Below are positions 1-64,000 of a stretch of DNA of 64,000 nucleotides, one piece after another. Origin of the DNA: Geodermatophilus tzadiensis (GTDB lineage Bacteria > Actinomycetota > Actinomycetes > Mycobacteriales > Geodermatophilaceae); assembly GCF_003002915.1 (NCBI RefSeq), contig NZ_PVTG01000019.1:1-64000 (forward strand). Direction: 5' to 3'. Under the pieces are notes generated by a model that ran no database searches, was not told the DNA's origin, and was given only the letters and a program-made list of their open reading frames with translations. Each line of letters begins with the position of its first letter. The stretch's first letter is position 1. A program made the translations under genes and the position numbers.

Positions 1-2
1 GT

Positions 3-560
3 ACGCCGGAGGGCGGGTCGGTCGCGTTGGCGCTGGCCGACGACGACGGCGCCCTGCGCGCCACCACCACGCTCGAGCAGCTGCGCCGCCTCGCCGGGCG
101 GGGCTGCACCGTCCACGAGCAGGACGAGTGCGGGTGCGCGCTGCTCGATGGGCCGGCTCCGGTCGCCGCCTACGAGCCGTCGGCGGCACAGCAGGCGTTC
201 ATCCACACCCGCGACCGCACCTGCCGCTTCCCCGGCTGCGGCCAACGAGTGGGCTGGGCCGACGCCGACCACGTCCTCCCACGCGCCTGCGGCGGGCCGA
301 CCGACTGCGCCAACCTGTGCTGCCTGTGCCGCAGCCACCACCGGCTGAAGACCTTCGTCCCCGGCTGGCGGTTCACCATGACCGCCGACGGCGTGCTCAC
401 CGTGACCACCCCGTCGGGCATCACCAGGACCACCCGGCCACCGGGCATGCGACCACCTCCACCGCCCGAGCCCCCACCACCGGACGCACCACCGGACGAC
501 ACCGACGCCTCACCTACGGCGCCGCCGGCCGACCCCGGCGACGACCCACCGCCGTTCTGA
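3..560 (+). CDS. HNH endonuclease, DUF222/13E12 type, 5'-truncated
   Basis: This is the C-terminal part of a 13E12-repeat/DUF222 protein carrying an HNH nuclease domain, presumably a DNA nuclease of unknown biological role. The reading frame is open to the left edge, so the true start lies outside the window; the TTG at 27 is not a convincing start. Visible motifs are the zinc-binding CRFPGC, the catalytic DADHV, a CxxC pair (CLCRSHH) and a following HH-x-LKT, in family order. The tail after residue about 135 (counted from base 27) is Pro/Asp-rich and probably disordered. Families of this type are multicopy in actinobacteria and often sit at variable sites. Fold assignment is secure; function is not. 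Confidence 0.85.
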   Translation, partial: TPEGGSVALALADDDGALRATTTLEQLRRLAGRGCTVHEQDECGCALLDGPAPVAAYEPSAAQQAFIHTRDRTCRFPGCGQRVGWADADHVLPRACGGPTDCANLCCLCRSHHRLKTFVPGWRFTMTADGVLTVTTPSGITRTTRPPGMRPPPPPEPPPPDAPPDDTDASPTAPPADPGDDPPPF

Positions 561-572
561 CCCGCTCGCCCA

Positions 573-591
573 CGTCCGGCTGATCCGGACG
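573..591. terminator. Short hairpin after the HNH gene
   Basis: A perfect 7-bp inverted repeat (CGTCCGG, 5-base loop, CCGGACG) begins 13 bases after the HNH stop codon. It lacks a T-tract, as is usual for terminators in very GC-rich actinobacteria. Terminator function is inferred from position. Confidence 0.4.
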
Positions 592-709
592 CAAGCGGTC
601 AGCAGTCGACCGGACGTCGCGTACGGCAGGTCCCGAGCCGCCGACCGGACCACTGCGGTCACCCGACGACCCGGTTGTCGGCGTCCGGCTCGGCTGCGAG
701 GGTCGCCGC

Positions 710-1414
710 GTGCCCGAGCCCGGACCGCTGGCGTCGGCGCTCCGTACCTGGGCCGCGCGCGGCATCGGGGACGCGGGGGCCGCCGCGGCGGCCCGGCAGC
801 TCAGGCCCGCGACGGGCACCCACACCGTGGTGCTCGTCGAGGGCCTCAGCGACCACGAGGCCGTGCGGGCGGTCGCGGCGGCGCGGGGCCGGGACCTGGC
901 CGCGGAGGGCGTGTGCGTCGTGCCCATGGGCGGGGCCACCAACGTCCGCCGGTACCTCGCGCTCCTGGGGCCCCGCGGGCTGGACGTCCGCGTCGCCGGC
1001 CTCTACGACGCCGCGGAGGAGCCGGTCTTCCGCCAGGCACTGGCCACCCGAGAGCACGGGCACCGGCGAGGCGTCGCAGCGCCCGGACCGGACCTCGCCC
1101 GGTCCGGCTTCTTCGCGTGCGTCGCCGACCTCGAGGAGGAGCTCATCCGGGCCGTGGGCACCGCCGGTGTCGAGGCGGTGGTCCAGGAGCTCGGCGAGTC
1201 GCGCGGGCTGGCCACACTCCGGCACCAGCCCGCCCACCGGGGACGCTCCCCCGAGCAGCAGCTGCACCGGTTCCTGGGCACCACCGCCGGCCGCAAGGCC
1301 CGCTACGCGCGGGCCCTCGCCCAGCGGCTCGACCCCACGTCGACGCCGGCGCCGCTGGAGCGCCTGCTCGCCGCCACCCGGCTCAGTGCACCACCGGCAC
1401 GCTCTCCAGGGTGA
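710..1414 (+). CDS. Stand-alone OLD-like TOPRIM domain protein
   Basis: A 234-residue protein that looks like an isolated TOPRIM domain of the OLD/RecF-like nuclease group. Residues 39-58 (VVLVEGLSDHE, Glu44) match the Glu-containing strand, the MGGATN segment near 73-78 matches the conserved Gly turn, and GLYDAAEE (Asp100) occupies the position of the metal-binding DxD motif. The second acidic residue of DxD appears to be Ala, so catalysis is uncertain. No ATPase domain is attached, unlike full OLD proteins. It starts at a GTG, and its 3' end overlaps the convergent reductase gene by 32 bases. It may act with a partner encoded elsewhere or be a regulatory remnant; no function is assigned. 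Confidence 0.7.
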   Translation: MPEPGPLASALRTWAARGIGDAGAAAAARQLRPATGTHTVVLVEGLSDHEAVRAVAAARGRDLAAEGVCVVPMGGATNVRRYLALLGPRGLDVRVAGLYDAAEEPVFRQALATREHGHRRGVAAPGPDLARSGFFACVADLEEELIRAVGTAGVEAVVQELGESRGLATLRHQPAHRGRSPEQQLHRFLGTTAGRKARYARALAQRLDPTSTPAPLERLLAATRLSAPPARSPG

Positions 1415-2021
1415 ACTCACCGCTGGGCAGCTCCCCCGCGCGCTCGTAGACGGCCGCGACCGCGCCCCGCGGCATGGCCGACGACCAGGTCAGCCGCCAG
1501 GCCCCGGGCAAGGCGCCGTCGCCGAACAGCCGCTTCCCCGGGCCGACGACCACCGGGTAGGTGAGCAGCCGCAGCTCGTCGACGAGGTCCTCGCGCAGCA
1601 GCGTCTGCACCAGCCCGGCCGAGCCGTGCACCTGCAGCTCCCCGCCGTCGCGGTCCTTGAGCGCGCGGACGGCGGACGGGACGTCGCCCTCGAGCAGCCG
1701 CGCGGTGCCGTTCCAGTCCACCGAGGTCAGCGTGCGCGAGGCGACGTGCTTGGTCCTGCGGTTGAGCGCGGTCGCGATCGGGTCGCCGTCCTGCGGCGCG
1801 TGCGGCCACCAGGCCGCGAAGATCTCGTAGGTCCTGCGGCCGAGGAGGAAGTCCTCCGCACCCGCGAACCACTCGACGATCCGCTCACCGGTCTCGTCGT
1901 CGAAGTACGGCGGCTGCCAGCCGCCGTGGGCGAAGCCGCCCGAGGGGTCCTCCTCGGGCTGGCCGGGCGCCTGCACGACGCCGTCGAGGGTGAGGAAGGC
2001 GGTGACCACCAGCCTGCGCAC
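1383..2021 (-). CDS. Dihydrofolate reductase family (RibD C-terminal) protein
   Basis: A 212-residue cytosolic protein of the YwjB/YyaP-like RibD C-terminal reductase family, which shares the NADPH-binding DHFR fold. Supporting segments are the N-terminal VVTAFLTLDGVVQAPG strand, FLLGRRTYEIFAAWWP near residue 98, the substrate-side GELQVHGSAGLVQTLL and the C-terminal DELRLLTYPVVVGPGKRLF. These proteins are widespread in actinobacteria and their physiological substrates are mostly unknown; a true folate or riboflavin role should not be assumed. The GTG start follows a clear GAGAGGAG ribosome-binding site. It stands alone, convergent with the TOPRIM gene. Confidence 0.85.
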   Translation of the reverse strand: MRRLVVTAFLTLDGVVQAPGQPEEDPSGGFAHGGWQPPYFDDETGERIVEWFAGAEDFLLGRRTYEIFAAWWPHAPQDGDPIATALNRRTKHVASRTLTSVDWNGTARLLEGDVPSAVRALKDRDGGELQVHGSAGLVQTLLREDLVDELRLLTYPVVVGPGKRLFGDGALPGAWRLTWSSAMPRGAVAAVYERAGELPSGEFTLESVPVVH

Positions 2022-2126
2022 GCGGAGCTCCTCTCAACGGGGACACCGGGTCGACCGCCCGGAGCGCCCGGACTCATCGCTGCGAGGCGACCGATGAGTC
2101 CGCCGACGGGCCCCGGTCGACAGGGC

Positions 2127-2390
2127 ATGAGGGCGGCGGAGGTCGTGACCGTGCCCGCGGTCGACGACGGCCCGGCCTGGGCCCAGGTGGCGCTGCTGGT
2201 GACCCGCGGGCACGCCGTCGTCGTCACCGTGCACCCGGAGGCAGCCGTCGACCTGGGCACCGTCGACCTGCTGGCGCGGCTGGTCCTGGCCGCCCGCCGC
2301 TCCGGCGGGCGCCTCGTCGTCGACCCGCCGCACCCGGGGCTGCGGCGGGTCGCCTGCCTGCTCGGCCTGCGCGAAGCCCTCGGCCTGTGA
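2127..2390 (+). CDS. Small STAS-domain protein
   Basis: An 87-residue protein with the alternating strand/helix pattern of a STAS domain: a beta-rich N-terminus, AVDLGTVDLLARLVLAARR as the central helix, GGRLVVDPPHPGLRRVACL and a final GLREALGL helix. STAS proteins of this size are anti-sigma antagonists or lipid-transport (MlaB-like) partners. The usual phosphorylatable Ser/Thr at the start of the central helix is not obvious (DLGTVD offers one Thr). An ATG at 2094 would add 11 residues. It lies alone between two minus-strand genes, so its partner cannot be read from context. Confidence 0.6.
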   Translation: MRAAEVVTVPAVDDGPAWAQVALLVTRGHAVVVTVHPEAAVDLGTVDLLARLVLAARRSGGRLVVDPPHPGLRRVACLLGLREALGL

Positions 2391-2396
2391 AGGCGC

Positions 2397-4721
<2,325 letters not shown>

Positions 4722-4750
4722 CTACGGGCGCCGTCTGCGAGCCTGTCCGC

Positions 4751-5569
4751 GTGCTGCTCTCCCCCGCCGAGGAGGCCCGCCTGGTGGCCCGGCTGCGCGC
4801 GGCCGGCTGCGTCTTCGCCGAGGACGAGGCCCGGCTGCTCGCCGGCGCCGCGGCCACCGCCGCGGAGCTGGAGGCGCTGGCCGGACGCCGGGAGGCCGGT
4901 GCACCGCTGGAGCACCTGGTGGGCGCGGTCGAGTTCTGCGGGCTGCGGGTCGCGGTCGGCCCGGGCGTCTTCGTCCCCCGGCAGCGCACCGCGGCCCTGG
5001 TCGCCCGTGCCGCAGCGGAGGCGCGCGCCGTCGCCGGCCGGACCGGACGTCGGCCGGTCGCGGTGGACCTGTGCTGCGGCTGCGGCGCCGTCGGGCTGGC
5101 CCTGGCCACCGCGGTCGGCCTGGCCGAGCTGCACGCCGCCGACGTCGACCCCGCGGCGCTGCCCTACGCGCGGCGCAACCTCGACCCGGTCGGCGGGCGG
5201 GTGCACGGCGGCGACCTCTACGACGCCCTGCCGGCGCGGCTGCGCGGCCGGGTCGACGTCCTCGTCGTCAACGCGCCCTACGTGCCCACCGCCGCGCTGG
5301 CCCTCCTGCCCCCCGAGGCCCGGCTGCACGAGCCGCGCACCGCGCTCGACGGCGGCCCCGACGGGCTGGACGTGCACCGCAAGGTGCTCGCCGGCGCACC
5401 CGACTGGCTCTCCCCGGACGGCGGCCTGCTGGTCGAGATCGGCGCGGCGCAGGGGCCGGGGCTGGCGGCGGCCGCCGCGGACGCCGGGCTGTCCGTCCGG
5501 GCCGACACCGACCCCGACGACGGGACGACGGTGGTCACGGCCACCCGGACCCGAGCAACGGCCGTCTGA
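4751..5569 (+). CDS. PrmC-related protein N5-glutamine methyltransferase
   Basis: A class I SAM-dependent methyltransferase of the PrmC/HemK-related group. The 272 residues contain an N-terminal helical region, the fold-opening VFVPRQRT segment, the SAM loop VDLCCGCGAVGLAL near residue 105 and VVNAPYVP at Asn174, a variant of the NPPY motif that binds the glutamine side chain. Classic PrmC has NPPY; NAPY marks a side branch often annotated as putative protein-(glutamine-N5) methyltransferase, so release-factor methylation is plausible but not certain. The GTG at 4751 is the first reasonable start and has no strong ribosome-binding site. Confidence 0.85.
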   Translation: MLLSPAEEARLVARLRAAGCVFAEDEARLLAGAAATAAELEALAGRREAGAPLEHLVGAVEFCGLRVAVGPGVFVPRQRTAALVARAAAEARAVAGRTGRRPVAVDLCCGCGAVGLALATAVGLAELHAADVDPAALPYARRNLDPVGGRVHGGDLYDALPARLRGRVDVLVVNAPYVPTAALALLPPEARLHEPRTALDGGPDGLDVHRKVLAGAPDWLSPDGGLLVEIGAAQGPGLAAAAADAGLSVRADTDPDDGTTVVTATRTRATAV

Positions 5570-5581
5570 GTTCCGGTATCC

Positions 5582-5595
5582 GGGTCCTTGGTCCC
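5582..5595. promoter_or_regulatory. DosR/DevR-like box upstream of the stress operon
   Basis: GGGTCCTTGGTCCC lies 36 bases before the universal stress protein start. It matches 11 of 14 positions of the mycobacterial DosR consensus core (GGGACT-WWA-GTCCC), with the best-conserved GGG, C and GTCCC positions kept. The adjacent genes encode a USP, a DosS-like kinase and a DosR-like regulator, so the site may belong to that system. Only one site is visible. Confidence 0.4.
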
Positions 5596-5630
5596 TGTCC
5601 GAACGGGCAGGTGGGCGACAGGATCGCCAC

Positions 5631-6080
5631 ATGGCCGACACGCCCGTGGAACCGCTCCGGCTGGCTCCCCTGCTGCCGCGCCGCCCCCGCCCCCGTCTCG
5701 TGGTGCACGTCGACGGCTCGGCCTCCTCGTACGGCGCCCTGGTGTGGGCGCTGCGGGAGGCGGCGCGCCGGGACGGCACGGTGCTGGCCGCCGGCGTGGT
5801 CGACAGCCCGGCCGAGAGCCTCGTGCCGGTGCCCCGCGGGGTCGACGAGCGGCAGCGCGCCGCGGTGCTGGCCCAGGTCGAGGCACAGGTGGTGCGGGCC
5901 ATCGCCGAGACCGGTGTCACCGGCCGCGTGCGCACGGCCACCGTGGAGCAGCCGGTGTTCGACGCGCTGGAGGCGGCCGGCCGCGGCGGCGACCTCGTGC
6001 TCGTCGCCGGCTCCGGGCGCACGCTGCTGCGGCCGGTGGTCCCCCGTGCCCACGGGCGCCGCCTGGTCCGCGGAGCGTGA
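5631..6080 (+). CDS. Universal stress protein family protein
   Basis: A 149-residue single-domain USP. The first strand reads LVVHVDGSASSYGALVWAL, the usual start of the fold including the Asp that contacts ATP, and the last strand is GDLVLVAGSGRTLLRPVV. The glycine-rich ATP loop is degenerate (GSGRTLL, without the GSVS end), so nucleotide binding is uncertain. It overlaps the following kinase gene by four bases (GTGA), so the two are probably translationally coupled. In mycobacteria USPs are prominent members of the DosR dormancy regulon, and this order supports a similar link here. Confidence 0.8.
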   Translation: MADTPVEPLRLAPLLPRRPRPRLVVHVDGSASSYGALVWALREAARRDGTVLAAGVVDSPAESLVPVPRGVDERQRAAVLAQVEAQVVRAIAETGVTGRVRTATVEQPVFDALEAAGRGGDLVLVAGSGRTLLRPVVPRAHGRRLVRGA

Positions 6081-7795
6081 GCGACTCCTTCGCCGTCGAC
6101 CGGCGGAGGCGGGAGGAACCCTCGGGACGGGCCCTGACCCCGCCCGGTCCGGAGGGCCCGCCGACGGGGGGCGAGCCGGCACTGGCCGCCGCCGTGCGGG
6201 CGGCGGCCGCCGGCGGGCACCTCGAGGCGACGCTGCGAGGCCTGGTCGAGGCCGCGGTCGCCCACGTCGACGCGACCTTCGGCGCGCTGGGCGTGCTCAC
6301 CCGCGACGGCAGCCGGCTGGACCGGTTCGTCATCGTCGGGATGGACGACACGGACGGCGAGCGCATCGGCCGGCTACCGGCCGGTGAGGGCATCCTCGGC
6401 CTGCTCGTCGACCACCCGGTGCCGCTGCGGCTCGACGACCTCGGTGCACACCCCGCCTCCGTCGGCTTCCCGGACGGGCACCCGCCGATGCACTCCTTCC
6501 TCGGGGTACCCGTCTGCGTGCGCAACGCCGTCTTCGGCCACCTCTACCTCACCGAGAAGCGCGACGGCGGGCCGTTCACCGAGGCCGACGAGGAGGCGGT
6601 GCTCGCCCTCGCCGCCGCCGCCGGACTGGCCATCGAGAACGCCCGGCTGGCCGAGGCGGCCGAGCGCGGCCGGGCGTGGGTGCAGGCGGCCACCGAGGTG
6701 TCGACGGCGCTGCTGTCGGGCGCCGACCCGTTCGGGGTGCTGCAGACGGTGGTCGAGCGCGCGCACCTGCTCAGCGGGGCCGACCTCGCCGGCGTGCTGG
6801 TCGCGGAGGAGGAGGACGCCAGCGCGCTGACCATCGTCGCGGCCGCGGGGACCGCCGCCGACGAGGTCGAGGGCGTGCGCGTCCCGCTGGAGGACACCCA
6901 CGTCGGGCGGGTGCACCGCACCGGGGTCGGGGAGCTGGTCGACGACATCCGCGCCGACCCGGTGCGCGGCCGGCACGCGCCGGTGGCCGTCGAGCTGATC
7001 CGCGAGTACCGGTCGTCGGTCATCGCCCCCCTGGGCCGGTCCCTCGGCACGCTGATCTGCCTGCGCCGGGACGGGCGCGAACCCTTCGACACCGAGGACC
7101 TCGACGCGCTGTCGGCGTTCGCCGCGCAGACCGCCGTCGCCCTGGAGCTGGCCCGCAGCCAGCGGCGGGAGCGCCGCCTGCAGGTACAGGCCGACCGCGA
7201 CCGCATCGCCCGCGACCTGCACGACCACGTCGTCCAGCGGCTCTACGCCACCGCCCTCTCGCTGGACCGGGTCAGCCGGTCGCTGGAGGACGCCGACCCC
7301 TACGCCGCGCACCGGGTGGGCCGCAGTGTCGACGAGCTCGACGCCACCATCGCGCAGATCCGCTCGACGATCTTCGGCCTGCACGACGGCGCCACCGCTC
7401 CGGCCGGGCTGGGCCGGCTGCTCACCGACGCCGTCCGGCAGGCCACGGAGGGCTCGGAGCTGCAGCCGGACCTGCGGTTGCGCGGCGACCTCGACGCGCT
7501 GCCCACGGGGTTGGCCACCGACGTGCTCGCCGTCGTGCGCGAGCTGCTGAGCAACGTCGTCCGGCACGCGGGGGCCACCCGGGTGGCGGTCACCGTGGAC
7601 GCCGGCGACGAGGGCCCGCACGGCGAGGTCACCGTGGTGGTCACCGACGACGGCCGGGGCCTGCCGGCGGTGTCCGTGCGCAGCGGCCTGGCCAACCTCG
7701 CCGAGCGGGCCGCGTGGCACCACGGCCGGCTGGCGACCGCCGGCGGTCCGACCGGGACCCAGGTGACCTGGACGGTCCCCCGCCCGGCGCCCTGA
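6077..7795 (+). CDS. GAF-GAF sensor histidine kinase, DosS/DevS-like
   Basis: A 572-residue soluble kinase. After a disordered N-terminus of about 40 residues come two GAF domains (about 45-195 and 205-360), a DHp helix with the HisKA_3 motif RDLHDHVVQRL (phospho-acceptor His382) and a HATPase domain with N box ELLSNVVRHAG and G box DDGRGLP. This is the architecture of mycobacterial DosS/DosT, whose first GAF binds heme to sense oxygen, NO and CO. Whether this GAF binds heme cannot be seen by eye. The adjacent convergent gene encodes the likely partner regulator. It begins at the GTG inside the stop of the USP gene. Confidence 0.9.
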   Translation: MSDSFAVDRRRREEPSGRALTPPGPEGPPTGGEPALAAAVRAAAAGGHLEATLRGLVEAAVAHVDATFGALGVLTRDGSRLDRFVIVGMDDTDGERIGRLPAGEGILGLLVDHPVPLRLDDLGAHPASVGFPDGHPPMHSFLGVPVCVRNAVFGHLYLTEKRDGGPFTEADEEAVLALAAAAGLAIENARLAEAAERGRAWVQAATEVSTALLSGADPFGVLQTVVERAHLLSGADLAGVLVAEEEDASALTIVAAAGTAADEVEGVRVPLEDTHVGRVHRTGVGELVDDIRADPVRGRHAPVAVELIREYRSSVIAPLGRSLGTLICLRRDGREPFDTEDLDALSAFAAQTAVALELARSQRRERRLQVQADRDRIARDLHDHVVQRLYATALSLDRVSRSLEDADPYAAHRVGRSVDELDATIAQIRSTIFGLHDGATAPAGLGRLLTDAVRQATEGSELQPDLRLRGDLDALPTGLATDVLAVVRELLSNVVRHAGATRVAVTVDAGDEGPHGEVTVVVTDDGRGLPAVSVRSGLANLAERAAWHHGRLATAGGPTGTQVTWTVPRPAP

Positions 7796-7799
7796 CGCC

Positions 7800-8444
7800 T
7801 CAGCCGGGCCGGTGCCCGCGCAGCTCGGTGGCCAGGATGGCCGCCTGGGTGCGCCGCTCCAGGCCCAGCTTGGCCAGCAGGTGGCTGGTGTAGTTCTTGA
7901 CCGTCTTCTCCGCCAGGCCCATCCGCTCGCCGATCTGCCGGTTGGTCAGGCCCTCCCCGATGAGCGCGAGCACGCTGCGCTCCTGCTCGGTCAGCACCGC
8001 CAGCCGCCGCGACACCTCGCCGTTCGTCCGCGGCCGCCGCCCGGGACCGTTGGTCAGCGTGCCGCCGGCCGCGACCGTGTGCACCGCCGACACCAGGTCC
8101 GCCCCGCGCACCTGCTTGACCACGTAACCGGCGGCGCCCGCGGCGAGGGCGGCGGCGATCGCGTCCTCGTCGGCGTAGCTCGACAGCACCAGGCAGCGGA
8201 CGGCCGGCAGCCGCTCGCGCAGCCGGCGGACGAGGTCGGCGCCGTCGCCGTCGGGCAGCCGCATGTCCACCACCGCGACGTCGGGCCGGACGGCGGGACC
8301 GCGGGCGAGCGCCTCCGCGACGCTGCCCGCCTCCCCCACCACCTCGAGCCCCGGGTCGTCCTCGAGGAGCTCGGCGACACCGCGACGGACGACCTCGTGG
8401 TCGTCGATCAGGAACACCCGGACCGGGGACGAGGTGGCGGACAC
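7800..8444 (-). CDS. NarL/DosR-family response regulator
   Basis: A 214-residue LuxR-type regulator: receiver domain (residues 8-125, acidic pocket Asp14/Asp15, phospho-acceptor Asp60 in VVDMRLPDG, Lys110) and a C-terminal LuxR helix-turn-helix (LTEQERSVLALIGEGLTNRQ). The start at GTG 8444 is chosen because GGGGAGG sits five bases before it; an upstream GTG at 8480 would add 12 residues without such a site. It is convergent with the GAF-GAF kinase, four bases apart, and most likely its cognate partner. Regulation of the USP gene through the box at 5582 is a reasonable inference. Confidence 0.92.
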   Translation of the reverse strand: MSATSSPVRVFLIDDHEVVRRGVAELLEDDPGLEVVGEAGSVAEALARGPAVRPDVAVVDMRLPDGDGADLVRRLRERLPAVRCLVLSSYADEDAIAAALAAGAAGYVVKQVRGADLVSAVHTVAAGGTLTNGPGRRPRTNGEVSRRLAVLTEQERSVLALIGEGLTNRQIGERMGLAEKTVKNYTSHLLAKLGLERRTQAAILATELRGHRPG

Positions 8445-8512
8445 GGCGGCCTCCCCTGCGCACTGCGGCTGTGGTGACACAGGGTAGTGCCCGCTCGGGC
8501 CGGTGGCTCGCC

Positions 8513-9541
8513 CTATACCGGCAGCAGTAGCGCTGCGTAGAGGGTCAGTCCCGGGCCGAAGGCCATCGCGACGACGGGGCCGTCGACGTCGGCGAGCTCC
8601 TGCAGCACGAGGAGCACGGTGGCCGACGAGCAGTTGCCGTGCTCGGCGAGCACCCGCCGGGAGGCGGCCACCTGCTGGTCGGTCAGCCCCAGCTCGTCAC
8701 GGACGACGTCGAGGATCCGCGGGCCGCCGGGGTGCACCGCCCAGCCCGCCACGTCCTCCACGCGCAGGCCCGCGCCGTCGAGCAGCTCGGCCACCACGTC
8801 GCCGACGTACCGGGAGAGCACGTCGGGCACCCGCGGCGACAGGCCCATCCGGAAGCCGAGGTCGGTGACGTCCCAGGTCATGTGGTCGGCGGTGGAGGGG
8901 TCGGTGCGCGCGACCACCCCGGCCAGCCGCCGTCCCCGGCCGGCGCCGGGCTCGACGACGACGGCGGCCGCGGCGTCGGAGAACAGCGCGTGCGCGACCA
9001 CCTGGTCGAGCTGCCGCTCGGCCGGCTGCACGTGCAGGCTGGTCAGCTCGCAGCACAGCAGCACCGCGGGGCGGGAGCGGGCGGCCACGAAGTCGCCGAC
9101 GGCCGCCAGCCCGGGGACGGCCGCGTAGCAGCCCATGTGCCCGACCAGCAGCCGCTGCAGGCCCGGCGGCATGCCCAGGTCGCTGGCCAGCCGGATGTCC
9201 AGGCCGGGGGTGGCGTACCCGGTGCAGGTGGCCACCGCGAACAGGCCGACGTCGCCAGGGGCCAGGCCCGCGTCGTCGAGCGCGCCGGCCACCGCCTGCT
9301 TGCCCAGGGGCAGCGCCTCCTGGACGTAGCGGGCCATGCGGGCACCGGTGCTCCACCGGCTGAGGTCCTCGTCGACCGGGTTGGCCACCGCGTGGCGGGT
9401 GCGCACGCCGGCGCCGTCCCAGATCCGGCGGGCCGCGCGCACGCCCGCGTAGTGCCGGGCGAAGAAGCCCTCCCACGCCGCGTCCTGGTCGAGCGTCGCC
9501 GGCAGGGCCGCGCCGGCGCCGGTCAGCACCGCGGCGCTCAC
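8513..9541 (-). CDS. Type III polyketide synthase
   Basis: A 342-residue chalcone-synthase-fold enzyme that would condense an acyl-CoA starter with malonyl-CoA units in the cytosol. The catalytic triad is complete: Cys138 (GHMGCYAAVPG), His270 (WAVHPGGPRI) and Asn303 (EHGNCSSATV). Length and motifs resemble actinobacterial alkylresorcinol/alkylpyrone synthases and mycobacterial PKS10/11/18-type proteins. It lies 40 bases downstream of a methyltransferase on the same strand, a pair seen in the Streptomyces srsAB locus for methylated phenolic lipids. No SrsC-like hydroxylase is beside it. Starts at GTG; the product is not predictable from sequence alone. Confidence 0.93.
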   Translation of the reverse strand: MSAAVLTGAGAALPATLDQDAAWEGFFARHYAGVRAARRIWDGAGVRTRHAVANPVDEDLSRWSTGARMARYVQEALPLGKQAVAGALDDAGLAPGDVGLFAVATCTGYATPGLDIRLASDLGMPPGLQRLLVGHMGCYAAVPGLAAVGDFVAARSRPAVLLCCELTSLHVQPAERQLDQVVAHALFSDAAAAVVVEPGAGRGRRLAGVVARTDPSTADHMTWDVTDLGFRMGLSPRVPDVLSRYVGDVVAELLDGAGLRVEDVAGWAVHPGGPRILDVVRDELGLTDQQVAASRRVLAEHGNCSSATVLLVLQELADVDGPVVAMAFGPGLTLYAALLLPV

Positions 9542-9581
9542 CCGCGCTGCCCCGGCGTCGCGGTGCTGGTGGGCAGGGGGG

Positions 9582-10361
9582 TCATGTCCCCGACCGTACG
9601 TGCGGGAGCGCCGCCGCGGTCACGCCACCCGCGCCGTCCCGGTGCGGCGGCGAGTCCCGCTTGCGTCCGTAACCGGCGAACAGCACCGCCGTGGTGGGCA
9701 GCGGCCGCATCCGGACGACGTCCCGGCGGCCGCGCCGCCAGGCCACGACGTCGCGCAGCGAGGGGCGCAGGCCGACCAGCCGCAGGTCCAGGCCCAGCCG
9801 GTCGGCCGCGGCGAGCAGTCGGCGGCGGTCGACGAACAGGGCGGGGTCGTGGATGCCCGGCGGCGGCCCCCCGGGCAGGCGCTCGGCGATCCGGACGGCG
9901 ACCAGCTCGGCCAGCCGGGTGGCCGCGAGGGCGTCGACCACGAGCGTGCCGCCCGGCCGCAGCACCCGGGCGGCCTCGGCGAGCACCGCGACGTCGTCCT
10001 CGACGTGCTCGAGCACCTCCCCGGCGACGACCACGTCGGCACACGCGTCGCGCAGCGGCACGGCCAGCACCGACCCGCGGACGGCGAGCACCCCGTGCCG
10101 GGCGGCCACCGCGAGCCCGGGGCCGTTGAGGTCGACGCCGACGTGCCGGTAGCCCAGCCGGGAGGCGTGCGGCGCCATCAGCCCGCCGCCGCAGGCCAGG
10201 TCGACCAGCAGCGCGCCGGGCCTCGGCGCCGGCGGGAGGTGCTCGGCGCGAGAGGCCGCCAGCCAGTGCAGCATCGCGAACCCGCCGGATGCCTCCCACC
10301 ACTGGTCGGCGAGGGCGTCGTACTGCGCCGGGTCGTTGCGGCGCGGGTCGTCGAGGCGCAC
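9582..10361 (-). CDS. Class I SAM-dependent methyltransferase, UbiG-like
   Basis: A 259-residue methyltransferase resembling UbiG-type O-methyltransferases. Motif I is LVDLACGGGLMAPHA near residue 52, followed by GVDLNGPGLAVA, the post-I VVVAGEVLEHVEDD and motif III RVLRPGGTLVVD. The N-terminal segment NDPAQYDALADQWWEASGGFAMLH matches the UbiG pattern of binding a phenolic substrate. Given the type III polyketide synthase directly downstream, the likely substrate is a phenolic or pyrone product of that enzyme; a role in quinone synthesis is the alternative. GTG start at 10361. Confidence 0.85.
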   Translation of the reverse strand: MRLDDPRRNDPAQYDALADQWWEASGGFAMLHWLAASRAEHLPPAPRPGALLVDLACGGGLMAPHASRLGYRHVGVDLNGPGLAVAARHGVLAVRGSVLAVPLRDACADVVVAGEVLEHVEDDVAVLAEAARVLRPGGTLVVDALAATRLAELVAVRIAERLPGGPPPGIHDPALFVDRRRLLAAADRLGLDLRLVGLRPSLRDVVAWRRGRRDVVRMRPLPTTAVLFAGYGRKRDSPPHRDGAGGVTAAALPHVRSGT

Positions 10362-10370
10362 GGGGCGGGG

Positions 10371-10715
10371 CTACTTCCTCTTCAGCGGGTCGTGGCCCCA
10401 GTTCATCAGCGAGTACCGCCACCGGGAGTCCTCGACGTCCTCCTTGGCCGGCTCCTGCGCCAGGTGCCGCTGGACGTAGCCGTGGACCTTCCTCATGTGC
10501 GCGTAGTCGTCGTCGGTGAGGTCGCCCTTCTTCTTGTGCAGGATCTCGACGATCCGCCGTCCGGACTCGTGCCCGGTGGACTCACCCGAGCCGCCGCTCT
10601 TCTGCCCGACGGACTGCGACTCGTCGGTGTCCAGCCACCGCTGCAGCTCCGCGGCGCTCATGTTGACCACCTCGTCGAAGTCCCTCTTGATGGTGTCCCG
10701 GTCGTCGTCGGCCAC
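10371..10715 (-). CDS. DUF3140 family protein
   Basis: A 114-residue highly charged protein matching the DUF3140 pattern: an N-terminal helix with FDEVVNMSAAELQRWL, a middle segment GRRIVEILHKKKGDLTDDDYAHMRKVHGYVQRHL and a C-terminal DSRWRYSLMNWGHDPLKRK. Members are sometimes called DNA-binding, but the evidence is weak and no function is assigned. GTG start at 10715 with GGAGGAG just upstream. It lies directly upstream of the methyltransferase and may be cotranscribed with it, though a shared role is not implied. Confidence 0.75.
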   Translation of the reverse strand: MADDDRDTIKRDFDEVVNMSAAELQRWLDTDESQSVGQKSGGSGESTGHESGRRIVEILHKKKGDLTDDDYAHMRKVHGYVQRHLAQEPAKEDVEDSRWRYSLMNWGHDPLKRK

Positions 10716-10807
10716 GGCTCCTCCTCGGTCGGCCCCCCGGCGGTACCGCGGCGCCGACCTCGGGAAACGGGTGTCGCGCGGCGAGGCCGGCGGGTACCGC
10801 GCCGTGC

Positions 10808-11410
10808 GTGGGCGGGAAGGGGCCGACGAGCGACGACGGGGCACCTTTGCGCGGGCGGTCCCGGGCGGCCGCCCTGCGCAGCGCCCGGGCGCGCGGGGAG
10901 ACCCTCGACCAGCTGCTCGACCGCAACCTCGCCGAGCTGCTGCAGGAGCTGCGGGTGGCGATCACCGGCGTGCAGGTGCTCTTCGCCTTCCTCCTCGGCC
11001 TGGCCTTCACCCAGCGCTTCACCGAGCTCGACGCCTTCGCGCTGACCGTCTACACGGTGACGCTGATGGCCACGGCGCTGGCCACGGTGGTGCTCATCGC
11101 ACCGGTGTCCTTCCACCGGCTGGTGTTCCGGCGGCGGCAGAAGGCGGCGCTGATCGCGGTGGCCGACCGGATGCTGGTGACCGGCCTGGCGCTGCTGGTG
11201 CTGGCCATCAGCAGCGGCGTGCTGCTCGTGCTCGACGTCGTCCTGGGGCGGGGCCCGGGCCTGGTGGGCAGCGCGCTGGTGCTCCTCGTCGCGGTCGGCC
11301 TCTGGTACGGGCTGCCGGTCCGGGCCCGGCGGGCGGGGAGCGGCGACGACGGCCCGGGCGACGCCGACGACGGCCGCGGCGACGGCGAGGGCGGCCGGCC
11401 CGCAGGATGA
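10808..11410 (+). CDS. DUF6328 family four-helix membrane protein
   Basis: A 200-residue inner-membrane protein. A basic N-terminus leads into TLDQLLDRNLAELLQELRVA, the family signature, followed by four hydrophobic segments (about residues 52-70, 78-100, 118-138 and 147-165) and a disordered Asp/Gly-rich C-terminal tail. No catalytic residues are evident and the role is unknown. The GTG at 10808 is chosen; a GTG at 10804 is in another frame. It diverges from the DUF3140 gene across 92 bases. Confidence 0.75.
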   Translation: MGGKGPTSDDGAPLRGRSRAAALRSARARGETLDQLLDRNLAELLQELRVAITGVQVLFAFLLGLAFTQRFTELDAFALTVYTVTLMATALATVVLIAPVSFHRLVFRRRQKAALIAVADRMLVTGLALLVLAISSGVLLVLDVVLGRGPGLVGSALVLLVAVGLWYGLPVRARRAGSGDDGPGDADDGRGDGEGGRPAG

Positions 11411-11589
11411 GGCGCCGCGTCCCCACCCCGAAGGTGGTCCGTGTCCGTCCCGTCGTCGGGGCCCGGACGAGGACGTGCTGGTCGTCGTCCCCGGGGCCTG
11501 CCGTCCCGGTCGGCCGACCGCCGGAGGTTCACCCGGCCGGTCGCGGGGCAAGGCCCCGGAGCACCCACCCGCGACCCGAGGAGGACGCC

Positions 11590-11739
11590 GTGACCGAGCC
11601 CGAACGGCCCCCGCGCACGCCCGAGCGGGCGGAGGGCGACCCGGACCAGCAGGAGACCGACGACGGCCGCACCCCCCGCGCGGAGGACCCGGCCGAGGGC
11701 CAGCCGCTCGGCGACGGTCCCGCCGACACCCCGGGCTGA
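11590..11739 (+). CDS. Small acidic disordered protein
   Basis: A 49-residue hydrophilic peptide rich in Asp, Glu, Pro and Gly with no hydrophobic core. It is supported by a strong ribosome-binding site (GAGGAGGAC) before its GTG and by a clean hairpin after its stop. It resembles in composition the other small acidic proteins at 15969, 16226 and 59480. No family is recognised and no function is assigned. Confidence 0.5.
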   Translation: MTEPERPPRTPERAEGDPDQQETDDGRTPRAEDPAEGQPLGDGPADTPG

Positions 11740-11760
11740 CCGCGGACGGACCCGTCCACC

Positions 11761-11794
11761 CCTCCCGTGCGCTCCCGCGGCCGCGCACGGGAGG
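11761..11794. terminator. Perfect 12-bp hairpin
   Basis: CCTCCCGTGCGC and its exact complement GCGCACGGGAGG flank a 10-base loop, 21 bases after the stop of the small acidic gene. The position fits a factor-independent terminator without a U-tract. Confidence 0.65.
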
Positions 11795-11968
11795 AGGACG
11801 GCCGCCGTCCGGCCTCCCCCACGGCACCACCGCGTCGTCCCACGGGTCCCACGGCTCACCACCGCCCCGACCAGCGCGTTCGCCCCTCGGTCACCCACAG
11901 CGATCACCCGTGCCGGGGACCCGGCGCGCCGTGGACTGATCCGTCACGGGAGGCGGCACCATCCCCGT

Positions 11969-12658
11969 GTGACCGCCGCTGCCCTGCCCCTCGCCGACGC
12001 CGACAGCCCGGCCCCGGTCCGCCGCAGCCGCGCGGAACGGGAGGCCATCGTCCTCGACACCGCCGAGCGGCTCTTCGCCGCCCGCAGCTCGCGCAGCGTC
12101 GGCATGGACGAGCTCGTCCGCGAGACCGGCCTGGGCAAGATGACCGTCTACCGGCTGTTCCGCAGCAAGGACGAGCTGGTCGGGGCCTACCTCGCGCGCA
12201 AGGCCGCCACGGTGCTGGCCAGCATCGACGCCGAGCTGCAGCGCCTGGCGCACGACCCGCGCGCCGCGCTGCTGTCGGTGGTCGCCGTGGTCGAGCGCGA
12301 CGTGACCCGGGCCGGCTTCCGCGGCTGCCCGTTCACCAACGTCAGCAGCGAGTACGACGACCCGCAGCACCCGGCCCGCGTCGCGGCCGCCGACTACAAG
12401 TTCGAGCTGCACGGCCGCCTCGAGCGGCTCGCCGAGCAGGTCGCGCCGGGCGTGGGCGAGGACCTCGCCGCGCAGGTGCACCTCATCCTCGACGGTATGT
12501 ACCTCTCCGGTGGCCTGCTCGGCCCCGACGGCCCCGCCGCGCACGGCCGCCGGCTCGCCGAGCGCCTGGTCGACATCGCCGCCGGCGACTCGGCCGGCAG
12601 CAACCCGGCCGGCACCGGCCCGGCCGCGGCCCACCCGGTCCTGGTCACCTCCGCCTGA
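11969..12658 (+). CDS. TetR/AcrR family transcriptional regulator
   Basis: A 229-residue one-component regulator. Residues 22-75 form the TetR helix-turn-helix (AERLFAARSSRSVGMDELVRET, then GLGKMTVYRLFRSKDEL). The ligand-binding half contains the GFRGCPFTNVSSEY motif shared by a TetR subgroup that often controls reductases or transporters beside it, and a Gly/Ala-rich C-terminus. It starts at GTG 11969 after a GGAGGC-like site. The next gene is an unknown conserved protein, so no target is evident from context. Confidence 0.9.
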   Translation: MTAAALPLADADSPAPVRRSRAEREAIVLDTAERLFAARSSRSVGMDELVRETGLGKMTVYRLFRSKDELVGAYLARKAATVLASIDAELQRLAHDPRAALLSVVAVVERDVTRAGFRGCPFTNVSSEYDDPQHPARVAAADYKFELHGRLERLAEQVAPGVGEDLAAQVHLILDGMYLSGGLLGPDGPAAHGRRLAERLVDIAAGDSAGSNPAGTGPAAAHPVLVTSA

Positions 12659-12661
12659 GCG

Positions 12662-12703
12662 CCGGCCCCGCCCGGCCGCACACCGCTCGCCGGGCGAGGC
12701 CGG
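12662..12703. terminator. Hairpin downstream of the TetR gene
   Basis: Fourteen-base arms (CCGGCCCCGCCCGG and CCGGGCGAGGCCGG) pair with one mismatch around a 14-base loop, directly after the TetR stop codon. The likely role is termination between the TetR gene and the next one. Confidence 0.5.
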
Positions 12704-12726
12704 GTCCCAGCCCGCAGGATGGGCCG

Positions 12727-13152
12727 GTGACCGTCGACCGCAGCCGCCCCGACCTCGACGACACCACGGTCGAGGGGCTGGGCAAGCTCTCCGAGGCCCT
12801 CGAGACGATCGAGCAGGCGCGGGGCCAGCTCTACGGGTTCCACCAGCACTCCGGCAAGGCCGACCTCCTCCTGCAGGACGCCGTCGAGCTGTTCCGGAAG
12901 GCCGGGCACACCGAGCTCGCCGACGACCTCGACCGCGACCTCGTCGGGCGCAACGTGATCGCCGACCGGTGGACCTTCCAGATCGTCGAGGACTACGACG
13001 CCTCCTACTGGTCGGTGTTCCGCGCCTTCGACGAGCGGGCCCGCACCGAGCTCTCCGACGGCGACCGGCACGTCTACGAGGCCCGCATGAAGCAGCGCGA
13101 GCGCAGCGCCGGGCACCCCGCGCACGAGGCCGGCCCCTCGCTGTCGGAGTGA
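12727..13152 (+). CDS. Conserved actinobacterial hypothetical protein
   Basis: A 141-residue soluble, charged, mostly helical protein. Notable segments are LGKLSEALETIEQARGQLYGFHQHSGKADLLL as amphipathic helix candidates (residues 17-48) and IADRWTFQIVEDYDASYW near 78-95, which is Trp/Tyr-rich and probably the conserved core. No enzymatic motif or membrane segment is visible. GTG start at 12727. I recognise it only as the sort of conserved protein common in Geodermatophilaceae; no function is proposed. Confidence 0.65.
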   Translation: MTVDRSRPDLDDTTVEGLGKLSEALETIEQARGQLYGFHQHSGKADLLLQDAVELFRKAGHTELADDLDRDLVGRNVIADRWTFQIVEDYDASYWSVFRAFDERARTELSDGDRHVYEARMKQRERSAGHPAHEAGPSLSE

Positions 13153-13198
13153 GCCCGCCCGGTCGCCCCCCGGGCGCCCGGGACGCAGACTCGCCAGG

Positions 13199-13384
13199 GT
13201 GAGCACCCGCGAGCAGAAGATGCCCGAGCCGGAGACCCCGCGCTCCGTCGGCCCCCTCGGCAGCGCCACGTCCGGCCCGCCGGCGCCCGACTCCGACGGC
13301 CCCGAGGACACCGGCCCGGCCGACGGTACCGCCGGCCCCTCCTGGCCGCCGGCGGGCACCGAACCGGCCGCCCACCGCGACTGA
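13199..13384 (+). CDS. Small Pro/Gly-rich disordered ORF, doubtful
   Basis: A 61-residue Pro/Gly/Glu-rich reading frame without hydrophobic core, beginning at GTG 13199 after CGCCAGG, a poor ribosome-binding site. Composition is like the other small hydrophilic proteins of the window, but low complexity in GC-rich DNA easily produces such frames by chance. Confidence 0.3.
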   Translation: MSTREQKMPEPETPRSVGPLGSATSGPPAPDSDGPEDTGPADGTAGPSWPPAGTEPAAHRD

Positions 13385-13424
13385 TCCCCGTTTGACCCGG
13401 GGCCCGGGCGGACAGACCTCCGGC

Positions 13425-13814
13425 GTGACCACTCCCGGAACGCCCGCCGAGCCCCGGCCCTCCGCCCCGGGCACCGACCCGTTCGCGACCGGCTACGGGA
13501 CCTCCCCCGCCGGGTCCGCACCCGCCGGGACGACCGGCGGCACCTCGCCCGCCCCGGCGCGGCCCTCGGGCCCCTCCCGCGTGGGCCGTGCCGGGCGCAC
13601 CGCCGGCCGCGGTCTCGCGCTGGTCCTGCTCATCGCCGTCACCGTGGTCCTGGTGCTGTTCGCGGTGTTCAACGGCGAGACCGTGCCGATCAGCCTCGTC
13701 TTCACCGACGTGCGCGCTCCGCTGGTCGTCGCGCTGCTCATCGCCGCCGCCCTCGGTTTCCTCGTGGCCACGTTCCTCGGCGCCGTGCTCGCCGCCCGCC
13801 GCCGCAACCGCTGA
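13425..13814 (+). CDS. LapA-domain membrane protein
   Basis: A 129-residue protein with a disordered Pro/Thr/Gly-rich N-terminal half (residues 1-58) and a LapA/DUF1049-like C-terminal half with two transmembrane helices, [19 protein letters not shown] (about 64-83) and [20 protein letters not shown] (about 97-117), ending in a basic RRRNR. The [11 protein letters not shown] turn between the helices is the family signature. In proteobacteria LapA helps lipopolysaccharide assembly; in actinobacteria the role is unknown. An earlier GTG would only lengthen the disordered part. Confidence 0.75.
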
Positions 13815-13842
13815 GCTCCCCCGGACGACCCGGCCCACCCCT

Positions 13843-13861
13843 GCGGGCGGGTCCTGCCCGC
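13843..13861. terminator. Short hairpin after the LapA-type gene
   Basis: GCGGGC and GCCCGC pair around a 7-base loop 29 bases after the stop codon. This is a weak candidate terminator judged on position only. Confidence 0.3.
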
Positions 13862-13877
13862 GCGATCTTGCTCCTGG

Positions 13878-13891
13878 TTACCCGCCGGTAA
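13878..13891. promoter_or_regulatory. Candidate operator before the acyl-CoA dehydrogenase gene
   Basis: TTACC-CGCC-GGTAA is a perfect 5-bp inverted repeat 66 bases upstream of the start codon, in an unusually AT-containing stretch that also holds TAATAG as a possible -10. Its position suggests a TetR-type or fatty-acid-responsive repressor site. The cognate regulator is unknown. Confidence 0.4.
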
Positions 13892-13956
13892 TAGCGTCCG
13901 CCACCGGCGGGCGGCGACGCTCGCCGCACCGGCACCGAGATCAGGAGCGACACGGC

Positions 13957-15801
13957 ATGGGCCACTACACCGCGAACCTGCGGGACATCGAGTTCAACCT
14001 GTTCGAGTTCCTCGACACCAAGGACCGGTTCGGCACGGGACCGTTCGAGCAGATGGACGCCGAGACCGCGCGCGGGGTGCTGGCCGAGGTCCGCCGGCTG
14101 GCCGAGGGCCCGATCGCGGCCTCCTTCGCCGACGCCGACCGCAACCCGCCGGTGTTCGACCCGGCGACCTCCTCGGTGACCCTCCCCGAGTCGTTCAAGC
14201 GGTCGGTGCGCGCCATCGAGGACGGCGAGTGGTACCGCCTCGACCTGCCCGAGCACCTCGGCGGCTACGGCGCCCCGCACGCGCTCACCTGGGGCGCCTT
14301 CGAGATGGTGCTCGGCGCCAACCCCGCCGTCTTCATGTACGGCTCCTGGGCCGCCTTCGCCGCGATCCTCCACGACCTCGGCACCCCCGACCAGAAGCGC
14401 CTGGCCGAGCTCGTGCTGGAGCGCAGGTGGGGCGCCACGATGGTGCTCACCGAACCCGACGCGGGGTCCGACGTCGGCGCCGGCCGGACGAGGGCCGTGC
14501 GGCAGGAGGACGGCTCCTGGCACCTCACCGGCGTGAAGCGGTTCATCACCTCCGCCGAGCACGACCTGAGCGACAACATCGTCCACCTGGTGCTGGCCCG
14601 CCCCGAGGGCGCGGGGCCGGGCACCAAGGGACTGTCGCTGTTCGTCGTCCCCAAGTTCCACGTCGACCTCGAGACCGGCGCGCTCGGCGAGCGCAACGGC
14701 GTCCACGTCACCAACGTCGAGCAGAAGATGGGCCTCAAGGTCTCCACGACCTGCGAGCTCACCTTCGGCGACGGGCCGGTGCCGGCGAGGGGCTGGCTGG
14801 TCGGCGAGGTGCACGACGGCATCGCGCAGATGTTCCGGGTCATCGAGCACGCCCGGATGTTCGTGGGCACCAAGGCGATCGCCACCCTGTCGGCCGGCTA
14901 CCAGCACGCCCTGGCCTACGCCAGGGACCGCGTGCAGGGCGCCGACCTCACCGCGACGTCGAAGGACGCCCCGCGGGTGACCATCACCCACCACCCCGAC
15001 GTCCGCCGCTCGCTGATGCTGCAGAAGGCCCACGCCGAGGGCATGCGGGCGCTGTACCTCTACACCGCGGGCTTCCGCGACCGGGTGACCGAGGCCGAGG
15101 CCGCCGGCACCGCCGACAGCGAGGAGGCCCGGCTGGCGGCCCGCGTCAACGACCTGCTGCTGCCGGTGGTCAAGGGCTACGGCTCCGAGCGCGCCACCCA
15201 GCTGCTCACCAGCGAGTCGCTGCAGTGCCTCGGCGGGTCGGGCTACCTGCAGGACCACCCGATCGAGCAGTACGTCCGCGACTCCAAGATCGACACCCTC
15301 TACGAGGGGACGACGGCGATCCAGGGCCAGGACCTCTTCTTCCGCAAGATCGTCAAGGACGGCGGCGTCGCGCTGACCTGGCTGGCCTCGCAGGTCCAGG
15401 CGACCATCGACGCCGAGGCGGGCAACGGCCGGCTCAAGGAGGAGCGCGCGCTGCTGGCCACCGCGCTCGCCGACGTGCAGGGCATCCTCACCGCGATGTT
15501 CGGCCAGCTGACCGCCGCCCAGGACGACGTGCGCAGCCTGTACCGGGTCGCGCAGAACACCACCCGGCTGCTCATGGCCGCCGGCGACCTGGTGACCGGC
15601 TGGCTGCTGGTCCGCCAGTCGGAGGTCGCCCTGGCCGCCCTGGCCGGGGAGGTGGGGGAGCGGGACCGGTCCTTCTACGAGGGCAAGCTGGCCGCCACCC
15701 GGTTCTTCTGCACGCAGGTGCTGCCCCGGCTGTCGGCCGAGCGGGCCGTCGCCGAGGCCACCGACGACGCGCTGATGGAGGTCCCCGAGGCGGCGTTCTG
15801 A
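13957..15801 (+). CDS. Acyl-CoA dehydrogenase, FadE5-like
   Basis: A 614-residue FAD enzyme that introduces the alpha,beta double bond into acyl-CoA in the first step of beta-oxidation, transferring electrons to ETF. The family blocks are [19 protein letters not shown] near residue 165, [26 protein letters not shown] near 250, and [18 protein letters not shown] followed by the catalytic-base region [17 protein letters not shown] near 445. The extended C-terminal domain beyond residue 470 is typical of the large AidB/FadE5 group with broad chain-length range. The ATG follows AGGAG with good spacing. No electron-transfer or thiolase genes adjoin, so it seems to be a single-gene unit. Confidence 0.93.
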
Positions 15802-15806
15802 CGGAG

Positions 15807-15860
15807 GGCCCCGTCCTCCCCACCCCTGGCTCCGCTCGGGGCGGGACCCGGGACGGGGCC
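15807..15860 (+). terminator. Covarying two-stem 3'-end element, copy E
   Basis: Begins five bases after the acyl-CoA dehydrogenase stop. Outer arms are GGCCCCGTCC and GGACGGGGCC (perfect 10 bp). The inner part has the family form: CCCCAC, a 4-bp inner stem CCCC/GGGG around TGGCTCCGCTC, then GCGGGACCC. It is probably a transcription terminator or 3'-end structure. Confidence 0.6.
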
Positions 15861-15968
15861 GGTCCGGCTCGTCACCGTCGGCGGCCGCCGGTCGTTTCGG
15901 GGGGACGACGGCGGGCATGGCACCGGAGGACAGCGCCGTCGACCAGCGCCGTCGGACAGGAGGAACCC

Positions 15969-16226
15969 GTGAGCGACCCACAGGGCAGCGACCGGATCCA
16001 GCAGGGCGTCCCGACCGCGTCGGGCACCGGCGACAACAGCAGCACCGGCACCGGCTCCAGCTTCGACGACGTGCCGCTCACCGCCGACGAGGCGATCGCG
16101 CGGGACGCGGCCAGCGACGACGACCTGCCGGCCCGCGCCGACTCCGACGTCGCCCGGGCCCGCACCGACGGCCCGTCGGGCGAGGTGGCCGGCCCCACGC
16201 CCCGGTCCGGAGGAGGGAACGACTGA
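15969..16226 (+). CDS. Small acidic disordered protein, first of a pair
   Basis: An 85-residue hydrophilic protein with no hydrophobic core, rich in Asp, Ser, Gly and Thr. The only conserved-looking part is FDDVPLTADEAIARDAASDDDLPARADSD in two short acidic helices (residues 34-60). The GTG at 15969 follows ACAGGAGGAACCC, a strong ribosome-binding site, and the stop overlaps the start of the next small gene (TGATG), supporting a real two-gene operon. No family is recognised. Confidence 0.6.
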   Translation: MSDPQGSDRIQQGVPTASGTGDNSSTGTGSSFDDVPLTADEAIARDAASDDDLPARADSDVARARTDGPSGEVAGPTPRSGGGND

Positions 16227-16417
16227 TGAGCGAGTCCGACCACACCGGGTACCGCGAGTCCCCGAACACCACCGACGGGCCGACCGACGCGAACATGGTC
16301 GACGGCGTCACCGGCGAGGACCGCGCCGACGCGGGGGAGAGCGACACCACCCTCACCACCGACGACGACGCCCAGCGCGACGACTCCGTCGTCCGCGGCG
16401 GCAACCAGTCCGGCTAG
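16226..16417 (+). CDS. Small acidic disordered protein, second of a pair
   Basis: A 63-residue Asp/Thr/Gly-rich hydrophilic protein translated from an ATG that shares its A with the stop of the preceding gene; GGAGGAGGG lies just upstream. Its TAG stop lies inside the palindrome CTAG, which also provides the stop of the convergent response regulator gene. The function is unknown; composition suggests a disordered protein, possibly related to water stress, but that is a guess from composition. Confidence 0.6.
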   Translation: MSESDHTGYRESPNTTDGPTDANMVDGVTGEDRADAGESDTTLTTDDDAQRDDSVVRGGNQSG

Positions 16418-17022
16418 CCGATCCAGCCGTGGCGGCGGGCGACCTCGACGGCGGCGTGCCGGTTGGCCGCGCCGAGCTTGCCCGCGGCGGCGGACAGGTG
16501 GTTGCGCACCGTCCCCGGTGACAGGTGGGCGCGGGCGGCGATCTCCTCGACCGGGGCGCCGCCGGCCGCCAGCTCCAGCACGTCGGCCTCCCGCGGGGTC
16601 AGCGGGCTGTCGCCGGCGCTGATCGCCTCGGCGGCGAGCTCGGGGTCCACGTAGCGGCCGCCGCGGGACACGGTGCGCACGACGTCGGTGAGCACCGGCG
16701 CCGGCACGGTCTTCGGCAGGAAGCCGCGCACCCCGGCCGCCAGCGCGCGCTTGAGGTGTCCGGCCCGGCCGTGACCGGTCACGATGACCACCGCGCAGCC
16801 CGGCAGCAGGGTGCGCAGCCGCCCGGCGACGGTGATGCCGTCGAGGTCGGGCATCTGCAGGTCGAGGACGGCGACGTCGGGTGTGCAGGCCCGCGCCATG
16901 GCCAGCGCCTCGTCCCCGGAGGCGGCCTGGGCGACCACCTCGAGGTCGTCCTCGAGGGCGAGCAGCGCGGCCAGCGCCGAGCGGATGAGGTTCTCGTCGT
17001 CGGCGAGCAGCACGCGGATCAC
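16414..17022 (-). CDS. NarL/DesR-like response regulator
   Basis: A 202-residue LuxR-family response regulator: receiver with ADDE at residues 7-10, phospho-acceptor Asp54 in VAVLDLQMPDLDG and Lys104 in FLPKTV; LuxR helix-turn-helix from about 140 (LTPREADVLELAAGGAPVEE). The GTG start overlaps the stop of the upstream kinase (GTGA), so the two are a translationally coupled pair. The order kinase-regulator next to an ABC exporter is the familiar actinobacterial and firmicute arrangement in which the pair controls the transporter. Confidence 0.93.
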   Translation of the reverse strand: MIRVLLADDENLIRSALAALLALEDDLEVVAQAASGDEALAMARACTPDVAVLDLQMPDLDGITVAGRLRTLLPGCAVVIVTGHGRAGHLKRALAAGVRGFLPKTVPAPVLTDVVRTVSRGGRYVDPELAAEAISAGDSPLTPREADVLELAAGGAPVEEIAARAHLSPGTVRNHLSAAAGKLGAANRHAAVEVARRHGWIG

Positions 17023-18224
17023 ACCGGCACCCCCACCGGGACGGCCGCCGTGAGCACGAAGCGGTCGCCCTCGCGGCCGGCCGACAGCCGCCCGCCGGGC
17101 GCGGCCAGCCGCTCGGCCAGGCCGGTCAGCCCGGCGCCGCGGTCCCCGTCGCCGGTCACGCCGTCGTTCACCACCCGCAGCTCGGCCACCCCGCCCGACG
17201 TCGACAGCGCGATAGTGCACGTGGTCGCGCGGCTGTGCCGCAGCACGTTGGTCACCGCCTCCCGCACCACCCAGCCCAGCGCCGTCTGCACCGGCGCGGG
17301 CAGGGCGACCGCGCCGTCCTCCCCGCTGACGGTCACCTCCACGCCCGCGGCCCGCAGCACCGACCGGGCGCCGGCCAGCTCACCGGGCAGGTCGCTGCCG
17401 CGATAGCCGCGGACGACGTCGCGCACCTCGCGCAGCGACTCCTCCGCGACCCGGCTGATGTCGGTCAGCTCCTGCACCGCACCCTCCCGGCCGCGGCGCA
17501 CCAGCTCGGCGGCGAGCTGGCTCTTCACGGCGATCACCGAGAGGTTGCGGCCCATGACGTCGTGCAGGTCGCGGGCGAAGCGCAGCCGCTCCTCGGCGAC
17601 GGCGAGCTGGGCCTGCACCCCGCGGGTGCGCTCCATCTCCACGACGACGTCGAGCACCCACACGGAGAACCGGAAGGCCAGCACCAGCCCGGTGACGGCG
17701 ACCGTGAAGACGACGCCGAGGACCAGCGCCGCGGACCACTCCTCGCCGCCCAGCAGCACCACCCCGCCGACGAGCAGGCCGACGCCGGCCGACGCGCGGG
17801 TCAGCACGCGCGTGGTCCAGACCGGCGAGGCGGCGGTCAGCAGCATCGCCAGCGGGAGGGCGAGCAGCCAGCCCGTGCCGGGCTCGCCGGACCGGGCCAG
17901 CCCCTCGACCACGCCGGTGCCGGCGGTGACCGCGGCGGCGACCAGCGCGGCGGTCAGCGGACCGGCCGGCGGGGAGCGCCGGGTCCAGCGGGTGGCCAGC
18001 CCCGCGCGGACCAGGACGACGCCGGTGACGGCCACCCCGACCGAGCCGGCCAGGTACAGCCAGGCGGCCGGCGTGGTCGCGACGCCCTCGGAGCCCAGGA
18101 CCATGAGGGCGAGCGCCGGCGTCAGCGCCAGCCAGCCGTAGAAGGACGACCGCGTGTAGAGGTCCAGGCGCTGGGGGTCGGTGCGGCTGCTCCACCAGCG
18201 CGCGACGGTCGGCACGGCCCTCAT
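17019..18224 (-). CDS. Membrane histidine kinase, DesK/LiaS-like
   Basis: A 401-residue kinase with a membrane N-terminus of about five or six helices (residues 28-190: for example FYGWLALTPALALMVLG, LYLAGSVGVAVTGVVLV, ALVLGVVFTVAVTGLVLAF), a short coiled linker, the HisKA_3 helix with FARDLHDVMGRN (phospho-acceptor His221) and a HATPase_c domain with N box REAVTNVLRHS and a glycine-rich GAGLTGLAERL. There is almost no extracellular loop, so a signal within the membrane (lipid state, drug, or the neighbouring transporter) is likely, as known for DesK and intramembrane-sensing kinases. The ATG at 18224 starts just before the first helix. Confidence 0.92.
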   Translation of the reverse strand: MRAVPTVARWWSSRTDPQRLDLYTRSSFYGWLALTPALALMVLGSEGVATTPAAWLYLAGSVGVAVTGVVLVRAGLATRWTRRSPPAGPLTAALVAAAVTAGTGVVEGLARSGEPGTGWLLALPLAMLLTAASPVWTTRVLTRASAGVGLLVGGVVLLGGEEWSAALVLGVVFTVAVTGLVLAFRFSVWVLDVVVEMERTRGVQAQLAVAEERLRFARDLHDVMGRNLSVIAVKSQLAAELVRRGREGAVQELTDISRVAEESLREVRDVVRGYRGSDLPGELAGARSVLRAAGVEVTVSGEDGAVALPAPVQTALGWVVREAVTNVLRHSRATTCTIALSTSGGVAELRVVNDGVTGDGDRGAGLTGLAERLAAPGGRLSAGREGDRFVLTAAVPVGVPV

Positions 18225-18271
18225 GCTGCCGTACCGACCGCCGCCCGCCGGGGCCTCCGGCGCGCCCGTCC

Positions 18272-19090
18272 TCAGCGCTTGGGCGCCCAGCGGAACCACC
18301 GCAGGCTCGCCACGCCGGCGAGGACCACCCAGGCCGCCGCGACGGCCAGCGGGACCAGCGCCGCCCACCACAGCTCCGCGCCGGCCACGGCCTCCCCGTC
18401 CCACGTGCGGCCGGTCAGGCCCAGCTGCACCAGCTCCACGACCGGCGTCAGCGGCAGCAGCCGGGCTCCCGTCGCCAGCGCCTCCGGCAGCGCGACCAGC
18501 GGGAAGAACACCCCGGACAGCGCCGTCGCCCCGAGTACGACCGGCAGGGTGGTCACCTGCGCGGACTCCGGCGTCCGGGTCCAGACGCTGCTCAGCGTGG
18601 CCAGCACGGCCATGAGCACGGCGCCGAGCAGCACGGCCAGCACCGGCAGCACGGGGTCGACCGGGGCGCGCCACTCGCCGAGGACGACCACCCCGACCGC
18701 CACCACGGCGAGCTGGACGGCCGTCACCAGCAGCGTCGGGACGGCGGTGGCGGCGAGCACCTCGCCGTCGGTGAGCTCGCCGGTGCGCATCCGCTGGAGC
18801 ACCAGGGCCTCGCGCCGGGCGACGTAGGTGACGACCAGGTTGTAGTAGGTGAGGAAGACCAGCGTGAACGCGGTCGCGGAGACCAGCAGGGTCTGCCCCA
18901 GCGGGGCGTCACCGGCCCCGAACAGCGGGACGAGCGCCACCAGCAGCAGCGGCGAGAGCACCGAGTTGACCACGGCGGTGCGGTTGCGCAGCAGCAGCCG
19001 GGTCTCGGCGCCGGCGAGGGCACCGACGCGGCGGAGGCGGGACGGTCCGCCGGGGACGGCGGTGGGGACGGGGACGGCGGTGGCGGTCAT
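18272..19090 (-). CDS. ABC-2 type transporter permease
   Basis: A 272-residue ABC-2 membrane subunit with six hydrophobic segments. The N-terminal GAETRLLLRNRTAVVNSVLSPLLLV and the later LPVVLGATALSGVFFPLVALPEAL with the following LLPLTPVVELVQLGL are the family signature. It would form the membrane channel of an exporter for drugs, lipids or peptides with the ATPase encoded just upstream. The ATG at 19090 follows AGGAG. Together with the downstream kinase and regulator it forms a four-gene unit. Confidence 0.92.
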   Translation of the reverse strand: MTATAVPVPTAVPGGPSRLRRVGALAGAETRLLLRNRTAVVNSVLSPLLLVALVPLFGAGDAPLGQTLLVSATAFTLVFLTYYNLVVTYVARREALVLQRMRTGELTDGEVLAATAVPTLLVTAVQLAVVAVGVVVLGEWRAPVDPVLPVLAVLLGAVLMAVLATLSSVWTRTPESAQVTTLPVVLGATALSGVFFPLVALPEALATGARLLPLTPVVELVQLGLTGRTWDGEAVAGAELWWAALVPLAVAAAWVVLAGVASLRWFRWAPKR

Positions 19091-19116
19091 CGGGGGCTCC
19101 TGTCGGGGAGGCGGGG

Positions 19117-20061
19117 TCAGGCGAGGTCGGCACCGTCGGCGACGGCGAGGAAGGCCTGCTCGAGCGAGGCGGCGCGGGCCTGCAGGCCGGGCAGCTGCAC
19201 CCCGGCGCGGGCGGCCCAGGTGAGCAGCTCGGCGAGCACCGGCTGCAGGTCGCGGGTGTGCCACTCGACGCGGGGGCCGGAGGCGACGACCTCGACACCG
19301 GCGGGCACCGGCGGCTGCGGGGTGCCCGGGTCGAGCCGGAACGAGACGGTGGCCGGCTGGGTCTCGGCGATCTCCTCGCGGGTGCCGGCGGCCACCACCG
19401 TGCCGGCGCGCATGATCGCGATCCGGTCGGCCAGTTGCTCGGCCTCCTCGAGGTGGTGCGTGGTGAGCACGACCGCGGCGCCGTCGTCCACCAGGCCGCG
19501 GACCAGCCGCCACACGGTGCGGCGGCTCTCCGGGTCCAGGCCGGTGGTCGGCTCGTCGAGGACCAGCACCCGCGGGCGGCCGAGCAGCGCCAGCGCCAGG
19601 TCGAGCCGGCGGCGCTCGCCGCCGGAGAGGCTGCGCACCCGGACGTCGGCGCGGCCGGTGAGGTCCACCTGCGCCAGCGCCTCGGCGACCGGCCGGGGTG
19701 CGGTGAGGGTGCCCGCCCACGTGCGGACGGTCTCGGCGACGGTCAGGTCGCCGGGCAGGCCGCTCGCCTGCAGCAGCACGCCCAGGTGCGGGCGGACGGC
19801 GGCCCGCTCGCGGCGCGGGTCGGCGCCGAGGACGCGCACCGAGCCGCCGGAGGCCGGGGCCAGCCCCTCGAGGACCTCCAGGGCCGAGGTCTTGCCGGCC
19901 CCGTTGACGCCGAGCAGCGCGAGGACCTCGCCCGGGCGGACCTCGAAGGAGATGCCCCGGACGGCCTCGAACGAGCCGTACCGGCGGCGCAGGTCGGTGA
20001 CCTCGACCGCGGGCGCGGCGACGGGCGCCGGGACCGGCGCGAGCGTGGGTGTCGGGTGCAC
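19117..20061 (-). CDS. ABC transporter ATP-binding protein
   Basis: A 314-residue ATPase of the drug/Nod/ABC-2 exporter group. Walker A GVNGAGKTS, Q-loop LGVLLQASGL, signature LSGGERRRLDLAL, Walker B VLVLDEPTTGLD and the H-loop TTHHLEEAEQ are all intact. A C-terminal accessory region (about 225-314) ends in the common ARAASLEQAFLAV motif. The GTG start has an ideal GAGGAGGT ribosome-binding site. It is first in the operon with the permease, kinase and regulator. The exported substrate cannot be inferred. Confidence 0.94.
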   Translation of the reverse strand: MHPTPTLAPVPAPVAAPAVEVTDLRRRYGSFEAVRGISFEVRPGEVLALLGVNGAGKTSALEVLEGLAPASGGSVRVLGADPRRERAAVRPHLGVLLQASGLPGDLTVAETVRTWAGTLTAPRPVAEALAQVDLTGRADVRVRSLSGGERRRLDLALALLGRPRVLVLDEPTTGLDPESRRTVWRLVRGLVDDGAAVVLTTHHLEEAEQLADRIAIMRAGTVVAAGTREEIAETQPATVSFRLDPGTPQPPVPAGVEVVASGPRVEWHTRDLQPVLAELLTWAARAGVQLPGLQARAASLEQAFLAVADGADLA

Positions 20062-20417
20062 GGCGGGACCTCCTCGGGGTGCCCGCCGGCCGGGGGTCGG
20101 CCGCTGTCGTCCGGGCACGTCCCCACGCTCCCGCCGTCCCCGGCCCGGCACAGGTGCCGTCCCTCACGACCTGCGCCGGGACGCACACGGGGAGCCCGTG
20201 ACGGGTGTCACGGGGAGCCCGTGCACGTCGCGGCCCGGTCCCGCCGTGGCGGCGCACGTCCCGGCTCTCCGGTCGTGTGTGCACGGACCACGCCCCGGTC
20301 CCGTCCCGGCACGAGGGCCCGCCGTCCGGTCCGTGTGCGGAACCGCCACCGTCCGGACCGGAGCTGTGTGGGTGGCACCCGTGGGTGTGACCGGAGCCAC
20401 CCTCTACGGTGCCCGTC
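20062..20417. other. 356-bp divergent control region
   Basis: Separates the ABC-kinase operon (leftward) from bdhA (rightward). No credible reading frame is visible. The centre carries twin palindromes at 20186-20223. Toward bdhA the sequence CACCCGTGGGTG near 20381-20392 is another short palindrome. No ribosome-binding site precedes the bdhA ATG, which may therefore be leaderless. Confidence 0.5.
20186..20223. promoter_or_regulatory. Twin palindromic operator candidate
   Basis: The 15-mer CACGGGGAGCCCGTG, itself a palindrome of 6-bp arms around GAG, occurs twice at 20186-20200 and 20209-20223, 23 bp apart (about two helical turns). The junction makes a further palindrome, CCCGTGAC-GGGT-GTCACGGG (20195-20214 approximately). 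Such spacing is typical of two repressor dimers bound to one DNA face. Confidence 0.5.
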
Positions 20418-21170
20418 ATGGGCGCGGAGGACCTCGAGGGTCGGCGGGCGATGGTGACCGGTGGCGGTTCCGGGATCGGGCGGGCGGTGGCCGCGCGGCT
20501 GGCGGAGGCCGGCGCCGCGGTGGTGGTCGTCGACCGCGACGCCGCGGCCGCCGAGGCGGTGGCCGCCACGGTCGGGGGCACGGCCGTGACGGTGGACCTC
20601 TCCGACCTGGCCGCCGTCGACGCCCTGGACCTCGACGTCGACGTCCTGGTCAACAACGCCGGCTTCCAGCACGTCGCGCCGGTGCACGAGTTCCCGGTCG
20701 AGGTCTTCTCCACCATCCAGCGGCTCATGGTCGAGGCGCCGTTCCGGTTGGTCCGCGGGGCGCTGCCGCACATGTACCGGCGCGGCTGGGGGCGGGTGGT
20801 CAACGTCAGCTCGGTGCACGGCCACCGCGCCTCCCCCTACAAGTCGGCCTACGTGACCGCCAAGCACGCGCTCGAGGGGCTGTCGAAGGTGGTCGCGCTC
20901 GAGGGGGCGCCCCACGGCGTCACGTCCAACTGCGTGGCGCCGGCCTACGTGCGGACCCCGCTGGTCGAGGGGCAGATCGCCGACCAGGCGCGCACGCACG
21001 GGATCTCCGAGGACGAGGTGGTCGAGCAGGTCATGCTCGCCCCCGCGGCGCTCAAGCGGCTCATCGAGCCGGCCGAGGTCGCCGACGCCATCGCCTGGCT
21101 GTGCTCGCCGGCCGCCACCTCGGTCACCGGCACCTCCCTGCGCATGGACGGTGGGTGGACCGCCCACTGA
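20418..21170 (+). CDS. bdhA: 3-hydroxybutyrate dehydrogenase (SDR)
   Basis: A 250-residue short-chain dehydrogenase that interconverts 3-hydroxybutyrate and acetoacetate with NAD, linked to polyhydroxybutyrate or ketone-body use. Cofactor motif TGGGSGIG at residues 12-19, VNNAGF, catalytic Ser in NVSSVHGH and the YVTAKHALEG Tyr/Lys pair are present. The HVAPVHEFPVE and the long insertion ARTHGISEDEVVEQVMLAPAALKRLIEP before the C-terminus are typical of 3-hydroxybutyrate dehydrogenases. ATG 20418 is preferred to a GTG nine bases earlier. The stop overlaps the ATG of a GAF/PucR regulator, so enzyme and regulator are made together. Confidence 0.88.
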   Translation: MGAEDLEGRRAMVTGGGSGIGRAVAARLAEAGAAVVVVDRDAAAAEAVAATVGGTAVTVDLSDLAAVDALDLDVDVLVNNAGFQHVAPVHEFPVEVFSTIQRLMVEAPFRLVRGALPHMYRRGWGRVVNVSSVHGHRASPYKSAYVTAKHALEGLSKVVALEGAPHGVTSNCVAPAYVRTPLVEGQIADQARTHGISEDEVVEQVMLAPAALKRLIEPAEVADAIAWLCSPAATSVTGTSLRMDGGWTAH

Positions 21171-23128
21171 TGGCCCGGCCGGACGGGGTGCCGGCCGTGG
21201 CCCGGACCGCAGCACCGCCCACCGGCGGCGCCGCCCGGGCTCCCCGCGCGACCTCGGCGGCCGCCGAGTACCTGCGGCTGGTGCTCGACGACGCCGCGGC
21301 GATCGAGTTCGAGGGGCCGCTGGTGCGCGCCCGGGCGTCGGGCGCCGACGCCGCGACGCTCGCCGAGCTGGAGGGCGTGCGGCTGCTCGCGCTGCAGGTG
21401 CGCGCCGCGTTCGCCGCCCGCCGCCGCCGGGAGTCCGAGCTCTCGGCGCTGTTCGACACCGCCAGCGACCTGGCCGCCCTGCGCGGCGTCGACTCGGTGC
21501 TGACCGCGATCGTCCGGCGCGCCCGGCAGCTGCTGGGCACCGACGTCTCCTACCTGACGCTCAACGACGACGCCCGCGGCAACACCTACATGCGGGTCAC
21601 CGACGGCTCGGTCTCGGCGCGGTTCCAGGCGCTGCGGCTGCCGATGGGCGCCGGCCTCGGCGGGCTGGTGGCGCAGGCGGCGGCGCCGTACGCGACCGCG
21701 AGCTACTTCACCGACCCGCGGTTCCACCACACCGACGAGATCGACGACGGCGTCCGCGAGGAGGGCCTGGTCGCCATCCTCGGCGTCCCGCTGATCCGCG
21801 GGTCGCAGGTGATCGGGGTGCTCTACGCCGCCGACCGCACCGAGCGGGCCTTCGACCGCTCCGAGGTGGCCCTGCTGGGCTCGCTGGCCGCGCACGCGGC
21901 GATCGCCATCGACAACGCCCGGCTGCTGGAGGAGACCCGCACCGCGCTCGAGGAGCTGTCCGCGGCCACCCGCGAGCTCCGCGCGCACACCGAGTCGGTG
22001 GAGCGGGCCGCGGGTGCGCACGACCGGTTCATCGGCGTCGTGCTGCGCGGGGGCGGGGTGGAGGGCGTCGCGGCCGCCGTGACCGAGGCCCTCGGCGGCC
22101 GGATCACCGTGCTCGACGAGGAGGGCCGGCCGACCGCCGGGGACGACGGGGCGGCCGCGCTGCCGCCCGACCCCGCCGGTGCGCTGGCGCTGGCCCGGGC
22201 CACCGGCCGCACCGTCCGCGACGGCGAGTGGTGGACCGCCGCGGTCACCGTGGGCAGTGAGCTGCTCGGCGGGCTGGTGCTGCAGCAGGCCGCCGACCTC
22301 TCCGACGCCGACCAGCGGATCCTCGAGCGCGCCGCGCTGGTGACCGCGCTGCTGCTGCTCATCCGGCGCACCGCCGGCGAGGCGGAGGGCCGGGTGCGCG
22401 GCGAGCTGGTCGACGAGCTGCTGACCGTGCCGCTGCGCGACCCCGACGGGCTGCGCGAGCGCGCCCGCCGGCTGGGCGCCGACCTCGACCGGCCGCTGGC
22501 GGTGGTCGTCGTCCGGGTGGAGGAGCGCTGCCGGGGGCGGGCGCTGGCCGCCGCCACCCACCTGGCCGCCACCCGCGGGGGCCTGGCCGGGACGCGGGAC
22601 GCCCGCGTCGTGCTGTGCCTGCCCGACCTCGCCGCCGCCGACGCCGCCGCGCTGGTGCGCCGGGAGGTGGCCGCGGCGGTGGGCCGGCCGGTGACCGCGG
22701 GCGGCGCGGGGCCGGTGCACGGCCCCGCCGCGGTGGCCGGCGCCAGCGCGGAGGCGGGGCGCTGCGCGTCGACGCTGGAGGCGCTCGGGCGGGCCGGTGA
22801 GTCGGCCAGCGCCGACGAGCTCGGCTTCGTCGGGCTGCTGGTGGGCGAGGGCCGCGACGTCCCGGGGTTCGTCACCGCGACCCTCGCGCCGGTGCTCGAC
22901 TACGACGCGCGCCGCGGTACCGACCTGGTGACGACGCTGCGGGCCTGGTTCGCCACCGGCGGCTCCCCCGCGCGGGCCGCCGAGGTGCTCAACGTGCACG
23001 TCAACACCGTCACCCAGCGGCTGGACCGGGTGGGCCGGTTGCTCGGCCGCGACTGGTCGGCGCCCGACCGCGCGCTGGAGGTGCAGCTGGCGCTGCGGCT
23101 GCACCGGCTGACGGCCGCGGGCGACTGA
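21170..23128 (+). CDS. GAF-domain PucR/CdaR-family transcriptional regulator
   Basis: A 652-residue activator. After about 90 helical residues comes a GAF domain (about 95-265, including GVPLIRGSQVIGVLYAADR), then a coiled segment, a PucR/CdaR central region and a C-terminal HTH_30 domain (about 590-650: TLRAWFATGGSPARAAEVLNV, then HVNTVTQRLDRVGRLLG). The same architecture is known for activators of purine, sugar-acid and hydroxybutyrate use. It overlaps bdhA by one base (TGATG), so the probable target is that gene and perhaps a distant polyhydroxybutyrate locus. The GAF domain probably senses the inducer. Confidence 0.88.
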   Translation: MARPDGVPAVARTAAPPTGGAARAPRATSAAAEYLRLVLDDAAAIEFEGPLVRARASGADAATLAELEGVRLLALQVRAAFAARRRRESELSALFDTASDLAALRGVDSVLTAIVRRARQLLGTDVSYLTLNDDARGNTYMRVTDGSVSARFQALRLPMGAGLGGLVAQAAAPYATASYFTDPRFHHTDEIDDGVREEGLVAILGVPLIRGSQVIGVLYAADRTERAFDRSEVALLGSLAAHAAIAIDNARLLEETRTALEELSAATRELRAHTESVERAAGAHDRFIGVVLRGGGVEGVAAAVTEALGGRITVLDEEGRPTAGDDGAAALPPDPAGALALARATGRTVRDGEWWTAAVTVGSELLGGLVLQQAADLSDADQRILERAALVTALLLLIRRTAGEAEGRVRGELVDELLTVPLRDPDGLRERARRLGADLDRPLAVVVVRVEERCRGRALAAATHLAATRGGLAGTRDARVVLCLPDLAAADAAALVRREVAAAVGRPVTAGGAGPVHGPAAVAGASAEAGRCASTLEALGRAGESASADELGFVGLLVGEGRDVPGFVTATLAPVLDYDARRGTDLVTTLRAWFATGGSPARAAEVLNVHVNTVTQRLDRVGRLLGRDWSAPDRALEVQLALRLHRLTAAGD

Positions 23129-23130
23129 CC

Positions 23131-23310
23131 TCAGCCCAGGAAGCCCGGCGGCACGATCGAGTCCCAGGACTGCCGGCGCCGCCCGCAGCGCCGGCAGACC
23201 TGCTGGTCGGGGCCCCTCAGCCGTTCGTCCTCGGGGTGGCGCTGCACCCAGGCGTGTGCGCCCAGGCGGCACAGCAGGGGCTTCGGGGTGGTCCGCGCGT
23301 CGCCGGCCAT
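23131..23310 (-). CDS. Small cysteine-containing protein, zinc-ribbon-like
   Basis: A 59-residue basic protein with one Cys near the N-terminus (LLCRLGAHAWVQRH) and a CxxC knuckle (VCRRCGRRRQSW) near the C-terminus; with the His residues between, these could bind one zinc. It ends IVPPGFLG. The ATG follows GGGAGG. Similar short CRLG-HxW-CxxCG proteins occur in phages and actinobacteria, without known function. It overlaps neither neighbour and ends three bases from the PucR stop. Confidence 0.55.
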   Translation of the reverse strand: MAGDARTTPKPLLCRLGAHAWVQRHPEDERLRGPDQQVCRRCGRRRQSWDSIVPPGFLG

Positions 23311-23397
23311 GGCGATCGCCTCCCTGGTCGGAGACCTCCAGGCTGGCACCGTCCCGTCCGCGGCCGGAGGGGCGGAGGACCCTCCTACCCTGGTCCG

Positions 23398-24276
23398 GTG
23401 ACCGCCGTGCTGCCCCACCTGTCCGCGGCGGAGTGGACGGCGCGGGCGGCGGCGCACGACGCGCGGGTCGAGCGGTGGACGGCGCCGCACCGCGAGCGCC
23501 GGCGCCGCGGCGAGAGCCACCCGGTGCTGGACTTCCTGTTCACCTACTACTCCGAGACGCCGAGCCGGCTCCGCCGCTGGCACCCCGGGCCCGGCGTCGC
23601 GCTGGCGCCGTCCGCCGACGGGCCGGCACCGCACGCGGCCTGGCGCTGGTACGCCACCGGCGACGACGGCGCGGTGCGGCTCGACGCCGGCGCCTTCCTG
23701 GCCGACCGCGGGCCGACCGTGCGCTTCGTGCGGGACCTGCTCGCCGCCACCGCGTCGCGGCCGCCGCAGACCGGCTGCTTCGGGCTGCACGAGTGGGCGA
23801 TGGTCTACCGCGCCGACGAGCGCCGGCACGCCGTCCCGCTGCGCCTGGGGCGGGCCGGCACCGACGCCGTCGTGGACTCCGCCACCATCCGGTGCAGCCA
23901 CCACGACGCGTTCCGCTTCTTCACCCCGGAGGCCGTCGGGCTCAACCGGCTGCGGCCGACGCGGGAGACGCAGGTCGCGACGGAGCAGCCCGGCTGCCTG
24001 CACGCGACGATGGACCTCTACAAGTGGGCGTACAAGCTCTCCCCCGCCGTCCCCGGCGAGCTGCTGGCCGACTGCTTCGCGCTCGCCGTCGAGGTGCGCG
24101 AGCTGGACATGCGCGCCTCGCCCTACGACCTCGCCGACCGCGGCTACGCACCGGTGCGGATCGAGACGCCGGAGGGCCGTGCCGAGTACGCGGCCGCCCA
24201 GCGCGCCTTCGCCGGCCGCGCCGCCCCGCTGCGGCAGCGCCTGGTCGACCTCTGCGACGAGCTGCTCGGCTCCTGA
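23398..24276 (+). CDS. Conserved protein annotated as 3-methyladenine DNA glycosylase
   Basis: A 292-residue soluble actinobacterial protein commonly labelled 3-methyladenine DNA glycosylase. I see none of the helix-hairpin-helix Asp pattern of AlkA/TagI enzymes, so the label is doubtful. Characteristic segments are HPVLDFLFTYYSETPSRLRRWHPG (residues 42-65), GCFGLHEWAMVYR, the His-rich TIRCSHHDAFRFFTPEAVG near 163-180 and TEQPGCLHATMDLYKWAYKL near 198. Clusters of His, Cys and Tyr suggest a metal or cofactor site. GTG start at 23398; alone on its transcript or with the phosphatase 50 bases downstream. Confidence 0.75.
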   Translation: MTAVLPHLSAAEWTARAAAHDARVERWTAPHRERRRRGESHPVLDFLFTYYSETPSRLRRWHPGPGVALAPSADGPAPHAAWRWYATGDDGAVRLDAGAFLADRGPTVRFVRDLLAATASRPPQTGCFGLHEWAMVYRADERRHAVPLRLGRAGTDAVVDSATIRCSHHDAFRFFTPEAVGLNRLRPTRETQVATEQPGCLHATMDLYKWAYKLSPAVPGELLADCFALAVEVRELDMRASPYDLADRGYAPVRIETPEGRAEYAAAQRAFAGRAAPLRQRLVDLCDELLGS

Positions 24277-24325
24277 CCCTCCGGCGTCCCCGGGGCCGGC
24301 CGCGACGACGCCGTACGGTCGGGAC

Positions 24326-25156
24326 GTGACCTCCGCACGCTCCGACCGCTGGCTGCGGCTCGACGGCACCACGAACACCCGGGACCTCGGCGGCCTGCCC
24401 ACCACCGACGGCGGGACGACGGCGTTCGGCCGGGTGCTGCGCAGCGACAACCTGCAGACGCTCAGCGACGACGACGTCCGCCGGCTGGTCGGCGAGCTGC
24501 GGCTGCGCGACGTGGTCGACCTGCGCACCACCGCCGAGGTGCTGCTCGAGGGCCGCGGCCCGCTGCGGTCGGTCGAGGACGTCACCCACCGGCACTTCAC
24601 GCTGCTGCCCGAGCGGGGCCGGCACACCGACGTGTTCGCCGTCGAGGAGGACGAGCTGCCCGACCTGCCGGCCGACTGGGTGGAGACGGTGCTGCCGCGG
24701 CAGACCACCGAGGCCGACGAGGTCGAGCCGCCCGCGGTGCGCGCCTACCTCGGCTACCTGCACCACCGGCCGGAGAACGTGGTCGCGGCCCTGCGCGCGC
24801 TGGCCGACGGCGACGGGGACGGCGCCGCGGTCGTGCACTGCGCGGCGGGCAAGGACCGCACCGGGGTGGTCGTCATGTTCGCGCTCGCGGTCGCCGGCGT
24901 GCCCGACGAGGAGATCGTGGCCGACTACGCGATGACCGCCGAGGTGATCGACGACCTGGTGGCGAAGCTCCGCGCGTCGCCGACGTACGCCGAGGACATG
25001 TCCCGGCGCGACGTGGCCAGCCACACGCCCCGCGCGGAGACGATGCGGCGGGTGCTCGAGCTGCTGCACGAGCGGCACGGCGGCCCGGTGGGCTGGCTGG
25101 ACGCGCACGGCTTCGGCGCCCGCGAGCAGGCGGTGCTGCGCGCCCGGCTGCGCTGA
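24326..25156 (+). CDS. Tyrosine phosphatase, PtpB-like
   Basis: A 276-residue protein of the mycobacterial PtpB/lipid phosphatase family (Y_phosphatase3). The N-terminal NTRDLGGLPTTDGG signature and the P-loop HCAAGKDRTG, with nucleophile Cys172, are complete; the lid region with the Lys/Asp following the P-loop matches the family's triple-specificity type. It may act on phosphotyrosine or phosphoinositides; in non-pathogens the substrate is unknown. No secretion signal. GTG start at 24326. It precedes a hairpin that ends transcription before the convergent cyclase gene. Confidence 0.9.
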   Translation: MTSARSDRWLRLDGTTNTRDLGGLPTTDGGTTAFGRVLRSDNLQTLSDDDVRRLVGELRLRDVVDLRTTAEVLLEGRGPLRSVEDVTHRHFTLLPERGRHTDVFAVEEDELPDLPADWVETVLPRQTTEADEVEPPAVRAYLGYLHHRPENVVAALRALADGDGDGAAVVHCAAGKDRTGVVVMFALAVAGVPDEEIVADYAMTAEVIDDLVAKLRASPTYAEDMSRRDVASHTPRAETMRRVLELLHERHGGPVGWLDAHGFGAREQAVLRARLR

Positions 25157-25177
25157 GCCGCCCGGGTGCGCCGACCT

Positions 25178-25194
25178 GCCCGGGTGCGCCGGGC
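25178..25194. terminator. Hairpin between convergent genes
   Basis: GCCCGG and CCGGGC pair around GTGCG. The 14-mer GCCCGGGTGCGCCG also occurs twice in tandem here (25160 and 25178). It sits between the phosphatase stop and the cyclase stop and could serve both. Confidence 0.45.
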
Positions 25195-25206
25195 CCGCGC
25201 TCCGGG

Positions 25207-27330
25207 TCAGCCGGCCTGACGTGGCGTGGGCGTCGGCGGGCGGTCGCGGTGCTTGTGCCGGTACATCGCGGCGTCGGCGTCGCGCAGCAGCTGCTCGGCG
25301 ACGGCCGCCACCTCGATGACCCGGCCGCTGTGCACCGCCACGCCGGTGCTGGTGCCGACCTCGACGGGGGTGCCGTCGAGCCGGAAGGGCTCGGTGAAGG
25401 CCTCGTCCACCCGGGCCACCACGCTGCCGGCGTCGGTGGGGCTGCCCAGCCGCGGCAGCAGCACGGCGAACTCGTCGCCGCTGAGCCGGCCGACCGTGTC
25501 GCCGGGGCGCACCGCGGCGCGCAGCCGGGCCGAGACCTGGCGCAGCAGCTCGTCGCCGGCGGCGTGGCCGAGGGTGTCGTTGACCGCCTTGAACCGGTCG
25601 AGGTCGCAGAACAGGACGCCCACCGCGCCGCCGTCCGGGGCCGCGGCGAGGGCGGCGGCCAGGCGCTCGCGGAACAGCACCCGGTTGGGCAGCCCGGTCA
25701 GCGCGTCGTGGGTGGCCTGGTGGCGGACGGTCTCGAGCAGCCGGGCCTTCTGCAGCGCGGTCGAGGCCTGGTCGCCAACACCGCGCAGGCGCGCCAGCAC
25801 GTCGCGGTCGGGACCGTCCCCGAGCTCACCGGCGGTCCAGCTGGCGGTGACGACCCCGAGGAAGGTGGAGCCGGCCAGCAGCGGCACGGCGACGGCGCTG
25901 TGCAGGTCCAGGGAGCCCAGCAGCGTCCGGAGCAGTCCGCTGCTGCGCGTGGTGTCGAGGACCCGCGGCTCACGGTCGGAGAGCATGCCGAACAGCTCGG
26001 GCACGTCCCCGGCGTGCAGCGTGGTGGTGCGCAGCACGATCTCCGCCTCGGGGGGCAGCCCGGCGCAGGCGGTGGTCCGCAGCGACGCGCTCGCCGGGTC
26101 CCAGAGCATGACGCCGGAGCTGCCGCAGCCGACGACCCGGGGCAGCGCGTCGGCGACCACGGCGCACACCTCGTCGGCGTCGGCGGCCAGGGCCAGCCGG
26201 TGGGCGAGGTCGAGCAGCGCGCCGGCCCGGCGGGCCTCCGAGCGGCTGTCCTCCAGCGCCATGACCAGGTCGAGGGCGGCGGCGGCGTGGCCGGCGTAGG
26301 CGGCGAGCATGGCCCGCTCGTCGCCGAGGCCGCCGTCGCCGGGGCGGTGCAGCGCGGCCAGCCGGCCGTGGGTGCGCCGGGCGGAGGCGACGTCGACGGT
26401 GACCGCGCCGGGGCCGAGGTCCTCCCCGGCGAGCAGCCGCGCGGTGAGGCCGGGGACCTCGTCGGCGGGCAGGCCGGCGCTGTGCACCAGCGGGGCGCCG
26501 CCGCCGGGTGCGGACACGGCGAGCAGGTAGGCGGGCGCGAGGACCGCGGCCGCGGCGCGCTCGACGATGCGGGCCAGGACCGACTCGAGGTCCCCGCCGT
26601 CGACCAGGTCGGTGGCCGCCGACTGCAGGCTGCGGACCTGCTCGCGCAGCGCCGTCAGCTCGGGGTCGGCCGACACCGAGCGCCGGCCCCACGGCCGGCG
26701 GGACCGCCGGTCCCAGGAGAGGTGGTAGACGCACGCGTCGTAGCCGGAGGACTCGCACTCCTCGTGCACGACCCGCGCGGGGGCCAGCCCGAAGATCGTG
26801 GGGATCATCGCGATCAGGCCGCGGGCGTAGTCGCAGTCGAGGCGCGAGTGCACGTAGCCGTCGTGCAGCTCGTAGCGCAGCGTCGCCGAGGTGGCACCGA
26901 CCTCGAGCACGGTCATCGTCGAGGTGGTGCTGAAGTTGGCGACCGCCTTGGGCAGCCGCTGGAAGACCTGGCGCGGGGAGCCCATCGCGCGCACGAGCAC
27001 CACGACGGCCGGGGCCATGCCGGTGCGCAGCGACTCGGCGCCCATGCGGAACATCGCGGTGGGGTCGCCGAGGACCTCGGTGGCGGCGGTGAACAGCCGG
27101 ATCCGGGTGTCGTAGCTGGTCCAGGTCGAGGGCTGGGTGAGCTCCTCGGCGGTGAAGGGCACCTGCGCCCGGCGCAGCACCTCCTGCACCGCGTCCTCGC
27201 CGAGCTCCTGGCGGACGAAGGTGAGGACCAGTCCCGTGGTCGCCCCGGACGTCTCCCGCGCCTCGGCGGTGGCTGCTGCGGGCTCCGGTCGGCCGGGTCC
27301 GGGTCGTACCTCCGGACGTCCTCCACTCAT
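25207..27330 (-). CDS. Diguanylate cyclase with V4R-like and two GAF domains
   Basis: A 707-residue soluble signalling protein that would make cyclic di-GMP from two GTP. Residues about 30-205 resemble a heme-NO/4-vinyl-reductase-like (V4R) sensor: FSTTSTMTVLEVGATSATLRYE, then a Cys-rich end HEECESSGYDACVYHLSW. Two GAF domains follow (about 255-390 and 405-545), then a GGDEF domain (about 555-700) with DALTGLPNR, the metal/substrate FCDLDRFKAVNDTLGHAAGD and active-site SGDEF, an accepted active variant. The RxxD inhibitory site is not clear. No transmembrane helix. ATG start at 27330. It stands alone. Confidence 0.9.
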   Translation of the reverse strand: MSGGRPEVRPGPGRPEPAAATAEARETSGATTGLVLTFVRQELGEDAVQEVLRRAQVPFTAEELTQPSTWTSYDTRIRLFTAATEVLGDPTAMFRMGAESLRTGMAPAVVVLVRAMGSPRQVFQRLPKAVANFSTTSTMTVLEVGATSATLRYELHDGYVHSRLDCDYARGLIAMIPTIFGLAPARVVHEECESSGYDACVYHLSWDRRSRRPWGRRSVSADPELTALREQVRSLQSAATDLVDGGDLESVLARIVERAAAAVLAPAYLLAVSAPGGGAPLVHSAGLPADEVPGLTARLLAGEDLGPGAVTVDVASARRTHGRLAALHRPGDGGLGDERAMLAAYAGHAAAALDLVMALEDSRSEARRAGALLDLAHRLALAADADEVCAVVADALPRVVGCGSSGVMLWDPASASLRTTACAGLPPEAEIVLRTTTLHAGDVPELFGMLSDREPRVLDTTRSSGLLRTLLGSLDLHSAVAVPLLAGSTFLGVVTASWTAGELGDGPDRDVLARLRGVGDQASTALQKARLLETVRHQATHDALTGLPNRVLFRERLAAALAAAPDGGAVGVLFCDLDRFKAVNDTLGHAAGDELLRQVSARLRAAVRPGDTVGRLSGDEFAVLLPRLGSPTDAGSVVARVDEAFTEPFRLDGTPVEVGTSTGVAVHSGRVIEVAAVAEQLLRDADAAMYRHKHRDRPPTPTPRQAG

Positions 27331-27398
27331 GCCAGCTGCATCGGCACCGCCCGTTTTCGGGTTGAGCCGCCCGACCCGAAGGGGGGACGCCGCGCGAC

Positions 27399-27440
27399 GA
27401 TCAGGTGACCTGGTCATCGCGTGTCCTACCCGACCGTGGG
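27399..27440. repeat. Half copy of the 61.9-kb REP-like element
   Basis: GATCAGGTGACCTGGTC (27399-27415), seven bases, then GTCCTACCCGACCGTGGG (27423-27440) matches one half and the central loop of the 82-bp inverted repeat at 61939-62020, with one mismatch in the outer arm and the same seven-base spacer length. Confidence 0.75.
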
Positions 27441-27515
27441 CGGTCAGGTCGGACGCGCTGCGGTGCGGGAGGACGCGCTGCGGTCAGGTCGGACGCGCTG
27501 CGGTGCGGGAGGACG
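27441..27515. repeat. Tandem 40-bp direct repeat (1.9 copies)
   Basis: A 35-bp sequence starting CGGTCAGGTCGGACGCGCTG is repeated exactly at 27441-27475 and 27481-27515, period 40 bp. Each unit contains GGACGCGCTGCGG twice in related form. It directly abuts the REP half copy and resembles a degenerate form of that element's other arm. Not a CRISPR: only two units and no unique spacers. Confidence 0.8.
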
Positions 27516-27543
27516 GCGGCCGCGCGGGCCCCGGACAGGGCTC

Positions 27544-27573
27544 GGCCCCGGACCGCAGGTGCGGGCCGGGGCC
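27544..27573. terminator. Strong hairpin downstream of copy C
   Basis: GGCCCCGGACCGC and GCGGGCCGGGGCC pair over 13 bp with one mismatch around AGGT. It lies 44 bases beyond the two-stem element of the leftward small gene and would back up termination of that transcript. Confidence 0.6.
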
Positions 27574-27616
27574 GTGAGACGGGCCGTCAGGCCGGCCGCT
27601 CCGGGGAGCGGAGAAC

Positions 27617-27673
27617 GGTCCCGCTGCAGGGTCCCGCACCGAGCGCCAGCGAGGTGTGGGGGCAGCGGGGTCC
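27617..27673 (-). terminator. Covarying two-stem 3'-end element, copy C
   Basis: Read on the minus strand it begins four bases after the stop of the small gene at 27678. Outer arms are GGACCCCGCTGC and GCAGCGGGACC; the inner stem is CACC/GGTG around the conserved TCGCTGGCGCTC, followed by GCGGGACCCT. Relative to copies A and B both stems are changed in compensating fashion. Confidence 0.6.
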
Positions 27674-27677
27674 TCGT

Positions 27678-27824
27678 TCAGACGCGCGGCGTCCAGGCGC
27701 TGTTGGCCATGGTGAGCAGCTCGTCGCGCATCGCCGGGCTGCTGCTGCGGGCGAGGGCCCGGTCGAGGGCGCGCCGCGTCCGAGCCGCCTGCCGACGCTG
27801 CCGCCAGGTGGTCCCGCTGTTCAT
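27678..27824 (-). CDS. Small basic protein of unknown function
   Basis: A 48-residue Arg-rich protein, mostly predicted helical (TWRQRRQAARTRRALDRAL, then SSPAMRDELLTMANS). The ATG at 27824 has a good GAGGAGA ribosome-binding site, and a family-type terminator element follows the stop, so the gene is probably real. I do not recognise a family. It might bind nucleic acid because of its charge, but that is only a suggestion. It is separated from ptsI by 158 bases of AT-richer sequence with no clear frame. Confidence 0.55.
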   Translation of the reverse strand: MNSGTTWRQRRQAARTRRALDRALARSSSPAMRDELLTMANSAWTPRV

Positions 27825-27982
27825 GTCCGTCGTCTCCTCTGCAGGTACTTCCGGTGGGTGCACCAGTAGTAAAGCAGGCAGAGCGACGGATATTCCGACG
27901 ATGCTGAGGTCGCGTCGGTCACCTCCCGACGATCGTTCACCCTGAGGGGTGAGGTCGGCCACCGCGGCCGACCCCCGACCCC

Positions 27983-29692
27983 TCAGCCCCGGACGAGGAC
28001 GGCGCGCGCGGCGGCCCGGCCGACGCGCGGGTCGTCGGCGGCCAGCGCGGCCGCGGCGGCCTCCTGGCAGGCGGCCAGGTCCACCGTGGCCAGCCGGGCG
28101 CCGACGCCGGCGACGGCCGGGGCGGCGCAGGACAGCGAGGTCACGCCGAGACCGACGAGGACGCAGGCCAGCAGCGGGTCGGCAGCCGCCTCGCCGCAGA
28201 CCCCCACCGGCTTGCCGGCCCGGCGCCCGGCGGCCGCGGCGGCCTCGACCAGCGTCAGCAGCGCCGGCTGCCACGGGTCGGTGAGGTCGGCGAGGTCGGC
28301 GGAGAGCCGGTCGGCGGCCAGCGCGTACTGCGAGAGGTCGTTGGTGCCGATCGACAGGAAGTCGACGTGCTGCAGCACGCGGTCGGCGAGCAGCGCCGCC
28401 GAGGGCACCTCGACCATGACGCCGGGCACCAGGCCGCGGGCGCGCACCCGGGCGGCGAAGTCGGCGGCCTCCCCCACCGTGGCGACCATCGGCGCCATGA
28501 CCCACGGCGAGGCGCCGGTGCGCCGCGCGGCCTCGGCCACCGCGTCGAGCTGGCGGTCGAGCAGGCCCGGGTCGCGGCGGGCCACCCGCAGGCCGCGGAC
28601 ACCCAGGGCGGGGTTGGCCTCCTCGGGCGGCGTGGCGAACTCCAGCGGCTTGTCCGAGCCGGCGTCGAGGGTGCGCAGGACGACGCGGCGGCCCGCGGCG
28701 GCCTCGAACACGGCGGCGTAGCCGCGGGCCTGCTCCTCCACCGTCGGCTCGGCGGCGCGGCCGAGGAAGGCGAGCTCGGTGCGGAACAGGCCGACGCCCT
28801 CGGCGTGCGCGGCGACGGCCAGGCGGGTGCCCTCGCCGTCCTGGACGTTGGCCAGCACCGGCACCGGGACGCCGTCGCGCGTGGTGGCCGGGCCGGTGTA
28901 GCCGGCCAGTGCCGCGGCGGCCCGGCGCGCGGCCTCCAGCTGCCCGGCGGCCGCCTCCGGGTCGGGGTCGACCGTGACGGTGCCCTCGTCGGCGTCGAGC
29001 AGCACGGTGGCACCGGCGGGCACCGCGTCCAGGCCCTCGACGGCGACGACCAGGGGCAGGTTCAGCTGGCGGGCGATGATCGCGGTGTGGCTGGTCGTGC
29101 CGCCCAGCCGGGTGGCCAGGCCGACGATCCGCGCCGGGTCCAGGCCCGCGGTGTCGGCGGGGGCCAGGTCGTCGGCCAGCAGCACCGAGGGCACCTCGGG
29201 CGCGGGCACCCCGGGCTCGCCCTGGCCGGTCAGCTCGGCGACGACCCGGTCCCGGACGTCGCGGACGTCGGTGACCCGCTCGGCCATGACCCCGCCGAGG
29301 GAGGTGAACACGTCGACGAACTGCTGCGCGGCCTGGACGGTGGCCACCGTGGCGGGCACGCCGGCGGCGATCCGCTGCTCGACCGCGCCGAGCAGGCCGC
29401 GGTCGCGCGCCAGCCCCGCGGTGGCCGAGAGGACCTCGGCGGTCATCCCGGTCGCGGCCGCGGCGCGCTCGGCGAGCCGGCCGGCCACGGTCTCGGCGGC
29501 GGCGGTGAAGCGCGCCTTCTCCTCGGCACGCGCGGACTCCGGCAGCTCCTCGAACGTCTCGGCGGGGAGCTGGACGGCGCCCGCGGGACGCACCACCGGG
29601 CCGAGGACGACACCGGGGACGACCGGGGTGCCGGTGAGGACGCCGGATGCGGAGCGGTTCGTGCTCGGGGCGCTCTGGGTGGTGGAGGACAT
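27983..29692 (-). CDS. ptsI: PTS enzyme I (phosphoenolpyruvate-protein phosphotransferase)
   Basis: The 569-residue general PTS protein that takes phosphate from PEP and passes it to HPr. The N-terminal phosphohistidine domain has GGTTSHTAIIARQLNLP with acceptor His202; the C-terminal PEP-binding barrel has GLFRTELAFLGR near 330, SIGTNDLSQYALAADR near 455 and the GVCGEAAADP loop with the catalytic Cys near 507. The N-terminus has about 15 extra Ser/Thr-rich residues before GVLTGTPVVPG, acceptable for the family; the ATG at 29692 is the natural start. It is divergent from fruR-fruK-fruA-ptsH, so the window carries a complete fructose phosphorelay. Confidence 0.96.
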   Translation of the reverse strand: MSSTTQSAPSTNRSASGVLTGTPVVPGVVLGPVVRPAGAVQLPAETFEELPESARAEEKARFTAAAETVAGRLAERAAAATGMTAEVLSATAGLARDRGLLGAVEQRIAAGVPATVATVQAAQQFVDVFTSLGGVMAERVTDVRDVRDRVVAELTGQGEPGVPAPEVPSVLLADDLAPADTAGLDPARIVGLATRLGGTTSHTAIIARQLNLPLVVAVEGLDAVPAGATVLLDADEGTVTVDPDPEAAAGQLEAARRAAAALAGYTGPATTRDGVPVPVLANVQDGEGTRLAVAAHAEGVGLFRTELAFLGRAAEPTVEEQARGYAAVFEAAAGRRVVLRTLDAGSDKPLEFATPPEEANPALGVRGLRVARRDPGLLDRQLDAVAEAARRTGASPWVMAPMVATVGEAADFAARVRARGLVPGVMVEVPSAALLADRVLQHVDFLSIGTNDLSQYALAADRLSADLADLTDPWQPALLTLVEAAAAAGRRAGKPVGVCGEAAADPLLACVLVGLGVTSLSCAAPAVAGVGARLATVDLAACQEAAAAALAADDPRVGRAAARAVLVRG

Positions 29693-29768
29693 GCGCACCT
29701 TCTCAGGTCGGAGGAGCCGTGCAGGGCTGGACGCCGTCGTCCGTCGGTGACCAGACTCACGAATCGGT

Positions 29769-29782
29769 GTTGACTTGTCAAC
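29769..29782. promoter_or_regulatory. Palindromic operator shared by ptsI and the fru operon
   Basis: GTTGAC-TT-GTCAAC is a perfect 14-bp palindrome in the 201-bp divergent spacer. It covers the TTGACT -35 of the rightward promoter and, on the other strand, a TTGACA that could be the -35 toward ptsI. Repeated CAAC/GTTG motifs follow toward 29810. The DeoR-type regulator encoded next is the obvious candidate ligand. Confidence 0.6.
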
Positions 29783-29798
29783 GGAAGCAACGTAGAAC
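29770..29798 (+). promoter_or_regulatory. Promoter of fruR-fruK-fruA-ptsH
   Basis: TTGACT (29770-29775), a 17-bp spacer and TAGAAC (29793-29798) form a near-consensus sigma-70-type promoter. Transcription would begin near 29805, leaving a leader of about 90 bases before the fruR GTG. Its -35 lies in the palindrome. Confidence 0.55.
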
Positions 29799-29893
29799 AA
29801 CAGCAACACAGACCTGAACCCACACGTTCGGGCACCGTTCCGGAACCTCCGTGACCCCACGGCCGCCGGACGACGAGGTGAGGAGGTGGGCCG

Positions 29894-30661
29894 GTGTACG
29901 CGGAGGAGCGCCAGCAGGCGATCGCCACGCTGGTCACCGAGCAGGGCCGGATCGCGGTGACCGCCGTGGCCGAGCAGTTCGGGGTGACCACCGAGACGGT
30001 GCGCCGCGACCTCGCCGTCCTCGAGCGGACCGGGGTGCTGCGCCGGGTGCACGGCGGCGCCGTCCCGGCCGGGGCGCTGACCCTGGTGGAGACGGCGCTG
30101 GGCGAGCGGCACACCACCCACGCCGAGGCCAAGCGCAAGATCGCCGCCGCGGCGCTGGACCTGCTGCCCGGCCCGGGCGGCAGCCTGCTGCTCGACGGCG
30201 GCAGCTCCACGGCCGCGCTGGCCGAGGTGCTGCCCGCCGACCGCAACCTCTTCGTGGCCACCAACTCGGTGCCGATCTCCGCCCGGCTGGCCACCGCCCC
30301 GGGGCTGACGCTGCACGTGCTCGGCGGCCGGGTCCGCGGGCTCACCCAGACCGCCGTCGGCGAGACGCCGGTGCGAGCGCTGGCCGAGCTGCGCGTCGAC
30401 GTCGCCTTCCTCGGCGCCAACGGCATCACCCCCGGGCACGGGCTGACCACCCCCGACGAGGCCGAGGCCTCGGTCAAGCGGGCGATGGTGCGCGCCGGGC
30501 AGCGGGTGGTGGTCCTCGCCGACGCCAGCAAGCTCGGCCGCGAGCACCTCGTCCGCTTCGCCGCCCTCGACGACGTCGACGTCGTGGTGACCGACAGCGG
30601 CGCCGACCCGGCGGTCGTCGGCCGGCTCGAGGACGCCGGCGTCGAGGTCGTGGTCGCGTGA
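29894..30661 (+). CDS. fruR: DeoR-family repressor of the fructose operon
   Basis: A 255-residue DeoR/GlpR-type regulator. Residues 1-57 carry the helix-turn-helix signature RIAVTAVAEQFGVTTETVRRDL followed by RVHGGAV; the sensor domain has LLLDGGSSTAALAEVL, VLGGRVR, FLGANGITPGHGLTT and the late VVLADASKLGRE motif that binds a sugar phosphate. In actinobacterial fructose operons this protein responds to fructose 1-phosphate or 1,6-bisphosphate and represses its own operon. The GTG start follows GAGGTGAGGAGG. Its end overlaps fruK by four bases (GTGA). Confidence 0.92.
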   Translation: MYAEERQQAIATLVTEQGRIAVTAVAEQFGVTTETVRRDLAVLERTGVLRRVHGGAVPAGALTLVETALGERHTTHAEAKRKIAAAALDLLPGPGGSLLLDGGSSTAALAEVLPADRNLFVATNSVPISARLATAPGLTLHVLGGRVRGLTQTAVGETPVRALAELRVDVAFLGANGITPGHGLTTPDEAEASVKRAMVRAGQRVVVLADASKLGREHLVRFAALDDVDVVVTDSGADPAVVGRLEDAGVEVVVA

Positions 30662-31695
30662 GCGGCGGCCGCGTCGTCACGCTGACGGCCAACCCCAGCC
30701 TCGACCGCACCCTCGTCCTGCCCGGCCCGCTGGCCCGCGGCGGGGTCGTCCGGCTGGGCACCAGTTCCACCGAGCCCGGCGGCAAGGGCGTCAACGTGGC
30801 CCGCGTGCTGGCCGCGGCCGGCGCCGACGTCACCGCCGTCGTCCCCGCCGAGGACGCCGACCCGCTGGTCACCGCGCTGCGGGTCCTCCGCCTGCCGCTG
30901 GTCACCGTGGGCACCGGCGCCCCGGTGCGCACCAACTACACGCTCACCGAGCCCGACGGCACGACCACCAAGCTCAACGAGCCGGGCACTCCCCTCGACG
31001 CCGGCACCCGGGCCGCGCTGACCACGGCCCTGGCGGCGGCCGCCGAGGGTGCGGCGTGGGTGGTCCTCTCCGGCTCGCTGCCACCGGACACACCGACCGA
31101 CTGGTACGCCGACCTGGTGCGCGCCGTCCGCGGCACCGGCGCGCGGGTCGCCGTCGACACCTCCGAGGCGCCGCTGCTGGCCCTGCTCGCGGCCGGCCCC
31201 GACGCCGCGCCCGACCTGGTCAAGCCCAACGCCGAGGAGCTGGCGCAGGTGGCCGGCACCACCGAGGCCGCACTGCTCGCCGACCCCGCCGCCCTGTCGG
31301 CGGCGGTACGGGCCCTGCACGACGGCGGCATCGCCGAGGTGCTGCTGACCCTCGGGGGCGACGGCGCCACGCTGTCGACCTCCGGCGGCGAGGTCTGGTC
31401 GGCCCGGCCGCCGCGGATCACCGTCCGCAGCACGGTCGGCGCCGGCGACTCCAGCCTGGCCGGGCACGTGCTCGCCGACCTCGCCGGCGCCCCCGCCGCC
31501 GAGCGGCTGCGCCGCGCGGTCGCCACCGGCGCGGCCGCCGCCGCGCTGCCCGGCTCCGCGCTCCCCACGCCCGACCAGGTGGACCTGGCCGGCGTGTCCG
31601 TACAGCCCGGTCTGCCCGGGTCCGTCCCACCCGCAGCACCCGCAGCACCGCCCGCACAGCAGCCCGTCCCGGCCGCCGGCCGGGACGTCCCCTGA
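30658..31695 (+). CDS. fruK: 1-Phosphofructokinase
   Basis: A 345-residue PfkB-family kinase that turns fructose 1-phosphate into fructose 1,6-bisphosphate with ATP. Family motifs are LTANPSLDRTL at the N-terminus, EPGGKGVNVARVL (substrate binding), VVLSGSLPP and the C-terminal catalytic STVGAGDSSLAGHVLA with the base Asp in GAGD. The C-terminal 40 residues are Pro/Ala-rich and longer than usual, probably disordered. It overlaps fruR by four bases and is followed at 18 bases by fruA. The product of FruA is its substrate, so the operon forms a complete uptake-to-glycolysis path. Confidence 0.95.
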   Translation: MSGGRVVTLTANPSLDRTLVLPGPLARGGVVRLGTSSTEPGGKGVNVARVLAAAGADVTAVVPAEDADPLVTALRVLRLPLVTVGTGAPVRTNYTLTEPDGTTTKLNEPGTPLDAGTRAALTTALAAAAEGAAWVVLSGSLPPDTPTDWYADLVRAVRGTGARVAVDTSEAPLLALLAAGPDAAPDLVKPNAEELAQVAGTTEAALLADPAALSAAVRALHDGGIAEVLLTLGGDGATLSTSGGEVWSARPPRITVRSTVGAGDSSLAGHVLADLAGAPAAERLRRAVATGAAAAALPGSALPTPDQVDLAGVSVQPGLPGSVPPAAPAAPPAQQPVPAAGRDVP

Positions 31696-31713
31696 CGCCC
31701 CGGAAGGTCCGTC

Positions 31714-33864
31714 ATGTCCGCACTCATCACCCCCGAGCTGGTCGTCCTCGACACCGACCTCGGCTCCGACAAGGCCACGGTGGTCCGCCGGCTGGCCGGC
31801 CTGGTGGCCGACGCCGGCCGGGCGACGGGCGCCGAGGCGCTCGCCGGTGACGCGCTGGCCCGCGAGGCCCAGGCGGCCACCGGACTGCCCGGCGGCATCG
31901 CCATCCCGCACTGCCGCTCGGCGGCCGTGACGCAGGCCTCGCTGGCGTTCGGCCGGCTGAGCCCGGGCGTCGACTTCGGCGCCGCCGACGGCCCGGCCGA
32001 CCTGGTCTTCCTCATCGCCGCGCCGGCGGCCGGCGACGCCGACCACCTCACGCTGCTGTCCGCGCTGGCCCGCGCCCTGGTGCGGCCGGACTTCGTCGCC
32101 GCGCTGCGGGCCGCCGCCACCCCGGCCGACGTCGTCGCCCTCGTCGAGGAGGTCGTCTCCCCGCAGCCGGCCACCGGCGCCAGCGCGGCCACCTCGGTCC
32201 CGGCCCCGGCCACCTCGCCGGCCGCCACGCAGGCCGCTGCGGCCCCGGCGTCCACCGGCGGGCAGGCCCCGGCCCGCCGCCGGCTGGTCGCGGTCAGCGC
32301 CTGCCCGACCGGCATCGCGCACACCTACATGGCCGCCGACAAGCTCACCGCGGCCGCCCAGGACGCCGGCGTCGACCTCGTCGTCGAGACCCAGGGCTCC
32401 TCGGGCGCCACGCCGCTGGACCCGGCGGTCATCCGCGACGCCGACGCGGTGATCTTCGCCGTCGACGTGGGCGTCCGGGACCGTGACCGGTTCGCCGGCA
32501 AGCCGGTGGTCCAGTCAGGCACCAAGCGGGCCATCAACGAGCCCGACGTGATGATCCGCGAGGCGCTGGCCGCCGCCGACGACCCGAACGCCCGCCGGGT
32601 GCCCGGCTCGGGCACGGCCGGGGAGCCCGCCGCCGCCACCTCCGGCGCCCGCCCCTCCACCGCCGCGGAGATCCGCCGGTGGCTGCTGACCGGCGTCAGC
32701 TACATGATCCCGTTCGTCGCGGCCGGTGGTCTGCTCATCGCGCTGGGCTTCCTCTTCGGCGGCTACCAGATCGTCAACGCCAACCCCGACGTCGAGGGCC
32801 AGAACTACGCGCTGAGCTGGGTGCTGAACAACTCGTTCTTCGACCTGCCGACGGCCTCCGGCGTGGAGGGTCTCAACGACGGCTTCTGGGGCTACCTCGG
32901 CGCGGTCTGCACCGTGCTGGGCCAGGCCGCCTTCGGGTTCCTGGTGCCCGCGCTGGCCGGCTACATCGCCTACGCGATCGCCGACCGCCCGGGCATCGCG
33001 CCCGGCTTCGTCATCGGCGCGGTCTCGGTCAGCGTCGGCGCCGGCTTCATCGGCGGCCTGGTGGGCGGCATCCTCGCCGGCCTGGTGGCCCGCTGGATCG
33101 CCTCCTGGAAGCTGCCCGCCGGCGTCCGCGGCCTGCAGCCGGTCGTGATCATCCCGCTGCTGGCGACGTTCATCTCCAGCGGGATCATGGTCGCGGTGCT
33201 CGGCCGCCCGCTGGCCGCCGCCCTCGAGGGCCTGGGCAACTGGCTCAACGGCCTCAGCGGCACCTCGGCGGTCCTGCTCGGGATCATCCTCGGCCTGATG
33301 ATGTGCTTCGACCTCGGCGGCCCGATCAACAAGGCGGCCTACCTGTTCGCCACCGCCGGCCTGGCCTCGCAGACCAGCGGCTCGCTGGTGATCATGGCCA
33401 CGGTCATGGCGGCCGGCATGGTCCCGCCGCTGGCGATGGCGCTGTCCACCGCGATCCGGCCGAAGCTCTACACCCCGGCCGAGCGGGACAACGGCAAGGC
33501 CGCGTGGCTGTTGGGCCTGTCCTTCATCTCCGAGGGCGCCATCCCGTTCGCCGCGGCCGACCCGCTGCGGGTCATCCCGTCGATGATGCTCGGGGGTGCC
33601 ACCACCGGCGCGATCGTCGCGGCCAGCGGCGTCGAGCTGCGGGCCCCGCACGGCGGCATCTTCGTGTTCTTCGCGATGAACAACGTGCTGGTCTTCGTCC
33701 TGGCCCTCGTCGCGGGCACCGTGGTCGGCGGCCTGGCGGTCACCATCGCCAAGAGCATCGGCCGCAGCAAGGCCGAGGCCGGGGTCCCGGAGGACGCCGT
33801 CGACCTGGCCCACGCCCACAACGCCACCCCGGCGTCCGGCGTCAGCGCGCCCGCTCGCGCCTGA
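31714..33864 (+). CDS. fruA: PTS fructose transporter subunit IIABC
   Basis: A 716-residue fused fructose permease that imports fructose and phosphorylates it to fructose 1-phosphate. Domain order is IIA (residues 1-150, phospho-His66 in GIAIPHCRSA), an Ala/Pro/Thr-rich linker (150-188), IIB-fru (189-300, phospho-Cys197 in VSACPTGIAHTYMAADK) and IIC (about 325-690) with around nine or ten membrane helices and the IIC signature GEIRRWLLTG-like start, CFDLGGPINKAAY and FISEGAIPFAAADP. All three domains look intact. The ATG at 31714 follows GGAAGG. It receives phosphate from the HPr encoded directly downstream. Confidence 0.96.
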   Translation: MSALITPELVVLDTDLGSDKATVVRRLAGLVADAGRATGAEALAGDALAREAQAATGLPGGIAIPHCRSAAVTQASLAFGRLSPGVDFGAADGPADLVFLIAAPAAGDADHLTLLSALARALVRPDFVAALRAAATPADVVALVEEVVSPQPATGASAATSVPAPATSPAATQAAAAPASTGGQAPARRRLVAVSACPTGIAHTYMAADKLTAAAQDAGVDLVVETQGSSGATPLDPAVIRDADAVIFAVDVGVRDRDRFAGKPVVQSGTKRAINEPDVMIREALAAADDPNARRVPGSGTAGEPAAATSGARPSTAAEIRRWLLTGVSYMIPFVAAGGLLIALGFLFGGYQIVNANPDVEGQNYALSWVLNNSFFDLPTASGVEGLNDGFWGYLGAVCTVLGQAAFGFLVPALAGYIAYAIADRPGIAPGFVIGAVSVSVGAGFIGGLVGGILAGLVARWIASWKLPAGVRGLQPVVIIPLLATFISSGIMVAVLGRPLAAALEGLGNWLNGLSGTSAVLLGIILGLMMCFDLGGPINKAAYLFATAGLASQTSGSLVIMATVMAAGMVPPLAMALSTAIRPKLYTPAERDNGKAAWLLGLSFISEGAIPFAAADPLRVIPSMMLGGATTGAIVAASGVELRAPHGGIFVFFAMNNVLVFVLALVAGTVVGGLAVTIAKSIGRSKAEAGVPEDAVDLAHAHNATPASGVSAPARA

Positions 33865-33919
33865 GCGGGCAGGCTGGACCCGGCACCGGAACCCACTCCA
33901 CCAGAAGCGAGGACGACGA

Positions 33920-34180
33920 ATGCCCAGCCAGACCGTCACCGTCGGCTCCCGGGTCGGCCTGCACGCCCGCCCGGCCGCGCTCATCGCCGAGGCGGTGGGC
34001 AAGGCCGGCGTCCCGGTCACCCTGGCCACCCCCGGCGGCGCGCCGGTCGACGCCGGGTCGCCGCTGATGATCATGACCCTCGGCGCCCAGAAGGGCACCG
34101 AGGTGACCGTCACCAGCGACGACCAGTCCGTCGTCGACCAGATCGCCGGCCTGGTCGCGCAGGACCTGGACGCCGAGTAG
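33920..34180 (+). CDS. ptsH: PTS phosphocarrier protein HPr
   Basis: An 86-residue HPr that shuttles phosphate from enzyme I to FruA. Active-site His15 lies in VGLHARPAA. A serine (Ser47, SPLMIMTLGA) occupies the position of the regulatory site of firmicute HPr, but I see no HPr kinase here and actinobacteria generally lack one. The ATG follows GCGAGGACGACGA. It ends the fru operon; a two-stem element begins five bases after its TAG and a long hairpin follows. Confidence 0.95.
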   Translation: MPSQTVTVGSRVGLHARPAALIAEAVGKAGVPVTLATPGGAPVDAGSPLMIMTLGAQKGTEVTVTSDDQSVVDQIAGLVAQDLDAE

Positions 34181-34185
34181 GAGAA

Positions 34186-34241
34186 GGACCCTCCTGCCCC
34201 CCGCCGCTCGCAGGCTCGCAGCGGGACCCTGCAGGAGGGCC
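34186..34241 (+). terminator. Covarying two-stem 3'-end element, copy A
   Basis: Starts five bases after the ptsH stop. Outer arms are GGACCCTCCTGC and GCAGGAGGGCC; the inner stem is CCGC/GCGG around TCGCAGGCTCGCA-like loop sequence, followed by GCGGGACCCT. It shares the outer arm sequence with copy B at 54871 and differs from C, D and E by compensating changes. Confidence 0.65.
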
Positions 34242-34248
34242 ACCACCA

Positions 34249-34292
34249 ACGACGGCGCCCGTCCCCTCGCTCGAGGGGACGGGCGCCGTCGT
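34249..34292. terminator. Perfect 19-bp bidirectional terminator hairpin
   Basis: ACGACGGCGCCCGTCCCCT and its exact complement surround CGCTCG. It lies between the end of the rightward fru operon and the end of the leftward SRPBCC gene and is strong enough to stop transcripts from both. Confidence 0.85.
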
Positions 34293-34323
34293 CCGTGTGC
34301 GGTCCTGCTGCTGCGGACCCGGC

Positions 34324-34791
34324 TCAGGGCTGGTCGGGGCGGGAGACGTCGCCGCGCCAGGCGCCGGTCTCGGTGCCGCGGCTCTCGATGAACTCCTTGA
34401 ACCGCTTGGCGTCGGCCTTGACCTGGCGGTCGTCGAAGCCGAGCGCGGCGCCGGCCTTCTCCACGATCCCGGTGGGCTCCCAGTCGATCTGGATCATCAC
34501 GCGGGTCTTGGTGTCGTCGAGGCGGTGGAAGGTGACCACACCGGCGTGCTTGGCGTCGCCGCTGGTGCTGGTCCAGGCCACCCGCTCCTCGGGGTGCTGC
34601 TCGGTGATCTCGGCGTCGAACTCGCGCTTGACGCCGTCGATGTTGGTGACCCAGTGGGTGCGCGTGTCGTCGAGCTGGGTGATCCGCTCGACACCACCCA
34701 TGAACTGGGGGAAGGACTCGAACTGGGTCCACTGGTCGTAGGCGACCCGGATCGGGACGTCGACGTCGACGGACTCCTGCACGCTGGCCAC
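34324..34791 (-). CDS. SRPBCC family (polyketide-cyclase-like) protein
   Basis: A 155-residue START-like protein. The first strand VQESVDVDVPIRVAYDQWTQFESFPQFM and the segment GVERITQLDDTRTHWVTNIDG match the SRPBCC/Polyketide_cyc2 pattern frequent in actinobacteria, followed by WTSTSGDAKHAGVVTFHRLDD and a C-terminal helix. Such proteins bind hydrophobic ligands in a deep cavity; the ligand is unknown. The GTG at 34791 has GAGGAGCG upstream. Divergent from a FAD monooxygenase across 183 bases. Confidence 0.85.
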   Translation of the reverse strand: MASVQESVDVDVPIRVAYDQWTQFESFPQFMGGVERITQLDDTRTHWVTNIDGVKREFDAEITEQHPEERVAWTSTSGDAKHAGVVTFHRLDDTKTRVMIQIDWEPTGIVEKAGAALGFDDRQVKADAKRFKEFIESRGTETGAWRGDVSRPDQP

Positions 34792-34974
34792 GGGACACGC
34801 TCCTCTGGCTCGGGGTTCTCGGTGCGGACCCGGTCGCCCTACCCCCGCCCCCGCGCGGGGACACGTCCGATCCGTGCAGGCCGGCGCACCGTCGGCACCG
34901 CCACGGACGGCGGCGGAGGAGCAGACTCCGGCTGTCGGAGGACCTCGCGGCCGCGCGTCGGGAGCGGAGGACGG

Positions 34975-36171
34975 ATGACCGGGGAGCGCACGGCGACGGT
35001 GGTCGGCGGCGGGATCGCCGGCCTGGCCGCGGCGGCCTCGCTGGTGCGGGCCGGCTGGCAGGTGACCGTCCTGGAACGGGCCCCGGAGTTCGGTGAGGTC
35101 GGTGCGGGCCTCGCCGTCACCCGCAACGGCATGGCCGCGCTGGACGCCCTCGGCATCGGCGACCGGGTCCGCGGCCTCGGGCACGAGACGTTCGCCGCGG
35201 GTACCCAGGACCGGCACGGCCGCTGGCTGCTCCGGCTGCCCGACCCGCGGGGCGACCCGGGATCGGCCAACCGCGCCTGGGGCGTGCACCGGCAGCGGCT
35301 GCACGGCGCGCTCCTGGCCGCCGCGGCGGACGCCGACCTGGTCACCGGCGCCCCGGTCCTGCGCGTGCGCCCCGGAGAACCCGGCGGGGAGCCGGCCGCC
35401 GTCACCTGGCGCGACGACGGGGGCGAGCACACCCGGACGGCGGACCTCCTGGTCGCCGCCGACGGCATCCGCAGCACCGTGCGGGCGCAGCTGTTCCCCG
35501 GCGCCCGGGTGGCCTACGGCGGCGGGACCAGCTGGCGTGCCGTCGTCGAGCGGCCCGGGGGGACCGGCGAGGGGTTCCTGGCGCTCTGGGGGCCGGGTGC
35601 GGAGTTCGGCACGGTGCCGATCAGCGACACGGAGGTCTACTGGTACGGCTACGTCCACTCCCCCGCCGGGGTGCGCTTCGACGACGAGCTGGCCGCGGCC
35701 GTCGAGCACTTCTCCGGTTGGTCCCCCCACGTGCGCTCCGTGCTGGCGGCCACGCGACCGGACCGGCTCATGCGGCACGACGTCCACCACCTGCCCGGCG
35801 GGCTGCCCGGCTACGTCCGCGGGCGGACGGTCGTCATCGGGGACGCCGCCCACGCCATGCTGCCGACGATGGGCCAGGGTGCCAACACCTCGCTGGAGGA
35901 CGGCGTCTGCGTGGGGCGCCTGGTCGCCGGGCCGGTCGCCGCCGGCGCCCCCCTCGCCGGGGCGCTGGCCGCCTTCGACCGGGCCCGCCGGCCGCGGTGC
36001 CGGCGGATCGCCCGCCGGTCGCTGCAGACGGCGCGCCTCGGCGCGCACCTGGGCGGCGGCTGGCGGCAGGCGGCGCGCGACGCCGTCCTGCGGCGTGTGC
36101 CGGCCGGGCTCCTGGTCGAGGCCGGCACGACGGCGCTGCGCTGGACCCCGCCGGCGACCACGGCGCCGTGA
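34975..36171 (+). CDS. FAD-dependent monooxygenase
   Basis: A 398-residue class A flavoprotein hydroxylase (PHBH fold). FAD motifs are GGGIAGLAAAASLVRAGW with the following ERAPEFGEVGAGL (residues 9-45), the DG motif LLVAADGIRSTVRAQL near 160 and the GD motif VVIGDAAHAMLPTMGQGANTS near 285. It would use NAD(P)H and oxygen to hydroxylate an aromatic or similar substrate, as in salicylate and FAD-dependent urate hydroxylases. No ring-cleavage or pathway gene is adjacent, so the substrate is open. ATG after GGAGCGGAGG. Confidence 0.88.
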   Translation: MTGERTATVVGGGIAGLAAAASLVRAGWQVTVLERAPEFGEVGAGLAVTRNGMAALDALGIGDRVRGLGHETFAAGTQDRHGRWLLRLPDPRGDPGSANRAWGVHRQRLHGALLAAAADADLVTGAPVLRVRPGEPGGEPAAVTWRDDGGEHTRTADLLVAADGIRSTVRAQLFPGARVAYGGGTSWRAVVERPGGTGEGFLALWGPGAEFGTVPISDTEVYWYGYVHSPAGVRFDDELAAAVEHFSGWSPHVRSVLAATRPDRLMRHDVHHLPGGLPGYVRGRTVVIGDAAHAMLPTMGQGANTSLEDGVCVGRLVAGPVAAGAPLAGALAAFDRARRPRCRRIARRSLQTARLGAHLGGGWRQAARDAVLRRVPAGLLVEAGTTALRWTPPATTAP

Positions 36172-36219
36172 CCCCGTCCTGAGCGGACCGGGAGTCGGGC
36201 GCCGTGGTCGCCGGGGGAC

Positions 36220-37725
36220 TCAGAAGGCCAGCGCCGTCCCGGGGTCGGACAGCAGCGCGCCGACGTCGGCGAGGAACCGGGAGCCCAGCTCGCCGTCGAC
36301 GATGCGGTGGTCGAACGACAGGGCCAGCTGGGTGACCTGCCGCACCCGCACCTTCCCCTTGTGCACCCACGGCATCTCGCGCACCGCGCCGAAGGCCAGG
36401 ATCGCCGACTCGCCGGGGTTGAGGATCGGCGTCCCGGTGTCGACGCCGAACACCCCGACGTTGGTGATGGTGATGGTGCCGCCGGCCATGTCGCCCGGCG
36501 CCGTCCGCCCGGCCCGCGCCGTCTCGGTCAGCTCGGCCAGCGCGGTCGCGAGCTCGGGCAGCGAGAGCCGGCCGGCGTCCTTCACGTTCGGGACGACCAG
36601 CCCGCGCGGGGTGGCCGCGGCGATGCCCAGGTTGACCTGCCCGTGGACGACGATCTCCTGCGCGGCCTCGTCCCACGAGCTGTTGACCATCGGGTGTCGG
36701 CGCGCGGCCAGCAGCAGCGCCTTGGCCACGAACAGCAGCGGGCTGACCTTGACCCCGGCGAACTCCGGGCGGGCGGCGATCCGCTGCCGGAGCTTCATCA
36801 TCCGGGTGACGTCGACGGTCAGGAACTCCGTGACGTGCGGCGCGGTGAAGGCGCTGGCCACCATCGCCGCCGCCGTCGCCTTGCGCACGCCCTTGACCGG
36901 GATGCGCTCGCCCGCGGCGGCCGCCGCGACCGGCGCGGGTGCAGCGGCAGCCGGGGCGGCGACGGGCGCGGGCCCGGCCGCCGCGGCGGTGACGTCCTCG
37001 CGGGTGATGACCCCGCCGGCGCCGCTGCCGGTCAGCGCGGCGAGGTCGACGCCGAGGTCCTTGGCCAGCTTGCGCACCGGCGGCTTGGCCAGCGGGCGCA
37101 GCCGGCCGCGGCCCGGGGCGGCCCCGAGCGCGGTGGCGGCCTCCTCGGCCGCGGCGTGCGCCTCGGCCTGCCGCCCGACCTCCAGGCCGCCGTGGCGCAC
37201 CGGCTTGACGGTCATGTCGGGGGCGGTGGCCAGCAGCGGCGGCCGGTCGTGGCCCCCGGAGCCGTAGTCGGCACCGGGCGTCGCCGCCGGCCGCGCGGGC
37301 GGCGGGCCCCCGCGGCGCGGGCGGCGGCGGGCCTCGGTGGTGCGCGGCCCGTAGCCGACGAGCACCGCCGTCCGGCCCCCGGGCGCCGCGCCGCCGATCA
37401 GCCCGGCAGCGGGCTCCTCGGACCCGTCGGTCCCGGCGCCGGCCGCCGCCGGTGCCGGGACCGGGGCGGGAGCCGGTGCGTCGGCGCCGTCGTCGATGGT
37501 GATGATCGGCGTGCCGACGTCGACGGTCGTGCCCGCCTCGAACAGCAGCTCGGTCACCGTGCCTGCGTAGGGCGAAGGCAGCTCGACGGCGGCCTTGGCG
37601 GTCTCCACCTCGCACAGCGGCTGGTTGACCGTGACCGTGTCGCCCACCGCGACGAGCCACTGCAGGATCTCGCCGTCGGTGAGGCCCTCGCCCACGTCGG
37701 GCAGCTTGAACTGGCGCAGCGTCAT
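36220..37725 (-). CDS. bkdC: Branched-chain 2-oxoacid dehydrogenase E2 (lipoamide acyltransferase)
   Basis: A 501-residue E2 with a single N-terminal lipoyl domain (residues 1-78, lipoyl Lys44 in EVETAKAAVEL), a long Pro/Ala/Gly linker with an unusual Arg/Pro-rich part (about 100-200), a peripheral subunit-binding domain (about 200-240, LAKDLGVDLAALTGSGAGGVITREDV) and the catalytic core (about 275-501) ending in SFDHRIVDG with catalytic His473. It transfers acyl groups from E1 to CoA. It is third in an operon with E1alpha and E1beta, four bases after E1beta. The E1alpha/E1beta split and Lrp regulator favour branched-chain oxoacids over pyruvate; pyruvate remains possible. Confidence 0.9.
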   Translation of the reverse strand: MTLRQFKLPDVGEGLTDGEILQWLVAVGDTVTVNQPLCEVETAKAAVELPSPYAGTVTELLFEAGTTVDVGTPIITIDDGADAPAPAPVPAPAAAGAGTDGSEEPAAGLIGGAAPGGRTAVLVGYGPRTTEARRRPRRGGPPPARPAATPGADYGSGGHDRPPLLATAPDMTVKPVRHGGLEVGRQAEAHAAAEEAATALGAAPGRGRLRPLAKPPVRKLAKDLGVDLAALTGSGAGGVITREDVTAAAAGPAPVAAPAAAAPAPVAAAAAGERIPVKGVRKATAAAMVASAFTAPHVTEFLTVDVTRMMKLRQRIAARPEFAGVKVSPLLFVAKALLLAARRHPMVNSSWDEAAQEIVVHGQVNLGIAAATPRGLVVPNVKDAGRLSLPELATALAELTETARAGRTAPGDMAGGTITITNVGVFGVDTGTPILNPGESAILAFGAVREMPWVHKGKVRVRQVTQLALSFDHRIVDGELGSRFLADVGALLSDPGTALAF

Positions 37726-37729
37726 CGCC

Positions 37730-38707
37730 TCAGAACCCCATCGCGCGGTCGACGGCGTCGAGCACCCGGTCGAGGTCGGGGAGGTACTCCTCCTCGAGCT
37801 TCGACGGCGGGTAGGGCGTGTCGTAGCCGCCCACCCGCAGCACCGGCGCCTCCAGGGAGTGGAAGCACGTCTCGGTCACCCGGGCGGCGATCTCCGCGCC
37901 CAGGCCCAGGGTCACCGGCGCCTCGTGGACGACGACGCAGCGCCCGGTGCGCCGGACGGAGTCGAACACCAGGTCGAGGTCGAGCGGGCTGATCGTGCGC
38001 AGGTCGACCACCTCCAGCGAGCGGCCCTCCTCGGCGGCGGCCTCGGCGGCCTGCAGCGCCGTCTTCACCATCGGGCCGTAGGCGAGCACCGTGACGTCGT
38101 CCCCGCCGCGGACCACCCGCGAGGCGAACAGCGGACCGGGCGTGGCGCCGGTGTCGACCTCGGCCTTCTCCCAGTACCGCCGCTTGGGCTCGAGGAAGAC
38201 GATCGGGTCGGGGGAGGCGATGGCCTGCTGGATGCCCCAGTAGGCGTCGATCGGGTTGCTGACCGCGACCACCTTCAGGCCCGGCGTGTGCGCGAAGTAG
38301 GCCTCGGGGCTCTCGCTGTGGTGCTCGACCGCGCCGATGCCGCCGCCGAAGGGGATGCGGATGACGATCGGCATCGCCAGCCGGCCCCGGGAGCGGGCGT
38401 GGATCTTGGCCACCTGGGTGACGATCTGGTTGTAGGCGGGGAAGACGAACCCGTCGAACTGGATCTCGCACACCGGCCGGTAGCCGCGCATGGCCAGGCC
38501 GACGGCGGTGCCGAGGATGCCGGCCTCGGCCAGCGGGGTGTCGACGACGCGGTCCTCGCCGAAGTCCTTCTGCAGGCCGTCGGTGATCCGGAAGACCCCG
38601 CCGAGCCGGCCGATGTCCTCGCCCATGAGCACGACCTTCGCGTCGTCCTCCATGGCGCGGCGCAGGCCCAGGTTGAGGGCCTTGCCGATGGTGAGCGTCT
38701 CGGCCAT
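37730..38707 (-). CDS. bkdB: Branched-chain 2-oxoacid dehydrogenase E1 beta
   Basis: A 325-residue E1beta (transketolase pyrimidine-binding plus C-terminal domains). Family blocks are KVVLMGEDIGRLGGVFRIT, the VVDTPLAEAGILGTAVGLA segment with the catalytic Glu that activates thiamine diphosphate, PFGGGIGAVEHHSESPEAYFAH and EAPVTLGLGAEIAARV. It pairs with E1alpha to decarboxylate branched-chain 2-oxoacids from Val, Leu and Ile. Its ATG shares the A of the E1alpha TGA (TGATG), giving tight coupling. Confidence 0.92.
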   Translation of the reverse strand: MAETLTIGKALNLGLRRAMEDDAKVVLMGEDIGRLGGVFRITDGLQKDFGEDRVVDTPLAEAGILGTAVGLAMRGYRPVCEIQFDGFVFPAYNQIVTQVAKIHARSRGRLAMPIVIRIPFGGGIGAVEHHSESPEAYFAHTPGLKVVAVSNPIDAYWGIQQAIASPDPIVFLEPKRRYWEKAEVDTGATPGPLFASRVVRGGDDVTVLAYGPMVKTALQAAEAAAEEGRSLEVVDLRTISPLDLDLVFDSVRRTGRCVVVHEAPVTLGLGAEIAARVTETCFHSLEAPVLRVGGYDTPYPPSKLEEEYLPDLDRVLDAVDRAMGF

Positions 38708-39846
38708 CAGTGCTCGCTCCCCTCGAAGGAGGCCTGGTAGGCCTCGAACTGCGCCTGCTGCGCGGCCAGGGGCGGCGTCTGCTCGGCGTAGACCTGGTCG
38801 AACATCGCCGTGCCCGGCGGGTCGGGCATCTCCACGGTGCCCGTGCGGATCCGCTTGGCCAGCTCGTCGGCCTCGGCCTCGACCGAGTCGAAGAAGGCGG
38901 CGTCGGCGACGCCGCTGCGCGACAGGTGGGCCTTGACCCGGGCGATCGGGTCGCGCAGCTTCCACTCCTCCAGCTCGCTGGCCAGCCGGTAGCGCGTGGG
39001 GTCGTCGGAGGTCGTGTGCGCGCCCATCCGGTAGGTGAACGCCTCGATGAACGTCGGCCCCTGGCCCTCGCGGGCGGCGGCGAGCGCCGCGCGGGTGACG
39101 GCCAGGACGGCGAGGACGTCGTTGCCGTCGACGCGGACGCCGGGGAAGCCGAAGCCGGCCGCCCGCTGGTAGAGCGGCACCCGGGTCTGGCGCTCGAGCG
39201 GCACGCTGATCGCGTACTGGTTGTTCTGGCAGAAGAACACGACGGGGGCGGAGAAGCTGGCCGCCCAGATCATCGCCTCGTTGACCTCGCCCTGGCTGGT
39301 GGCGCCGTCGCCGAGGAAGGCCAGCGCGGCGTGCTCCGCGCCGTCGCGCTGCAGGCCCATGGCGTAGCCGGTGGCGTGCAGGCACTGGGCGCCGATGACG
39401 ACGGTGTAGAGGTTGAAGGCCGTCGCGACCGGGTCCCAGCCGCCGTTGTCGACGCCGCGGAACAGGCTGATGACGTGCAGCGGGTCGACGCCGCGGGTCC
39501 AGGCCACGCCGTGCTCGCGGTAGGTGGGGAAGGCGACGTCGCCGTCCTGCAGCGCGCGGCCGGCGCCGATCTGGGCGGCCTCCTGGCCCAGCAGCGAGGC
39601 CCAGATGCCCAGCTCGCCCTGCCGCTGCAACGCGGTCGCCTCGACGTCCCACCGGCGGACCAGCACCAGGTCCCGGTAGAGGTCGCGCAGTTCCTCGGCC
39701 GAGACGTCGATCGAGTAGTCGGGGTGCTCGACCCGCTCGCCCTCCGGCGTCAGCAGCTGCACGAGGTCGGGCTGCTCCGGGAGGTGGGGCGCTGCGGCCC
39801 CCGGTACGGGGTCGACCACCTCGGTGGTCGCGCTGGACACGCTCAC
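38707..39846 (-). CDS. bkdA: Branched-chain 2-oxoacid dehydrogenase E1 alpha
   Basis: A 379-residue thiamine-diphosphate enzyme subunit. The cofactor motif GDGATSQGEVNEAMIWAASF, ending in NNQYAIS, the phosphorylation-loop region YRMGAHTTSDDPTRYR and the GQEAAQIGAG segment near residue 95 are typical of the branched-chain class. First gene of bkdABC; GTG start with GGAGGAG eight bases upstream. A 219-base spacer with phased TGCGCA sites separates it from the divergent Lrp-type gene, a common actinobacterial arrangement (BkdR-bkd). The complex supplies branched acyl-CoA starters for fatty acids and catabolic products. Confidence 0.92.
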   Translation of the reverse strand: MSVSSATTEVVDPVPGAAAPHLPEQPDLVQLLTPEGERVEHPDYSIDVSAEELRDLYRDLVLVRRWDVEATALQRQGELGIWASLLGQEAAQIGAGRALQDGDVAFPTYREHGVAWTRGVDPLHVISLFRGVDNGGWDPVATAFNLYTVVIGAQCLHATGYAMGLQRDGAEHAALAFLGDGATSQGEVNEAMIWAASFSAPVVFFCQNNQYAISVPLERQTRVPLYQRAAGFGFPGVRVDGNDVLAVLAVTRAALAAAREGQGPTFIEAFTYRMGAHTTSDDPTRYRLASELEEWKLRDPIARVKAHLSRSGVADAAFFDSVEAEADELAKRIRTGTVEMPDPPGTAMFDQVYAEQTPPLAAQQAQFEAYQASFEGSEH

Positions 39847-39937
39847 GTGCTCCTCCTCGCCGTCGTCCGCGGGCCGCCGGGGTCACCGGTCGGGGCTCGC
39901 GGGGTGGGACGTCCTGCGGCGCCGGGGTGTGGCGCCA

Positions 39938-39968
39938 CTCACACATCGTGGCACGGCCCGCGTGTGAG
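39938..39968. promoter_or_regulatory. Inverted repeat between bkdA and the Lrp-type gene
   Basis: CTCACAC (39938-39944) and GTGTGAG (39962-39968) form 7-bp arms 17 bases apart. GTGTG and CACAC repeat at 39962 and 39973. Likely part of the control region for bkdABC; the binding protein is not known. Confidence 0.35.
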
Positions 39969-39993
39969 CGAGCACACCACCACCCGGTCGGGG

Positions 39994-40045
39994 TGCGCAA
40001 GCCCCGTCGCCCGACGTGCGCAGATTGTCGTCGGGGGATTGCGCC
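39994..40045. promoter_or_regulatory. Three TGCGC motifs at 23-bp spacing
   Basis: TGCGCA at 39994 and 40017 and TGCGCC at 40040 start exactly 23 bp apart, about two helical turns, just before the Lrp-type start at 40065. Lrp/AsnC octamers wrap phased sites of this kind, so these are candidate autoregulatory and bkd-controlling sites. Confidence 0.5.
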
Positions 40046-40064
40046 GGGGTGTCAGACTGACGCC

Positions 40065-40562
40065 GTGCCCGCGCCTCCGGACCGCCTGGACGCCACCGAC
40101 GCGCGCCTCCTGCAGGCCCTCGGCGCCGACCCGCGCGCCACCGTGATGGCGCTGTCGCAGCAGCTGGGACTGGCCCGCAACACCGTGCAGGCCCGGCTGG
40201 CGCGGCTGGAGGCCGGCGGCCTGCTGGCGCCCTTCGACTCCCGGGTGCGCCCCGAGGCGCTGGGCTACCGGCTCTCGGCGTACGTCACCGTGCAGGTGGT
40301 GCAGCGCGGCCTGGAGGAGGTCGCCGCCGCGCTGGCCGCGCTACCCGAGGTGCTCGAGGTGACCGCGCTGTCGGGCGCGGCCGACCTGCTGGTGCGGGTC
40401 GTCGCCGTCGACGCCGACGACCTGTGGCGGCTGACCGAGCAGGTGCTCGCGCTGCCCGGCGTGCAGCGCACCGACACCGCGCTGGCGCTGCGCCGCTACG
40501 TCGACCACCGGATGGGCCCGCTGCTCGAGCGCGCGGCGGGCGGGGACCGGGCCGCCGACTAG
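40065..40562 (+). CDS. Lrp/AsnC-family regulator (BkdR-like)
   Basis: A 165-residue regulator with an N-terminal AsnC helix-turn-helix (DARLLQALGADPRATVMALSQQ, then LGLARNTVQARLARLEAGG; residues 9-55) and a C-terminal RAM ligand domain (about 70-150, AYVTVQVVQRGLEEVAAAL and LSGAADLLVRVVAVD). Its position, divergent from bkdABC, matches BkdR, which responds to branched-chain amino acids. GTG start at 40065, without a strong ribosome-binding site. A conserved M42-type peptidase follows 29 bases later and may be cotranscribed. Confidence 0.88.
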   Translation: MPAPPDRLDATDARLLQALGADPRATVMALSQQLGLARNTVQARLARLEAGGLLAPFDSRVRPEALGYRLSAYVTVQVVQRGLEEVAAALAALPEVLEVTALSGAADLLVRVVAVDADDLWRLTEQVLALPGVQRTDTALALRRYVDHRMGPLLERAAGGDRAAD

Positions 40563-40591
40563 GGCCTCCTGCGCCGGGTAGGGGTGGCGCC

Positions 40592-41668
40592 GTGCCCACA
40601 CCCGCCCCCGACCTGCTCGACGAGCTGCTGCGCACCTACGGCCCCTGCGGCGAGGAGGGCGCCGTGCGCGACGTCGTCCGCCGCGAGCTCGAGCCGCTGG
40701 CCGACGAGGTGCACGTCGACCCGGCCGGCAACCTCGTCGCCCTCGTGCACGGGACGGACCGGTCCGCCCCGGCCGTCCGGGTGGCCGCCCACCTCGACGA
40801 GCTGTCGATGATCGTCAAGCGGGTCGAGCCCGACGGCACGCTGCGGGTCGACTCCCTCGGCGTGATGTACCCCGGCAACTTCGGGCTCGGGCCGGTCGCC
40901 GTCCTCGGCCGGCACCGGACGCTCACCGGCGTGCTCACCCTGGGCTCGGAGCACACCACGCCGGAGAGCGCGCGCATCTGGCAGACCAAGCCCGACGCCG
41001 GCGACCAGGCGATGGACTGGACGCACGTCTACGTCTTCACCGGGTGCACGGCCGACGACCTGGCCGCGGCCGGGGTGCACCCCGGCACGCGGGTGTGCGT
41101 GCACGCCGACAAGCGGGGCCTGACCCGCTTCGGCGACTTCGTCGGCTCCTACTTCCTCGACGACCGGGCCGCGCTCACCACCCTGGTGCTGGCGGCGCGG
41201 CTGCTGCGCGAGGACGGCGGCCGTCCGCCCGGCGACGTGTACCTCGTGGCGACGACGAGCGAGGAGATGGGCGGCATCGGGGCGGCCTACGCCAGCCGGA
41301 CGCTGCCCGGCGACCTCACCGTCGCGCTCGACGTCGGCCCGGCCGAGGCCGAGTACCAGGTCACCGTGGACGGCGGGCCGGTGGTCGCCTACGCCGACGA
41401 CGCGGTCGTCTACGACCGGGCGCTGGCCGACGCGCTGGTCGACCTCGGCGGCGAGCTCGGCCTGGACCCGCAGACGGCGGTGTGGCGGTCCTTCGACTCC
41501 GACGCCTCCCAGGCGATGGCCTCGGGGCAGGCGGCGCGGGCGGCCCTGCTGTCGCTGCCCACGCTGAGCACGCACGGCTACGAGGTGCTGCACACCGGGA
41601 CCGTCAACCGCACCGCCCGGCTGCTGGCCGCCTTCCTCGCCCGGCCGGTCCCGCCGGTCAGCGGCTGA
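40592..41668 (+). CDS. M42-family aminopeptidase/hydrolase
   Basis: A 358-residue metallo-aminopeptidase of the M42 (FrvX/PepA-like) family. Metal-site motifs: VRVAAHLDELSMIV with the first His-x-Asp, GSYFLDDRAALTTLVLAARL with the bridging Asp, TTSEEMGGIGA with the base Glu and metal Glu, and ALDVGPAE with Asp; a final STHGYEVLHTGTVN contributes the last His. It probably trims N-terminal residues from oligopeptides in the cytosol. It follows the Lrp-type regulator and could contribute amino-acid supply. The 3' end overlaps the convergent DUF3253 gene by 11 bases. Confidence 0.88.
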   Translation: MPTPAPDLLDELLRTYGPCGEEGAVRDVVRRELEPLADEVHVDPAGNLVALVHGTDRSAPAVRVAAHLDELSMIVKRVEPDGTLRVDSLGVMYPGNFGLGPVAVLGRHRTLTGVLTLGSEHTTPESARIWQTKPDAGDQAMDWTHVYVFTGCTADDLAAAGVHPGTRVCVHADKRGLTRFGDFVGSYFLDDRAALTTLVLAARLLREDGGRPPGDVYLVATTSEEMGGIGAAYASRTLPGDLTVALDVGPAEAEYQVTVDGGPVVAYADDAVVYDRALADALVDLGGELGLDPQTAVWRSFDSDASQAMASGQAARAALLSLPTLSTHGYEVLHTGTVNRTARLLAAFLARPVPPVSG

Positions 41669-41912
41669 CCCGGCGCACCCGCACCGGGCCGCGGGCGGCG
41701 GCGACGTCGACGACCGCGCCGCGCTGGGTGACCTCGACCGCGCCCGCCGCGGCCAGCCGGCCGGCCGCGGCGCGCGCCTCCGGCATCAGCGCGCGCCAGC
41801 CGTCCGGGTCGACCGCGCGGGCCGCCTCCGACGGGCAGATCGTCGCGCCCGCCGCACGGGCGTCGAGCAGCGCGGCGATCGCGCGCTCCAGGGCCGGGCC
41901 GGCGTCGTCCAC
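41658..41912 (-). CDS. DUF3253 family protein
   Basis: An 84-residue winged-helix-like protein: ALERAIAALLDARAAGATICPSEAARAV is the family start, followed by DGWRALMPEARAAAGRLAAAGAVEVTQRGAVVDVAAARGPVRVRRV with the wing strand. DUF3253 proteins are small, soluble and functionally uncharacterised; the fold suggests nucleic-acid or protein contact. GTG start at 41912. It diverges from a small membrane protein gene. Confidence 0.8.
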   Translation of the reverse strand: MDDAGPALERAIAALLDARAAGATICPSEAARAVDPDGWRALMPEARAAAGRLAAAGAVEVTQRGAVVDVAAARGPVRVRRVSR

Positions 41913-41966
41913 TCCCCCAGGATGCGCCCGTTTGTCCTGGTGAGCGCGGCGGGTACCGCGGACGGC

Positions 41967-42485
41967 ATGGCGAGACGCACCCCCGTGGGGACCTTCGGCA
42001 AGGGCCGTCGCGGCATCAGCACGACGGGCTGGGCACTGCGCGGGGCCGCGGCCGGGGCGGCCGGGACCACGGCGCTCAACGCCGTCACCTACCTCGACAT
42101 GGTCGTCCGCGGCCGGGGCACCAGTTCGACGCCGGAGCAGACGGTGGAGGCGCTGGCCCAGAAGGCGCACGTGCCCATCCCCGGCGACGAGGAGCACCGG
42201 CAGAACCGGGTGCAGGGCCTCGGGCCGATCACCGGCCTGGTCGCCGGCGTGGGGGTCGGGGTGCTGATCGGGCTGGCCCGCGCCTCCGGCTTCCGCTCGC
42301 AGCCGCTGGTGGGCACGCTGCTCACCACGCTCGGGGTGCTGGTGGCCGCCAACGGCCCGATGACCGCGCTCGGGATCACCGACCCGCGCACCTGGTCGGC
42401 CACCGACTGGGCCAGCGACGTCGTGCCGCACCTGGCCTACGGCGCCGTCGTCAAGACCACGATGGACGCCTTCGACCGGCTGTGA
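41967..42485 (+). CDS. Conserved membrane protein of unknown function
   Basis: A 172-residue protein with a basic N-terminus, a hydrophobic stretch WALRGAAAGAAGTTALNAVTYLDM (residues 24-47), a soluble loop with PEQTVEALAQKAHVPIPGDEEHRQNRVQGLG and two further hydrophobic segments (about 87-105 and 112-132), then SDVVPHLAYGAVVKTTMDAF. Conserved among Geodermatophilaceae-like genomes as far as I recall, without function. ATG 41967 is preferred; an ATG at 41930 would add 12 residues lacking good spacing. Confidence 0.65.
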   Translation: MARRTPVGTFGKGRRGISTTGWALRGAAAGAAGTTALNAVTYLDMVVRGRGTSSTPEQTVEALAQKAHVPIPGDEEHRQNRVQGLGPITGLVAGVGVGVLIGLARASGFRSQPLVGTLLTTLGVLVAANGPMTALGITDPRTWSATDWASDVVPHLAYGAVVKTTMDAFDRL

Positions 42486-42489
42486 CCCG

Positions 42490-42534
42490 GGGCACTTCCG
42501 CGGAGGTGCCCGGTGCACATCCGCGGAAGTGCCC
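42490..42534. repeat. Inverted repeat of two near-palindromes
   Basis: GGGCACTTCCGCGGA and TCCGCGGAAGTGCCC form perfect 15-bp arms around a 15-base centre. Each half is also a near-palindrome around TCCGCGGA. It sits between converging stops (42485 and 42537) and can act as a terminator for both; the self-similar design also resembles REP elements. Confidence 0.7.
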
Positions 42535-42536
42535 GC

Positions 42537-43190
42537 TCAGGCGGCGGCGAGCCGCCCGGCCAGGCGGGCGACACCCGGTCCCGTCAGCCCGGCCAGTCCG
42601 GCAGGCCGGCCCGCGACGGCCAGGACCAGGTCCGACAGCGGTCCCCGGACCTGGGGCCCCTCTCCCGTCGACCAGTCGGCGTCGGTGGCGACGAGCTGCA
42701 GCCCCGCCACCCGCCGGGGTCCGCCCATGAGCCGGTTCTCCGCGAGGTAGTGGAGGACCGGCAGGGCGACGTCGGGCGGCGTCCGGTGACGCCGCCCGAG
42801 CGGGCGCGCGATGTCCTGGGCGTGCACGACGACGTCCATGAGCGGGTCCATCGGACCGCTGAGCGGCATCCGGCGCGCGGACTCCGCGCTCTCACGCAGC
42901 TGCCGCACGAGCTCGGCCGGGGAGAACGCGGCGGAACGGCGGTGCGCCACGTCCACCGTCATCCGGTCGAAGCTGCCCCGGGCCCGCACCGCGTCGCGGA
43001 CGACGGACGACAGGGTGGCGCGGGTGGTGACCGTCAGGTGGGCGACCACGTCGCGGACGGTCCACGCCGCGCAGAGCGACCGCGCCGACCAGCCGGCGTC
43101 GTCCAGCCCCTCCGCGAACTCCGCCACGGCCAGCCGCTCGGCCCGTACGGCGGCCTGGACCTGCTCCGGCTGCATGGTGCGCTGTGCCAC
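42537..43190 (-). CDS. Maleylpyruvate isomerase family (DinB-like) protein
   Basis: A 217-residue protein with the mycothiol-dependent maleylpyruvate isomerase N-terminal four-helix fold. Evidence: RAERLAVAEFAEGLDDAGWSARSLCAAWTVRDVVAHLTV near residues 15-55, whose His belongs to the three-His metal site, and DVVVHAQDIARPLG near 120. The family uses mycothiol as cofactor and includes isomerases and thiol S-transferases; the substrate here is unknown. GTG 43190 follows GGAGG; the internal ATG at 43175 is weaker. Confidence 0.85.
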   Translation of the reverse strand: MAQRTMQPEQVQAAVRAERLAVAEFAEGLDDAGWSARSLCAAWTVRDVVAHLTVTTRATLSSVVRDAVRARGSFDRMTVDVAHRRSAAFSPAELVRQLRESAESARRMPLSGPMDPLMDVVVHAQDIARPLGRRHRTPPDVALPVLHYLAENRLMGGPRRVAGLQLVATDADWSTGEGPQVRGPLSDLVLAVAGRPAGLAGLTGPGVARLAGRLAAA

Positions 43191-43261
43191 GTGTCCTCCA
43201 AGAGTGCGTCGGTCCGGAGGAGACCCGGGCCGGGTGTCGGACTCATCGGTGCCCACCGCGA

Positions 43262-44596
43262 TCAGGCGGGCGGGAGACCCCAGCCGGCCTCGTCGACGCC
43301 GCCGGGGACGGGGGCGGCGGGGTCGTAAGGGGTGCGCGTGAAGACGAAGGTGCCCACGTCGAGGTGGTCGGGGGCGATCCGCAGCGGCTCGCCCGCGTAG
43401 TAGCCGTCCAGGCCCACCCAGGTGCCGTCGCCGCGCCGGCAGAACCGGCTCGCGCGCCCCGGCCGCCCGGGCAGCGGCCCCAGGTGGAGCAGCCCGTCGG
43501 GCAGCGCGCGCAGCGCCACCGGCGCCGGTCCCCAGTACCAGATCCCCAGCTGCGCCGGCGGCACCGGTGACGGCGAGGGCCGCCAGGCCTCGACCACGCG
43601 CGGCTCGGCGGCGCGCAGGTCGGCCAGCAGGCCCGGGACGAGCACCTCCAGGCCGCTGGTGGTGTTGGCCAGCGAGACGCCGCCGGTGCCCTCCTCGCGG
43701 TCGACGAACACCCCGGCGAGGAAGCCGGGCATCGAGCCGCCGTGGCCGGTCAGCGTGCGCCCGTCGACCCGCAGCACCTGCAGGCCCAGGCCGTACGCCG
43801 ACCACGCCGGCGAGGACGGGTCGACGCCGGCGGGCACCGCCATCTCCTCGAGCGTCGCCGGGGACAGCACGTCGCCGGTGTCGCCGAGCAGGAACACGGC
43901 GAAGCGGGCGAGGTCGGCCAGCGTCGCCCACAGCTGCCCGGCGGCGGCCATCACGCCGGCGTCGTGCTCGGGCTCGGGCAGCACGACGTCGGCCCACGGG
44001 TGCACCGCGTACCCCCGGGCGGCACGGCCGGAGGGGCGCGGCGTCGTCCGCGTCATGCCCAGCGGCGCGAGCACCTCGGCGGTGACGGCGTCCTCCCACG
44101 ACCGGCCGCGCAGCCGGGCCACCAGCTCGCCGAGCAGGCCGAAGCCGAGGTTGGAGTAGTGGAACCGCCGGGCCTCCCCGAGGACGACGTGCTCGCCGGT
44201 CAGCCCGAGGTCGGCCAGCGAGCCGCCCGGGACGCGCTCCCACCAGCCGCCGGGGCTCTCGGCGGCCGCGCCGGCCAGGTGCGAGAGCAGCTGCCCGACG
44301 CTGCGGTCGCCGAACGGCGTGCCGGGCACGTGCCGGTCCAGCGGGTCGTCGAGCCCCAGCCGGCCCTCGTCGCGCAGCCGCATCACCGCGACGGCGGTGA
44401 CCGTCTTGCTGATCGACCCGAGCCGGTGCTGGACGTCGGTGTGCGGCTCGGCCACGTCGCCGCGGCCGGCCGACCAGGCCAGCCCGCCGTCGCGGACCAC
44501 CCCTGCCACCAGGCCGGGCGCGCGGCCGTCCCGCTGCGCGCGGGCGGTGCGGGCGAGCAGGGTGCGGGCGGTCGCGGGCAGCACGGGCTCGGCCAT
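43262..44596 (-). CDS. Serine hydrolase, beta-lactamase class C family
   Basis: A 444-residue penicillin-binding-protein-like serine hydrolase. The nucleophile motif is SISK (Ser61, Lys64), the second motif is HYSNLGFGLLG (Tyr147, Asn149) and the third HGGSMPGF (HGG in place of KTG), typical of class C esterases and D-aminopeptidases rather than true beta-lactamases. The C-terminal part from about residue 330 adds a lipocalin-like domain seen in esterases of this group. No signal peptide is visible, so the protein is probably cytosolic. Starts at ATG 44596. Confidence 0.88.
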   Translation of the reverse strand: MAEPVLPATARTLLARTARAQRDGRAPGLVAGVVRDGGLAWSAGRGDVAEPHTDVQHRLGSISKTVTAVAVMRLRDEGRLGLDDPLDRHVPGTPFGDRSVGQLLSHLAGAAAESPGGWWERVPGGSLADLGLTGEHVVLGEARRFHYSNLGFGLLGELVARLRGRSWEDAVTAEVLAPLGMTRTTPRPSGRAARGYAVHPWADVVLPEPEHDAGVMAAAGQLWATLADLARFAVFLLGDTGDVLSPATLEEMAVPAGVDPSSPAWSAYGLGLQVLRVDGRTLTGHGGSMPGFLAGVFVDREEGTGGVSLANTTSGLEVLVPGLLADLRAAEPRVVEAWRPSPSPVPPAQLGIWYWGPAPVALRALPDGLLHLGPLPGRPGRASRFCRRGDGTWVGLDGYYAGEPLRIAPDHLDVGTFVFTRTPYDPAAPVPGGVDEAGWGLPPA

Positions 44597-44611
44597 GCCG
44601 GGAACGGTAGG

Positions 44612-44929
44612 TCAGGCGCGCGCCGGCACCCGCAGCCGGCCGGTGCGCCCGGCCCAGCGCTCGAGGACCACCGTGGCCAGCGGCGGGATCGAGGCGGCCA
44701 GCGCGAGCAGCGTCGTCCACCGGGACCAGCCGAGCACCCGGGCGGCCACCAGCGCGACCAGGACGTAGGCGACGAACACCGCCCCGTGCACCGGCCCGAA
44801 GAACTGCACGCCCGCCTCCGAGGTCTGCGGCACGTACTTGACGTACATGCCGGCCAGCAGGCCGACCCAGGACAGGGCCTCGGCGACGGCGACGGCGCGG
44901 AAGGCGAGGACGACGGTGCGCGGGTTCAT
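44612..44929 (-). CDS. DUF3817 family integral membrane protein
   Basis: A 105-residue protein with three membrane helices: AFRAVAVAEALSWVGLLAGMYVKYV (the DUF3817 signature), PVHGAVFVAYVLVALVAARVLG and WTTLLALAASIPPLATVVLE. The N-terminal helix carries a conserved Glu (AEALSW) and the loop holds PVHG. Function is unknown; DUF3817 proteins are common in actinobacteria. It ends 15 bases before the serine hydrolase start and may be its operon partner. ATG at 44929 with GGAGG-like sequence upstream. Confidence 0.85.
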   Translation of the reverse strand: MNPRTVVLAFRAVAVAEALSWVGLLAGMYVKYVPQTSEAGVQFFGPVHGAVFVAYVLVALVAARVLGWSRWTTLLALAASIPPLATVVLERWAGRTGRLRVPARA

Positions 44930-45032
44930 CGGGAGCGGGTCCTCCGGGGTCGGGCGGCTCTCCCCGGTGCAACGCCGGGCCGGCCACGGGTGTCCCGGCG
45001 CGCGGTGTGACCTGCGTGGCAGGGTCGCAGCC

Positions 45033-45590
45033 GTGCGAGGACTGGCCCGGCGCGAGTTCTGCCTGGTGCTGCTCCGCCGCATGGCCGACCTGCGGCCCGA
45101 CCTCGTCGCCGCGGCGCTCCCCCGGCTGGGCGCCGACCGGGCCGCGGCGCACGCCGCGCACACCCGGTGGCAGGCGCTGCACCACTCCCCCCGCGCGCCG
45201 CGGGAGCTGGCCCTGCGCACCGCCGTCCTCGGCCCCGCCGAGACGGTGCGGGCGCACCGCCACGGCGACCTGGAGCTGGAGGTGCGGCACTGGCCGCTGC
45301 CGCTGTGGCCGCACCTGCGCTTCGAGGTGGTCACCGCCGCCGGCGGCGCGGTGCTGCACGAGCACCTGGTGCGGGCGCCGGGCTCCCCGGTGCCGCGGGC
45401 CGCGCCGGGCCGGCTGCGGGCCTGGGAGCACGTGGTCGCCGACGTCAGCGGCCTGCCGGGCGCGGTCGACGTCGACCCGGGGGTGCCGACCCGGTGGCAG
45501 GTCCGGCTGCCCTCGGGCGCCACCGCGGCCTTCGTCTGGGGGCTGCTGCAGGCGGTCCGGCCGCCGGGGGCCGGGAGCCCGGCCCGCTAG
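45033..45590 (+). CDS. Hypothetical protein, 185 residues
   Basis: A soluble, Arg/Ala/Leu-rich protein that I do not recognise. Segments that look structured are ARREFCLVLLRRMADLRPDLVAAALPRLG (helical), HRHGDLELEVRHWPLPLWPHLRFEVVTAAGG and a C-terminal RWQVRLPSGATAAFVWGLLQAVRPP, giving an alpha-then-beta layout. No catalytic motif. GTG start at 45033. The frame's coding-like codon pattern and coordination of the stop with the convergent NlpC gene (CTAG at 45587) support it. No function proposed. Confidence 0.6.
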   Translation: MRGLARREFCLVLLRRMADLRPDLVAAALPRLGADRAAAHAAHTRWQALHHSPRAPRELALRTAVLGPAETVRAHRHGDLELEVRHWPLPLWPHLRFEVVTAAGGAVLHEHLVRAPGSPVPRAAPGRLRAWEHVVADVSGLPGAVDVDPGVPTRWQVRLPSGATAAFVWGLLQAVRPPGAGSPAR

Positions 45591-46723
45591 ACGAGGCGGC
45601 GGGCGCCGACGTAGCCGCCCATCGAGTCGACGGTGGCGACCTTGACCACGTCCCCCGACGTCGGCGCGTGCACCATCTGGCCGTTGCCGATGTAGATGCC
45701 CACGTGGCTCACCGGGCTGTAGAAGAAGACCAGGTCACCGGGCTGCAGCTGGGAGCGGGAGACCGCGGTGCCCATCTTCGACTGCATGCTGCTGGAGTGC
45801 GGGAGGCTGATGCCGGCCGCCCGGTAGGCGTACTGGGTGAGGCCGGAGCAGTCGTAGGAGCCGGGGCCGGCGGCGGCCCAGACGTAGGGCTTGCCGCGCT
45901 GGGCCATGGCGGTGGCCACGACGGTCGAGGCGGCGCCGCTGTCGCCCGCCGGGACGGCGGTGGCGGGCTCGGCGGGGGCGGCCGCCGAGGACGAGGACGA
46001 CGACGGCGCGCTGCTCTCGGCGGGGTCGGTGCGCTCCTCGTCGCGGCTGGCGCGGGCGTCCTCGGCGGCGTGCGCGGCCGCGGCGGCCTCGAGCGCGGCC
46101 CGCCGCTCCTCGGCGCTCAGCCGGGCGTAGTCGGCCTGGTAGTCGGCGATCTGGTCCTCGAGGTCGGCCTGCTGGGCGGCGACGTCGTCGTAGAGGCGCT
46201 GCGCCTCGGCGGCGGCCTCGGCGGCCTGCGTCTGCGCGGCAGTGGCGGTCTCGGTGGCGGCGGCGGCCTGGCCGAGCAGCTCGCCCTGGTAGCCGGCGAC
46301 ACCCTGCAGCAGGGTGACCCGGTTGACGAACTCGTCGGCGTCGGCGCTGGTCATCAGCGCCTGCAGCGAGCCCATGCTGTCGCCGGTGTAGGCGGAGCGG
46401 GCGATGCCGACGACCTGCCGGCGCGCGGTGTCGACGGCGGCCTGCGCCTGGGCGAGGGTCGCGGCGGCCCCCTCGGCGGCGGCCTGCTGGGCGGCCAGCG
46501 CCTCGCGCGCCTCGTTGAAGCGCTCGGTGACGACCTCGAGGTCGTGCCCGCGGGCGGCGACCAGCTCGGCGGCCGCGGCCGCACTGGTGGGCTCCTCGGC
46601 CGCGGCCGGCGTGGCGGCCAGTCCCAGGCCCAGGCCGAGGACGCCGGCGAGGGCGAGGGCGGCGCGGTGGCGCGACCGGCCGGTCGCGGGCAGGCCGGAG
46701 ACACACGTGCGGGGGAACGCCAC
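45587..46723 (-). CDS. Secreted NlpC/P60 peptidoglycan hydrolase, RipA-like
   Basis: A 378-residue cell-wall endopeptidase. A signal peptide (basic SRHRAALALAGVLGLGLGLAATPAAA, cleavage near residue 42) precedes a long Ala/Glu/Gln-rich coiled coil (50-225), a Ser-rich linker and a C-terminal NlpC/P60 domain (265-378) with Cys292 (YDCSGLTQYAY), His340 (VSHVGIYIGNG) and His352. It would cleave stem peptides between D-Glu and diaminopimelate during cell separation, with the coiled coil acting as autoinhibitor as in RipA/PcsB-type proteins. GTG 46723 has GGAGAG upstream. A c-di-AMP riboswitch lies in its leader, a known regulation of such hydrolases. Confidence 0.93.
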   Translation of the reverse strand: MAFPRTCVSGLPATGRSRHRAALALAGVLGLGLGLAATPAAAEEPTSAAAAAELVAARGHDLEVVTERFNEAREALAAQQAAAEGAAATLAQAQAAVDTARRQVVGIARSAYTGDSMGSLQALMTSADADEFVNRVTLLQGVAGYQGELLGQAAAATETATAAQTQAAEAAAEAQRLYDDVAAQQADLEDQIADYQADYARLSAEERRAALEAAAAAHAAEDARASRDEERTDPAESSAPSSSSSSAAAPAEPATAVPAGDSGAASTVVATAMAQRGKPYVWAAAGPGSYDCSGLTQYAYRAAGISLPHSSSMQSKMGTAVSRSQLQPGDLVFFYSPVSHVGIYIGNGQMVHAPTSGDVVKVATVDSMGGYVGARRLV

Positions 46724-46741
46724 GGTCGGCGACTCTCCTTC

Positions 46742-46865
46742 TCCCAGGCCGCCTACCGGGTTAGCTGACGGGTTCGGGCGTGGAGTCGCCCGGCGCGCAC
46801 GCGCGCTACACCCCGAGGACTGCGATGGGTCCCCGGCCCGGTGACCCGGAGGGGGCACCGGCTCG
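46742..46865 (-). ncRNA. Cyclic di-AMP riboswitch (ydaO-yuaA class)
   Basis: Read on the minus strand, the leader contains GGGGACCCA (46834-46826), GGGGTGTAG (46814-46806), CCCGAACCC and CAGCTAACCCGGTAGGC (46767-46751), in the order of the ydaO-yuaA consensus, followed by GGCCTGGG and then the GGAGAG ribosome-binding site of the NlpC/P60 gene. The class binds c-di-AMP and usually lowers expression of cell-wall hydrolases or osmolyte genes. Exact ends are approximate. I see no other gene in the 331-bp gap 46724-47054. Confidence 0.8.
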
Positions 46866-47054
46866 ACGGCGTCCACGGGGTGTCACCCAGGTCAGTGACG
46901 GAGCGCCCCGTTGGACACACAGAGAGTAGGCATCGATACCCGGGCGTGACAATCCCCTCCGCGTGATCCATCTGTCGACACCCGGTGACGGCCGGCACAG
47001 GCCCGCCGCCGCGGCCCCGTTTGGGACGGGTCCGGGCCGAGCAGGAGTCGGGGC

Positions 47055-47279
47055 ATGTCCTCCTCCACCCGGATGCGCCTCGCCCGGCCGCTCGTCGTGC
47101 TCGCCCTGCTCGGGTCCGTGGTCGCCTGCGGCGACAACACCGACTTCTCCCGGGGGCCGACGAACTGCGACTCGGCCGGGGAGAACGCCAGCAACGAGAA
47201 CGACGCCAGCTGCCAGGAGACCGGCGAGAACCCGGGCAACGACGCGCCGACGACCGACGACGCGAACCCCGGCGGCTGA
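47055..47279 (+). CDS. Small putative lipoprotein
   Basis: A 74-residue protein with a short basic N-terminus, a hydrophobic segment (LVVLALLGSVVA) and a lipobox VVAC at about residues 22-25, so the Cys25 would be lipidated after signal peptidase II cleavage. The mature 50 residues are hydrophilic and Asn/Asp/Glu-rich (ENASNENDASCQETGENP) with one extra Cys. ATG with GGAG a few bases upstream. The family is unknown. Confidence 0.6.
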   Translation: MSSSTRMRLARPLVVLALLGSVVACGDNTDFSRGPTNCDSAGENASNENDASCQETGENPGNDAPTTDDANPGG

Positions 47280-47335
47280 GCACCGCGTCCGGACCGGCGG
47301 CGGGCACGGGACCTCCCGGAGGGGTGCGTGAGCCG

Positions 47336-48424
47336 GTGAGCCCTGGGCGGACGTGGACGGCGGCGCGGCTCGGCGCCGAGGCGCGGGTGCTGCTGGGCAG
47401 CACCCGGCGCCAGCTCCGTGGCCGCGACCTGGCGCTGATCGCCGCGGGCCTGACCTTCTACGCCGGGATCGCGGTGGTCCCGCTGCTGCTGGTCGCCGTC
47501 CGGCTGACCGCGCTGGTCACCTCACCCGAGGAGGTGCGCGCGCTGACCGGGCGGCTCACCGAGCTCCTGCCGGCCCAGCTCGGGGCGCCGGAGGTGGTGG
47601 AGCGGCTGGTGGCCGTGGGCGTGCGGGTGGACCTGCTGGGGTTCCTGCTGGCCCTGCTGCCGATGTCGCTCTACGGCGAGGGCCTGCGCCGGGCGCTGCT
47701 GCGGTTCAGCCAGCGGGAGGAGACCCTCACCGCCTGGCGCGGGCGGCTGCTCGCGCTGCCGCTCGTCCTGTTCACCCCCGCGCTGCTCTACCCGCTGCTG
47801 CTGGCCGCCTCGGTGATGGCCGACCTCCTGCGGGAGGACGGCATCGCCGCGGGGCTCGGCCGGTTCGCCGTCGGGTACTACTCGGTGCTGTTCGTGCTCA
47901 CCGTGCCGCTGCTCTGGGGGTTCGGCGTGGTGGCGGCGGGCCGGCACCGCCGTGGCGCCCTGGTCACCGGGGCGCTGTTCACCGCGGCCTGCCTGTCGGG
48001 CTTCCTGCAGGGGTTCGTGCTGTTCCTGTCCCTGCCGCTGGACCTGGGGGCGCCCTTCGGCGGCCTGGTGGCCGTCGGCGCGGTGGTCGCCGTCGCCCTG
48101 TGGATGTTCCTGCTGCACCTGGTGCTGCTCGGCGGGTGGCTGCTCACCCAGGCCCTCGACGAACGGCTGGGCCGCCCTCAGCCGGGGCCGCCGGGCCCGC
48201 CGAACCCCTCGGGCGGGAACGTCGGCGGCCCTCCCGGGTCGGGGGCGGGCTCCGCGGGCGCCGGGGGCGGCTCGGGCGCCGGCGGGGGGCCCGGCTCGGG
48301 CTCCGGGGGCGCCTCCGGTGCCGGGGGACCCGTCGGGGGCCCGGGCGCCGGTGCCGGGGCGGGCGGGTCCGGTTCGGGGGCGGGCGCGGGCTCCGGCTCG
48401 GGCTCCGGCGCGGGCTCCACGTAG
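47336..48424 (+). CDS. YihY/BrkB-family membrane protein
   Basis: A 362-residue protein whose first 275 residues form the YihY/BrkB fold with about six helices (for example LALIAAGLTFYAGIAVVPLLLVAVRL, LPLVLFTPALLYPLLLAASVM, TVPLLWGFGVVAAG, VVAVALWMFLLHLVLLGGWLLTQAL). The signature SLYGEGLRRALLRF is present. The last 85 residues are a Gly/Ser-rich tail encoded entirely opposite the Pro-rich tail of the convergent penicillin-binding protein gene, and may not be functionally meaningful. GTG 47336 is chosen; GTG 47324 is an alternative. Possibly involved in transport or cell-envelope stability; function unknown. Confidence 0.75.
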   Translation: MSPGRTWTAARLGAEARVLLGSTRRQLRGRDLALIAAGLTFYAGIAVVPLLLVAVRLTALVTSPEEVRALTGRLTELLPAQLGAPEVVERLVAVGVRVDLLGFLLALLPMSLYGEGLRRALLRFSQREETLTAWRGRLLALPLVLFTPALLYPLLLAASVMADLLREDGIAAGLGRFAVGYYSVLFVLTVPLLWGFGVVAAGRHRRGALVTGALFTAACLSGFLQGFVLFLSLPLDLGAPFGGLVAVGAVVAVALWMFLLHLVLLGGWLLTQALDERLGRPQPGPPGPPNPSGGNVGGPPGSGAGSAGAGGGSGAGGGPGSGSGGASGAGGPVGGPGAGAGAGGSGSGAGAGSGSGSGAGST

Positions 48425-50655
48425 TCGCTGCCGTTGCTGACCAGGATGCGGACCTCCTGGCCGGGGACCGCGCGGCTGCCGCGCGGCGGGCTGGTGCCCA
48501 GCAGCGTGCCCTCGGGCTCGTCGCCGTCGACGCGCACCACCTGCGGGACGAACCCGGCGTCGGTGAGCGCCGCGGTGCAGCCGCGGACGCCGGAGCAGCC
48601 GGGCACCGGGCGGGTGTTGCCGTTCTGCACCGTCTCGTCGGCCGGCGGGAACTCCCCGCTCCCCCGGGCCTCGAGGACGGGCGCCATCGCGTCGCGCCAG
48701 ATGGTGGCGCCCTTGCCGCCGCCGAACCCGCCGACGTCCTCGTTCTCCTTGGGGTTGAGCACCATGACGCTGGCGGTGATCTCGGGGGTGTAGCCGACGA
48801 AGGCCACCGAGTAGTTGTCCTGCGAGGTGCCGGTCTTGCCGGCGATCTGGTGGCCGCGGACGTAGGCGCGCGCCCCTGTCTGGCCCGGGTTCCCCGGTTC
48901 GACGTCCTTGCGGAGCATCTGGTTCATCGTGTGCGCGACACCGGGCGGGATCGCCTCGGGCGTGCACCGGTCACCCACCGGCAGCGGCTCGCCGTCGGCC
49001 CCCACCGCGGGCTCGCCGTGCTGGTCGAGCACGGCGGTCACCGGGACGACGTCGCACCGGGTGCCGCCGGCGGCGAAGGTCGAGTAGGCGCTGGCCAGCG
49101 CCAGCGGGCTGGTGGCCTCCGCGCCGAAGGTGAACGAGCCGCGGTTCTCCTCGATGATCTCCTCCGCCAGCCCGGGCGGGCTGAACTGGAACAGCCCCGC
49201 CGCCTCGGCCATCCGCACCGGCTCCTCCACGCTGCCGAGGGCGTCCTCCAGCGCGAGGAAGTAGGTGTTGGACGACTGGTAGAGCGCCGTCGTCAGGTCC
49301 AGCGTCGACCGGTAGCCCGACCCGGCGTTGCGCACGCAGTACCGGCCGTCGGTGTCGCGGCCCTGGCAGGGGCCGGAGTACACGCGCGACACGTAGGGCT
49401 CGGGCGCGGTGAGCGTGTAGTAGGAGGAGTAGCCGCGGGCCAGCGCCGCCGCGGCGACGAACACCTTGTACGTCGAGCCCGATCCCTGGCTGGGCCAGGT
49501 GTTGAGGTTGAACGACTCCTGCCGGGGGTCGGACCGGTCGTAGCCGAAGACCCGGTTGACGCTCATCGCCAGCAGGTGGCCGGTGCCCGGCTCCACGGCG
49601 GTGAACATGCCGGCCAGCGAGTCGTCGACGGCCAGCGTCTCCAGCACCGCGGCGTCGCCGGAGCGCTGCAGCTCGGCGTCCAGCGTCGTCCGGACGACGT
49701 AGCCGCCGTTGTCGAGCTGCTCCTGGGTGAGCCCGAGCTCCTGGGTCAGGTGGCGCTGCACGAAGTCGCAGACGTAGGGGCCGACGGTGGCCTGCGCGCA
49801 GCCGCGCGGCGGCGCGGGGGCCGGCGCCAGCCCCAGCGGCTCGGCGGACGCGGCGGCGGCCTCGTCGGCGGTGACGTACCCCTGCTCGGCCATCCGCGAC
49901 AGCACCTCGTTGCGCCGCGCGAGGGCCGCGTCGGGGTCGGTGAACGGGTCGTCGGAGGTGGGGCTCTGCACCAGGCCGGCGAGCAGCGCGGCCTGCGGGA
50001 GGGTGAGCGCGGCGGCGTCCACGCCGAAGAAGGTGCGTGCGGCGGGCTGCACGCCGTAGGCGTTGGAGCCGAAGTAGACGATGTTCAGGTAGCGGGTGAG
50101 GATCTCGTCCTTGCCGTAGACGTCCTCGAGGGCCAGCGCCAGGCGGGCCTCGCGCAGCTTGCGGCCCAGGGTCTGCTCGGTCGCGGCCTGCCGCTCCTCC
50201 GGGGTGTCGGCGGTCTGCAGCAGCGTCTGCTTGACCAGCTGCTGGGTGAGCGTCGAGCCGCCCTCCTGCACGCCGCCGGCCGCGAGGTTGGTGGCCAGGG
50301 CCCGCAGCGTGCCCTGCACGTCGAGCCCACGGTGGGCGTAGAAGCGGGCGTCCTCGATGGCGACCATCGCCTGCTGCATGACCTCGGCGATCTCGCCGGG
50401 CTCCACCGGGTCGCGGTTCTCGTCGTAGAAGTAGGTGATGGGCTCACCGTTGGCGGCCAGCAGCACGGTGTTGCCCGCGGGCGGGTCGGACGTGAACTCG
50501 GTGGGCAGGTCGCCGAGCAGGCCGGTGCCCTGCTGGGCGGCGACGGCGGGTCCACCGATCCAGGGGATGAGCAGCCCCGCCACCAGCGCCCCGGCGACCA
50601 CGATCGTCGCGACCAGGCGCAGCAGCGCGTACCCCCGGCTGTCCTGCCGGTCCAT
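48178..50655 (-). CDS. Class A penicillin-binding protein (transglycosylase/transpeptidase)
   Basis: An 825-residue bifunctional peptidoglycan synthase. Membrane anchor LVATIVVAGALVAGLLIPWIG (residues 14-34), glycosyltransferase 51 domain (about 75-255, catalytic Glu101 in EDARFYAHRGLD, then GGSTLTQQLVKQ), transpeptidase domain (about 350-640, Ser394/Lys397 in GSGSTYK, SSN, and KTGTSQ), one PASTA domain (about 690-745) and an extremely Pro/Glu-rich tail (750-825). The combination is that of actinobacterial PonA1. ATG 50655 follows GGAGGGGGG. Its 3' end overlaps BrkB by 247 bases on the opposite strand. Confidence 0.95.
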   Translation of the reverse strand: MDRQDSRGYALLRLVATIVVAGALVAGLLIPWIGGPAVAAQQGTGLLGDLPTEFTSDPPAGNTVLLAANGEPITYFYDENRDPVEPGEIAEVMQQAMVAIEDARFYAHRGLDVQGTLRALATNLAAGGVQEGGSTLTQQLVKQTLLQTADTPEERQAATEQTLGRKLREARLALALEDVYGKDEILTRYLNIVYFGSNAYGVQPAARTFFGVDAAALTLPQAALLAGLVQSPTSDDPFTDPDAALARRNEVLSRMAEQGYVTADEAAAASAEPLGLAPAPAPPRGCAQATVGPYVCDFVQRHLTQELGLTQEQLDNGGYVVRTTLDAELQRSGDAAVLETLAVDDSLAGMFTAVEPGTGHLLAMSVNRVFGYDRSDPRQESFNLNTWPSQGSGSTYKVFVAAAALARGYSSYYTLTAPEPYVSRVYSGPCQGRDTDGRYCVRNAGSGYRSTLDLTTALYQSSNTYFLALEDALGSVEEPVRMAEAAGLFQFSPPGLAEEIIEENRGSFTFGAEATSPLALASAYSTFAAGGTRCDVVPVTAVLDQHGEPAVGADGEPLPVGDRCTPEAIPPGVAHTMNQMLRKDVEPGNPGQTGARAYVRGHQIAGKTGTSQDNYSVAFVGYTPEITASVMVLNPKENEDVGGFGGGKGATIWRDAMAPVLEARGSGEFPPADETVQNGNTRPVPGCSGVRGCTAALTDAGFVPQVVRVDGDEPEGTLLGTSPPRGSRAVPGQEVRILVSNGSDYVEPAPEPEPEPAPAPEPDPPAPAPAPGPPTGPPAPEAPPEPEPGPPPAPEPPPAPAEPAPDPGGPPTFPPEGFGGPGGPG

Positions 50656-50735
50656 GCGCCCCCCTCCTCGGCCGCGCCCATGCAAACGGAGATCGTCGGC
50701 GACCACAACCACCCGCGCCGTACGGGGAACGCCGG

Positions 50736-52799
50736 TCACCCCGCCAGCTGCGCCGGCAGGTCGTCGCGGTGCAGGACGACGAGGGTGCTCACCGCCCGGG
50801 TGAGCACCACGTAGAGCCGGTTGAGCCCGCGCGGCTCGGCGGCGGCGATCGCTGCGGGGTCGGCGACCACGACCGCGTCGAACTCCAGGCCCTTGGCCAG
50901 CGTCGCGGGCACGACGGCGACCCGCTCGGCGGCGGTGCCGTCGTCGGCGAGCACCGCGGCGGGCAGCCCGGCGTCCCGCAGCGCCCGCGCCACCCCGGGC
51001 ACCGCGGCGTCGGCGCAGACGACGCCCACCGACCCGGGCCCGGCGGCCAGCGCGGTGACGACGTCGGCCAGCGGGCCGGCGAGGTCGGCGACCGGCCGCA
51101 CCTCCAGCGCCCCGGGCTCGCGGCGCACGGCGGTGGCCGCGGGGAGGCCGGGCGCGATGGCGGGCAGGAGCCGGTTGGCGTAGTCGAGCACCTCGGCGGG
51201 CACCCGGTAGCCGCGGGTGAGCGGCCGGACCGACGTCTCCGGGCGGCCCAGCCCGGCCAGGGTGGGCGCCCAGTCCGACGGCGACCACGGGCTGGTGGCC
51301 TGCGCCAGGTCGCCCAGCACGGTGAGCGACCCGGCGGCCAGCCGCCGGGCCACCGCGCGGCACTGCATGGGCGAGAGGTCCTGCGCCTCGTCGACGACGA
51401 CGTGGCCGTAGCCGGAGGTGCGCTCGATGAGCCCGGCGGCCTCGTCGACGAGGACGGCGTCGGCCTCGGTCCACGGGGCGGTGCGCGGCGAACGGGTGGC
51501 CGGGCGCAGCAGCAGCGCCTGCTCGTCGTCGGTGAGCAGCCCGCGCGCGGCCCGGGCGAGGACGGCGGGGTCGGTGAGCAGCGCCGCGACCAGCCCGGCG
51601 GCGTCCCGGGCCGGCCAGACGGCGTCGCAGAACGCGCGCACCTCGGGGCTGCGCGCGGCCCGGCGGGTCTCGGCGTCGGTCGGGCTGCCGCCGGCCTCCT
51701 CCTGCTGCCGCCGCGCGTCCTCGGCCAGCAGCAGCGCGAGGCGCTCCCGCCCGGCGGCGTGGTGCAGGCGCTGCTGGTCGTCGGGCACCCGGCCGCGGCG
51801 GCGCAGGTCGTCGACGTACCGCTTGAGCCGCTCCACCGGCACCCGGTAGCGGCGGCCGGCCAGCGGGACGAGCACGTCGTCGGCGGGCTTGGCGATCGCC
51901 CCCCACAGCGCCCGCTCGAGCACCGCGGCCATGCGGGCGTCGCCCTTGAGGACGGCGACCTCCGGGCGGTCCTGCGCCCGCACCGGCACCCGGCCGGTGA
52001 GCCCGGCGACCGTCGTCTGCTCGACGTCGACCTCGCCGAGGGTGGGCAGCACCTGCTCGATGTAGCGCAGGAAGGCCCGGTTGGGCCCGACGACGAGCAC
52101 GCCGGTGCGGGCCAGCTGACCGCCGTGCGTGTAGAGCAGGTAGGCCGCGCGGTGCAGGCCGACGGCGGTCTTGCCGGTGCCCGGGGCGCCCTGCACGCAC
52201 ACCGACTCGGCCAGCGGCGCGCGCACGATCTCGTCCTGCTCGGGCTGGATGGTGGCCACGATGTCGCGCATCGGGCCGCTGCGCGGGCGCTCGATCTCCT
52301 GGAGCAGGACCCGGCTCCCCGTGTCGTCGCGCAGCAGCGTCCCGTCGCCCCCCTCGCCGGCGCCGAGCAGCTCGTCCTCGTAGCTGGTCAGCTCGCCGCC
52401 GGAGAAGCCGAACCGTCGGCGGCGGACCAGGCCCTGGGGGTCGGCGGCGCTGGCGCGGTAGAAGGGCCGGCTCATCGGCGCGCGCCAGTCGATGACCACC
52501 GGCCGGCCCGCGGCGTCGCGCACGTGCCGGCGGCCGATGTGGAAGGTCTCCTCCCCGGTGTCGGTCCGGCCGAAGAACGGCGGGACGCCGGGATCGGCGG
52601 CCAGCGAGCGCAGCCGCTCGGCGCGGGCGGCGCCGAGGCGCTCGGAGGCCCACGCGTCGACCCCGGCGTCGACGACGGCGGAGGCGGCGGTGCGCATCTC
52701 GGTCAGGCAGTCCCCGGCGCGGGCCAGGTGGGCGCGCTCGGCGGCGAGGACGGGGTCGGTCGCGGCGGTGGCGGTCGTGTCGGTCGGGATCGCGGACAC
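50736..52799 (-). CDS. helR: HelR-like RNA polymerase recycling ATPase (SF1 helicase, HelD family)
   Basis: A 687-residue superfamily 1 helicase-like ATPase. The N-terminal coiled segment and RAPMSRPFYRASAADPQG are HelD/HelR features; Walker A is GAPGTGKT (204-211), Walker B VVVDEAQDLSPMQ near 445, and LTRGYRVPAEVLDYAN, VVPATLAKGLEFDAVVV and GLNRLYVVLTRAVSTL are the later helicase motifs. HelD proteins release stalled RNA polymerase; the actinobacterial HelR also displaces rifamycins. I find no rifamycin-associated element in the short upstream region, so rifampicin induction is not evident. GTG start; first gene of a unit running into the acVLRF1 region. Confidence 0.85.
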   Translation of the reverse strand: MSAIPTDTTATAATDPVLAAERAHLARAGDCLTEMRTAASAVVDAGVDAWASERLGAARAERLRSLAADPGVPPFFGRTDTGEETFHIGRRHVRDAAGRPVVIDWRAPMSRPFYRASAADPQGLVRRRRFGFSGGELTSYEDELLGAGEGGDGTLLRDDTGSRVLLQEIERPRSGPMRDIVATIQPEQDEIVRAPLAESVCVQGAPGTGKTAVGLHRAAYLLYTHGGQLARTGVLVVGPNRAFLRYIEQVLPTLGEVDVEQTTVAGLTGRVPVRAQDRPEVAVLKGDARMAAVLERALWGAIAKPADDVLVPLAGRRYRVPVERLKRYVDDLRRRGRVPDDQQRLHHAAGRERLALLLAEDARRQQEEAGGSPTDAETRRAARSPEVRAFCDAVWPARDAAGLVAALLTDPAVLARAARGLLTDDEQALLLRPATRSPRTAPWTEADAVLVDEAAGLIERTSGYGHVVVDEAQDLSPMQCRAVARRLAAGSLTVLGDLAQATSPWSPSDWAPTLAGLGRPETSVRPLTRGYRVPAEVLDYANRLLPAIAPGLPAATAVRREPGALEVRPVADLAGPLADVVTALAAGPGSVGVVCADAAVPGVARALRDAGLPAAVLADDGTAAERVAVVPATLAKGLEFDAVVVADPAAIAAAEPRGLNRLYVVLTRAVSTLVVLHRDDLPAQLAG

Positions 52800-52836
52800 G
52801 GCCGGTGGACGTTACGCCCCCGACCCCCCTCGCGCG

Positions 52837-53502
52837 CTAGGAGCGGTCGCCGGGCTCGACGACGTGCACCTGCACGGCCCGGAACTGCGCCGGGGTGCCC
52901 AGCAGGACCTCCCTGGTCGGCTCGCCGACCTCCAGGGCCGGGTCCCGGCGCAGCGCGGCGAGCGGGGCCAGCCGGGGGTCGGCGAGCACGTCGTCGACCA
53001 TCCCGCGGTCGCCGCCGGTGACGACGGCCACCACCTGCGCCGCGTGCGGCAGCAGCACCCGGGCGGCGGTGTCGGCGGCGGCCGAGACGACCGCGTCGGC
53101 CTGGTTCGCCCGGCGGCGGGCGAAGCGCTGCTGCGACCAGCCGCCGGCGGCGCTGCGGCCCTGCACGAGGCGGGTGTCGACCTTGGAGACGACGAGGTCG
53201 CTGCCGGTGAAGACGCCGACCGCCCAGCGCCCGCGGCGCACGAGCAGCACGGCGACGGGGCGGGGCTGCCGGGCGGCGGCGGTGAACGTGGTGAGCAGCG
53301 GGGCCGACGGCGTCCAGCCGAAGGGGGCCCGGAGCGCGACGGTGGTGCCGTCGGCGCAGGTGAGCCGCAGCGTGCCGTCGTCGTCGACGGTGGTCTCCAG
53401 CGCGCCGTGGCGGGCGACGACGCCGTCGACCCAGCGGTCCAGCCGCTCGGGGGCGACGCCGAGGACGCGGCCGCCGCCGGCCGCGGGGCGGGGCCGGGTC
53501 AG
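52837..53502 (-). CDS. acVLRF1-type peptidyl-tRNA hydrolase, probable CTG start
   Basis: A 221-residue actinobacterial relative of Vms1/ANKZF1 release factors, which free stalled nascent chains from tRNA on ribosomes. The catalytic-loop region is GSDLVVSKVDTRLVQGRSAAGGWSQQRFARRR, including the GxxQ Gln; the eRF1-like fold continues to VGEPTREVLLGTPAQFRAVQVHVV. No ATG, GTG or TTG exists in frame between the conserved part and the deep interior of the MFS gene (the next is GTG 53814). A CTG at 53502 overlaps the MFS stop as CTGA, matching the NTGA couplings elsewhere in the window; I therefore use it. Function by family resemblance. Confidence 0.7.
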   Translation of the reverse strand: MTRPRPAAGGGRVLGVAPERLDRWVDGVVARHGALETTVDDDGTLRLTCADGTTVALRAPFGWTPSAPLLTTFTAAARQPRPVAVLLVRRGRWAVGVFTGSDLVVSKVDTRLVQGRSAAGGWSQQRFARRRANQADAVVSAAADTAARVLLPHAAQVVAVVTGGDRGMVDDVLADPRLAPLAALRRDPALEVGEPTREVLLGTPAQFRAVQVHVVEPGDRS

Positions 53503-54713
53503 CGGGCCATCGCGGGCTCGGCGGCGTGCTCGGCCGGCACGTGCAGCAGCCGCTGGAACACCAGGACGACGACGGCGGCCAGCCCCGCGGACACCGTGGC
53601 GACGAGGAACGACGCGTTGGCGCCGTAGGTGTCGACGATCTTGCCCGCGACCGAGGTGCCGACCGCGACACCGAGCCCCAGCGCGGTGCCGATCCAGGTG
53701 AAGGCCTCGGTCACCGCCGACCGCGGCACGATCAGCTCGGCGAGGGTGAACGAGCTGATCAGCGACGGCGACACGGCCACGCCGGCGACGACGACCAGCG
53801 GGATCATCACCCACACGTTGCCGACGAGCGACAGCGGCACGGTGAGCACGGTCAGCGCCCCGAGCACCACGAGCAGCCGGTGCCGCAGCGGGTGCCGCCA
53901 GTGCACGGCGCCCCAGCCGATGCCGCTGGCCATCGAGCCGACGGCCAGGCCGGCGATGAGCACGCCGGACAGCGCCATGGCGTCGACCTCGTCAGCGAAG
54001 GCGACCAGGGCGATCTCCAGCGTGCCCAGGATCGAGCCGACCGCGGCGCCCACGACGAAGAGCACCTTGAGCCCCGGCGTGCGGATCGCGGCGGGGCCCC
54101 GGCGGGCCTCGTGCCCGTGCGGCGGCGGCTCGGTGCGGCCCTGCGCGGCGAACAGCAGGGCGCCGACGACGGCCAGCACGAAGGCGGTCACCACACCGGA
54201 GGTGGCGTGTCCCGTGGTGGAGAGGAAGGTGACCAGCACCGGCCCGACGATGAAGACGAACTCGTCGACGACGGACTCCATCGCCAGCGCGGCCGGCAAC
54301 CGCGTGGTGCCGCGCAGCAGGTGCGTCCAGCGCACCCGGATCATCGAGGCGACCGGCGGGATGCACGCCCCGGCGAGACCGGCGGTGACGAAGAAGGTCC
54401 AGCGCGGCCAGTCCTCCTTGACCGCGGCCAGGAACAGCGCGCCGGCGGCGGCGAACACGACGACCACCGGGAGCAGCGTCCGGCGCTGGCCGTGGGTGTC
54501 GGCCCACCGGCCGAGCAGCGGCCCGGCGATCGCGGTGGTGACCGCGCCGGCGGCCGCGACGGCACCGCCCAGGCCGTAGGACCCGGTCTCGGAGGCCACG
54601 AGCAGCACGCAGCCCAGACCGACCATCGACAGCGGCAGCCGGCCGATGAAGGCGGCGAGCACCATGGGCAGCGCGTGCGGCGTGCGCAGCACGTGCAGGT
54701 ACGGATTGGGCAC
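53499..54713 (-). CDS. Major facilitator superfamily transporter
   Basis: A 404-residue protein with about twelve transmembrane helices in two six-helix halves. The motif-A-like loop GRWADTHGQRRTLL between helices 2 and 3 (residues 68-81), a central cytosolic loop with GRTEPPPHGHEARRGPAA (about 200-215) and hydrophobic GVLIAGLAVGSMASGIGWG in the second half are diagnostic. Substrate unknown; drug- or sugar-type efflux is the usual assignment. GTG start. Its stop overlaps the following release-factor gene. Confidence 0.88.
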   Translation of the reverse strand: MPNPYLHVLRTPHALPMVLAAFIGRLPLSMVGLGCVLLVASETGSYGLGGAVAAAGAVTTAIAGPLLGRWADTHGQRRTLLPVVVVFAAAGALFLAAVKEDWPRWTFFVTAGLAGACIPPVASMIRVRWTHLLRGTTRLPAALAMESVVDEFVFIVGPVLVTFLSTTGHATSGVVTAFVLAVVGALLFAAQGRTEPPPHGHEARRGPAAIRTPGLKVLFVVGAAVGSILGTLEIALVAFADEVDAMALSGVLIAGLAVGSMASGIGWGAVHWRHPLRHRLLVVLGALTVLTVPLSLVGNVWVMIPLVVVAGVAVSPSLISSFTLAELIVPRSAVTEAFTWIGTALGLGVAVGTSVAGKIVDTYGANASFLVATVSAGLAAVVVLVFQRLLHVPAEHAAEPAMAR

Positions 54714-54817
54714 CGGGGTGGGACCTGTCGTCAGGGGGACGCGGGTTCGTCCGCCACGCTAACCGACGTCCGCGCGCTCAGCAGTTGAACCGCTCCGTTC
54801 CGTGCCGGGACGGCAGC

Positions 54818-54855
54818 GGGCCCCGCCCCGGACGACGCTGTCCGGTGCGGGGCCC
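54818..54855. terminator. Strong hairpin beyond copy B
   Basis: GGGCCCCGCCCCGGAC and GTCCGGTGCGGGGCCC pair over 16 bp with one mismatch around a 6-base loop. It lies between the end of pckG and the MFS start, 15 bases past copy B, and would also act as backup terminator for pckG. Confidence 0.7.
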
Positions 54856-54870
54856 TGGACCCGCGCGGGC

Positions 54871-54928
54871 GGCCCTCCTGCAGGGTCCCGCCCCGAGCGT
54901 CAGCGAGGGGTGGGGGGCAGGAGGGTCC
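54871..54928 (-). terminator. Covarying two-stem 3'-end element, copy B
   Basis: On the minus strand it begins three bases after the pckG stop. Outer arms GGACCCTCCTGC and GCAGGAGGGCC (same as copy A), inner stem CCCC/GGGG around TCGCTGACGCTC, then GCGGGACCCT. Confidence 0.65.
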
Positions 54929-54931
54929 TTC

Positions 54932-56746
54932 TCACGCCAGCCGGCTCTTGAGGATCTCCAGCTCGTCCCACATGGTGCTGGGCAGCTTGTCCCCGAACTT
55001 CTCGAACCACTCGGTGATCTGCGGGATCTCCTCGCGCCACTCGTCCCGGTCGACGGCGAGCGCCTTGCGGACCTGGTCCTCGGTCATGTCCAGGCCCGAG
55101 ACGTCGAGCGAGTCCGCCGTCGGGACGTGGCCCACCGCGGTCTCCTCGGCCGCGGCGGTGCCCTCGAGGCGCTCGACGACCCACTTGAGCACCCGGCTGT
55201 TCTCGCCGAAGCCCGGCCACAGGAAGCCGCCGTCCTCGTCGCGGCGGAACCAGTTCACGTAGAAGATCCGCGGCAGCTTGGTCGAGTCGTGCATCTTGCC
55301 GGTCTCGACCCAGTGGCCGAAGTAGTCGCCCGCGTTGTAGCCGATGAACGGCAGCATCGCGAAGGGGTCGCGGCGGACGACGCCGACCGCGCCGGTGGCC
55401 GCCGCCGTCGTCTCCGAGGACAGCGTGGCGCCCATGAACACGCCGTGGTTCCAGTCGCGGGCCTCGGTGACCAGCGGGATCGTCGTCTTGCGGCGGCCGC
55501 CGAAGAGGATCGCCGAGATCGGCACGCCCTTCGGGTCGGTGTACTCCGGCGCCAGGATCGGGCACTGGGTGATCGGGGTGCAGAACCGCGAGTTCGGGTG
55601 CGACGAGGGCTCGTCGGAGTCCGGCGTCCAGTCCTGCTTCTTCCAGCTGGTGAGGTGCGCCGGCGGCTCCTCGGTCATGCCCTCCCACCAGACGTCGCCG
55701 TCGTCGGTGAGGGCGACGTTGGTGAACACCGAGTTGCCGTTGTCGATGGTGCGCATCGCGTTGGGGTTGGTGTCCCAGCCGGTGCCCGGGGCGACGCCGA
55801 ACAGCCCGTACTCGGGGTTGATGGCGTAGAGCCGGCCGTCCTCACCGAACCGCATCCAGGCGATGTCGTCGCCGATGGTCTCGACCTTCCACCCGGGGAT
55901 GGTGGGCTCGAGCATCGCCAGGTTGGTCTTGCCGCAGGCGCTGGGGAAGGCCCCGGCGACGTAGTAGGTCTTCTGCTGCGGGCTGGTCAGCTTGAGGATC
56001 AGCATGTGCTCGGCGAGCCAGCCCTCGTCGCGGGCCATCGCCGAGGCGATCCGCAGCGAGTAGCACTTCTTGCCCAGCAGGGCGTTGCCGCCGTAGCCCG
56101 AGCCGTAGGACCAGATGGCCCGCTCCTCGGGGAAGTGCACGATGTACTTGGTCTGGCTGCAGGGCCAGGGGACGTCCTCCTGGCCCTCCTCCAGCGGGGC
56201 GCCCAGGGAGTGCATGGCCGGCACGAACGGCCGGTCGGTGCCCATCGCCTCGAGGATGCGGCTGCCGATGCGGGCCATGACGCGCATCGAGACGACGACG
56301 TACTCCGAGTCGGTGAGCTCGACGCCGAACATCGGGTTCTCGGCCTCGACCGGGCCCATGCAGAACGGGATGACGTACATCGTCCGGCCGCGCATCGAGC
56401 CGCGGTACAGCTCGGTCATGACCGCCTTCATCTCGTCGGGGGCCATCCAGTTGTTGGTGGGCCCCGCGTCGGCCTCGTCGACCGAGCAGATGAACGTGCG
56501 GTCCTCGACGCGCGCGACGTCGCTGGGGTCGGAGGCGCACCAGAAGGAGTTGGGCTTCTTCGCCAGGCGGGTGAAGGTGCCGGCGTCGACCAGCTGCTGG
56601 GTCAGCCGCTCCCACTCCTCGTCGGTGCCGTCCACCCACACCACCCGGTCCGGCTGCGTCAGCTCCGCCATCTCACGCACCCACGCCAGCAGCCGGGCGT
56701 GGGTGGTGGGGGCGTTGTCGAGACCGGGGGTGGCCACGGAAGTCAC
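54932..56746 (-). CDS. pckG: Phosphoenolpyruvate carboxykinase (GTP)
   Basis: A 604-residue GTP-dependent PEPCK that converts oxaloacetate to PEP, the first committed step of gluconeogenesis. The N-terminal half carries RIPFCMGP-like [23 protein letters not shown]; the kinase P-loop is the diagnostic [11 protein letters not shown] near residue 280, followed by [34 protein letters not shown] and the GTP-specific [24 protein letters not shown]. All are intact. The GTG at 56746 gives the family length. The promoter (56847-56875) leaves a leader of about 90 bases. Ends at copy B. Confidence 0.96.
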
Positions 56747-56846
56747 GGCGTCTCCATCCTCTGGGGCACGCCGGGTGCGGACGACACCGGCGCCGGGGGC
56801 GTGCTCTGTCCCGACGGCGGAGGGTTCCCGCCGTCCGGGTCGGGTC

Positions 56847-56875
56847 AGCGTACAAGCGGGGACACCCGCCTGTAA
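56847..56875 (-). promoter_or_regulatory. Promoter of pckG
   Basis: On the minus strand TTACAG (56875-56870), 17 bases, TACGCT (56852-56847) form a sigma-70-type promoter with consensus spacing. Transcription would start near 56840. The -35 overlaps the inverted repeat GTAACG-N8-CGTTAC at 56872-56891, a plausible operator. Confidence 0.55.
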
Positions 56876-56964
56876 CGGTGAGAGACGTTACGTCCTAGAC
56901 GTCTTGCCACGCCCGTCGTCGTTCCCCGGAAGACGCCTGGCCGGCGCGGTGTTGGGCCCCTGAC

Positions 56965-58140
56965 GTGACCGGTTCCACACCCGAGACGCCCGCCCTGCTG
57001 ACCCCGCTGACCGTGCGCGGGGTGACCCTGCCCAACCGGTTGGTGGTCGCCCCGATGTGCCAGTACTCCGTCTCCGACGGACTGGTCGGCGACTACCACC
57101 TGGTGCACCTGGGCCGCTTCGCCCTCGGCGGCTTCGGCCTGGTCCTGGTCGAGGCGACGGCCGTGACGCCGCAGGGCCGGATCAGCCACGGCGACGTCGG
57201 CCTGTGGTCCGACGGGCACGTGCCCGGCCTGGCCCGGGTGGCCGACTTCCTGCGTGCCCACGGCGCGGTCGCGGGCATCCAGCTGGCCCACGCCGGCGCC
57301 AAGGCCAGCAGCCAGCGGCCGTGGGAGGGCGGCGCGGCGGTGACCGCGGGGAACGCCCGGCCCGGCGAGCAGCCCTGGCCCACGGTCTCGGCCAGCGCGG
57401 TGCCGGCCGGGCCCGGCTGGCCCGTGCCGCACGAGCTGACCGTCGCCGAGCTCGGCGAGGTCCGCGACGCCTTCGTCGCCGCGACCCGGCGGGCGCTGGC
57501 CGCCGGCTTCGACGTGGTCGAGGTGCACGCCGCGCACGGCTACCTCCTGCACCAGTTCCTCTCGCCGCTGTCCAACCGGCGCACCGACGGCTACGGCGGC
57601 TCGCGGGAGGCGCGCATGCGCTTCCCCCTCGAGGTGGTGGCGGCCGTGCGCGCCGAGTGGCCCGAGGACCGGCCGCTGTTCGTGCGGGTCTCGGCCGTCG
57701 ACGGCTCCGACGGCGGGATCACGCTCGAGGACACCGTGGCCCTGGCCGCCGAGCTGCGCGCCCGCGGGGTCGACGTCGTCGACGTCTCCGGCGGCGGCCT
57801 CGGCGGCTGGCAGCACCCGCTGGGCTACGGCTACCAGGTGCCCTTCGCCGCCCGGCTCCGCGCCGGGGCGGACGTCGCGACGATGGCGGTCGGGCTGATC
57901 GTCGACCCGCGCCAGGCCGAGGCCGTCGTCGCCGGGGGCCTGGCCGACCTGGTGGCGGTGGCCCGGGAGGCGCAGGACGACCCGAACTTCGCCGTCCACG
58001 CGGCCCGGGAGCTCACCGGCCGCTACGACGCCTACCCGGTGCAGGCCGGGCCGCGGCTGGGCCGGCGGGGGGAGTTCCTCGGCACCCTGGGCCCGTGGAC
58101 GGGGCCCGGGCCGGTGCAGGTCGCCGAGCGCGCCCGGTGA
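56965..58140 (+). CDS. NADH:flavin oxidoreductase, Old Yellow Enzyme (YqjM-like)
   Basis: A 391-residue FMN beta/alpha-barrel that reduces activated alkenes with NADPH. The OYE landmarks are LPNRLVVAPMCQYS (Cys32, the YqjM-type redox-tuning Cys), GIQLAHAGAKAS, the substrate-binding EVHAAHGYLLHQFLSPLSNRRTDGYGG near residues 188-213 and GGGLGGWQHPLGYGYQ. It belongs to the thermophilic-like, YqjM class often linked to oxidative stress. GTG start at 56965; four-base overlap with the next membrane gene. A regulator is not adjacent. Confidence 0.92.
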   Translation: MTGSTPETPALLTPLTVRGVTLPNRLVVAPMCQYSVSDGLVGDYHLVHLGRFALGGFGLVLVEATAVTPQGRISHGDVGLWSDGHVPGLARVADFLRAHGAVAGIQLAHAGAKASSQRPWEGGAAVTAGNARPGEQPWPTVSASAVPAGPGWPVPHELTVAELGEVRDAFVAATRRALAAGFDVVEVHAAHGYLLHQFLSPLSNRRTDGYGGSREARMRFPLEVVAAVRAEWPEDRPLFVRVSAVDGSDGGITLEDTVALAAELRARGVDVVDVSGGGLGGWQHPLGYGYQVPFAARLRAGADVATMAVGLIVDPRQAEAVVAGGLADLVAVAREAQDDPNFAVHAARELTGRYDAYPVQAGPRLGRRGEFLGTLGPWTGPGPVQVAERAR

Positions 58141-58559
58141 CCCGCCGCCGGGGGCTCCTCGCCGTCGCCGCCGTGCAGCTCGCCGCCGGCCTGACCGGGC
58201 AGGTGCTGTCGGTGCGGCGGCGGCGGGCCTTCGACACGCCGCTGCTGGCCGGCGACCCGGCGCGGGTGGGCCGCGACGCGTGGTGGGCCGGGACGGCGCT
58301 CGGCCCGCCGGCGTGGACCCTCGCCGTCTCCGCGGGGGCGCTGGCCCGGCTGGCCGCGCGCCCGGACCCGCGCGCCGCCGCCGTTCTCGGGTGGGGAGGC
58401 GCCGCCCTGGTGCCCGGCTACCTGCAGGAGCGGCTGGTGCGGCAGCGGCTGGCCTCCCCCGCCGACGCACCGGCGGAGGCCGCGGTCGCCGCCGTGGGGC
58501 TGGCGGCCGCGGCGGCGATGGCGGTGCTGGGCGCTCAGGCCTCCGGCGCGCGGCCGTAG
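58137..58559 (+). CDS. Small membrane protein of unknown function
   Basis: A 140-residue protein that overlaps the Old Yellow Enzyme gene (GTGA). Four hydrophobic stretches (about residues 6-24, 45-68, 78-92 and 115-134) with short basic loops (RRRRAF, RLAARPD) suggest an inner-membrane protein. No motif is recognised. Translational coupling hints at shared regulation with the reductase. The 3' end overlaps the convergent SRPBCC gene by 25 bases. Confidence 0.6.
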   Translation: MTRRRGLLAVAAVQLAAGLTGQVLSVRRRRAFDTPLLAGDPARVGRDAWWAGTALGPPAWTLAVSAGALARLAARPDPRAAAVLGWGGAALVPGYLQERLVRQRLASPADAPAEAAVAAVGLAAAAAMAVLGAQASGARP

Positions 58560-59068
58560 TCCGGGCCGGTCGCGGCGAGGAAGGCGTCCCATTCGGCGGG
58601 GGGCGGTCGCCCGCCGACCTCGGCGTCGAACTTGTCGAGGTACCAGTGCCAGCCGAGGGCGAAGTCGGAGACGTCGGTGCCGGCTGGGAACACCTGGACG
58701 AAGTGCAGGGTGGTGCGGCCGCTCTCCACGGTGAGGTCCAGCTCGACCCGCCAGGCCTCCGCCCCGGCCTGCACCCACTCGACGACCAGCCGGCACGGCG
58801 GGTCGCACTCGACGATCGTCACCTCCTCGCTCGCCGGCTCGGACTCGTGGGTCATGGTGAACGAGCCGCGGCCGCCGGGGGCCCGCTCGCCCTCGTAGGT
58901 GCCGATCCAGCGGGGCAGCCGGTCGGGTCCGGTGAGCGCGGCCCAGACCTCGTCGGGACCGTCGGGCCAGGAGCGGCGGAACTCCAGGCGCTGCCGGCCG
59001 TCGGGGAGCGTGCTGACGGCGCCGCGGCGGTCGGTCGGGGCCGCGGCGGGGGTCTGCTGGTCGGTCAC
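58535..59068 (-). CDS. SRPBCC/AHSA1-family protein
   Basis: A 177-residue START-like protein with the AHSA1 signature RQRLEFRRSWPDGPDEVWAALTGPDRLPRWIG (residues 24-55) and the final GWHWYLDKFDAEVGG. These proteins commonly follow an ArsR repressor in actinobacteria. It begins at the GTG within the ArsR stop (GTGA), so the two are cotranslated. Ligand unknown; the ArsR-AHSA1 pair is often involved in stress response or drug tolerance, but that is only family lore. Confidence 0.85.
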   Translation of the reverse strand: MTDQQTPAAAPTDRRGAVSTLPDGRQRLEFRRSWPDGPDEVWAALTGPDRLPRWIGTYEGERAPGGRGSFTMTHESEPASEEVTIVECDPPCRLVVEWVQAGAEAWRVELDLTVESGRTTLHFVQVFPAGTDVSDFALGWHWYLDKFDAEVGGRPPPAEWDAFLAATGPDYGRAPEA

Positions 59069-59406
59069 GGGGCGTCTCCGTCCGTCGGGGGGTGCACCCG
59101 GGCCCGGCGGCCGCGGGCGATCTCGGTGTCCAGCGCGTCGAGCCGCTGCGCCCACAGGTCGCGGTAGGGCTCGAGCCACTCGTCGAGCTCCCGCAGCGGC
59201 CGCGGGTCGAGCGCGTAGAGCCGCCGGCGTCCCTCCACCCGGCTGCGGACCAGTCCGGCCTCGCGCAGCACGCGCAGGTGCCGGCTGACCGCCGGGCGGC
59301 TCACCGGGAACCGGCCGGCGAGCTCACCGGCGGCGAGCTCGCCCTGCGCCAGCAGGCCGAGCAGCTCCCGGCGGGTCGGGTCGGCGAGGGCCGCGAGCGC
59401 CTCCAC
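59065..59406 (-). CDS. ArsR/SmtB-family repressor
   Basis: A 113-residue winged-helix regulator with ALADPTRRELLGLLAQGELAAGELAGRF, then PVSRPAVSRHLRVLREAGLVRSRVEGRRRLYAL, the standard ArsR helix-turn-helix and wing. No metal-binding Cys appear, so it is probably not a metal sensor. Starts at GTG 59406. A perfect 10-bp inverted repeat lies immediately upstream and should be its operator, giving autoregulation of the two-gene unit with the SRPBCC gene. Confidence 0.92.
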   Translation of the reverse strand: MEALAALADPTRRELLGLLAQGELAAGELAGRFPVSRPAVSRHLRVLREAGLVRSRVEGRRRLYALDPRPLRELDEWLEPYRDLWAQRLDALDTEIARGRRARVHPPTDGDAP

Positions 59407-59410
59407 GGTG

Positions 59411-59436
59411 CATGCGTAACACGCCGGTTACGCATG
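59411..59436. promoter_or_regulatory. Operator of the ArsR-SRPBCC pair
   Basis: CATGCGTAAC and GTTACGCATG are exact complements around ACGCCG, a 26-bp palindrome whose edge is five bases before the ArsR start. It is the strongest operator in the window and certainly overlaps the promoter or a leaderless start. Confidence 0.75.
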
Positions 59437-59479
59437 GGCCAGCGGTTCGCCGCCGGTCGGGGCGGGCACCGGGGAGCGC

Positions 59480-59722
59480 ATGACCGTCACCGACCCCGAC
59501 GTCCCCGACCCGCTCAACGACCCCCGGACGACGCAGGCCGACCCCGGCGCCTACGGCGAGGGCGCCGACCTGGCCTCGGCCGGCGACGACCCGGCGTCCA
59601 CCGGCGAGGACGAGCTGGCCGCCGACGACGCGGAGACCACGGCCGGGCAGACCCTCGCCGACGACGCCGGCGGCGGGGACGTCACCGGCGGGGCGTTCCC
59701 GGAGGTCCCGGACGGGCGGTGA
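59480..59722 (+). CDS. Small acidic disordered protein
   Basis: An 80-residue Asp/Ala/Gly-rich protein (DDAETTAGQTLADDAGGGDV) without hydrophobic core or Cys. ATG follows GGGGAG. It resembles the small acidic proteins at 11590, 15969 and 16226 in composition. No family is recognised. The spacing to the next gene is 75 bases. Confidence 0.55.
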   Translation: MTVTDPDVPDPLNDPRTTQADPGAYGEGADLASAGDDPASTGEDELAADDAETTAGQTLADDAGGGDVTGGAFPEVPDGR

Positions 59723-59797
59723 CGAACCGGTCCGGTTTCGGACGGCGGTCGCGGGGAACCTGCTGGTTCGCCCACCCCCGACGACCAGGAGGTACCC

Positions 59798-60040
59798 ATG
59801 GCCACCGGTGAGACCGGCTTCGAGGACGTCACCTACGACCTCATCTCCGTGCAGTACCACTCGCTGAAGGCAGGGCACGACTACGGCCAGTACGTGCGGG
59901 ACGCCGAGAACGCGGGCCTCGACGACATCGCCGCCTTCTTCCGCGAGGTGATGGAGCAGGACTCCGCGCGCGCCCGCCGCTGCCACGAGTTCCTGCGGAC
60001 CCTCTCCGGCACCGAGCAGGGCGGCCCCGCCACCCAGTAG
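59798..60040 (+). CDS. Small conserved helical protein
   Basis: An 80-residue protein that looks all-helical: DVTYDLISVQYHSLKAGHDYGQYVRDAENAGLDDIAAFFREVMEQDSARARRCHEFLRTLS has conserved-looking Tyr, His and Glu in helices spaced as in ferritin-like or hemerythrin-like bundles, though it is too short for a full four-helix bundle. Perhaps two copies associate. The ATG at 59798 is preceded by GGAGGTACC. A two-stem element follows three bases after the TAG. Function unknown. Confidence 0.65.
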   Translation: MATGETGFEDVTYDLISVQYHSLKAGHDYGQYVRDAENAGLDDIAAFFREVMEQDSARARRCHEFLRTLSGTEQGGPATQ

Positions 60041-60043
60041 AGA

Positions 60044-60099
60044 GGACCACCCTTCCCCCCACGCCTCGCACGCTCGGCGCGGGCCCTTGAAGGGTGACC
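60044..60099 (+). terminator. Covarying two-stem 3'-end element, copy D
   Basis: Outer arms GGACCACCCTTC and GAAGGGTGACC, inner stem CGCC/GGCG around TCGCACGCTC, then GCGGGCCC. The outer stem differs from all other copies but still pairs. Confidence 0.6.
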
Positions 60100-60117
60100 G
60101 TTCCAGCACGTCGCCAG

Positions 60118-60146
60118 GGGCCCCCACCCGTTCCGGGTGGGGGCCC
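60118..60146. terminator. Perfect 13-bp hairpin
   Basis: GGGCCCCCACCCG and CGGGTGGGGGCCC flank TTC, 18 bases beyond copy D and next to the end of the convergent DsbA gene. It can end both transcripts. Confidence 0.75.
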
Positions 60147-60149
60147 TCT

Positions 60150-60209
60150 GGTGTCTCGGACGCCGGTGTCTCGGGCGCTGGTGTCTCGGGCGCCGGTGTC
60201 TCAGGCGCT
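60150..60209. repeat. Four-copy 15-bp tandem repeat at the end of the DsbA gene
   Basis: Units of GGTGTCTCGGGCGCC and near variants start at 60150, 60165, 60180 and 60195. The stop codon of the DsbA gene (TCA on the plus strand at 60201-60203) falls in the last unit, and without it the frame would run on as an Ala-Arg-Asp-Thr repeat of five codons. It looks like a coding minisatellite captured by a stop codon. Confidence 0.85.
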
Positions 60210-60854
60210 GGGGACCGGGTCGCGCTCGGCCCAGGCGCGCTCGAGCAGCTGGAGCAGCAGGTCGGCGGGCTGGGCGCCCGCGGCGCCGTAGCGGCGGTCG
60301 ACGACGAAGAACGGGACGCCGGTGGCGCCGAGCGCCTGCGCGGTGCGGGCGTCGTCGAGGACGGCGGCGCGGTACCGGTGGTCGGCCAGCGCCGCGCGCA
60401 CCTCGGCCTCGTCCAGGCCGACCTCGACGGCCAGCGGCACCAGCGCGTCGACGTCGAACACCGGGCGGGACTCCTCGAAGTACGCGTGCAACAGCCGCTC
60501 CTCCACCGCGCCCTGCAGGCCGTGCTCGGCGGCCAGGTGGACGAGCTCGTGTGCGAGCAGGGTGTTGCCGCTGACGCCGTCCGCGAGGGAGTACCGCAGG
60601 CCCTCGCCGGCGGCGGTCTCCTCCACGTGCCGCATCATCGCCCGCATCTCCTCGACCGGGCGCCCGTACTTCGCGGCCAGCGCCGGCAGCGTCGGGTGCG
60701 TCTCGCCCTCCGGGATCGACGGGTCGAGCTGGTAGGACCGCCAGACCACCTCGACCCGGTCGCGGTGCGGGAACCGCTCGAGCGCGGTCTCCAGCCGGCG
60801 CTTGCCGATGTAGCACCACGGACAGACGACGTCGGACCAGACCTCGATGCGCAC
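60201..60854 (-). CDS. DsbA-family oxidoreductase, FrnE-like
   Basis: A 217-residue thioredoxin-fold protein of the FrnE/2-hydroxychromene-2-carboxylate-isomerase-like group. The CPWC motif DVVCPWCYIGKRRLE is near residues 8-22; GLRYSLADGVSGNTLLAHEL and the late cis-Pro motif GATGVPFFVVDRRYGAAGAQ complete the fold. No signal peptide, so it is cytosolic. FrnE has disulfide isomerase activity and is upregulated by oxidative stress in Deinococcus; a similar role would fit. GTG start at 60854. The last codons lie in a 15-bp tandem repeat. Confidence 0.92.
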   Translation of the reverse strand: MRIEVWSDVVCPWCYIGKRRLETALERFPHRDRVEVVWRSYQLDPSIPEGETHPTLPALAAKYGRPVEEMRAMMRHVEETAAGEGLRYSLADGVSGNTLLAHELVHLAAEHGLQGAVEERLLHAYFEESRPVFDVDALVPLAVEVGLDEAEVRAALADHRYRAAVLDDARTAQALGATGVPFFVVDRRYGAAGAQPADLLLQLLERAWAERDPVPSA

Positions 60855-60862
60855 GGAACGGC

Positions 60863-61888
60863 TCAACCCCGGTCCGGTCGGCGTTCTTCCGGCCGGTGCA
60901 CCTCGGCGCGGGCCCGGCCGTCTCCCGGCGTCGGGTCGAGGAACACGTAGCGGACGCCGCTGTGCCGCGCCACCAGCCGCCGCTCGGCCTCGTCGGAGGC
61001 GCGCTCGACATCGGCGACCGTCGCGTCGTCGGCGAAGTCGACCTTGGCCGAGACGATGAGCTGGCCCGGGCCGATGACCGAGGTCAGGAGCACCGGGACG
61101 TCGACGACCTGGTCGAGCGCGGTGATCTCGGCGCGCAGCTGGTCCTCGACGGCCCGCGGCACCGACCGGCCGATGAGCAGGGAGACGTTGGCGCGGGCCA
61201 GGGCGCCGGCGACGAACAGCAGCAGGACGCCGATGAGGACGGCCGCCAGGCCGTCCCACACCGGGTCGCCGGTCACCTGCTCGAGGAACAGGCCCAGGGC
61301 GGCGAGCACCAGGCCGACCAGGGCGGCGCTGTCCTCGAAGGTCACCGCCTTGACCGTGGTGTCGGTGGTCTCGGCGAGGTAGCGACGCCACGTCGTCCCC
61401 CATCGGCGGGCCGAGCCGCGCACCTGCCGCACGGCCTTGAGCCAGGACGCGCCCTCGAGGAGGAAGGAGACGCCGAGGACGACGTAGGCGATGAGCGGGT
61501 CGCCCTGCTCCTCGCCCTCGATGATCGTCTGGACGCCCTGGTAGAAGGAGAAGCCGGCGCCGAGGGTGAAGGTGGCCAGGCAGGCCAACAGCGCCCAGAA
61601 GTAGGTCTCCCGCCCGTAGCCGACCGGGTGGCGGGCGTCCGGTTCACGGGTGCCGCGCTTGAGCGCGACGAACAGCAGCACCTCGGTGATCGTGTCGGCC
61701 AGCGAGTGCGCCGCCTCGGACAGCATCGCCGAGGAGTGGCTGACCAGCCCGCCGACGAGCTTGGCGATCGCGATGCCGAGGTTGGCCAGCCCGGCGACGA
61801 CGACGGTGCCGGTGGACTCACCGCCCGACTCGCCGGCGCCCGCCTCCTCGGTCAGCGCGTGCGTGCGGGTGGGCACCGGCTCGGTCAT
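60863..61888 (-). CDS. Cation diffusion facilitator family transporter
   Basis: A 341-residue CDF metal/proton antiporter with six helices and a C-terminal metallochaperone-like domain. Helix 2 carries SEAAHSLADTITEVLLF, the His/Asp metal site; helix 5 has VTFEDSAALVGLVLAALG with an Asp-containing site. The C-terminal domain (about 230-310) has a ferredoxin-like fold pattern (VVDVPVLLTSVIGPGQLIVSAKVDFADD). It probably exports Zn, Mn or Fe. ATG start at 61888 with a disordered N-terminus of about 25 residues. It ends eight bases before the DsbA start on the same strand, so they may be cotranscribed. Confidence 0.92.
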   Translation of the reverse strand: MTEPVPTRTHALTEEAGAGESGGESTGTVVVAGLANLGIAIAKLVGGLVSHSSAMLSEAAHSLADTITEVLLFVALKRGTREPDARHPVGYGRETYFWALLACLATFTLGAGFSFYQGVQTIIEGEEQGDPLIAYVVLGVSFLLEGASWLKAVRQVRGSARRWGTTWRRYLAETTDTTVKAVTFEDSAALVGLVLAALGLFLEQVTGDPVWDGLAAVLIGVLLLFVAGALARANVSLLIGRSVPRAVEDQLRAEITALDQVVDVPVLLTSVIGPGQLIVSAKVDFADDATVADVERASDEAERRLVARHSGVRYVFLDPTPGDGRARAEVHRPEERRPDRG

Positions 61889-61938
61889 GGCCGCACCCGT
61901 GCCCAGCGGTTGCCCGGCACAACCACCGGGACCCGCGA

Positions 61939-62020
61939 TGATCAGGTGACCTGATCCCCGGGCGTCCTACCCGACGTCCCACGGTCGGGTAGGACGCTGC
62001 ACGATCAGGTCACCTGATCA
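61939..62020. repeat. 82-bp REP-like inverted repeat
   Basis: Outer arms TGATCAGGTGACCTGATC and its complement (61939-61956, 62003-62020), seven unpaired bases each side, inner arms GTCCTACCCGAC and GTCGGGTAGGAC (61964-61975, 61984-61995) and an 8-base loop. The outer arm is itself a near-palindrome with a central G/C mismatch. A half copy lies at 27399-27440. It does not resemble an IS end and no transposase is nearby. Confidence 0.8.
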
Positions 62021-62036
62021 TCACCGCACCCGCGGG

Positions 62037-62414
62037 TCAGCGGACGCCGACGAGGTCCACCACGAAGACGAGGGTGGCGCCGGGCTTGATGACGCCGCCG
62101 GCACCGCGGTCGCCGTAGGCCTTGTGCGCGGGGATGGTCAGCCGCCGGCGGCCGCCGACCCGCATCCCCTGGATGCCCTCGTCCCAGCCCTGGATGACCA
62201 TGCCGACGCCGAGGCGGAACTCCAGCGGGTCGCCGCGGTCCCAGGAGGCGTCGAACTGCTCGCCGCCGTCGTGGGTGACGCCGACGTAGTGGGCGCTGAC
62301 CAGGTCGCCGGCCTTCGCCTCCTGGCCCTCGCCGACGGTGATGTCCTCGATCACCAGGTCGGCGGGCGCGGGGCCGGTCGGCGGCTCGACGTCGGGGCGG
62401 GTGGGCTGGGACAT
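62037..62414 (-). CDS. FKBP-type peptidyl-prolyl isomerase
   Basis: A 125-residue FKBP domain. Core segments: LVSAHYVGVTHDGGEQFDASWDRGDPLEFRLGVGMVIQGWDEGIQGMRVGGRRRLTIP (residues 38-96) and AYGDRGAGGVIKPGATLVFVVDLV, with the conserved Tyr, Phe, Trp and Ile of the proline-binding pocket. No signal peptide, so it is a cytosolic foldase. The ATG at 62414 follows GAGGAGAAC. A short spacer separates it from the upstream SDR gene. Confidence 0.94.
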   Translation of the reverse strand: MSQPTRPDVEPPTGPAPADLVIEDITVGEGQEAKAGDLVSAHYVGVTHDGGEQFDASWDRGDPLEFRLGVGMVIQGWDEGIQGMRVGGRRRLTIPAHKAYGDRGAGGVIKPGATLVFVVDLVGVR

Positions 62415-62488
62415 CGGTTCTCCTCGGGTCGGTGCCGGGTGGCCTGCGACGGGTCCCGCCCATCCAAACAGCGCCCGGGCCGGGTCGC

Positions 62489-63235
62489 TCAGCGGCCTCC
62501 GGAGACGTCGAGCAGGCTGCCGGTGCAGTAGCCGGACTCCTCGCCGAGCAGCCACAGCACCGCGGCGGCCACCTCCCCGGGCAGCCCGGCGCGGCCCATG
62601 GGCACCGTCGGCGCGATCCGGGCGACCCGGTCGGGCTGGCCGCCGCTGGCGTGGATGTCGGTCTCGACGATGCCGGGGCGCACCACGTTGACCCGCACGC
62701 CCTCCCCGGCCACCTCGCGGGCCAGGCCGACCCCGAGGGTGTCGACGGCGCCCTTGCTGGCCGCGTAGTCGACGTACTCCCCCGGCGAGCCCAGCCGGCT
62801 GGCCGCCGAGGAGACCAGCACGACGGACCCGCCGGACCCACCGTGCCGCGTGGACATCCGCCGCACCGCCTCGCGGCAGCACAGCACGGCGCCGAGCACG
62901 TTGACGGCCAGCAGGCGCTGCACCCGCTCGGCGGTGAGCTCGTCGACGCGCGCCCGCGGGGCGACGACGCCGGCGTTGGCGACCAGGCCGGTCAGCGGGC
63001 CGAGCGTCTCGGCGGCGGCGAACGCGGCGAGGACGTCGTCCTCCACCGCGACGTCGGCCCGGACGGCGAGCCCGGGGCGCCCGGCGGCCTCGACGTCGGC
63101 GACGACGGCGGCGGCCGCGGCCTCGTCGTCGCGGTAGGTGAGGGCGACCGACCAGCCCGCGGCCGCGGCGGCGCGCGCGGTGGCCGCGCCGATGCCGCGG
63201 CTCCCGCCGGTCACGAGCAGCACACCGGGAGGCAC
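62489..63235 (-). CDS. SDR family oxidoreductase
   Basis: A 248-residue classical short-chain dehydrogenase: cofactor motif TGGSRGIG at residues 9-16, NAGVV near 89, catalytic Ser in VLVSSAAS, and YVDYAASKGAVDTLG giving Tyr/Lys. The ADVAVEDDV and MGRAGLPGEVAAAVLWLLGEESGYCTGSLLDVSGG end resembles FabG-like enzymes, but the substrate is open; not necessarily in fatty-acid synthesis. GTG start at 63235. Divergent from a GH13 glucosidase across 57 bases. Confidence 0.9.
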   Translation of the reverse strand: MPPGVLLVTGGSRGIGAATARAAAAAGWSVALTYRDDEAAAAAVVADVEAAGRPGLAVRADVAVEDDVLAAFAAAETLGPLTGLVANAGVVAPRARVDELTAERVQRLLAVNVLGAVLCCREAVRRMSTRHGGSGGSVVLVSSAASRLGSPGEYVDYAASKGAVDTLGVGLAREVAGEGVRVNVVRPGIVETDIHASGGQPDRVARIAPTVPMGRAGLPGEVAAAVLWLLGEESGYCTGSLLDVSGGR

Positions 63236-63292
63236 GGTCGGCGACCGTAGCGCGCGGGTGCGGGCGGGGGTGCGACGTGCTGGGCTGGACCC

Positions 63293-64000
63293 GTGCCCGA
63301 CCCGTCGCCGTGGTGGACCCGTGCCGTCGTCTACCAGGTCTACCCGCGCTCGTTCCAGGACTCCGACGGCGACGGGATCGGTGACCTCGGCGGCATCCTG
63401 CAGCGGGTCGACCACCTCGCCGACCTCGGCGTCGACGTCGTCTGGCTCTCGCCGGTCTACCCCTCGCCGCAGGCCGACAACGGCTACGACATCAGCGACT
63501 ACCAGGGCGTCGACCCGCTGTTCGGCACGCTGGCCCAGCTCGACGAGCTCCTCGCGGCGCTGCACGAGCGCGGGATCCGGCTGGTGATGGACCTGGTGGT
63601 CAACCACACCAGCGACGCGCACCCGTGGTTCGTCGAGAGCCGGTCCTCGCCGACGAGCCCGAAGCGGGACTGGTACTGGTGGCGGCCGCCGCGGGAGGGC
63701 ATGGCGCCCGGGCAGCCGGGCGCGGAACCGACCAACTGGCACTCGTTCTTCTCCGGCCCGACGTGGGAGCTCGACGAGGCCAGCGGCGAGTACTACCTGC
63801 ACCTGTTCGCCGCCGAGCAGCCCGACCTCAACTGGGAGAACCCGCAGGTCCGGCACGCGGTCTACGCGATGATGCGCTGGTGGCTCGACCGCGGGGTCGA
63901 CGGCTTCCGCATGGACGTCATCAACATGATCAGCAAGGACGTCGCCCCGGACGGCTCGCTGCCCGACGGCCCCCCGCTGCCGGGCCTGCCCTACGGCGAC
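63293..64000 (+). CDS. Alpha-glucosidase (GH13), 3'-truncated
   Basis: The first 236 residues of a cytosolic GH13 oligo-1,6-glucosidase/alpha-glucosidase; the gene continues past the right edge. Family landmarks: YQVYPRSFQDSDGDGIGDLGGI at residues 14-35 with the calcium-binding DSDGDG, region I MDLVVNHTSDAHPWF (99-113), and region II GFRMDVINMISKD with nucleophile Asp208. It hydrolyses maltose, trehalose-like or isomaltose sugars. GTG start at 63293 after a weak site. No transporter gene is visible on this side. Confidence 0.9.
   Translation, partial: MPDPSPWWTRAVVYQVYPRSFQDSDGDGIGDLGGILQRVDHLADLGVDVVWLSPVYPSPQADNGYDISDYQGVDPLFGTLAQLDELLAALHERGIRLVMDLVVNHTSDAHPWFVESRSSPTSPKRDWYWWRPPREGMAPGQPGAEPTNWHSFFSGPTWELDEASGEYYLHLFAAEQPDLNWENPQVRHAVYAMMRWWLDRGVDGFRMDVINMISKDVAPDGSLPDGPPLPGLPYGD

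What the first reader, a model, noticed from the sequence alone, without database searches (positions are those of the whole stretch)
15807..60099. A five-copy two-stem element with compensatory changes after stop codons
Copies at 15807-15860, 27617-27673, 34186-34241, 54871-54928 and 60044-60099 start 3-5 bases after the stop codon of the gene they follow, always in that gene's orientation. Outer stems: GGCCCCGTCC, GGACCCCGCTGC, GGACCCTCCTGC (twice), GGACCACCCTTC, each with a matching complement. Inner 4-bp stems: CCCC/GGGG (twice), CACC/GGTG, CCGC/GCGG, CGCC/GGCG. The linking CCCCCAC, the TCGC-N3-GCTC loop and GCGGGACCC stay nearly constant. Two variable but paired stems around fixed segments is the pattern of a selected RNA or DNA structure, not of a simple repeat. 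I do not know a named family that fits.
Basis: seen in the sequence. Interest (0 to 1): 0.75.

Follow-up and report, generated by a model that had tools for sequence, protein, structure and literature searches.

The report
Stop-codon-abutting DNA hairpin repeat family
The five copies belong to a large family of short DNA hairpins, often more than a hundred per genome in one group of soil bacteria, that sit almost flush against the stop codons of genes and come and go between close relatives; how they reach that spot is open.

Summary
In detail: five copies at the stated coordinates, 3-5 nt after a stop codon, in gene orientation. A covariance model finds at least 148 copies in this Geodermatophilus genome, hits in 101 of 112 genomes of its family, and hits in 2 of 394 genomes sampled across the class, both of that family. 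Of 210 complete copies, 180 have a stop triplet 0-5 nt before the element (control 18/210); between convergent genes 63 of 75 copies abut a true gene stop. Covariation is strong, but G·U pairs are no commoner than A·C mismatches, which argues for concerted DNA-level change rather than selection on an RNA stem. It is probably not the terminator: further hairpins follow it as often as they follow element-free genes, and no T-run follows. Copies come, go or change variant between close relatives. Stop-codon identity differs at 13/36 element sites against 19/451 element-free ones. I read it as a REP-like, non-autonomous mobile hairpin with hypervariable feet. The host genome has no detectable Y1/RAYT, RVT_1 or IS110 protein, so the mobiliser and the cause of the stop adjacency are unknown.

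The parts
15807..15860 (+). Element copy 1, 5 nt after the TGA (15799-15801) of an acyl-CoA dehydrogenase-like gene
   Evidence: same-orientation element within 8 nt of the orthologous stop in 4 of 20 Geodermatophilus genomes examined
27617..27673 (-). Element copy 2, 4 nt after the TGA (27678-27680) of a 48-codon ORF (27678-27824, -)
   Evidence: 3 of 26 genomes
34186..34241 (+). Element copy 3, 5 nt after the TAG of the HPr phosphocarrier gene (33920-34180)
   Evidence: 12 of 26 genomes
54871..54928 (-). Element copy 4, 3 nt after the TGA (54932-54934) of PEP carboxykinase (GTP)
   Evidence: 9 of 26 genomes (7 by script, 2 whose ends the script misplaced)
60044..60099 (+). Element copy 5, 3 nt after the TAG of an 80-codon ORF (59798-60040); carries the commonest right tail GTTCCAGCACG
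34254..34287 (+). Separate terminator-like hairpin downstream of copy 3, present in relatives with and without the element
60118..60146 (+). Separate terminator-like hairpin downstream of copy 5
54818..54855 (-). Separate terminator-like hairpin downstream of copy 4, present behind PEPCK orthologues with and without the element

Best explanation
A family of about 57-nt interrupted DNA hairpins (roughly 75-80 nt with a degenerate right tail, consensus GTTCCAGCACGTCACC) that behaves as a REP-like, non-autonomous mobile repeat of Geodermatophilaceae. It spreads and is lost by insertion, ectopic exchange and hairpin deletion, and settles right behind stop codons, upstream of any separate terminator hairpin. 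Its stems stay paired while changing sequence because both arms are replaced together (conversion from another copy, or template switching within the palindrome), not by stepwise RNA compensation. Both feet of the hairpin are hot spots of small changes. Insertion at the stop, or loss of the left spacer until it meets sequence under selection (the stop codon, or a -10 box on the other strand), leaves the hairpin flush with that boundary and repeatedly rewrites the stop codon. Shown: copy number, taxonomic range, stop adjacency, covariation without G·U excess, presence/absence turnover, stop-identity turnover, hypervariable feet, retained downstream hairpins. Inferred: that it moves as DNA, that both arms change in one event, and that insertion or spacer loss explains the adjacency.
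For: Copies: at least 148 at E<=1 with 150 candidates scored; 62 in a survey of 1.24 Mb. Range: 24 of 24 other same-genus genomes and 0 of 16 genomes of other families of the order; 101 of 112 family genomes, yet 0 in the near-complete G041 and G069 and 4 and 2 in G047 and G057, although most genomes of those two genera reach or come near the cap of about 50 scored per genome; 2 of 394 class genomes, both of this family. Position: 180/210 against control 18/210; 151 of 206 behind a codon-scored gene end; convergent intervals 63 of 75 at a true stop, where true stops are 516 of 1296 stop triplets (p=6e-15). Turnover: filled in one and empty in the other close relative, or different stem variants at one site; one 56-nt copy is identical at two loci. 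Stop identity 13/36 vs 19/451 (p=3e-8); divergence is 0.231 vs 0.026 per nt at the stop codon, 0.111 vs 0.075 in the last sense codon, and not raised further upstream. Feet: of 7 G000-G006 pairs with orthologous hairpins (>=88% identical), 6 differ in the stop or spacer, one of them with a 57/57 identical hairpin and an identical 20-nt right tail. G·U vs A·C 36:50 in the outer stem, 56:108 overall.
Against: No target-site duplication and no clean single-event insertion could be defined; intergenic flanks diverge too fast. No mobilising enzyme: Y1_Tnp is absent from this genome and from 20 other family genomes tried; RVT_1 and IS110 are absent from this genome. The right foot varies too (20-nt tail identical in only 2 of the 7 orthologous pairs), so a mutable foot does not by itself explain why only the left end abuts a boundary. 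Intermediate spacings (6-60 nt), which spacer loss predicts for young copies, are few. Unpaired positions are more conserved than the stems, which template switching alone would erase, so something may recognise the structure. Some copies persist at orthologous sites (PEPCK in G000, G002, G006). The A·C count in the inner helix is probably inflated by shared descent.
Confidence: 0.6

Rival explanations
1. Insertion is targeted to the termination codon itself: the machinery recognises a true stop (in frame, in gene orientation), the unit carries purine-rich left ends that rebuild a stop at the same place, and stop identity changes as a by-product.
For: True stops are preferred over stop triplets elsewhere, also in promoter-free convergent regions (63/75; of the 12 others only 1 lies directly behind another copy). 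Offset and stop identity are tightly linked (TGA at 4 or 1, TAG at 2 or 5, TAA at 0). TAG and TAA are commoner before elements than in the background (49 and 16 of 180 against 64 and 7 of 527).
Against: Non-gene-end copies abut opposite-strand -10-like boxes (ANNNTA 15/55 vs 2/55 control), so stops are not the only neighbours. The left foot changes even when the hairpin is unchanged, so rewriting does not need insertion. ORF length is kept in 36 of 38 element sites, but also in 451 of 489 element-free ones (p=0.76), so it is no special support. At the HPr stop TAG is kept in 7 of 12 occupied and 9 of 13 unoccupied genomes (p=0.69). No enzyme that acts this way was found.
Confidence: 0.22
2. 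A selected cis element of the mRNA 3' end (translation termination, mRNA stability or ribosome stalling), like E. coli REPs within 15 nt of a stop codon.
For: Strict orientation and distance to the stop; strong pairing; E. [quoted passage not shown]
Against: No G·U preference on the transcript strand; presence at orthologous genes is patchy; near-complete genomes of the same genera have none.
Confidence: 0.12
3. An intrinsic transcription terminator family.
For: Stable GC-rich hairpin just after stops.
Against: No T-run after the stem (T is 0.43, 0.42 and 0.43 at +2, +3 and +12, otherwise at most 0.19 over 45 positions; the consensus scan lists no site at the five copies). A second hairpin with a stem of at least 10 bp follows in 13 of 43 element ends and 119 of 422 element-free ends with room (p=0.86); co-directional to convergent neighbours 26:17 against 281:141 (p=0.50). 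Terminator-like hairpins outside the element are also present in species without it.
Confidence: 0.03

Closest known systems
REP sequences (E. coli and others; RAYT-associated)
   Same: Short, high-copy extragenic palindromes, many just behind stop codons; one study proposed that 260 of 496 E. coli REPs act in translation from within 15 nt of a stop, another tool counts 446 of 4,072 (passages of PMC12306157). That REPs are moved by RAYTs is from titles/abstracts and recall.
   Different: No Y1 transposase in this genome or in 20 other family genomes tried; tighter spacing (0-5 nt in 180/210); variable paired stems around near-fixed unpaired bases. REP sequences themselves were not aligned to it.
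MIRU of mycobacteria
   Same: 40-100-bp repeats scattered in a mycobacterial chromosome (passages of PMC2734929). Insertion at stop codons in gene orientation is recalled; my searches did not show it.
   Different: No sequence comparison was made; the passages that I read do not describe two-stem hairpins.
Integron attC sites (recalled)
   Same: Structured hairpin with variable stems and fixed extrahelical bases behind a stop codon.
   Different: Here the gene and its neighbours stay in place with or without the element. attC motifs and integrases were not searched.
MITEs (recalled)
   Same: Short non-autonomous repeats with terminal inverted symmetry and patchy presence.
   Different: No target-site duplication seen at empty sites; no parent insertion sequence known, and none was searched beyond Y1 and IS110.

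Membership tests
REP/RAYT system | High-copy extragenic palindrome | tested here: met
REP/RAYT system | Y1 (HUH) RAYT transposase in the host genome | tested here: not met
   PF01797: 0 in own genome, 0 of 20 other family genomes; E. coli control positive
REP/RAYT system | Conserved tetranucleotide guide at the foot | tested here: inconclusive
   left-foot consensus GAA directly before GGACC; a GTAG-like motif was not looked for explicitly
MITE | Terminal inverted repeats with target-site duplication | tested here: inconclusive
   GGAA/TTCC extension suggested by base frequencies in part of the copies; no duplication seen at empty sites read by eye
Intrinsic terminator | Hairpin followed by T-run | tested here: not met
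Structured regulatory RNA family | Covariation above shuffled and slid controls | tested here: met
   (alignments fitted to the model; one of five measures not above shuffles)
Structured regulatory RNA family | G·U tolerated over A·C on the transcript strand | tested here: not met
   36 vs 50 outer stem, 56 vs 108 overall
Rfam (any of 4227 families) | Match at gathering score | tested here: not met
   whole window; one copy with flanks, E<=1, none over gathering
Integron attC | Cassette array and integrase | tested here: inconclusive
   gene order kept with and without element; integrase not searched
MIRU | Sequence relation | not tested
   -

The most novel reading that the evidence does not exclude
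A mobile DNA hairpin whose insertion is coupled to translation termination: the machinery reads the in-frame stop codon as its address, replaces it with a new stop built from its own left end, and leaves the protein unchanged. This would be an insertion strategy that is harmless to the host gene by construction.
Probability: 0.13. Interest if true: 0.88.

Novelty: new variant of a known kind. Interest (0 to 1): 0.6.

Why it matters
Why palindromic repeats gather right behind stop codons is, as far as I know, unsettled already for E. coli REPs. Here the pattern is sharper (0-5 nt), it occurs in genomes without a detectable RAYT, it comes with measurable stop-codon turnover, and 101 related genomes carry it, so insertion, spacer loss and selection can be told apart. 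The family is also a warning: a textbook covariation signal arises here without the G·U signature of an RNA, in line with template switching creating compensatory changes (abstract and introduction of PMC8794818).

Tried and rejected
Rejected: intrinsic terminator; a known Rfam family; RAYT/IS200-605 mobilisation by a resident enzyme; mobilisation by resident RVT_1 or IS110 proteins, both without a match in this genome (IS110 is present in the element-free G041 and G069; neither of these two is among the 49 RVT_1 positives); spread by plasmids or phages, with one 56-nt copy as query (no match); plain targeting of any stop triplet (true stops 63/75 against 40% expected in convergent regions).

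Led nowhere: literature searches for this repeat in Geodermatophilaceae or by its features listed no paper on it; only the held open-licence library was searched, and I saw listings. A first extraction of orthologous gene ends missed loci stored on the minus strand and was redone; the script misplaced two PEPCK ends (G005, G018), which do carry the element 4 nt behind a TGA, and could not place one genome at the 48-codon ORF. An attempt to see what element-free genomes carry behind stops was limited to 20 kb each of G041 and G069, with one weak hit (17.3 bits) in G069.

Rows dropped: of 232 model hits (62+123+47), 224 were distinct with 80-nt flanks and 210 had a complete 5' end; 206 had 250 nt upstream; 217 of 232 lay in intervals of at least 20 nt. 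In one search only pairs with equal ORF length were used. Changes made on re-checking: weight of stop-targeted insertion lowered from 0.25 to 0.22, and the novel case from 0.15 to 0.13, because ORF length is kept as often without the element and the HPr site shows no significant shift.
Full report
Observation. Each folds as one interrupted hairpin: an outer stem of about 11 bp, an asymmetric internal loop, a CCC/GGG stem, an A·C mismatch, a variable 4-bp stem, a symmetric TC/TC mismatch and, in most, a GC/GC cap. The preceding genes are an acyl-CoA dehydrogenase-like gene, a 48-codon ORF, HPr, PEP carboxykinase and an 80-codon ORF, so no common function is apparent.

Copy number and range. A covariance model of the five copies finds at least 148 copies in the own genome at E<=1, with only 150 candidates scored. 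A survey of 1.24 Mb (61 sources) finds 62 at E<=0.1, which extrapolates to about 240 per genome. All 24 other same-genus genomes have it (18 to 138 matches, cap about 137; 21 of 24 have at least 112) and 0 of 16 genomes of other families of the order. In the family 101 of 112 genomes have it, over 9 of 12 genera. The 11 without a match are the near-complete G041 and G069 and nine genomes of three further genera; G047 and G057 have 4 and 2 (about 50 candidates scored per genome). Of 394 genomes drawn evenly from the class only two match, both of this family (14 candidates scored per genome, stricter filters, most rows not listed).

Position. Of 210 complete copies, 180 have a stop triplet ending 0-5 nt before the element; the control (the downstream flank read on the other strand) gives 18 of 210 (p=4e-63). 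The control also has a peak at 11 nt (46 of 210), made by the conserved right tail. With a codon-usage test, 151 of 206 copies follow a gene end within 5 nt; 25 more have a stop triplet there without a scored gene. In convergent intervals, where promoters cannot explain avoidance, 63 of 75 copies are at a true gene stop although true stops are 516 of 1296 stop triplets there (p=6e-15); of the 12 others one lies directly behind another copy. In co-directional intervals 96 of 131 copies are at their own stop, 17 are farther behind it (9 of these directly behind another copy) and 18 have no gene stop behind them; all 11 copies in divergent intervals have none. Among 55 copies not at a scored gene end within 5 nt, 15 abut an opposite-strand TANNNT box (control 2 of 55; none of 151 gene-end copies). 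So the left end tends to abut a boundary that is itself functional.

Covariation. On 59 distinct own-genome copies 96.7% of cells pair, with 133 doubly changed cells against 30.2±4.0 shuffled and 8-26 slid; further pair types (26 vs 24.4) do not exceed the shuffles. On 119 distinct copies from named genomes, 275 against 75.4±5.8 and 9-34. These alignments were fitted to the model, which leans towards its structure. States changed on one side only are rare (17 cells against 275). Over 269 distinct copies G·U-type cells number 36 and A·C-type 50 in the outer stem, and 56 and 108 overall; an earlier count on 192 copies without model alignment gave 35 and 38. An RNA stem under selection should tolerate G·U over A·C on the transcript strand. 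The excess of A·C in the inner helix probably comes from shared descent and I do not build on it. Unpaired positions (A29, T35, C36, T45, C46, C51, C56, C58 of alignment A5) are constant in 88-100% of 123 copies while stems vary, so plain palindrome correction is not the whole story.

Turnover. Between G000 and G006, the closest relative found (98% in PEPCK, 94% in the acyl-CoA dehydrogenase), sites are filled in one and empty in the other (12 and 15 gene ends) or filled in both (11), often with different stem variants. At these ends the coding sequence is 2-3% divergent from -60 to -10, 6.5% from -9 to -4 and 11% in the last codon (equal-length pairs). Over four window sites in 20-26 congeners each, a same-orientation element within 8 nt of the stop was found in 9 of 26 (PEPCK; 7 by script, 2 added by eye), 4 of 20 (acyl-CoA dehydrogenase), 12 of 26 (HPr) and 3 of 26 (the 48-codon ORF), often with different stems; remnants below the model threshold count as absent. 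Terminator-like hairpins beyond the element are shared by species with and without it. One 56-nt copy is identical at two loci of the own genome.

Stop codons. Among G000-G006 orthologues with equal ORF length, stop identity differs at 19 of 451 element-free ends and at 13 of 36 ends with an element in either genome (5/12 G000 only, 3/13 G006 only, 5/11 both; p=3e-8). ORF length is kept in 36 of 38 element ends and in 451 of 489 others, which is no difference (p=0.76). Divergence is 0.231 per nt at the stop against 0.026. In 7 G000-G006 pairs where the hairpin is orthologous (>=88% identical), the stop or spacer differs in 6, once with a 57/57 identical hairpin and identical 20-nt right tail; but the right tail also differs in 5 of the 7, and an eighth pair (G000-G002, PEPCK) is identical throughout. 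So the feet of the hairpin are mutable, and rewriting of the stop does not require a new insertion. At the HPr stop alone the shift is not significant (TAG in 7 of 12 occupied, 9 of 13 unoccupied genomes).

Not a terminator. Behind the element 13 of 43 ends have a further hairpin of at least 10 bp, against 119 of 422 element-free ends with room (p=0.86) and 16 of 353 operon-internal ends; the mix of co-directional and convergent neighbours is ordinary. No T-run follows.

Mobiliser. Y1_Tnp is absent from the own genome and from 20 further family genomes tried. RVT_1 has matches in 49 and IS110 in 74 of 112 family genomes, and neither in the own genome. No plasmid or phage record matches the one copy tried. 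Other transposase families were not searched.

Interpretation. Shown: a high-copy, patchy and changing hairpin repeat, seen only in one family so far, that abuts stop codons, with concerted stem variation and mutable feet. Inferred: REP-like mobile DNA. Open: whether adjacency comes from insertion at the stop, loss of the spacer, or selection. I put 0.6 on the REP-like mobile-hairpin reading, 0.22 on stop-targeted insertion as the dominant cause of adjacency (the two overlap), and 0.12 on selected mRNA function. The six literature searches that aimed at this repeat listed nothing on it; papers were seen as search listings, apart from passages of PMC12306157 and PMC2734929 and the abstract and introduction of PMC8794818.

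Noticed in passing
window 46734-46867 (-): c-di-AMP riboswitch (ydaO/yuaA leader, RF00379), 59.3 bits.
   Followed up: no
G000:C9:94065-94371 (locus L115) and G000:C1:519359-519519 (locus L084): Tandem arrays of the element: five copies spaced 62-63 nt and three copies in a row; only the first of each abuts the stop.
   Followed up: partly
own genome, 3' regions of the 1.24-Mb survey: Other palindromes behind stops: 12-mers of GATCAGGTGACCTGATC in 10-11 gene ends and of GCACTTCCGCGGAAGTGC in 6-8.
   Followed up: no
L118:4695-4750: A copy identical over 56 nt to one at G000:C3:279264 lies between what look like the arms of another inverted repeat (GTCCTCCCGCACCG ... GTCGGGTAGGAC).
   Followed up: no
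L062:1282-1337: A copy between two divergent genes, with a TANNNT box close to each end, as if it filled the space between two -10 boxes.
   Followed up: no
window 1864-1950 (-): ARAGORN calls a tRNA-Ala (GGC anticodon) inside a region with long ORFs; possibly spurious.
   Followed up: no
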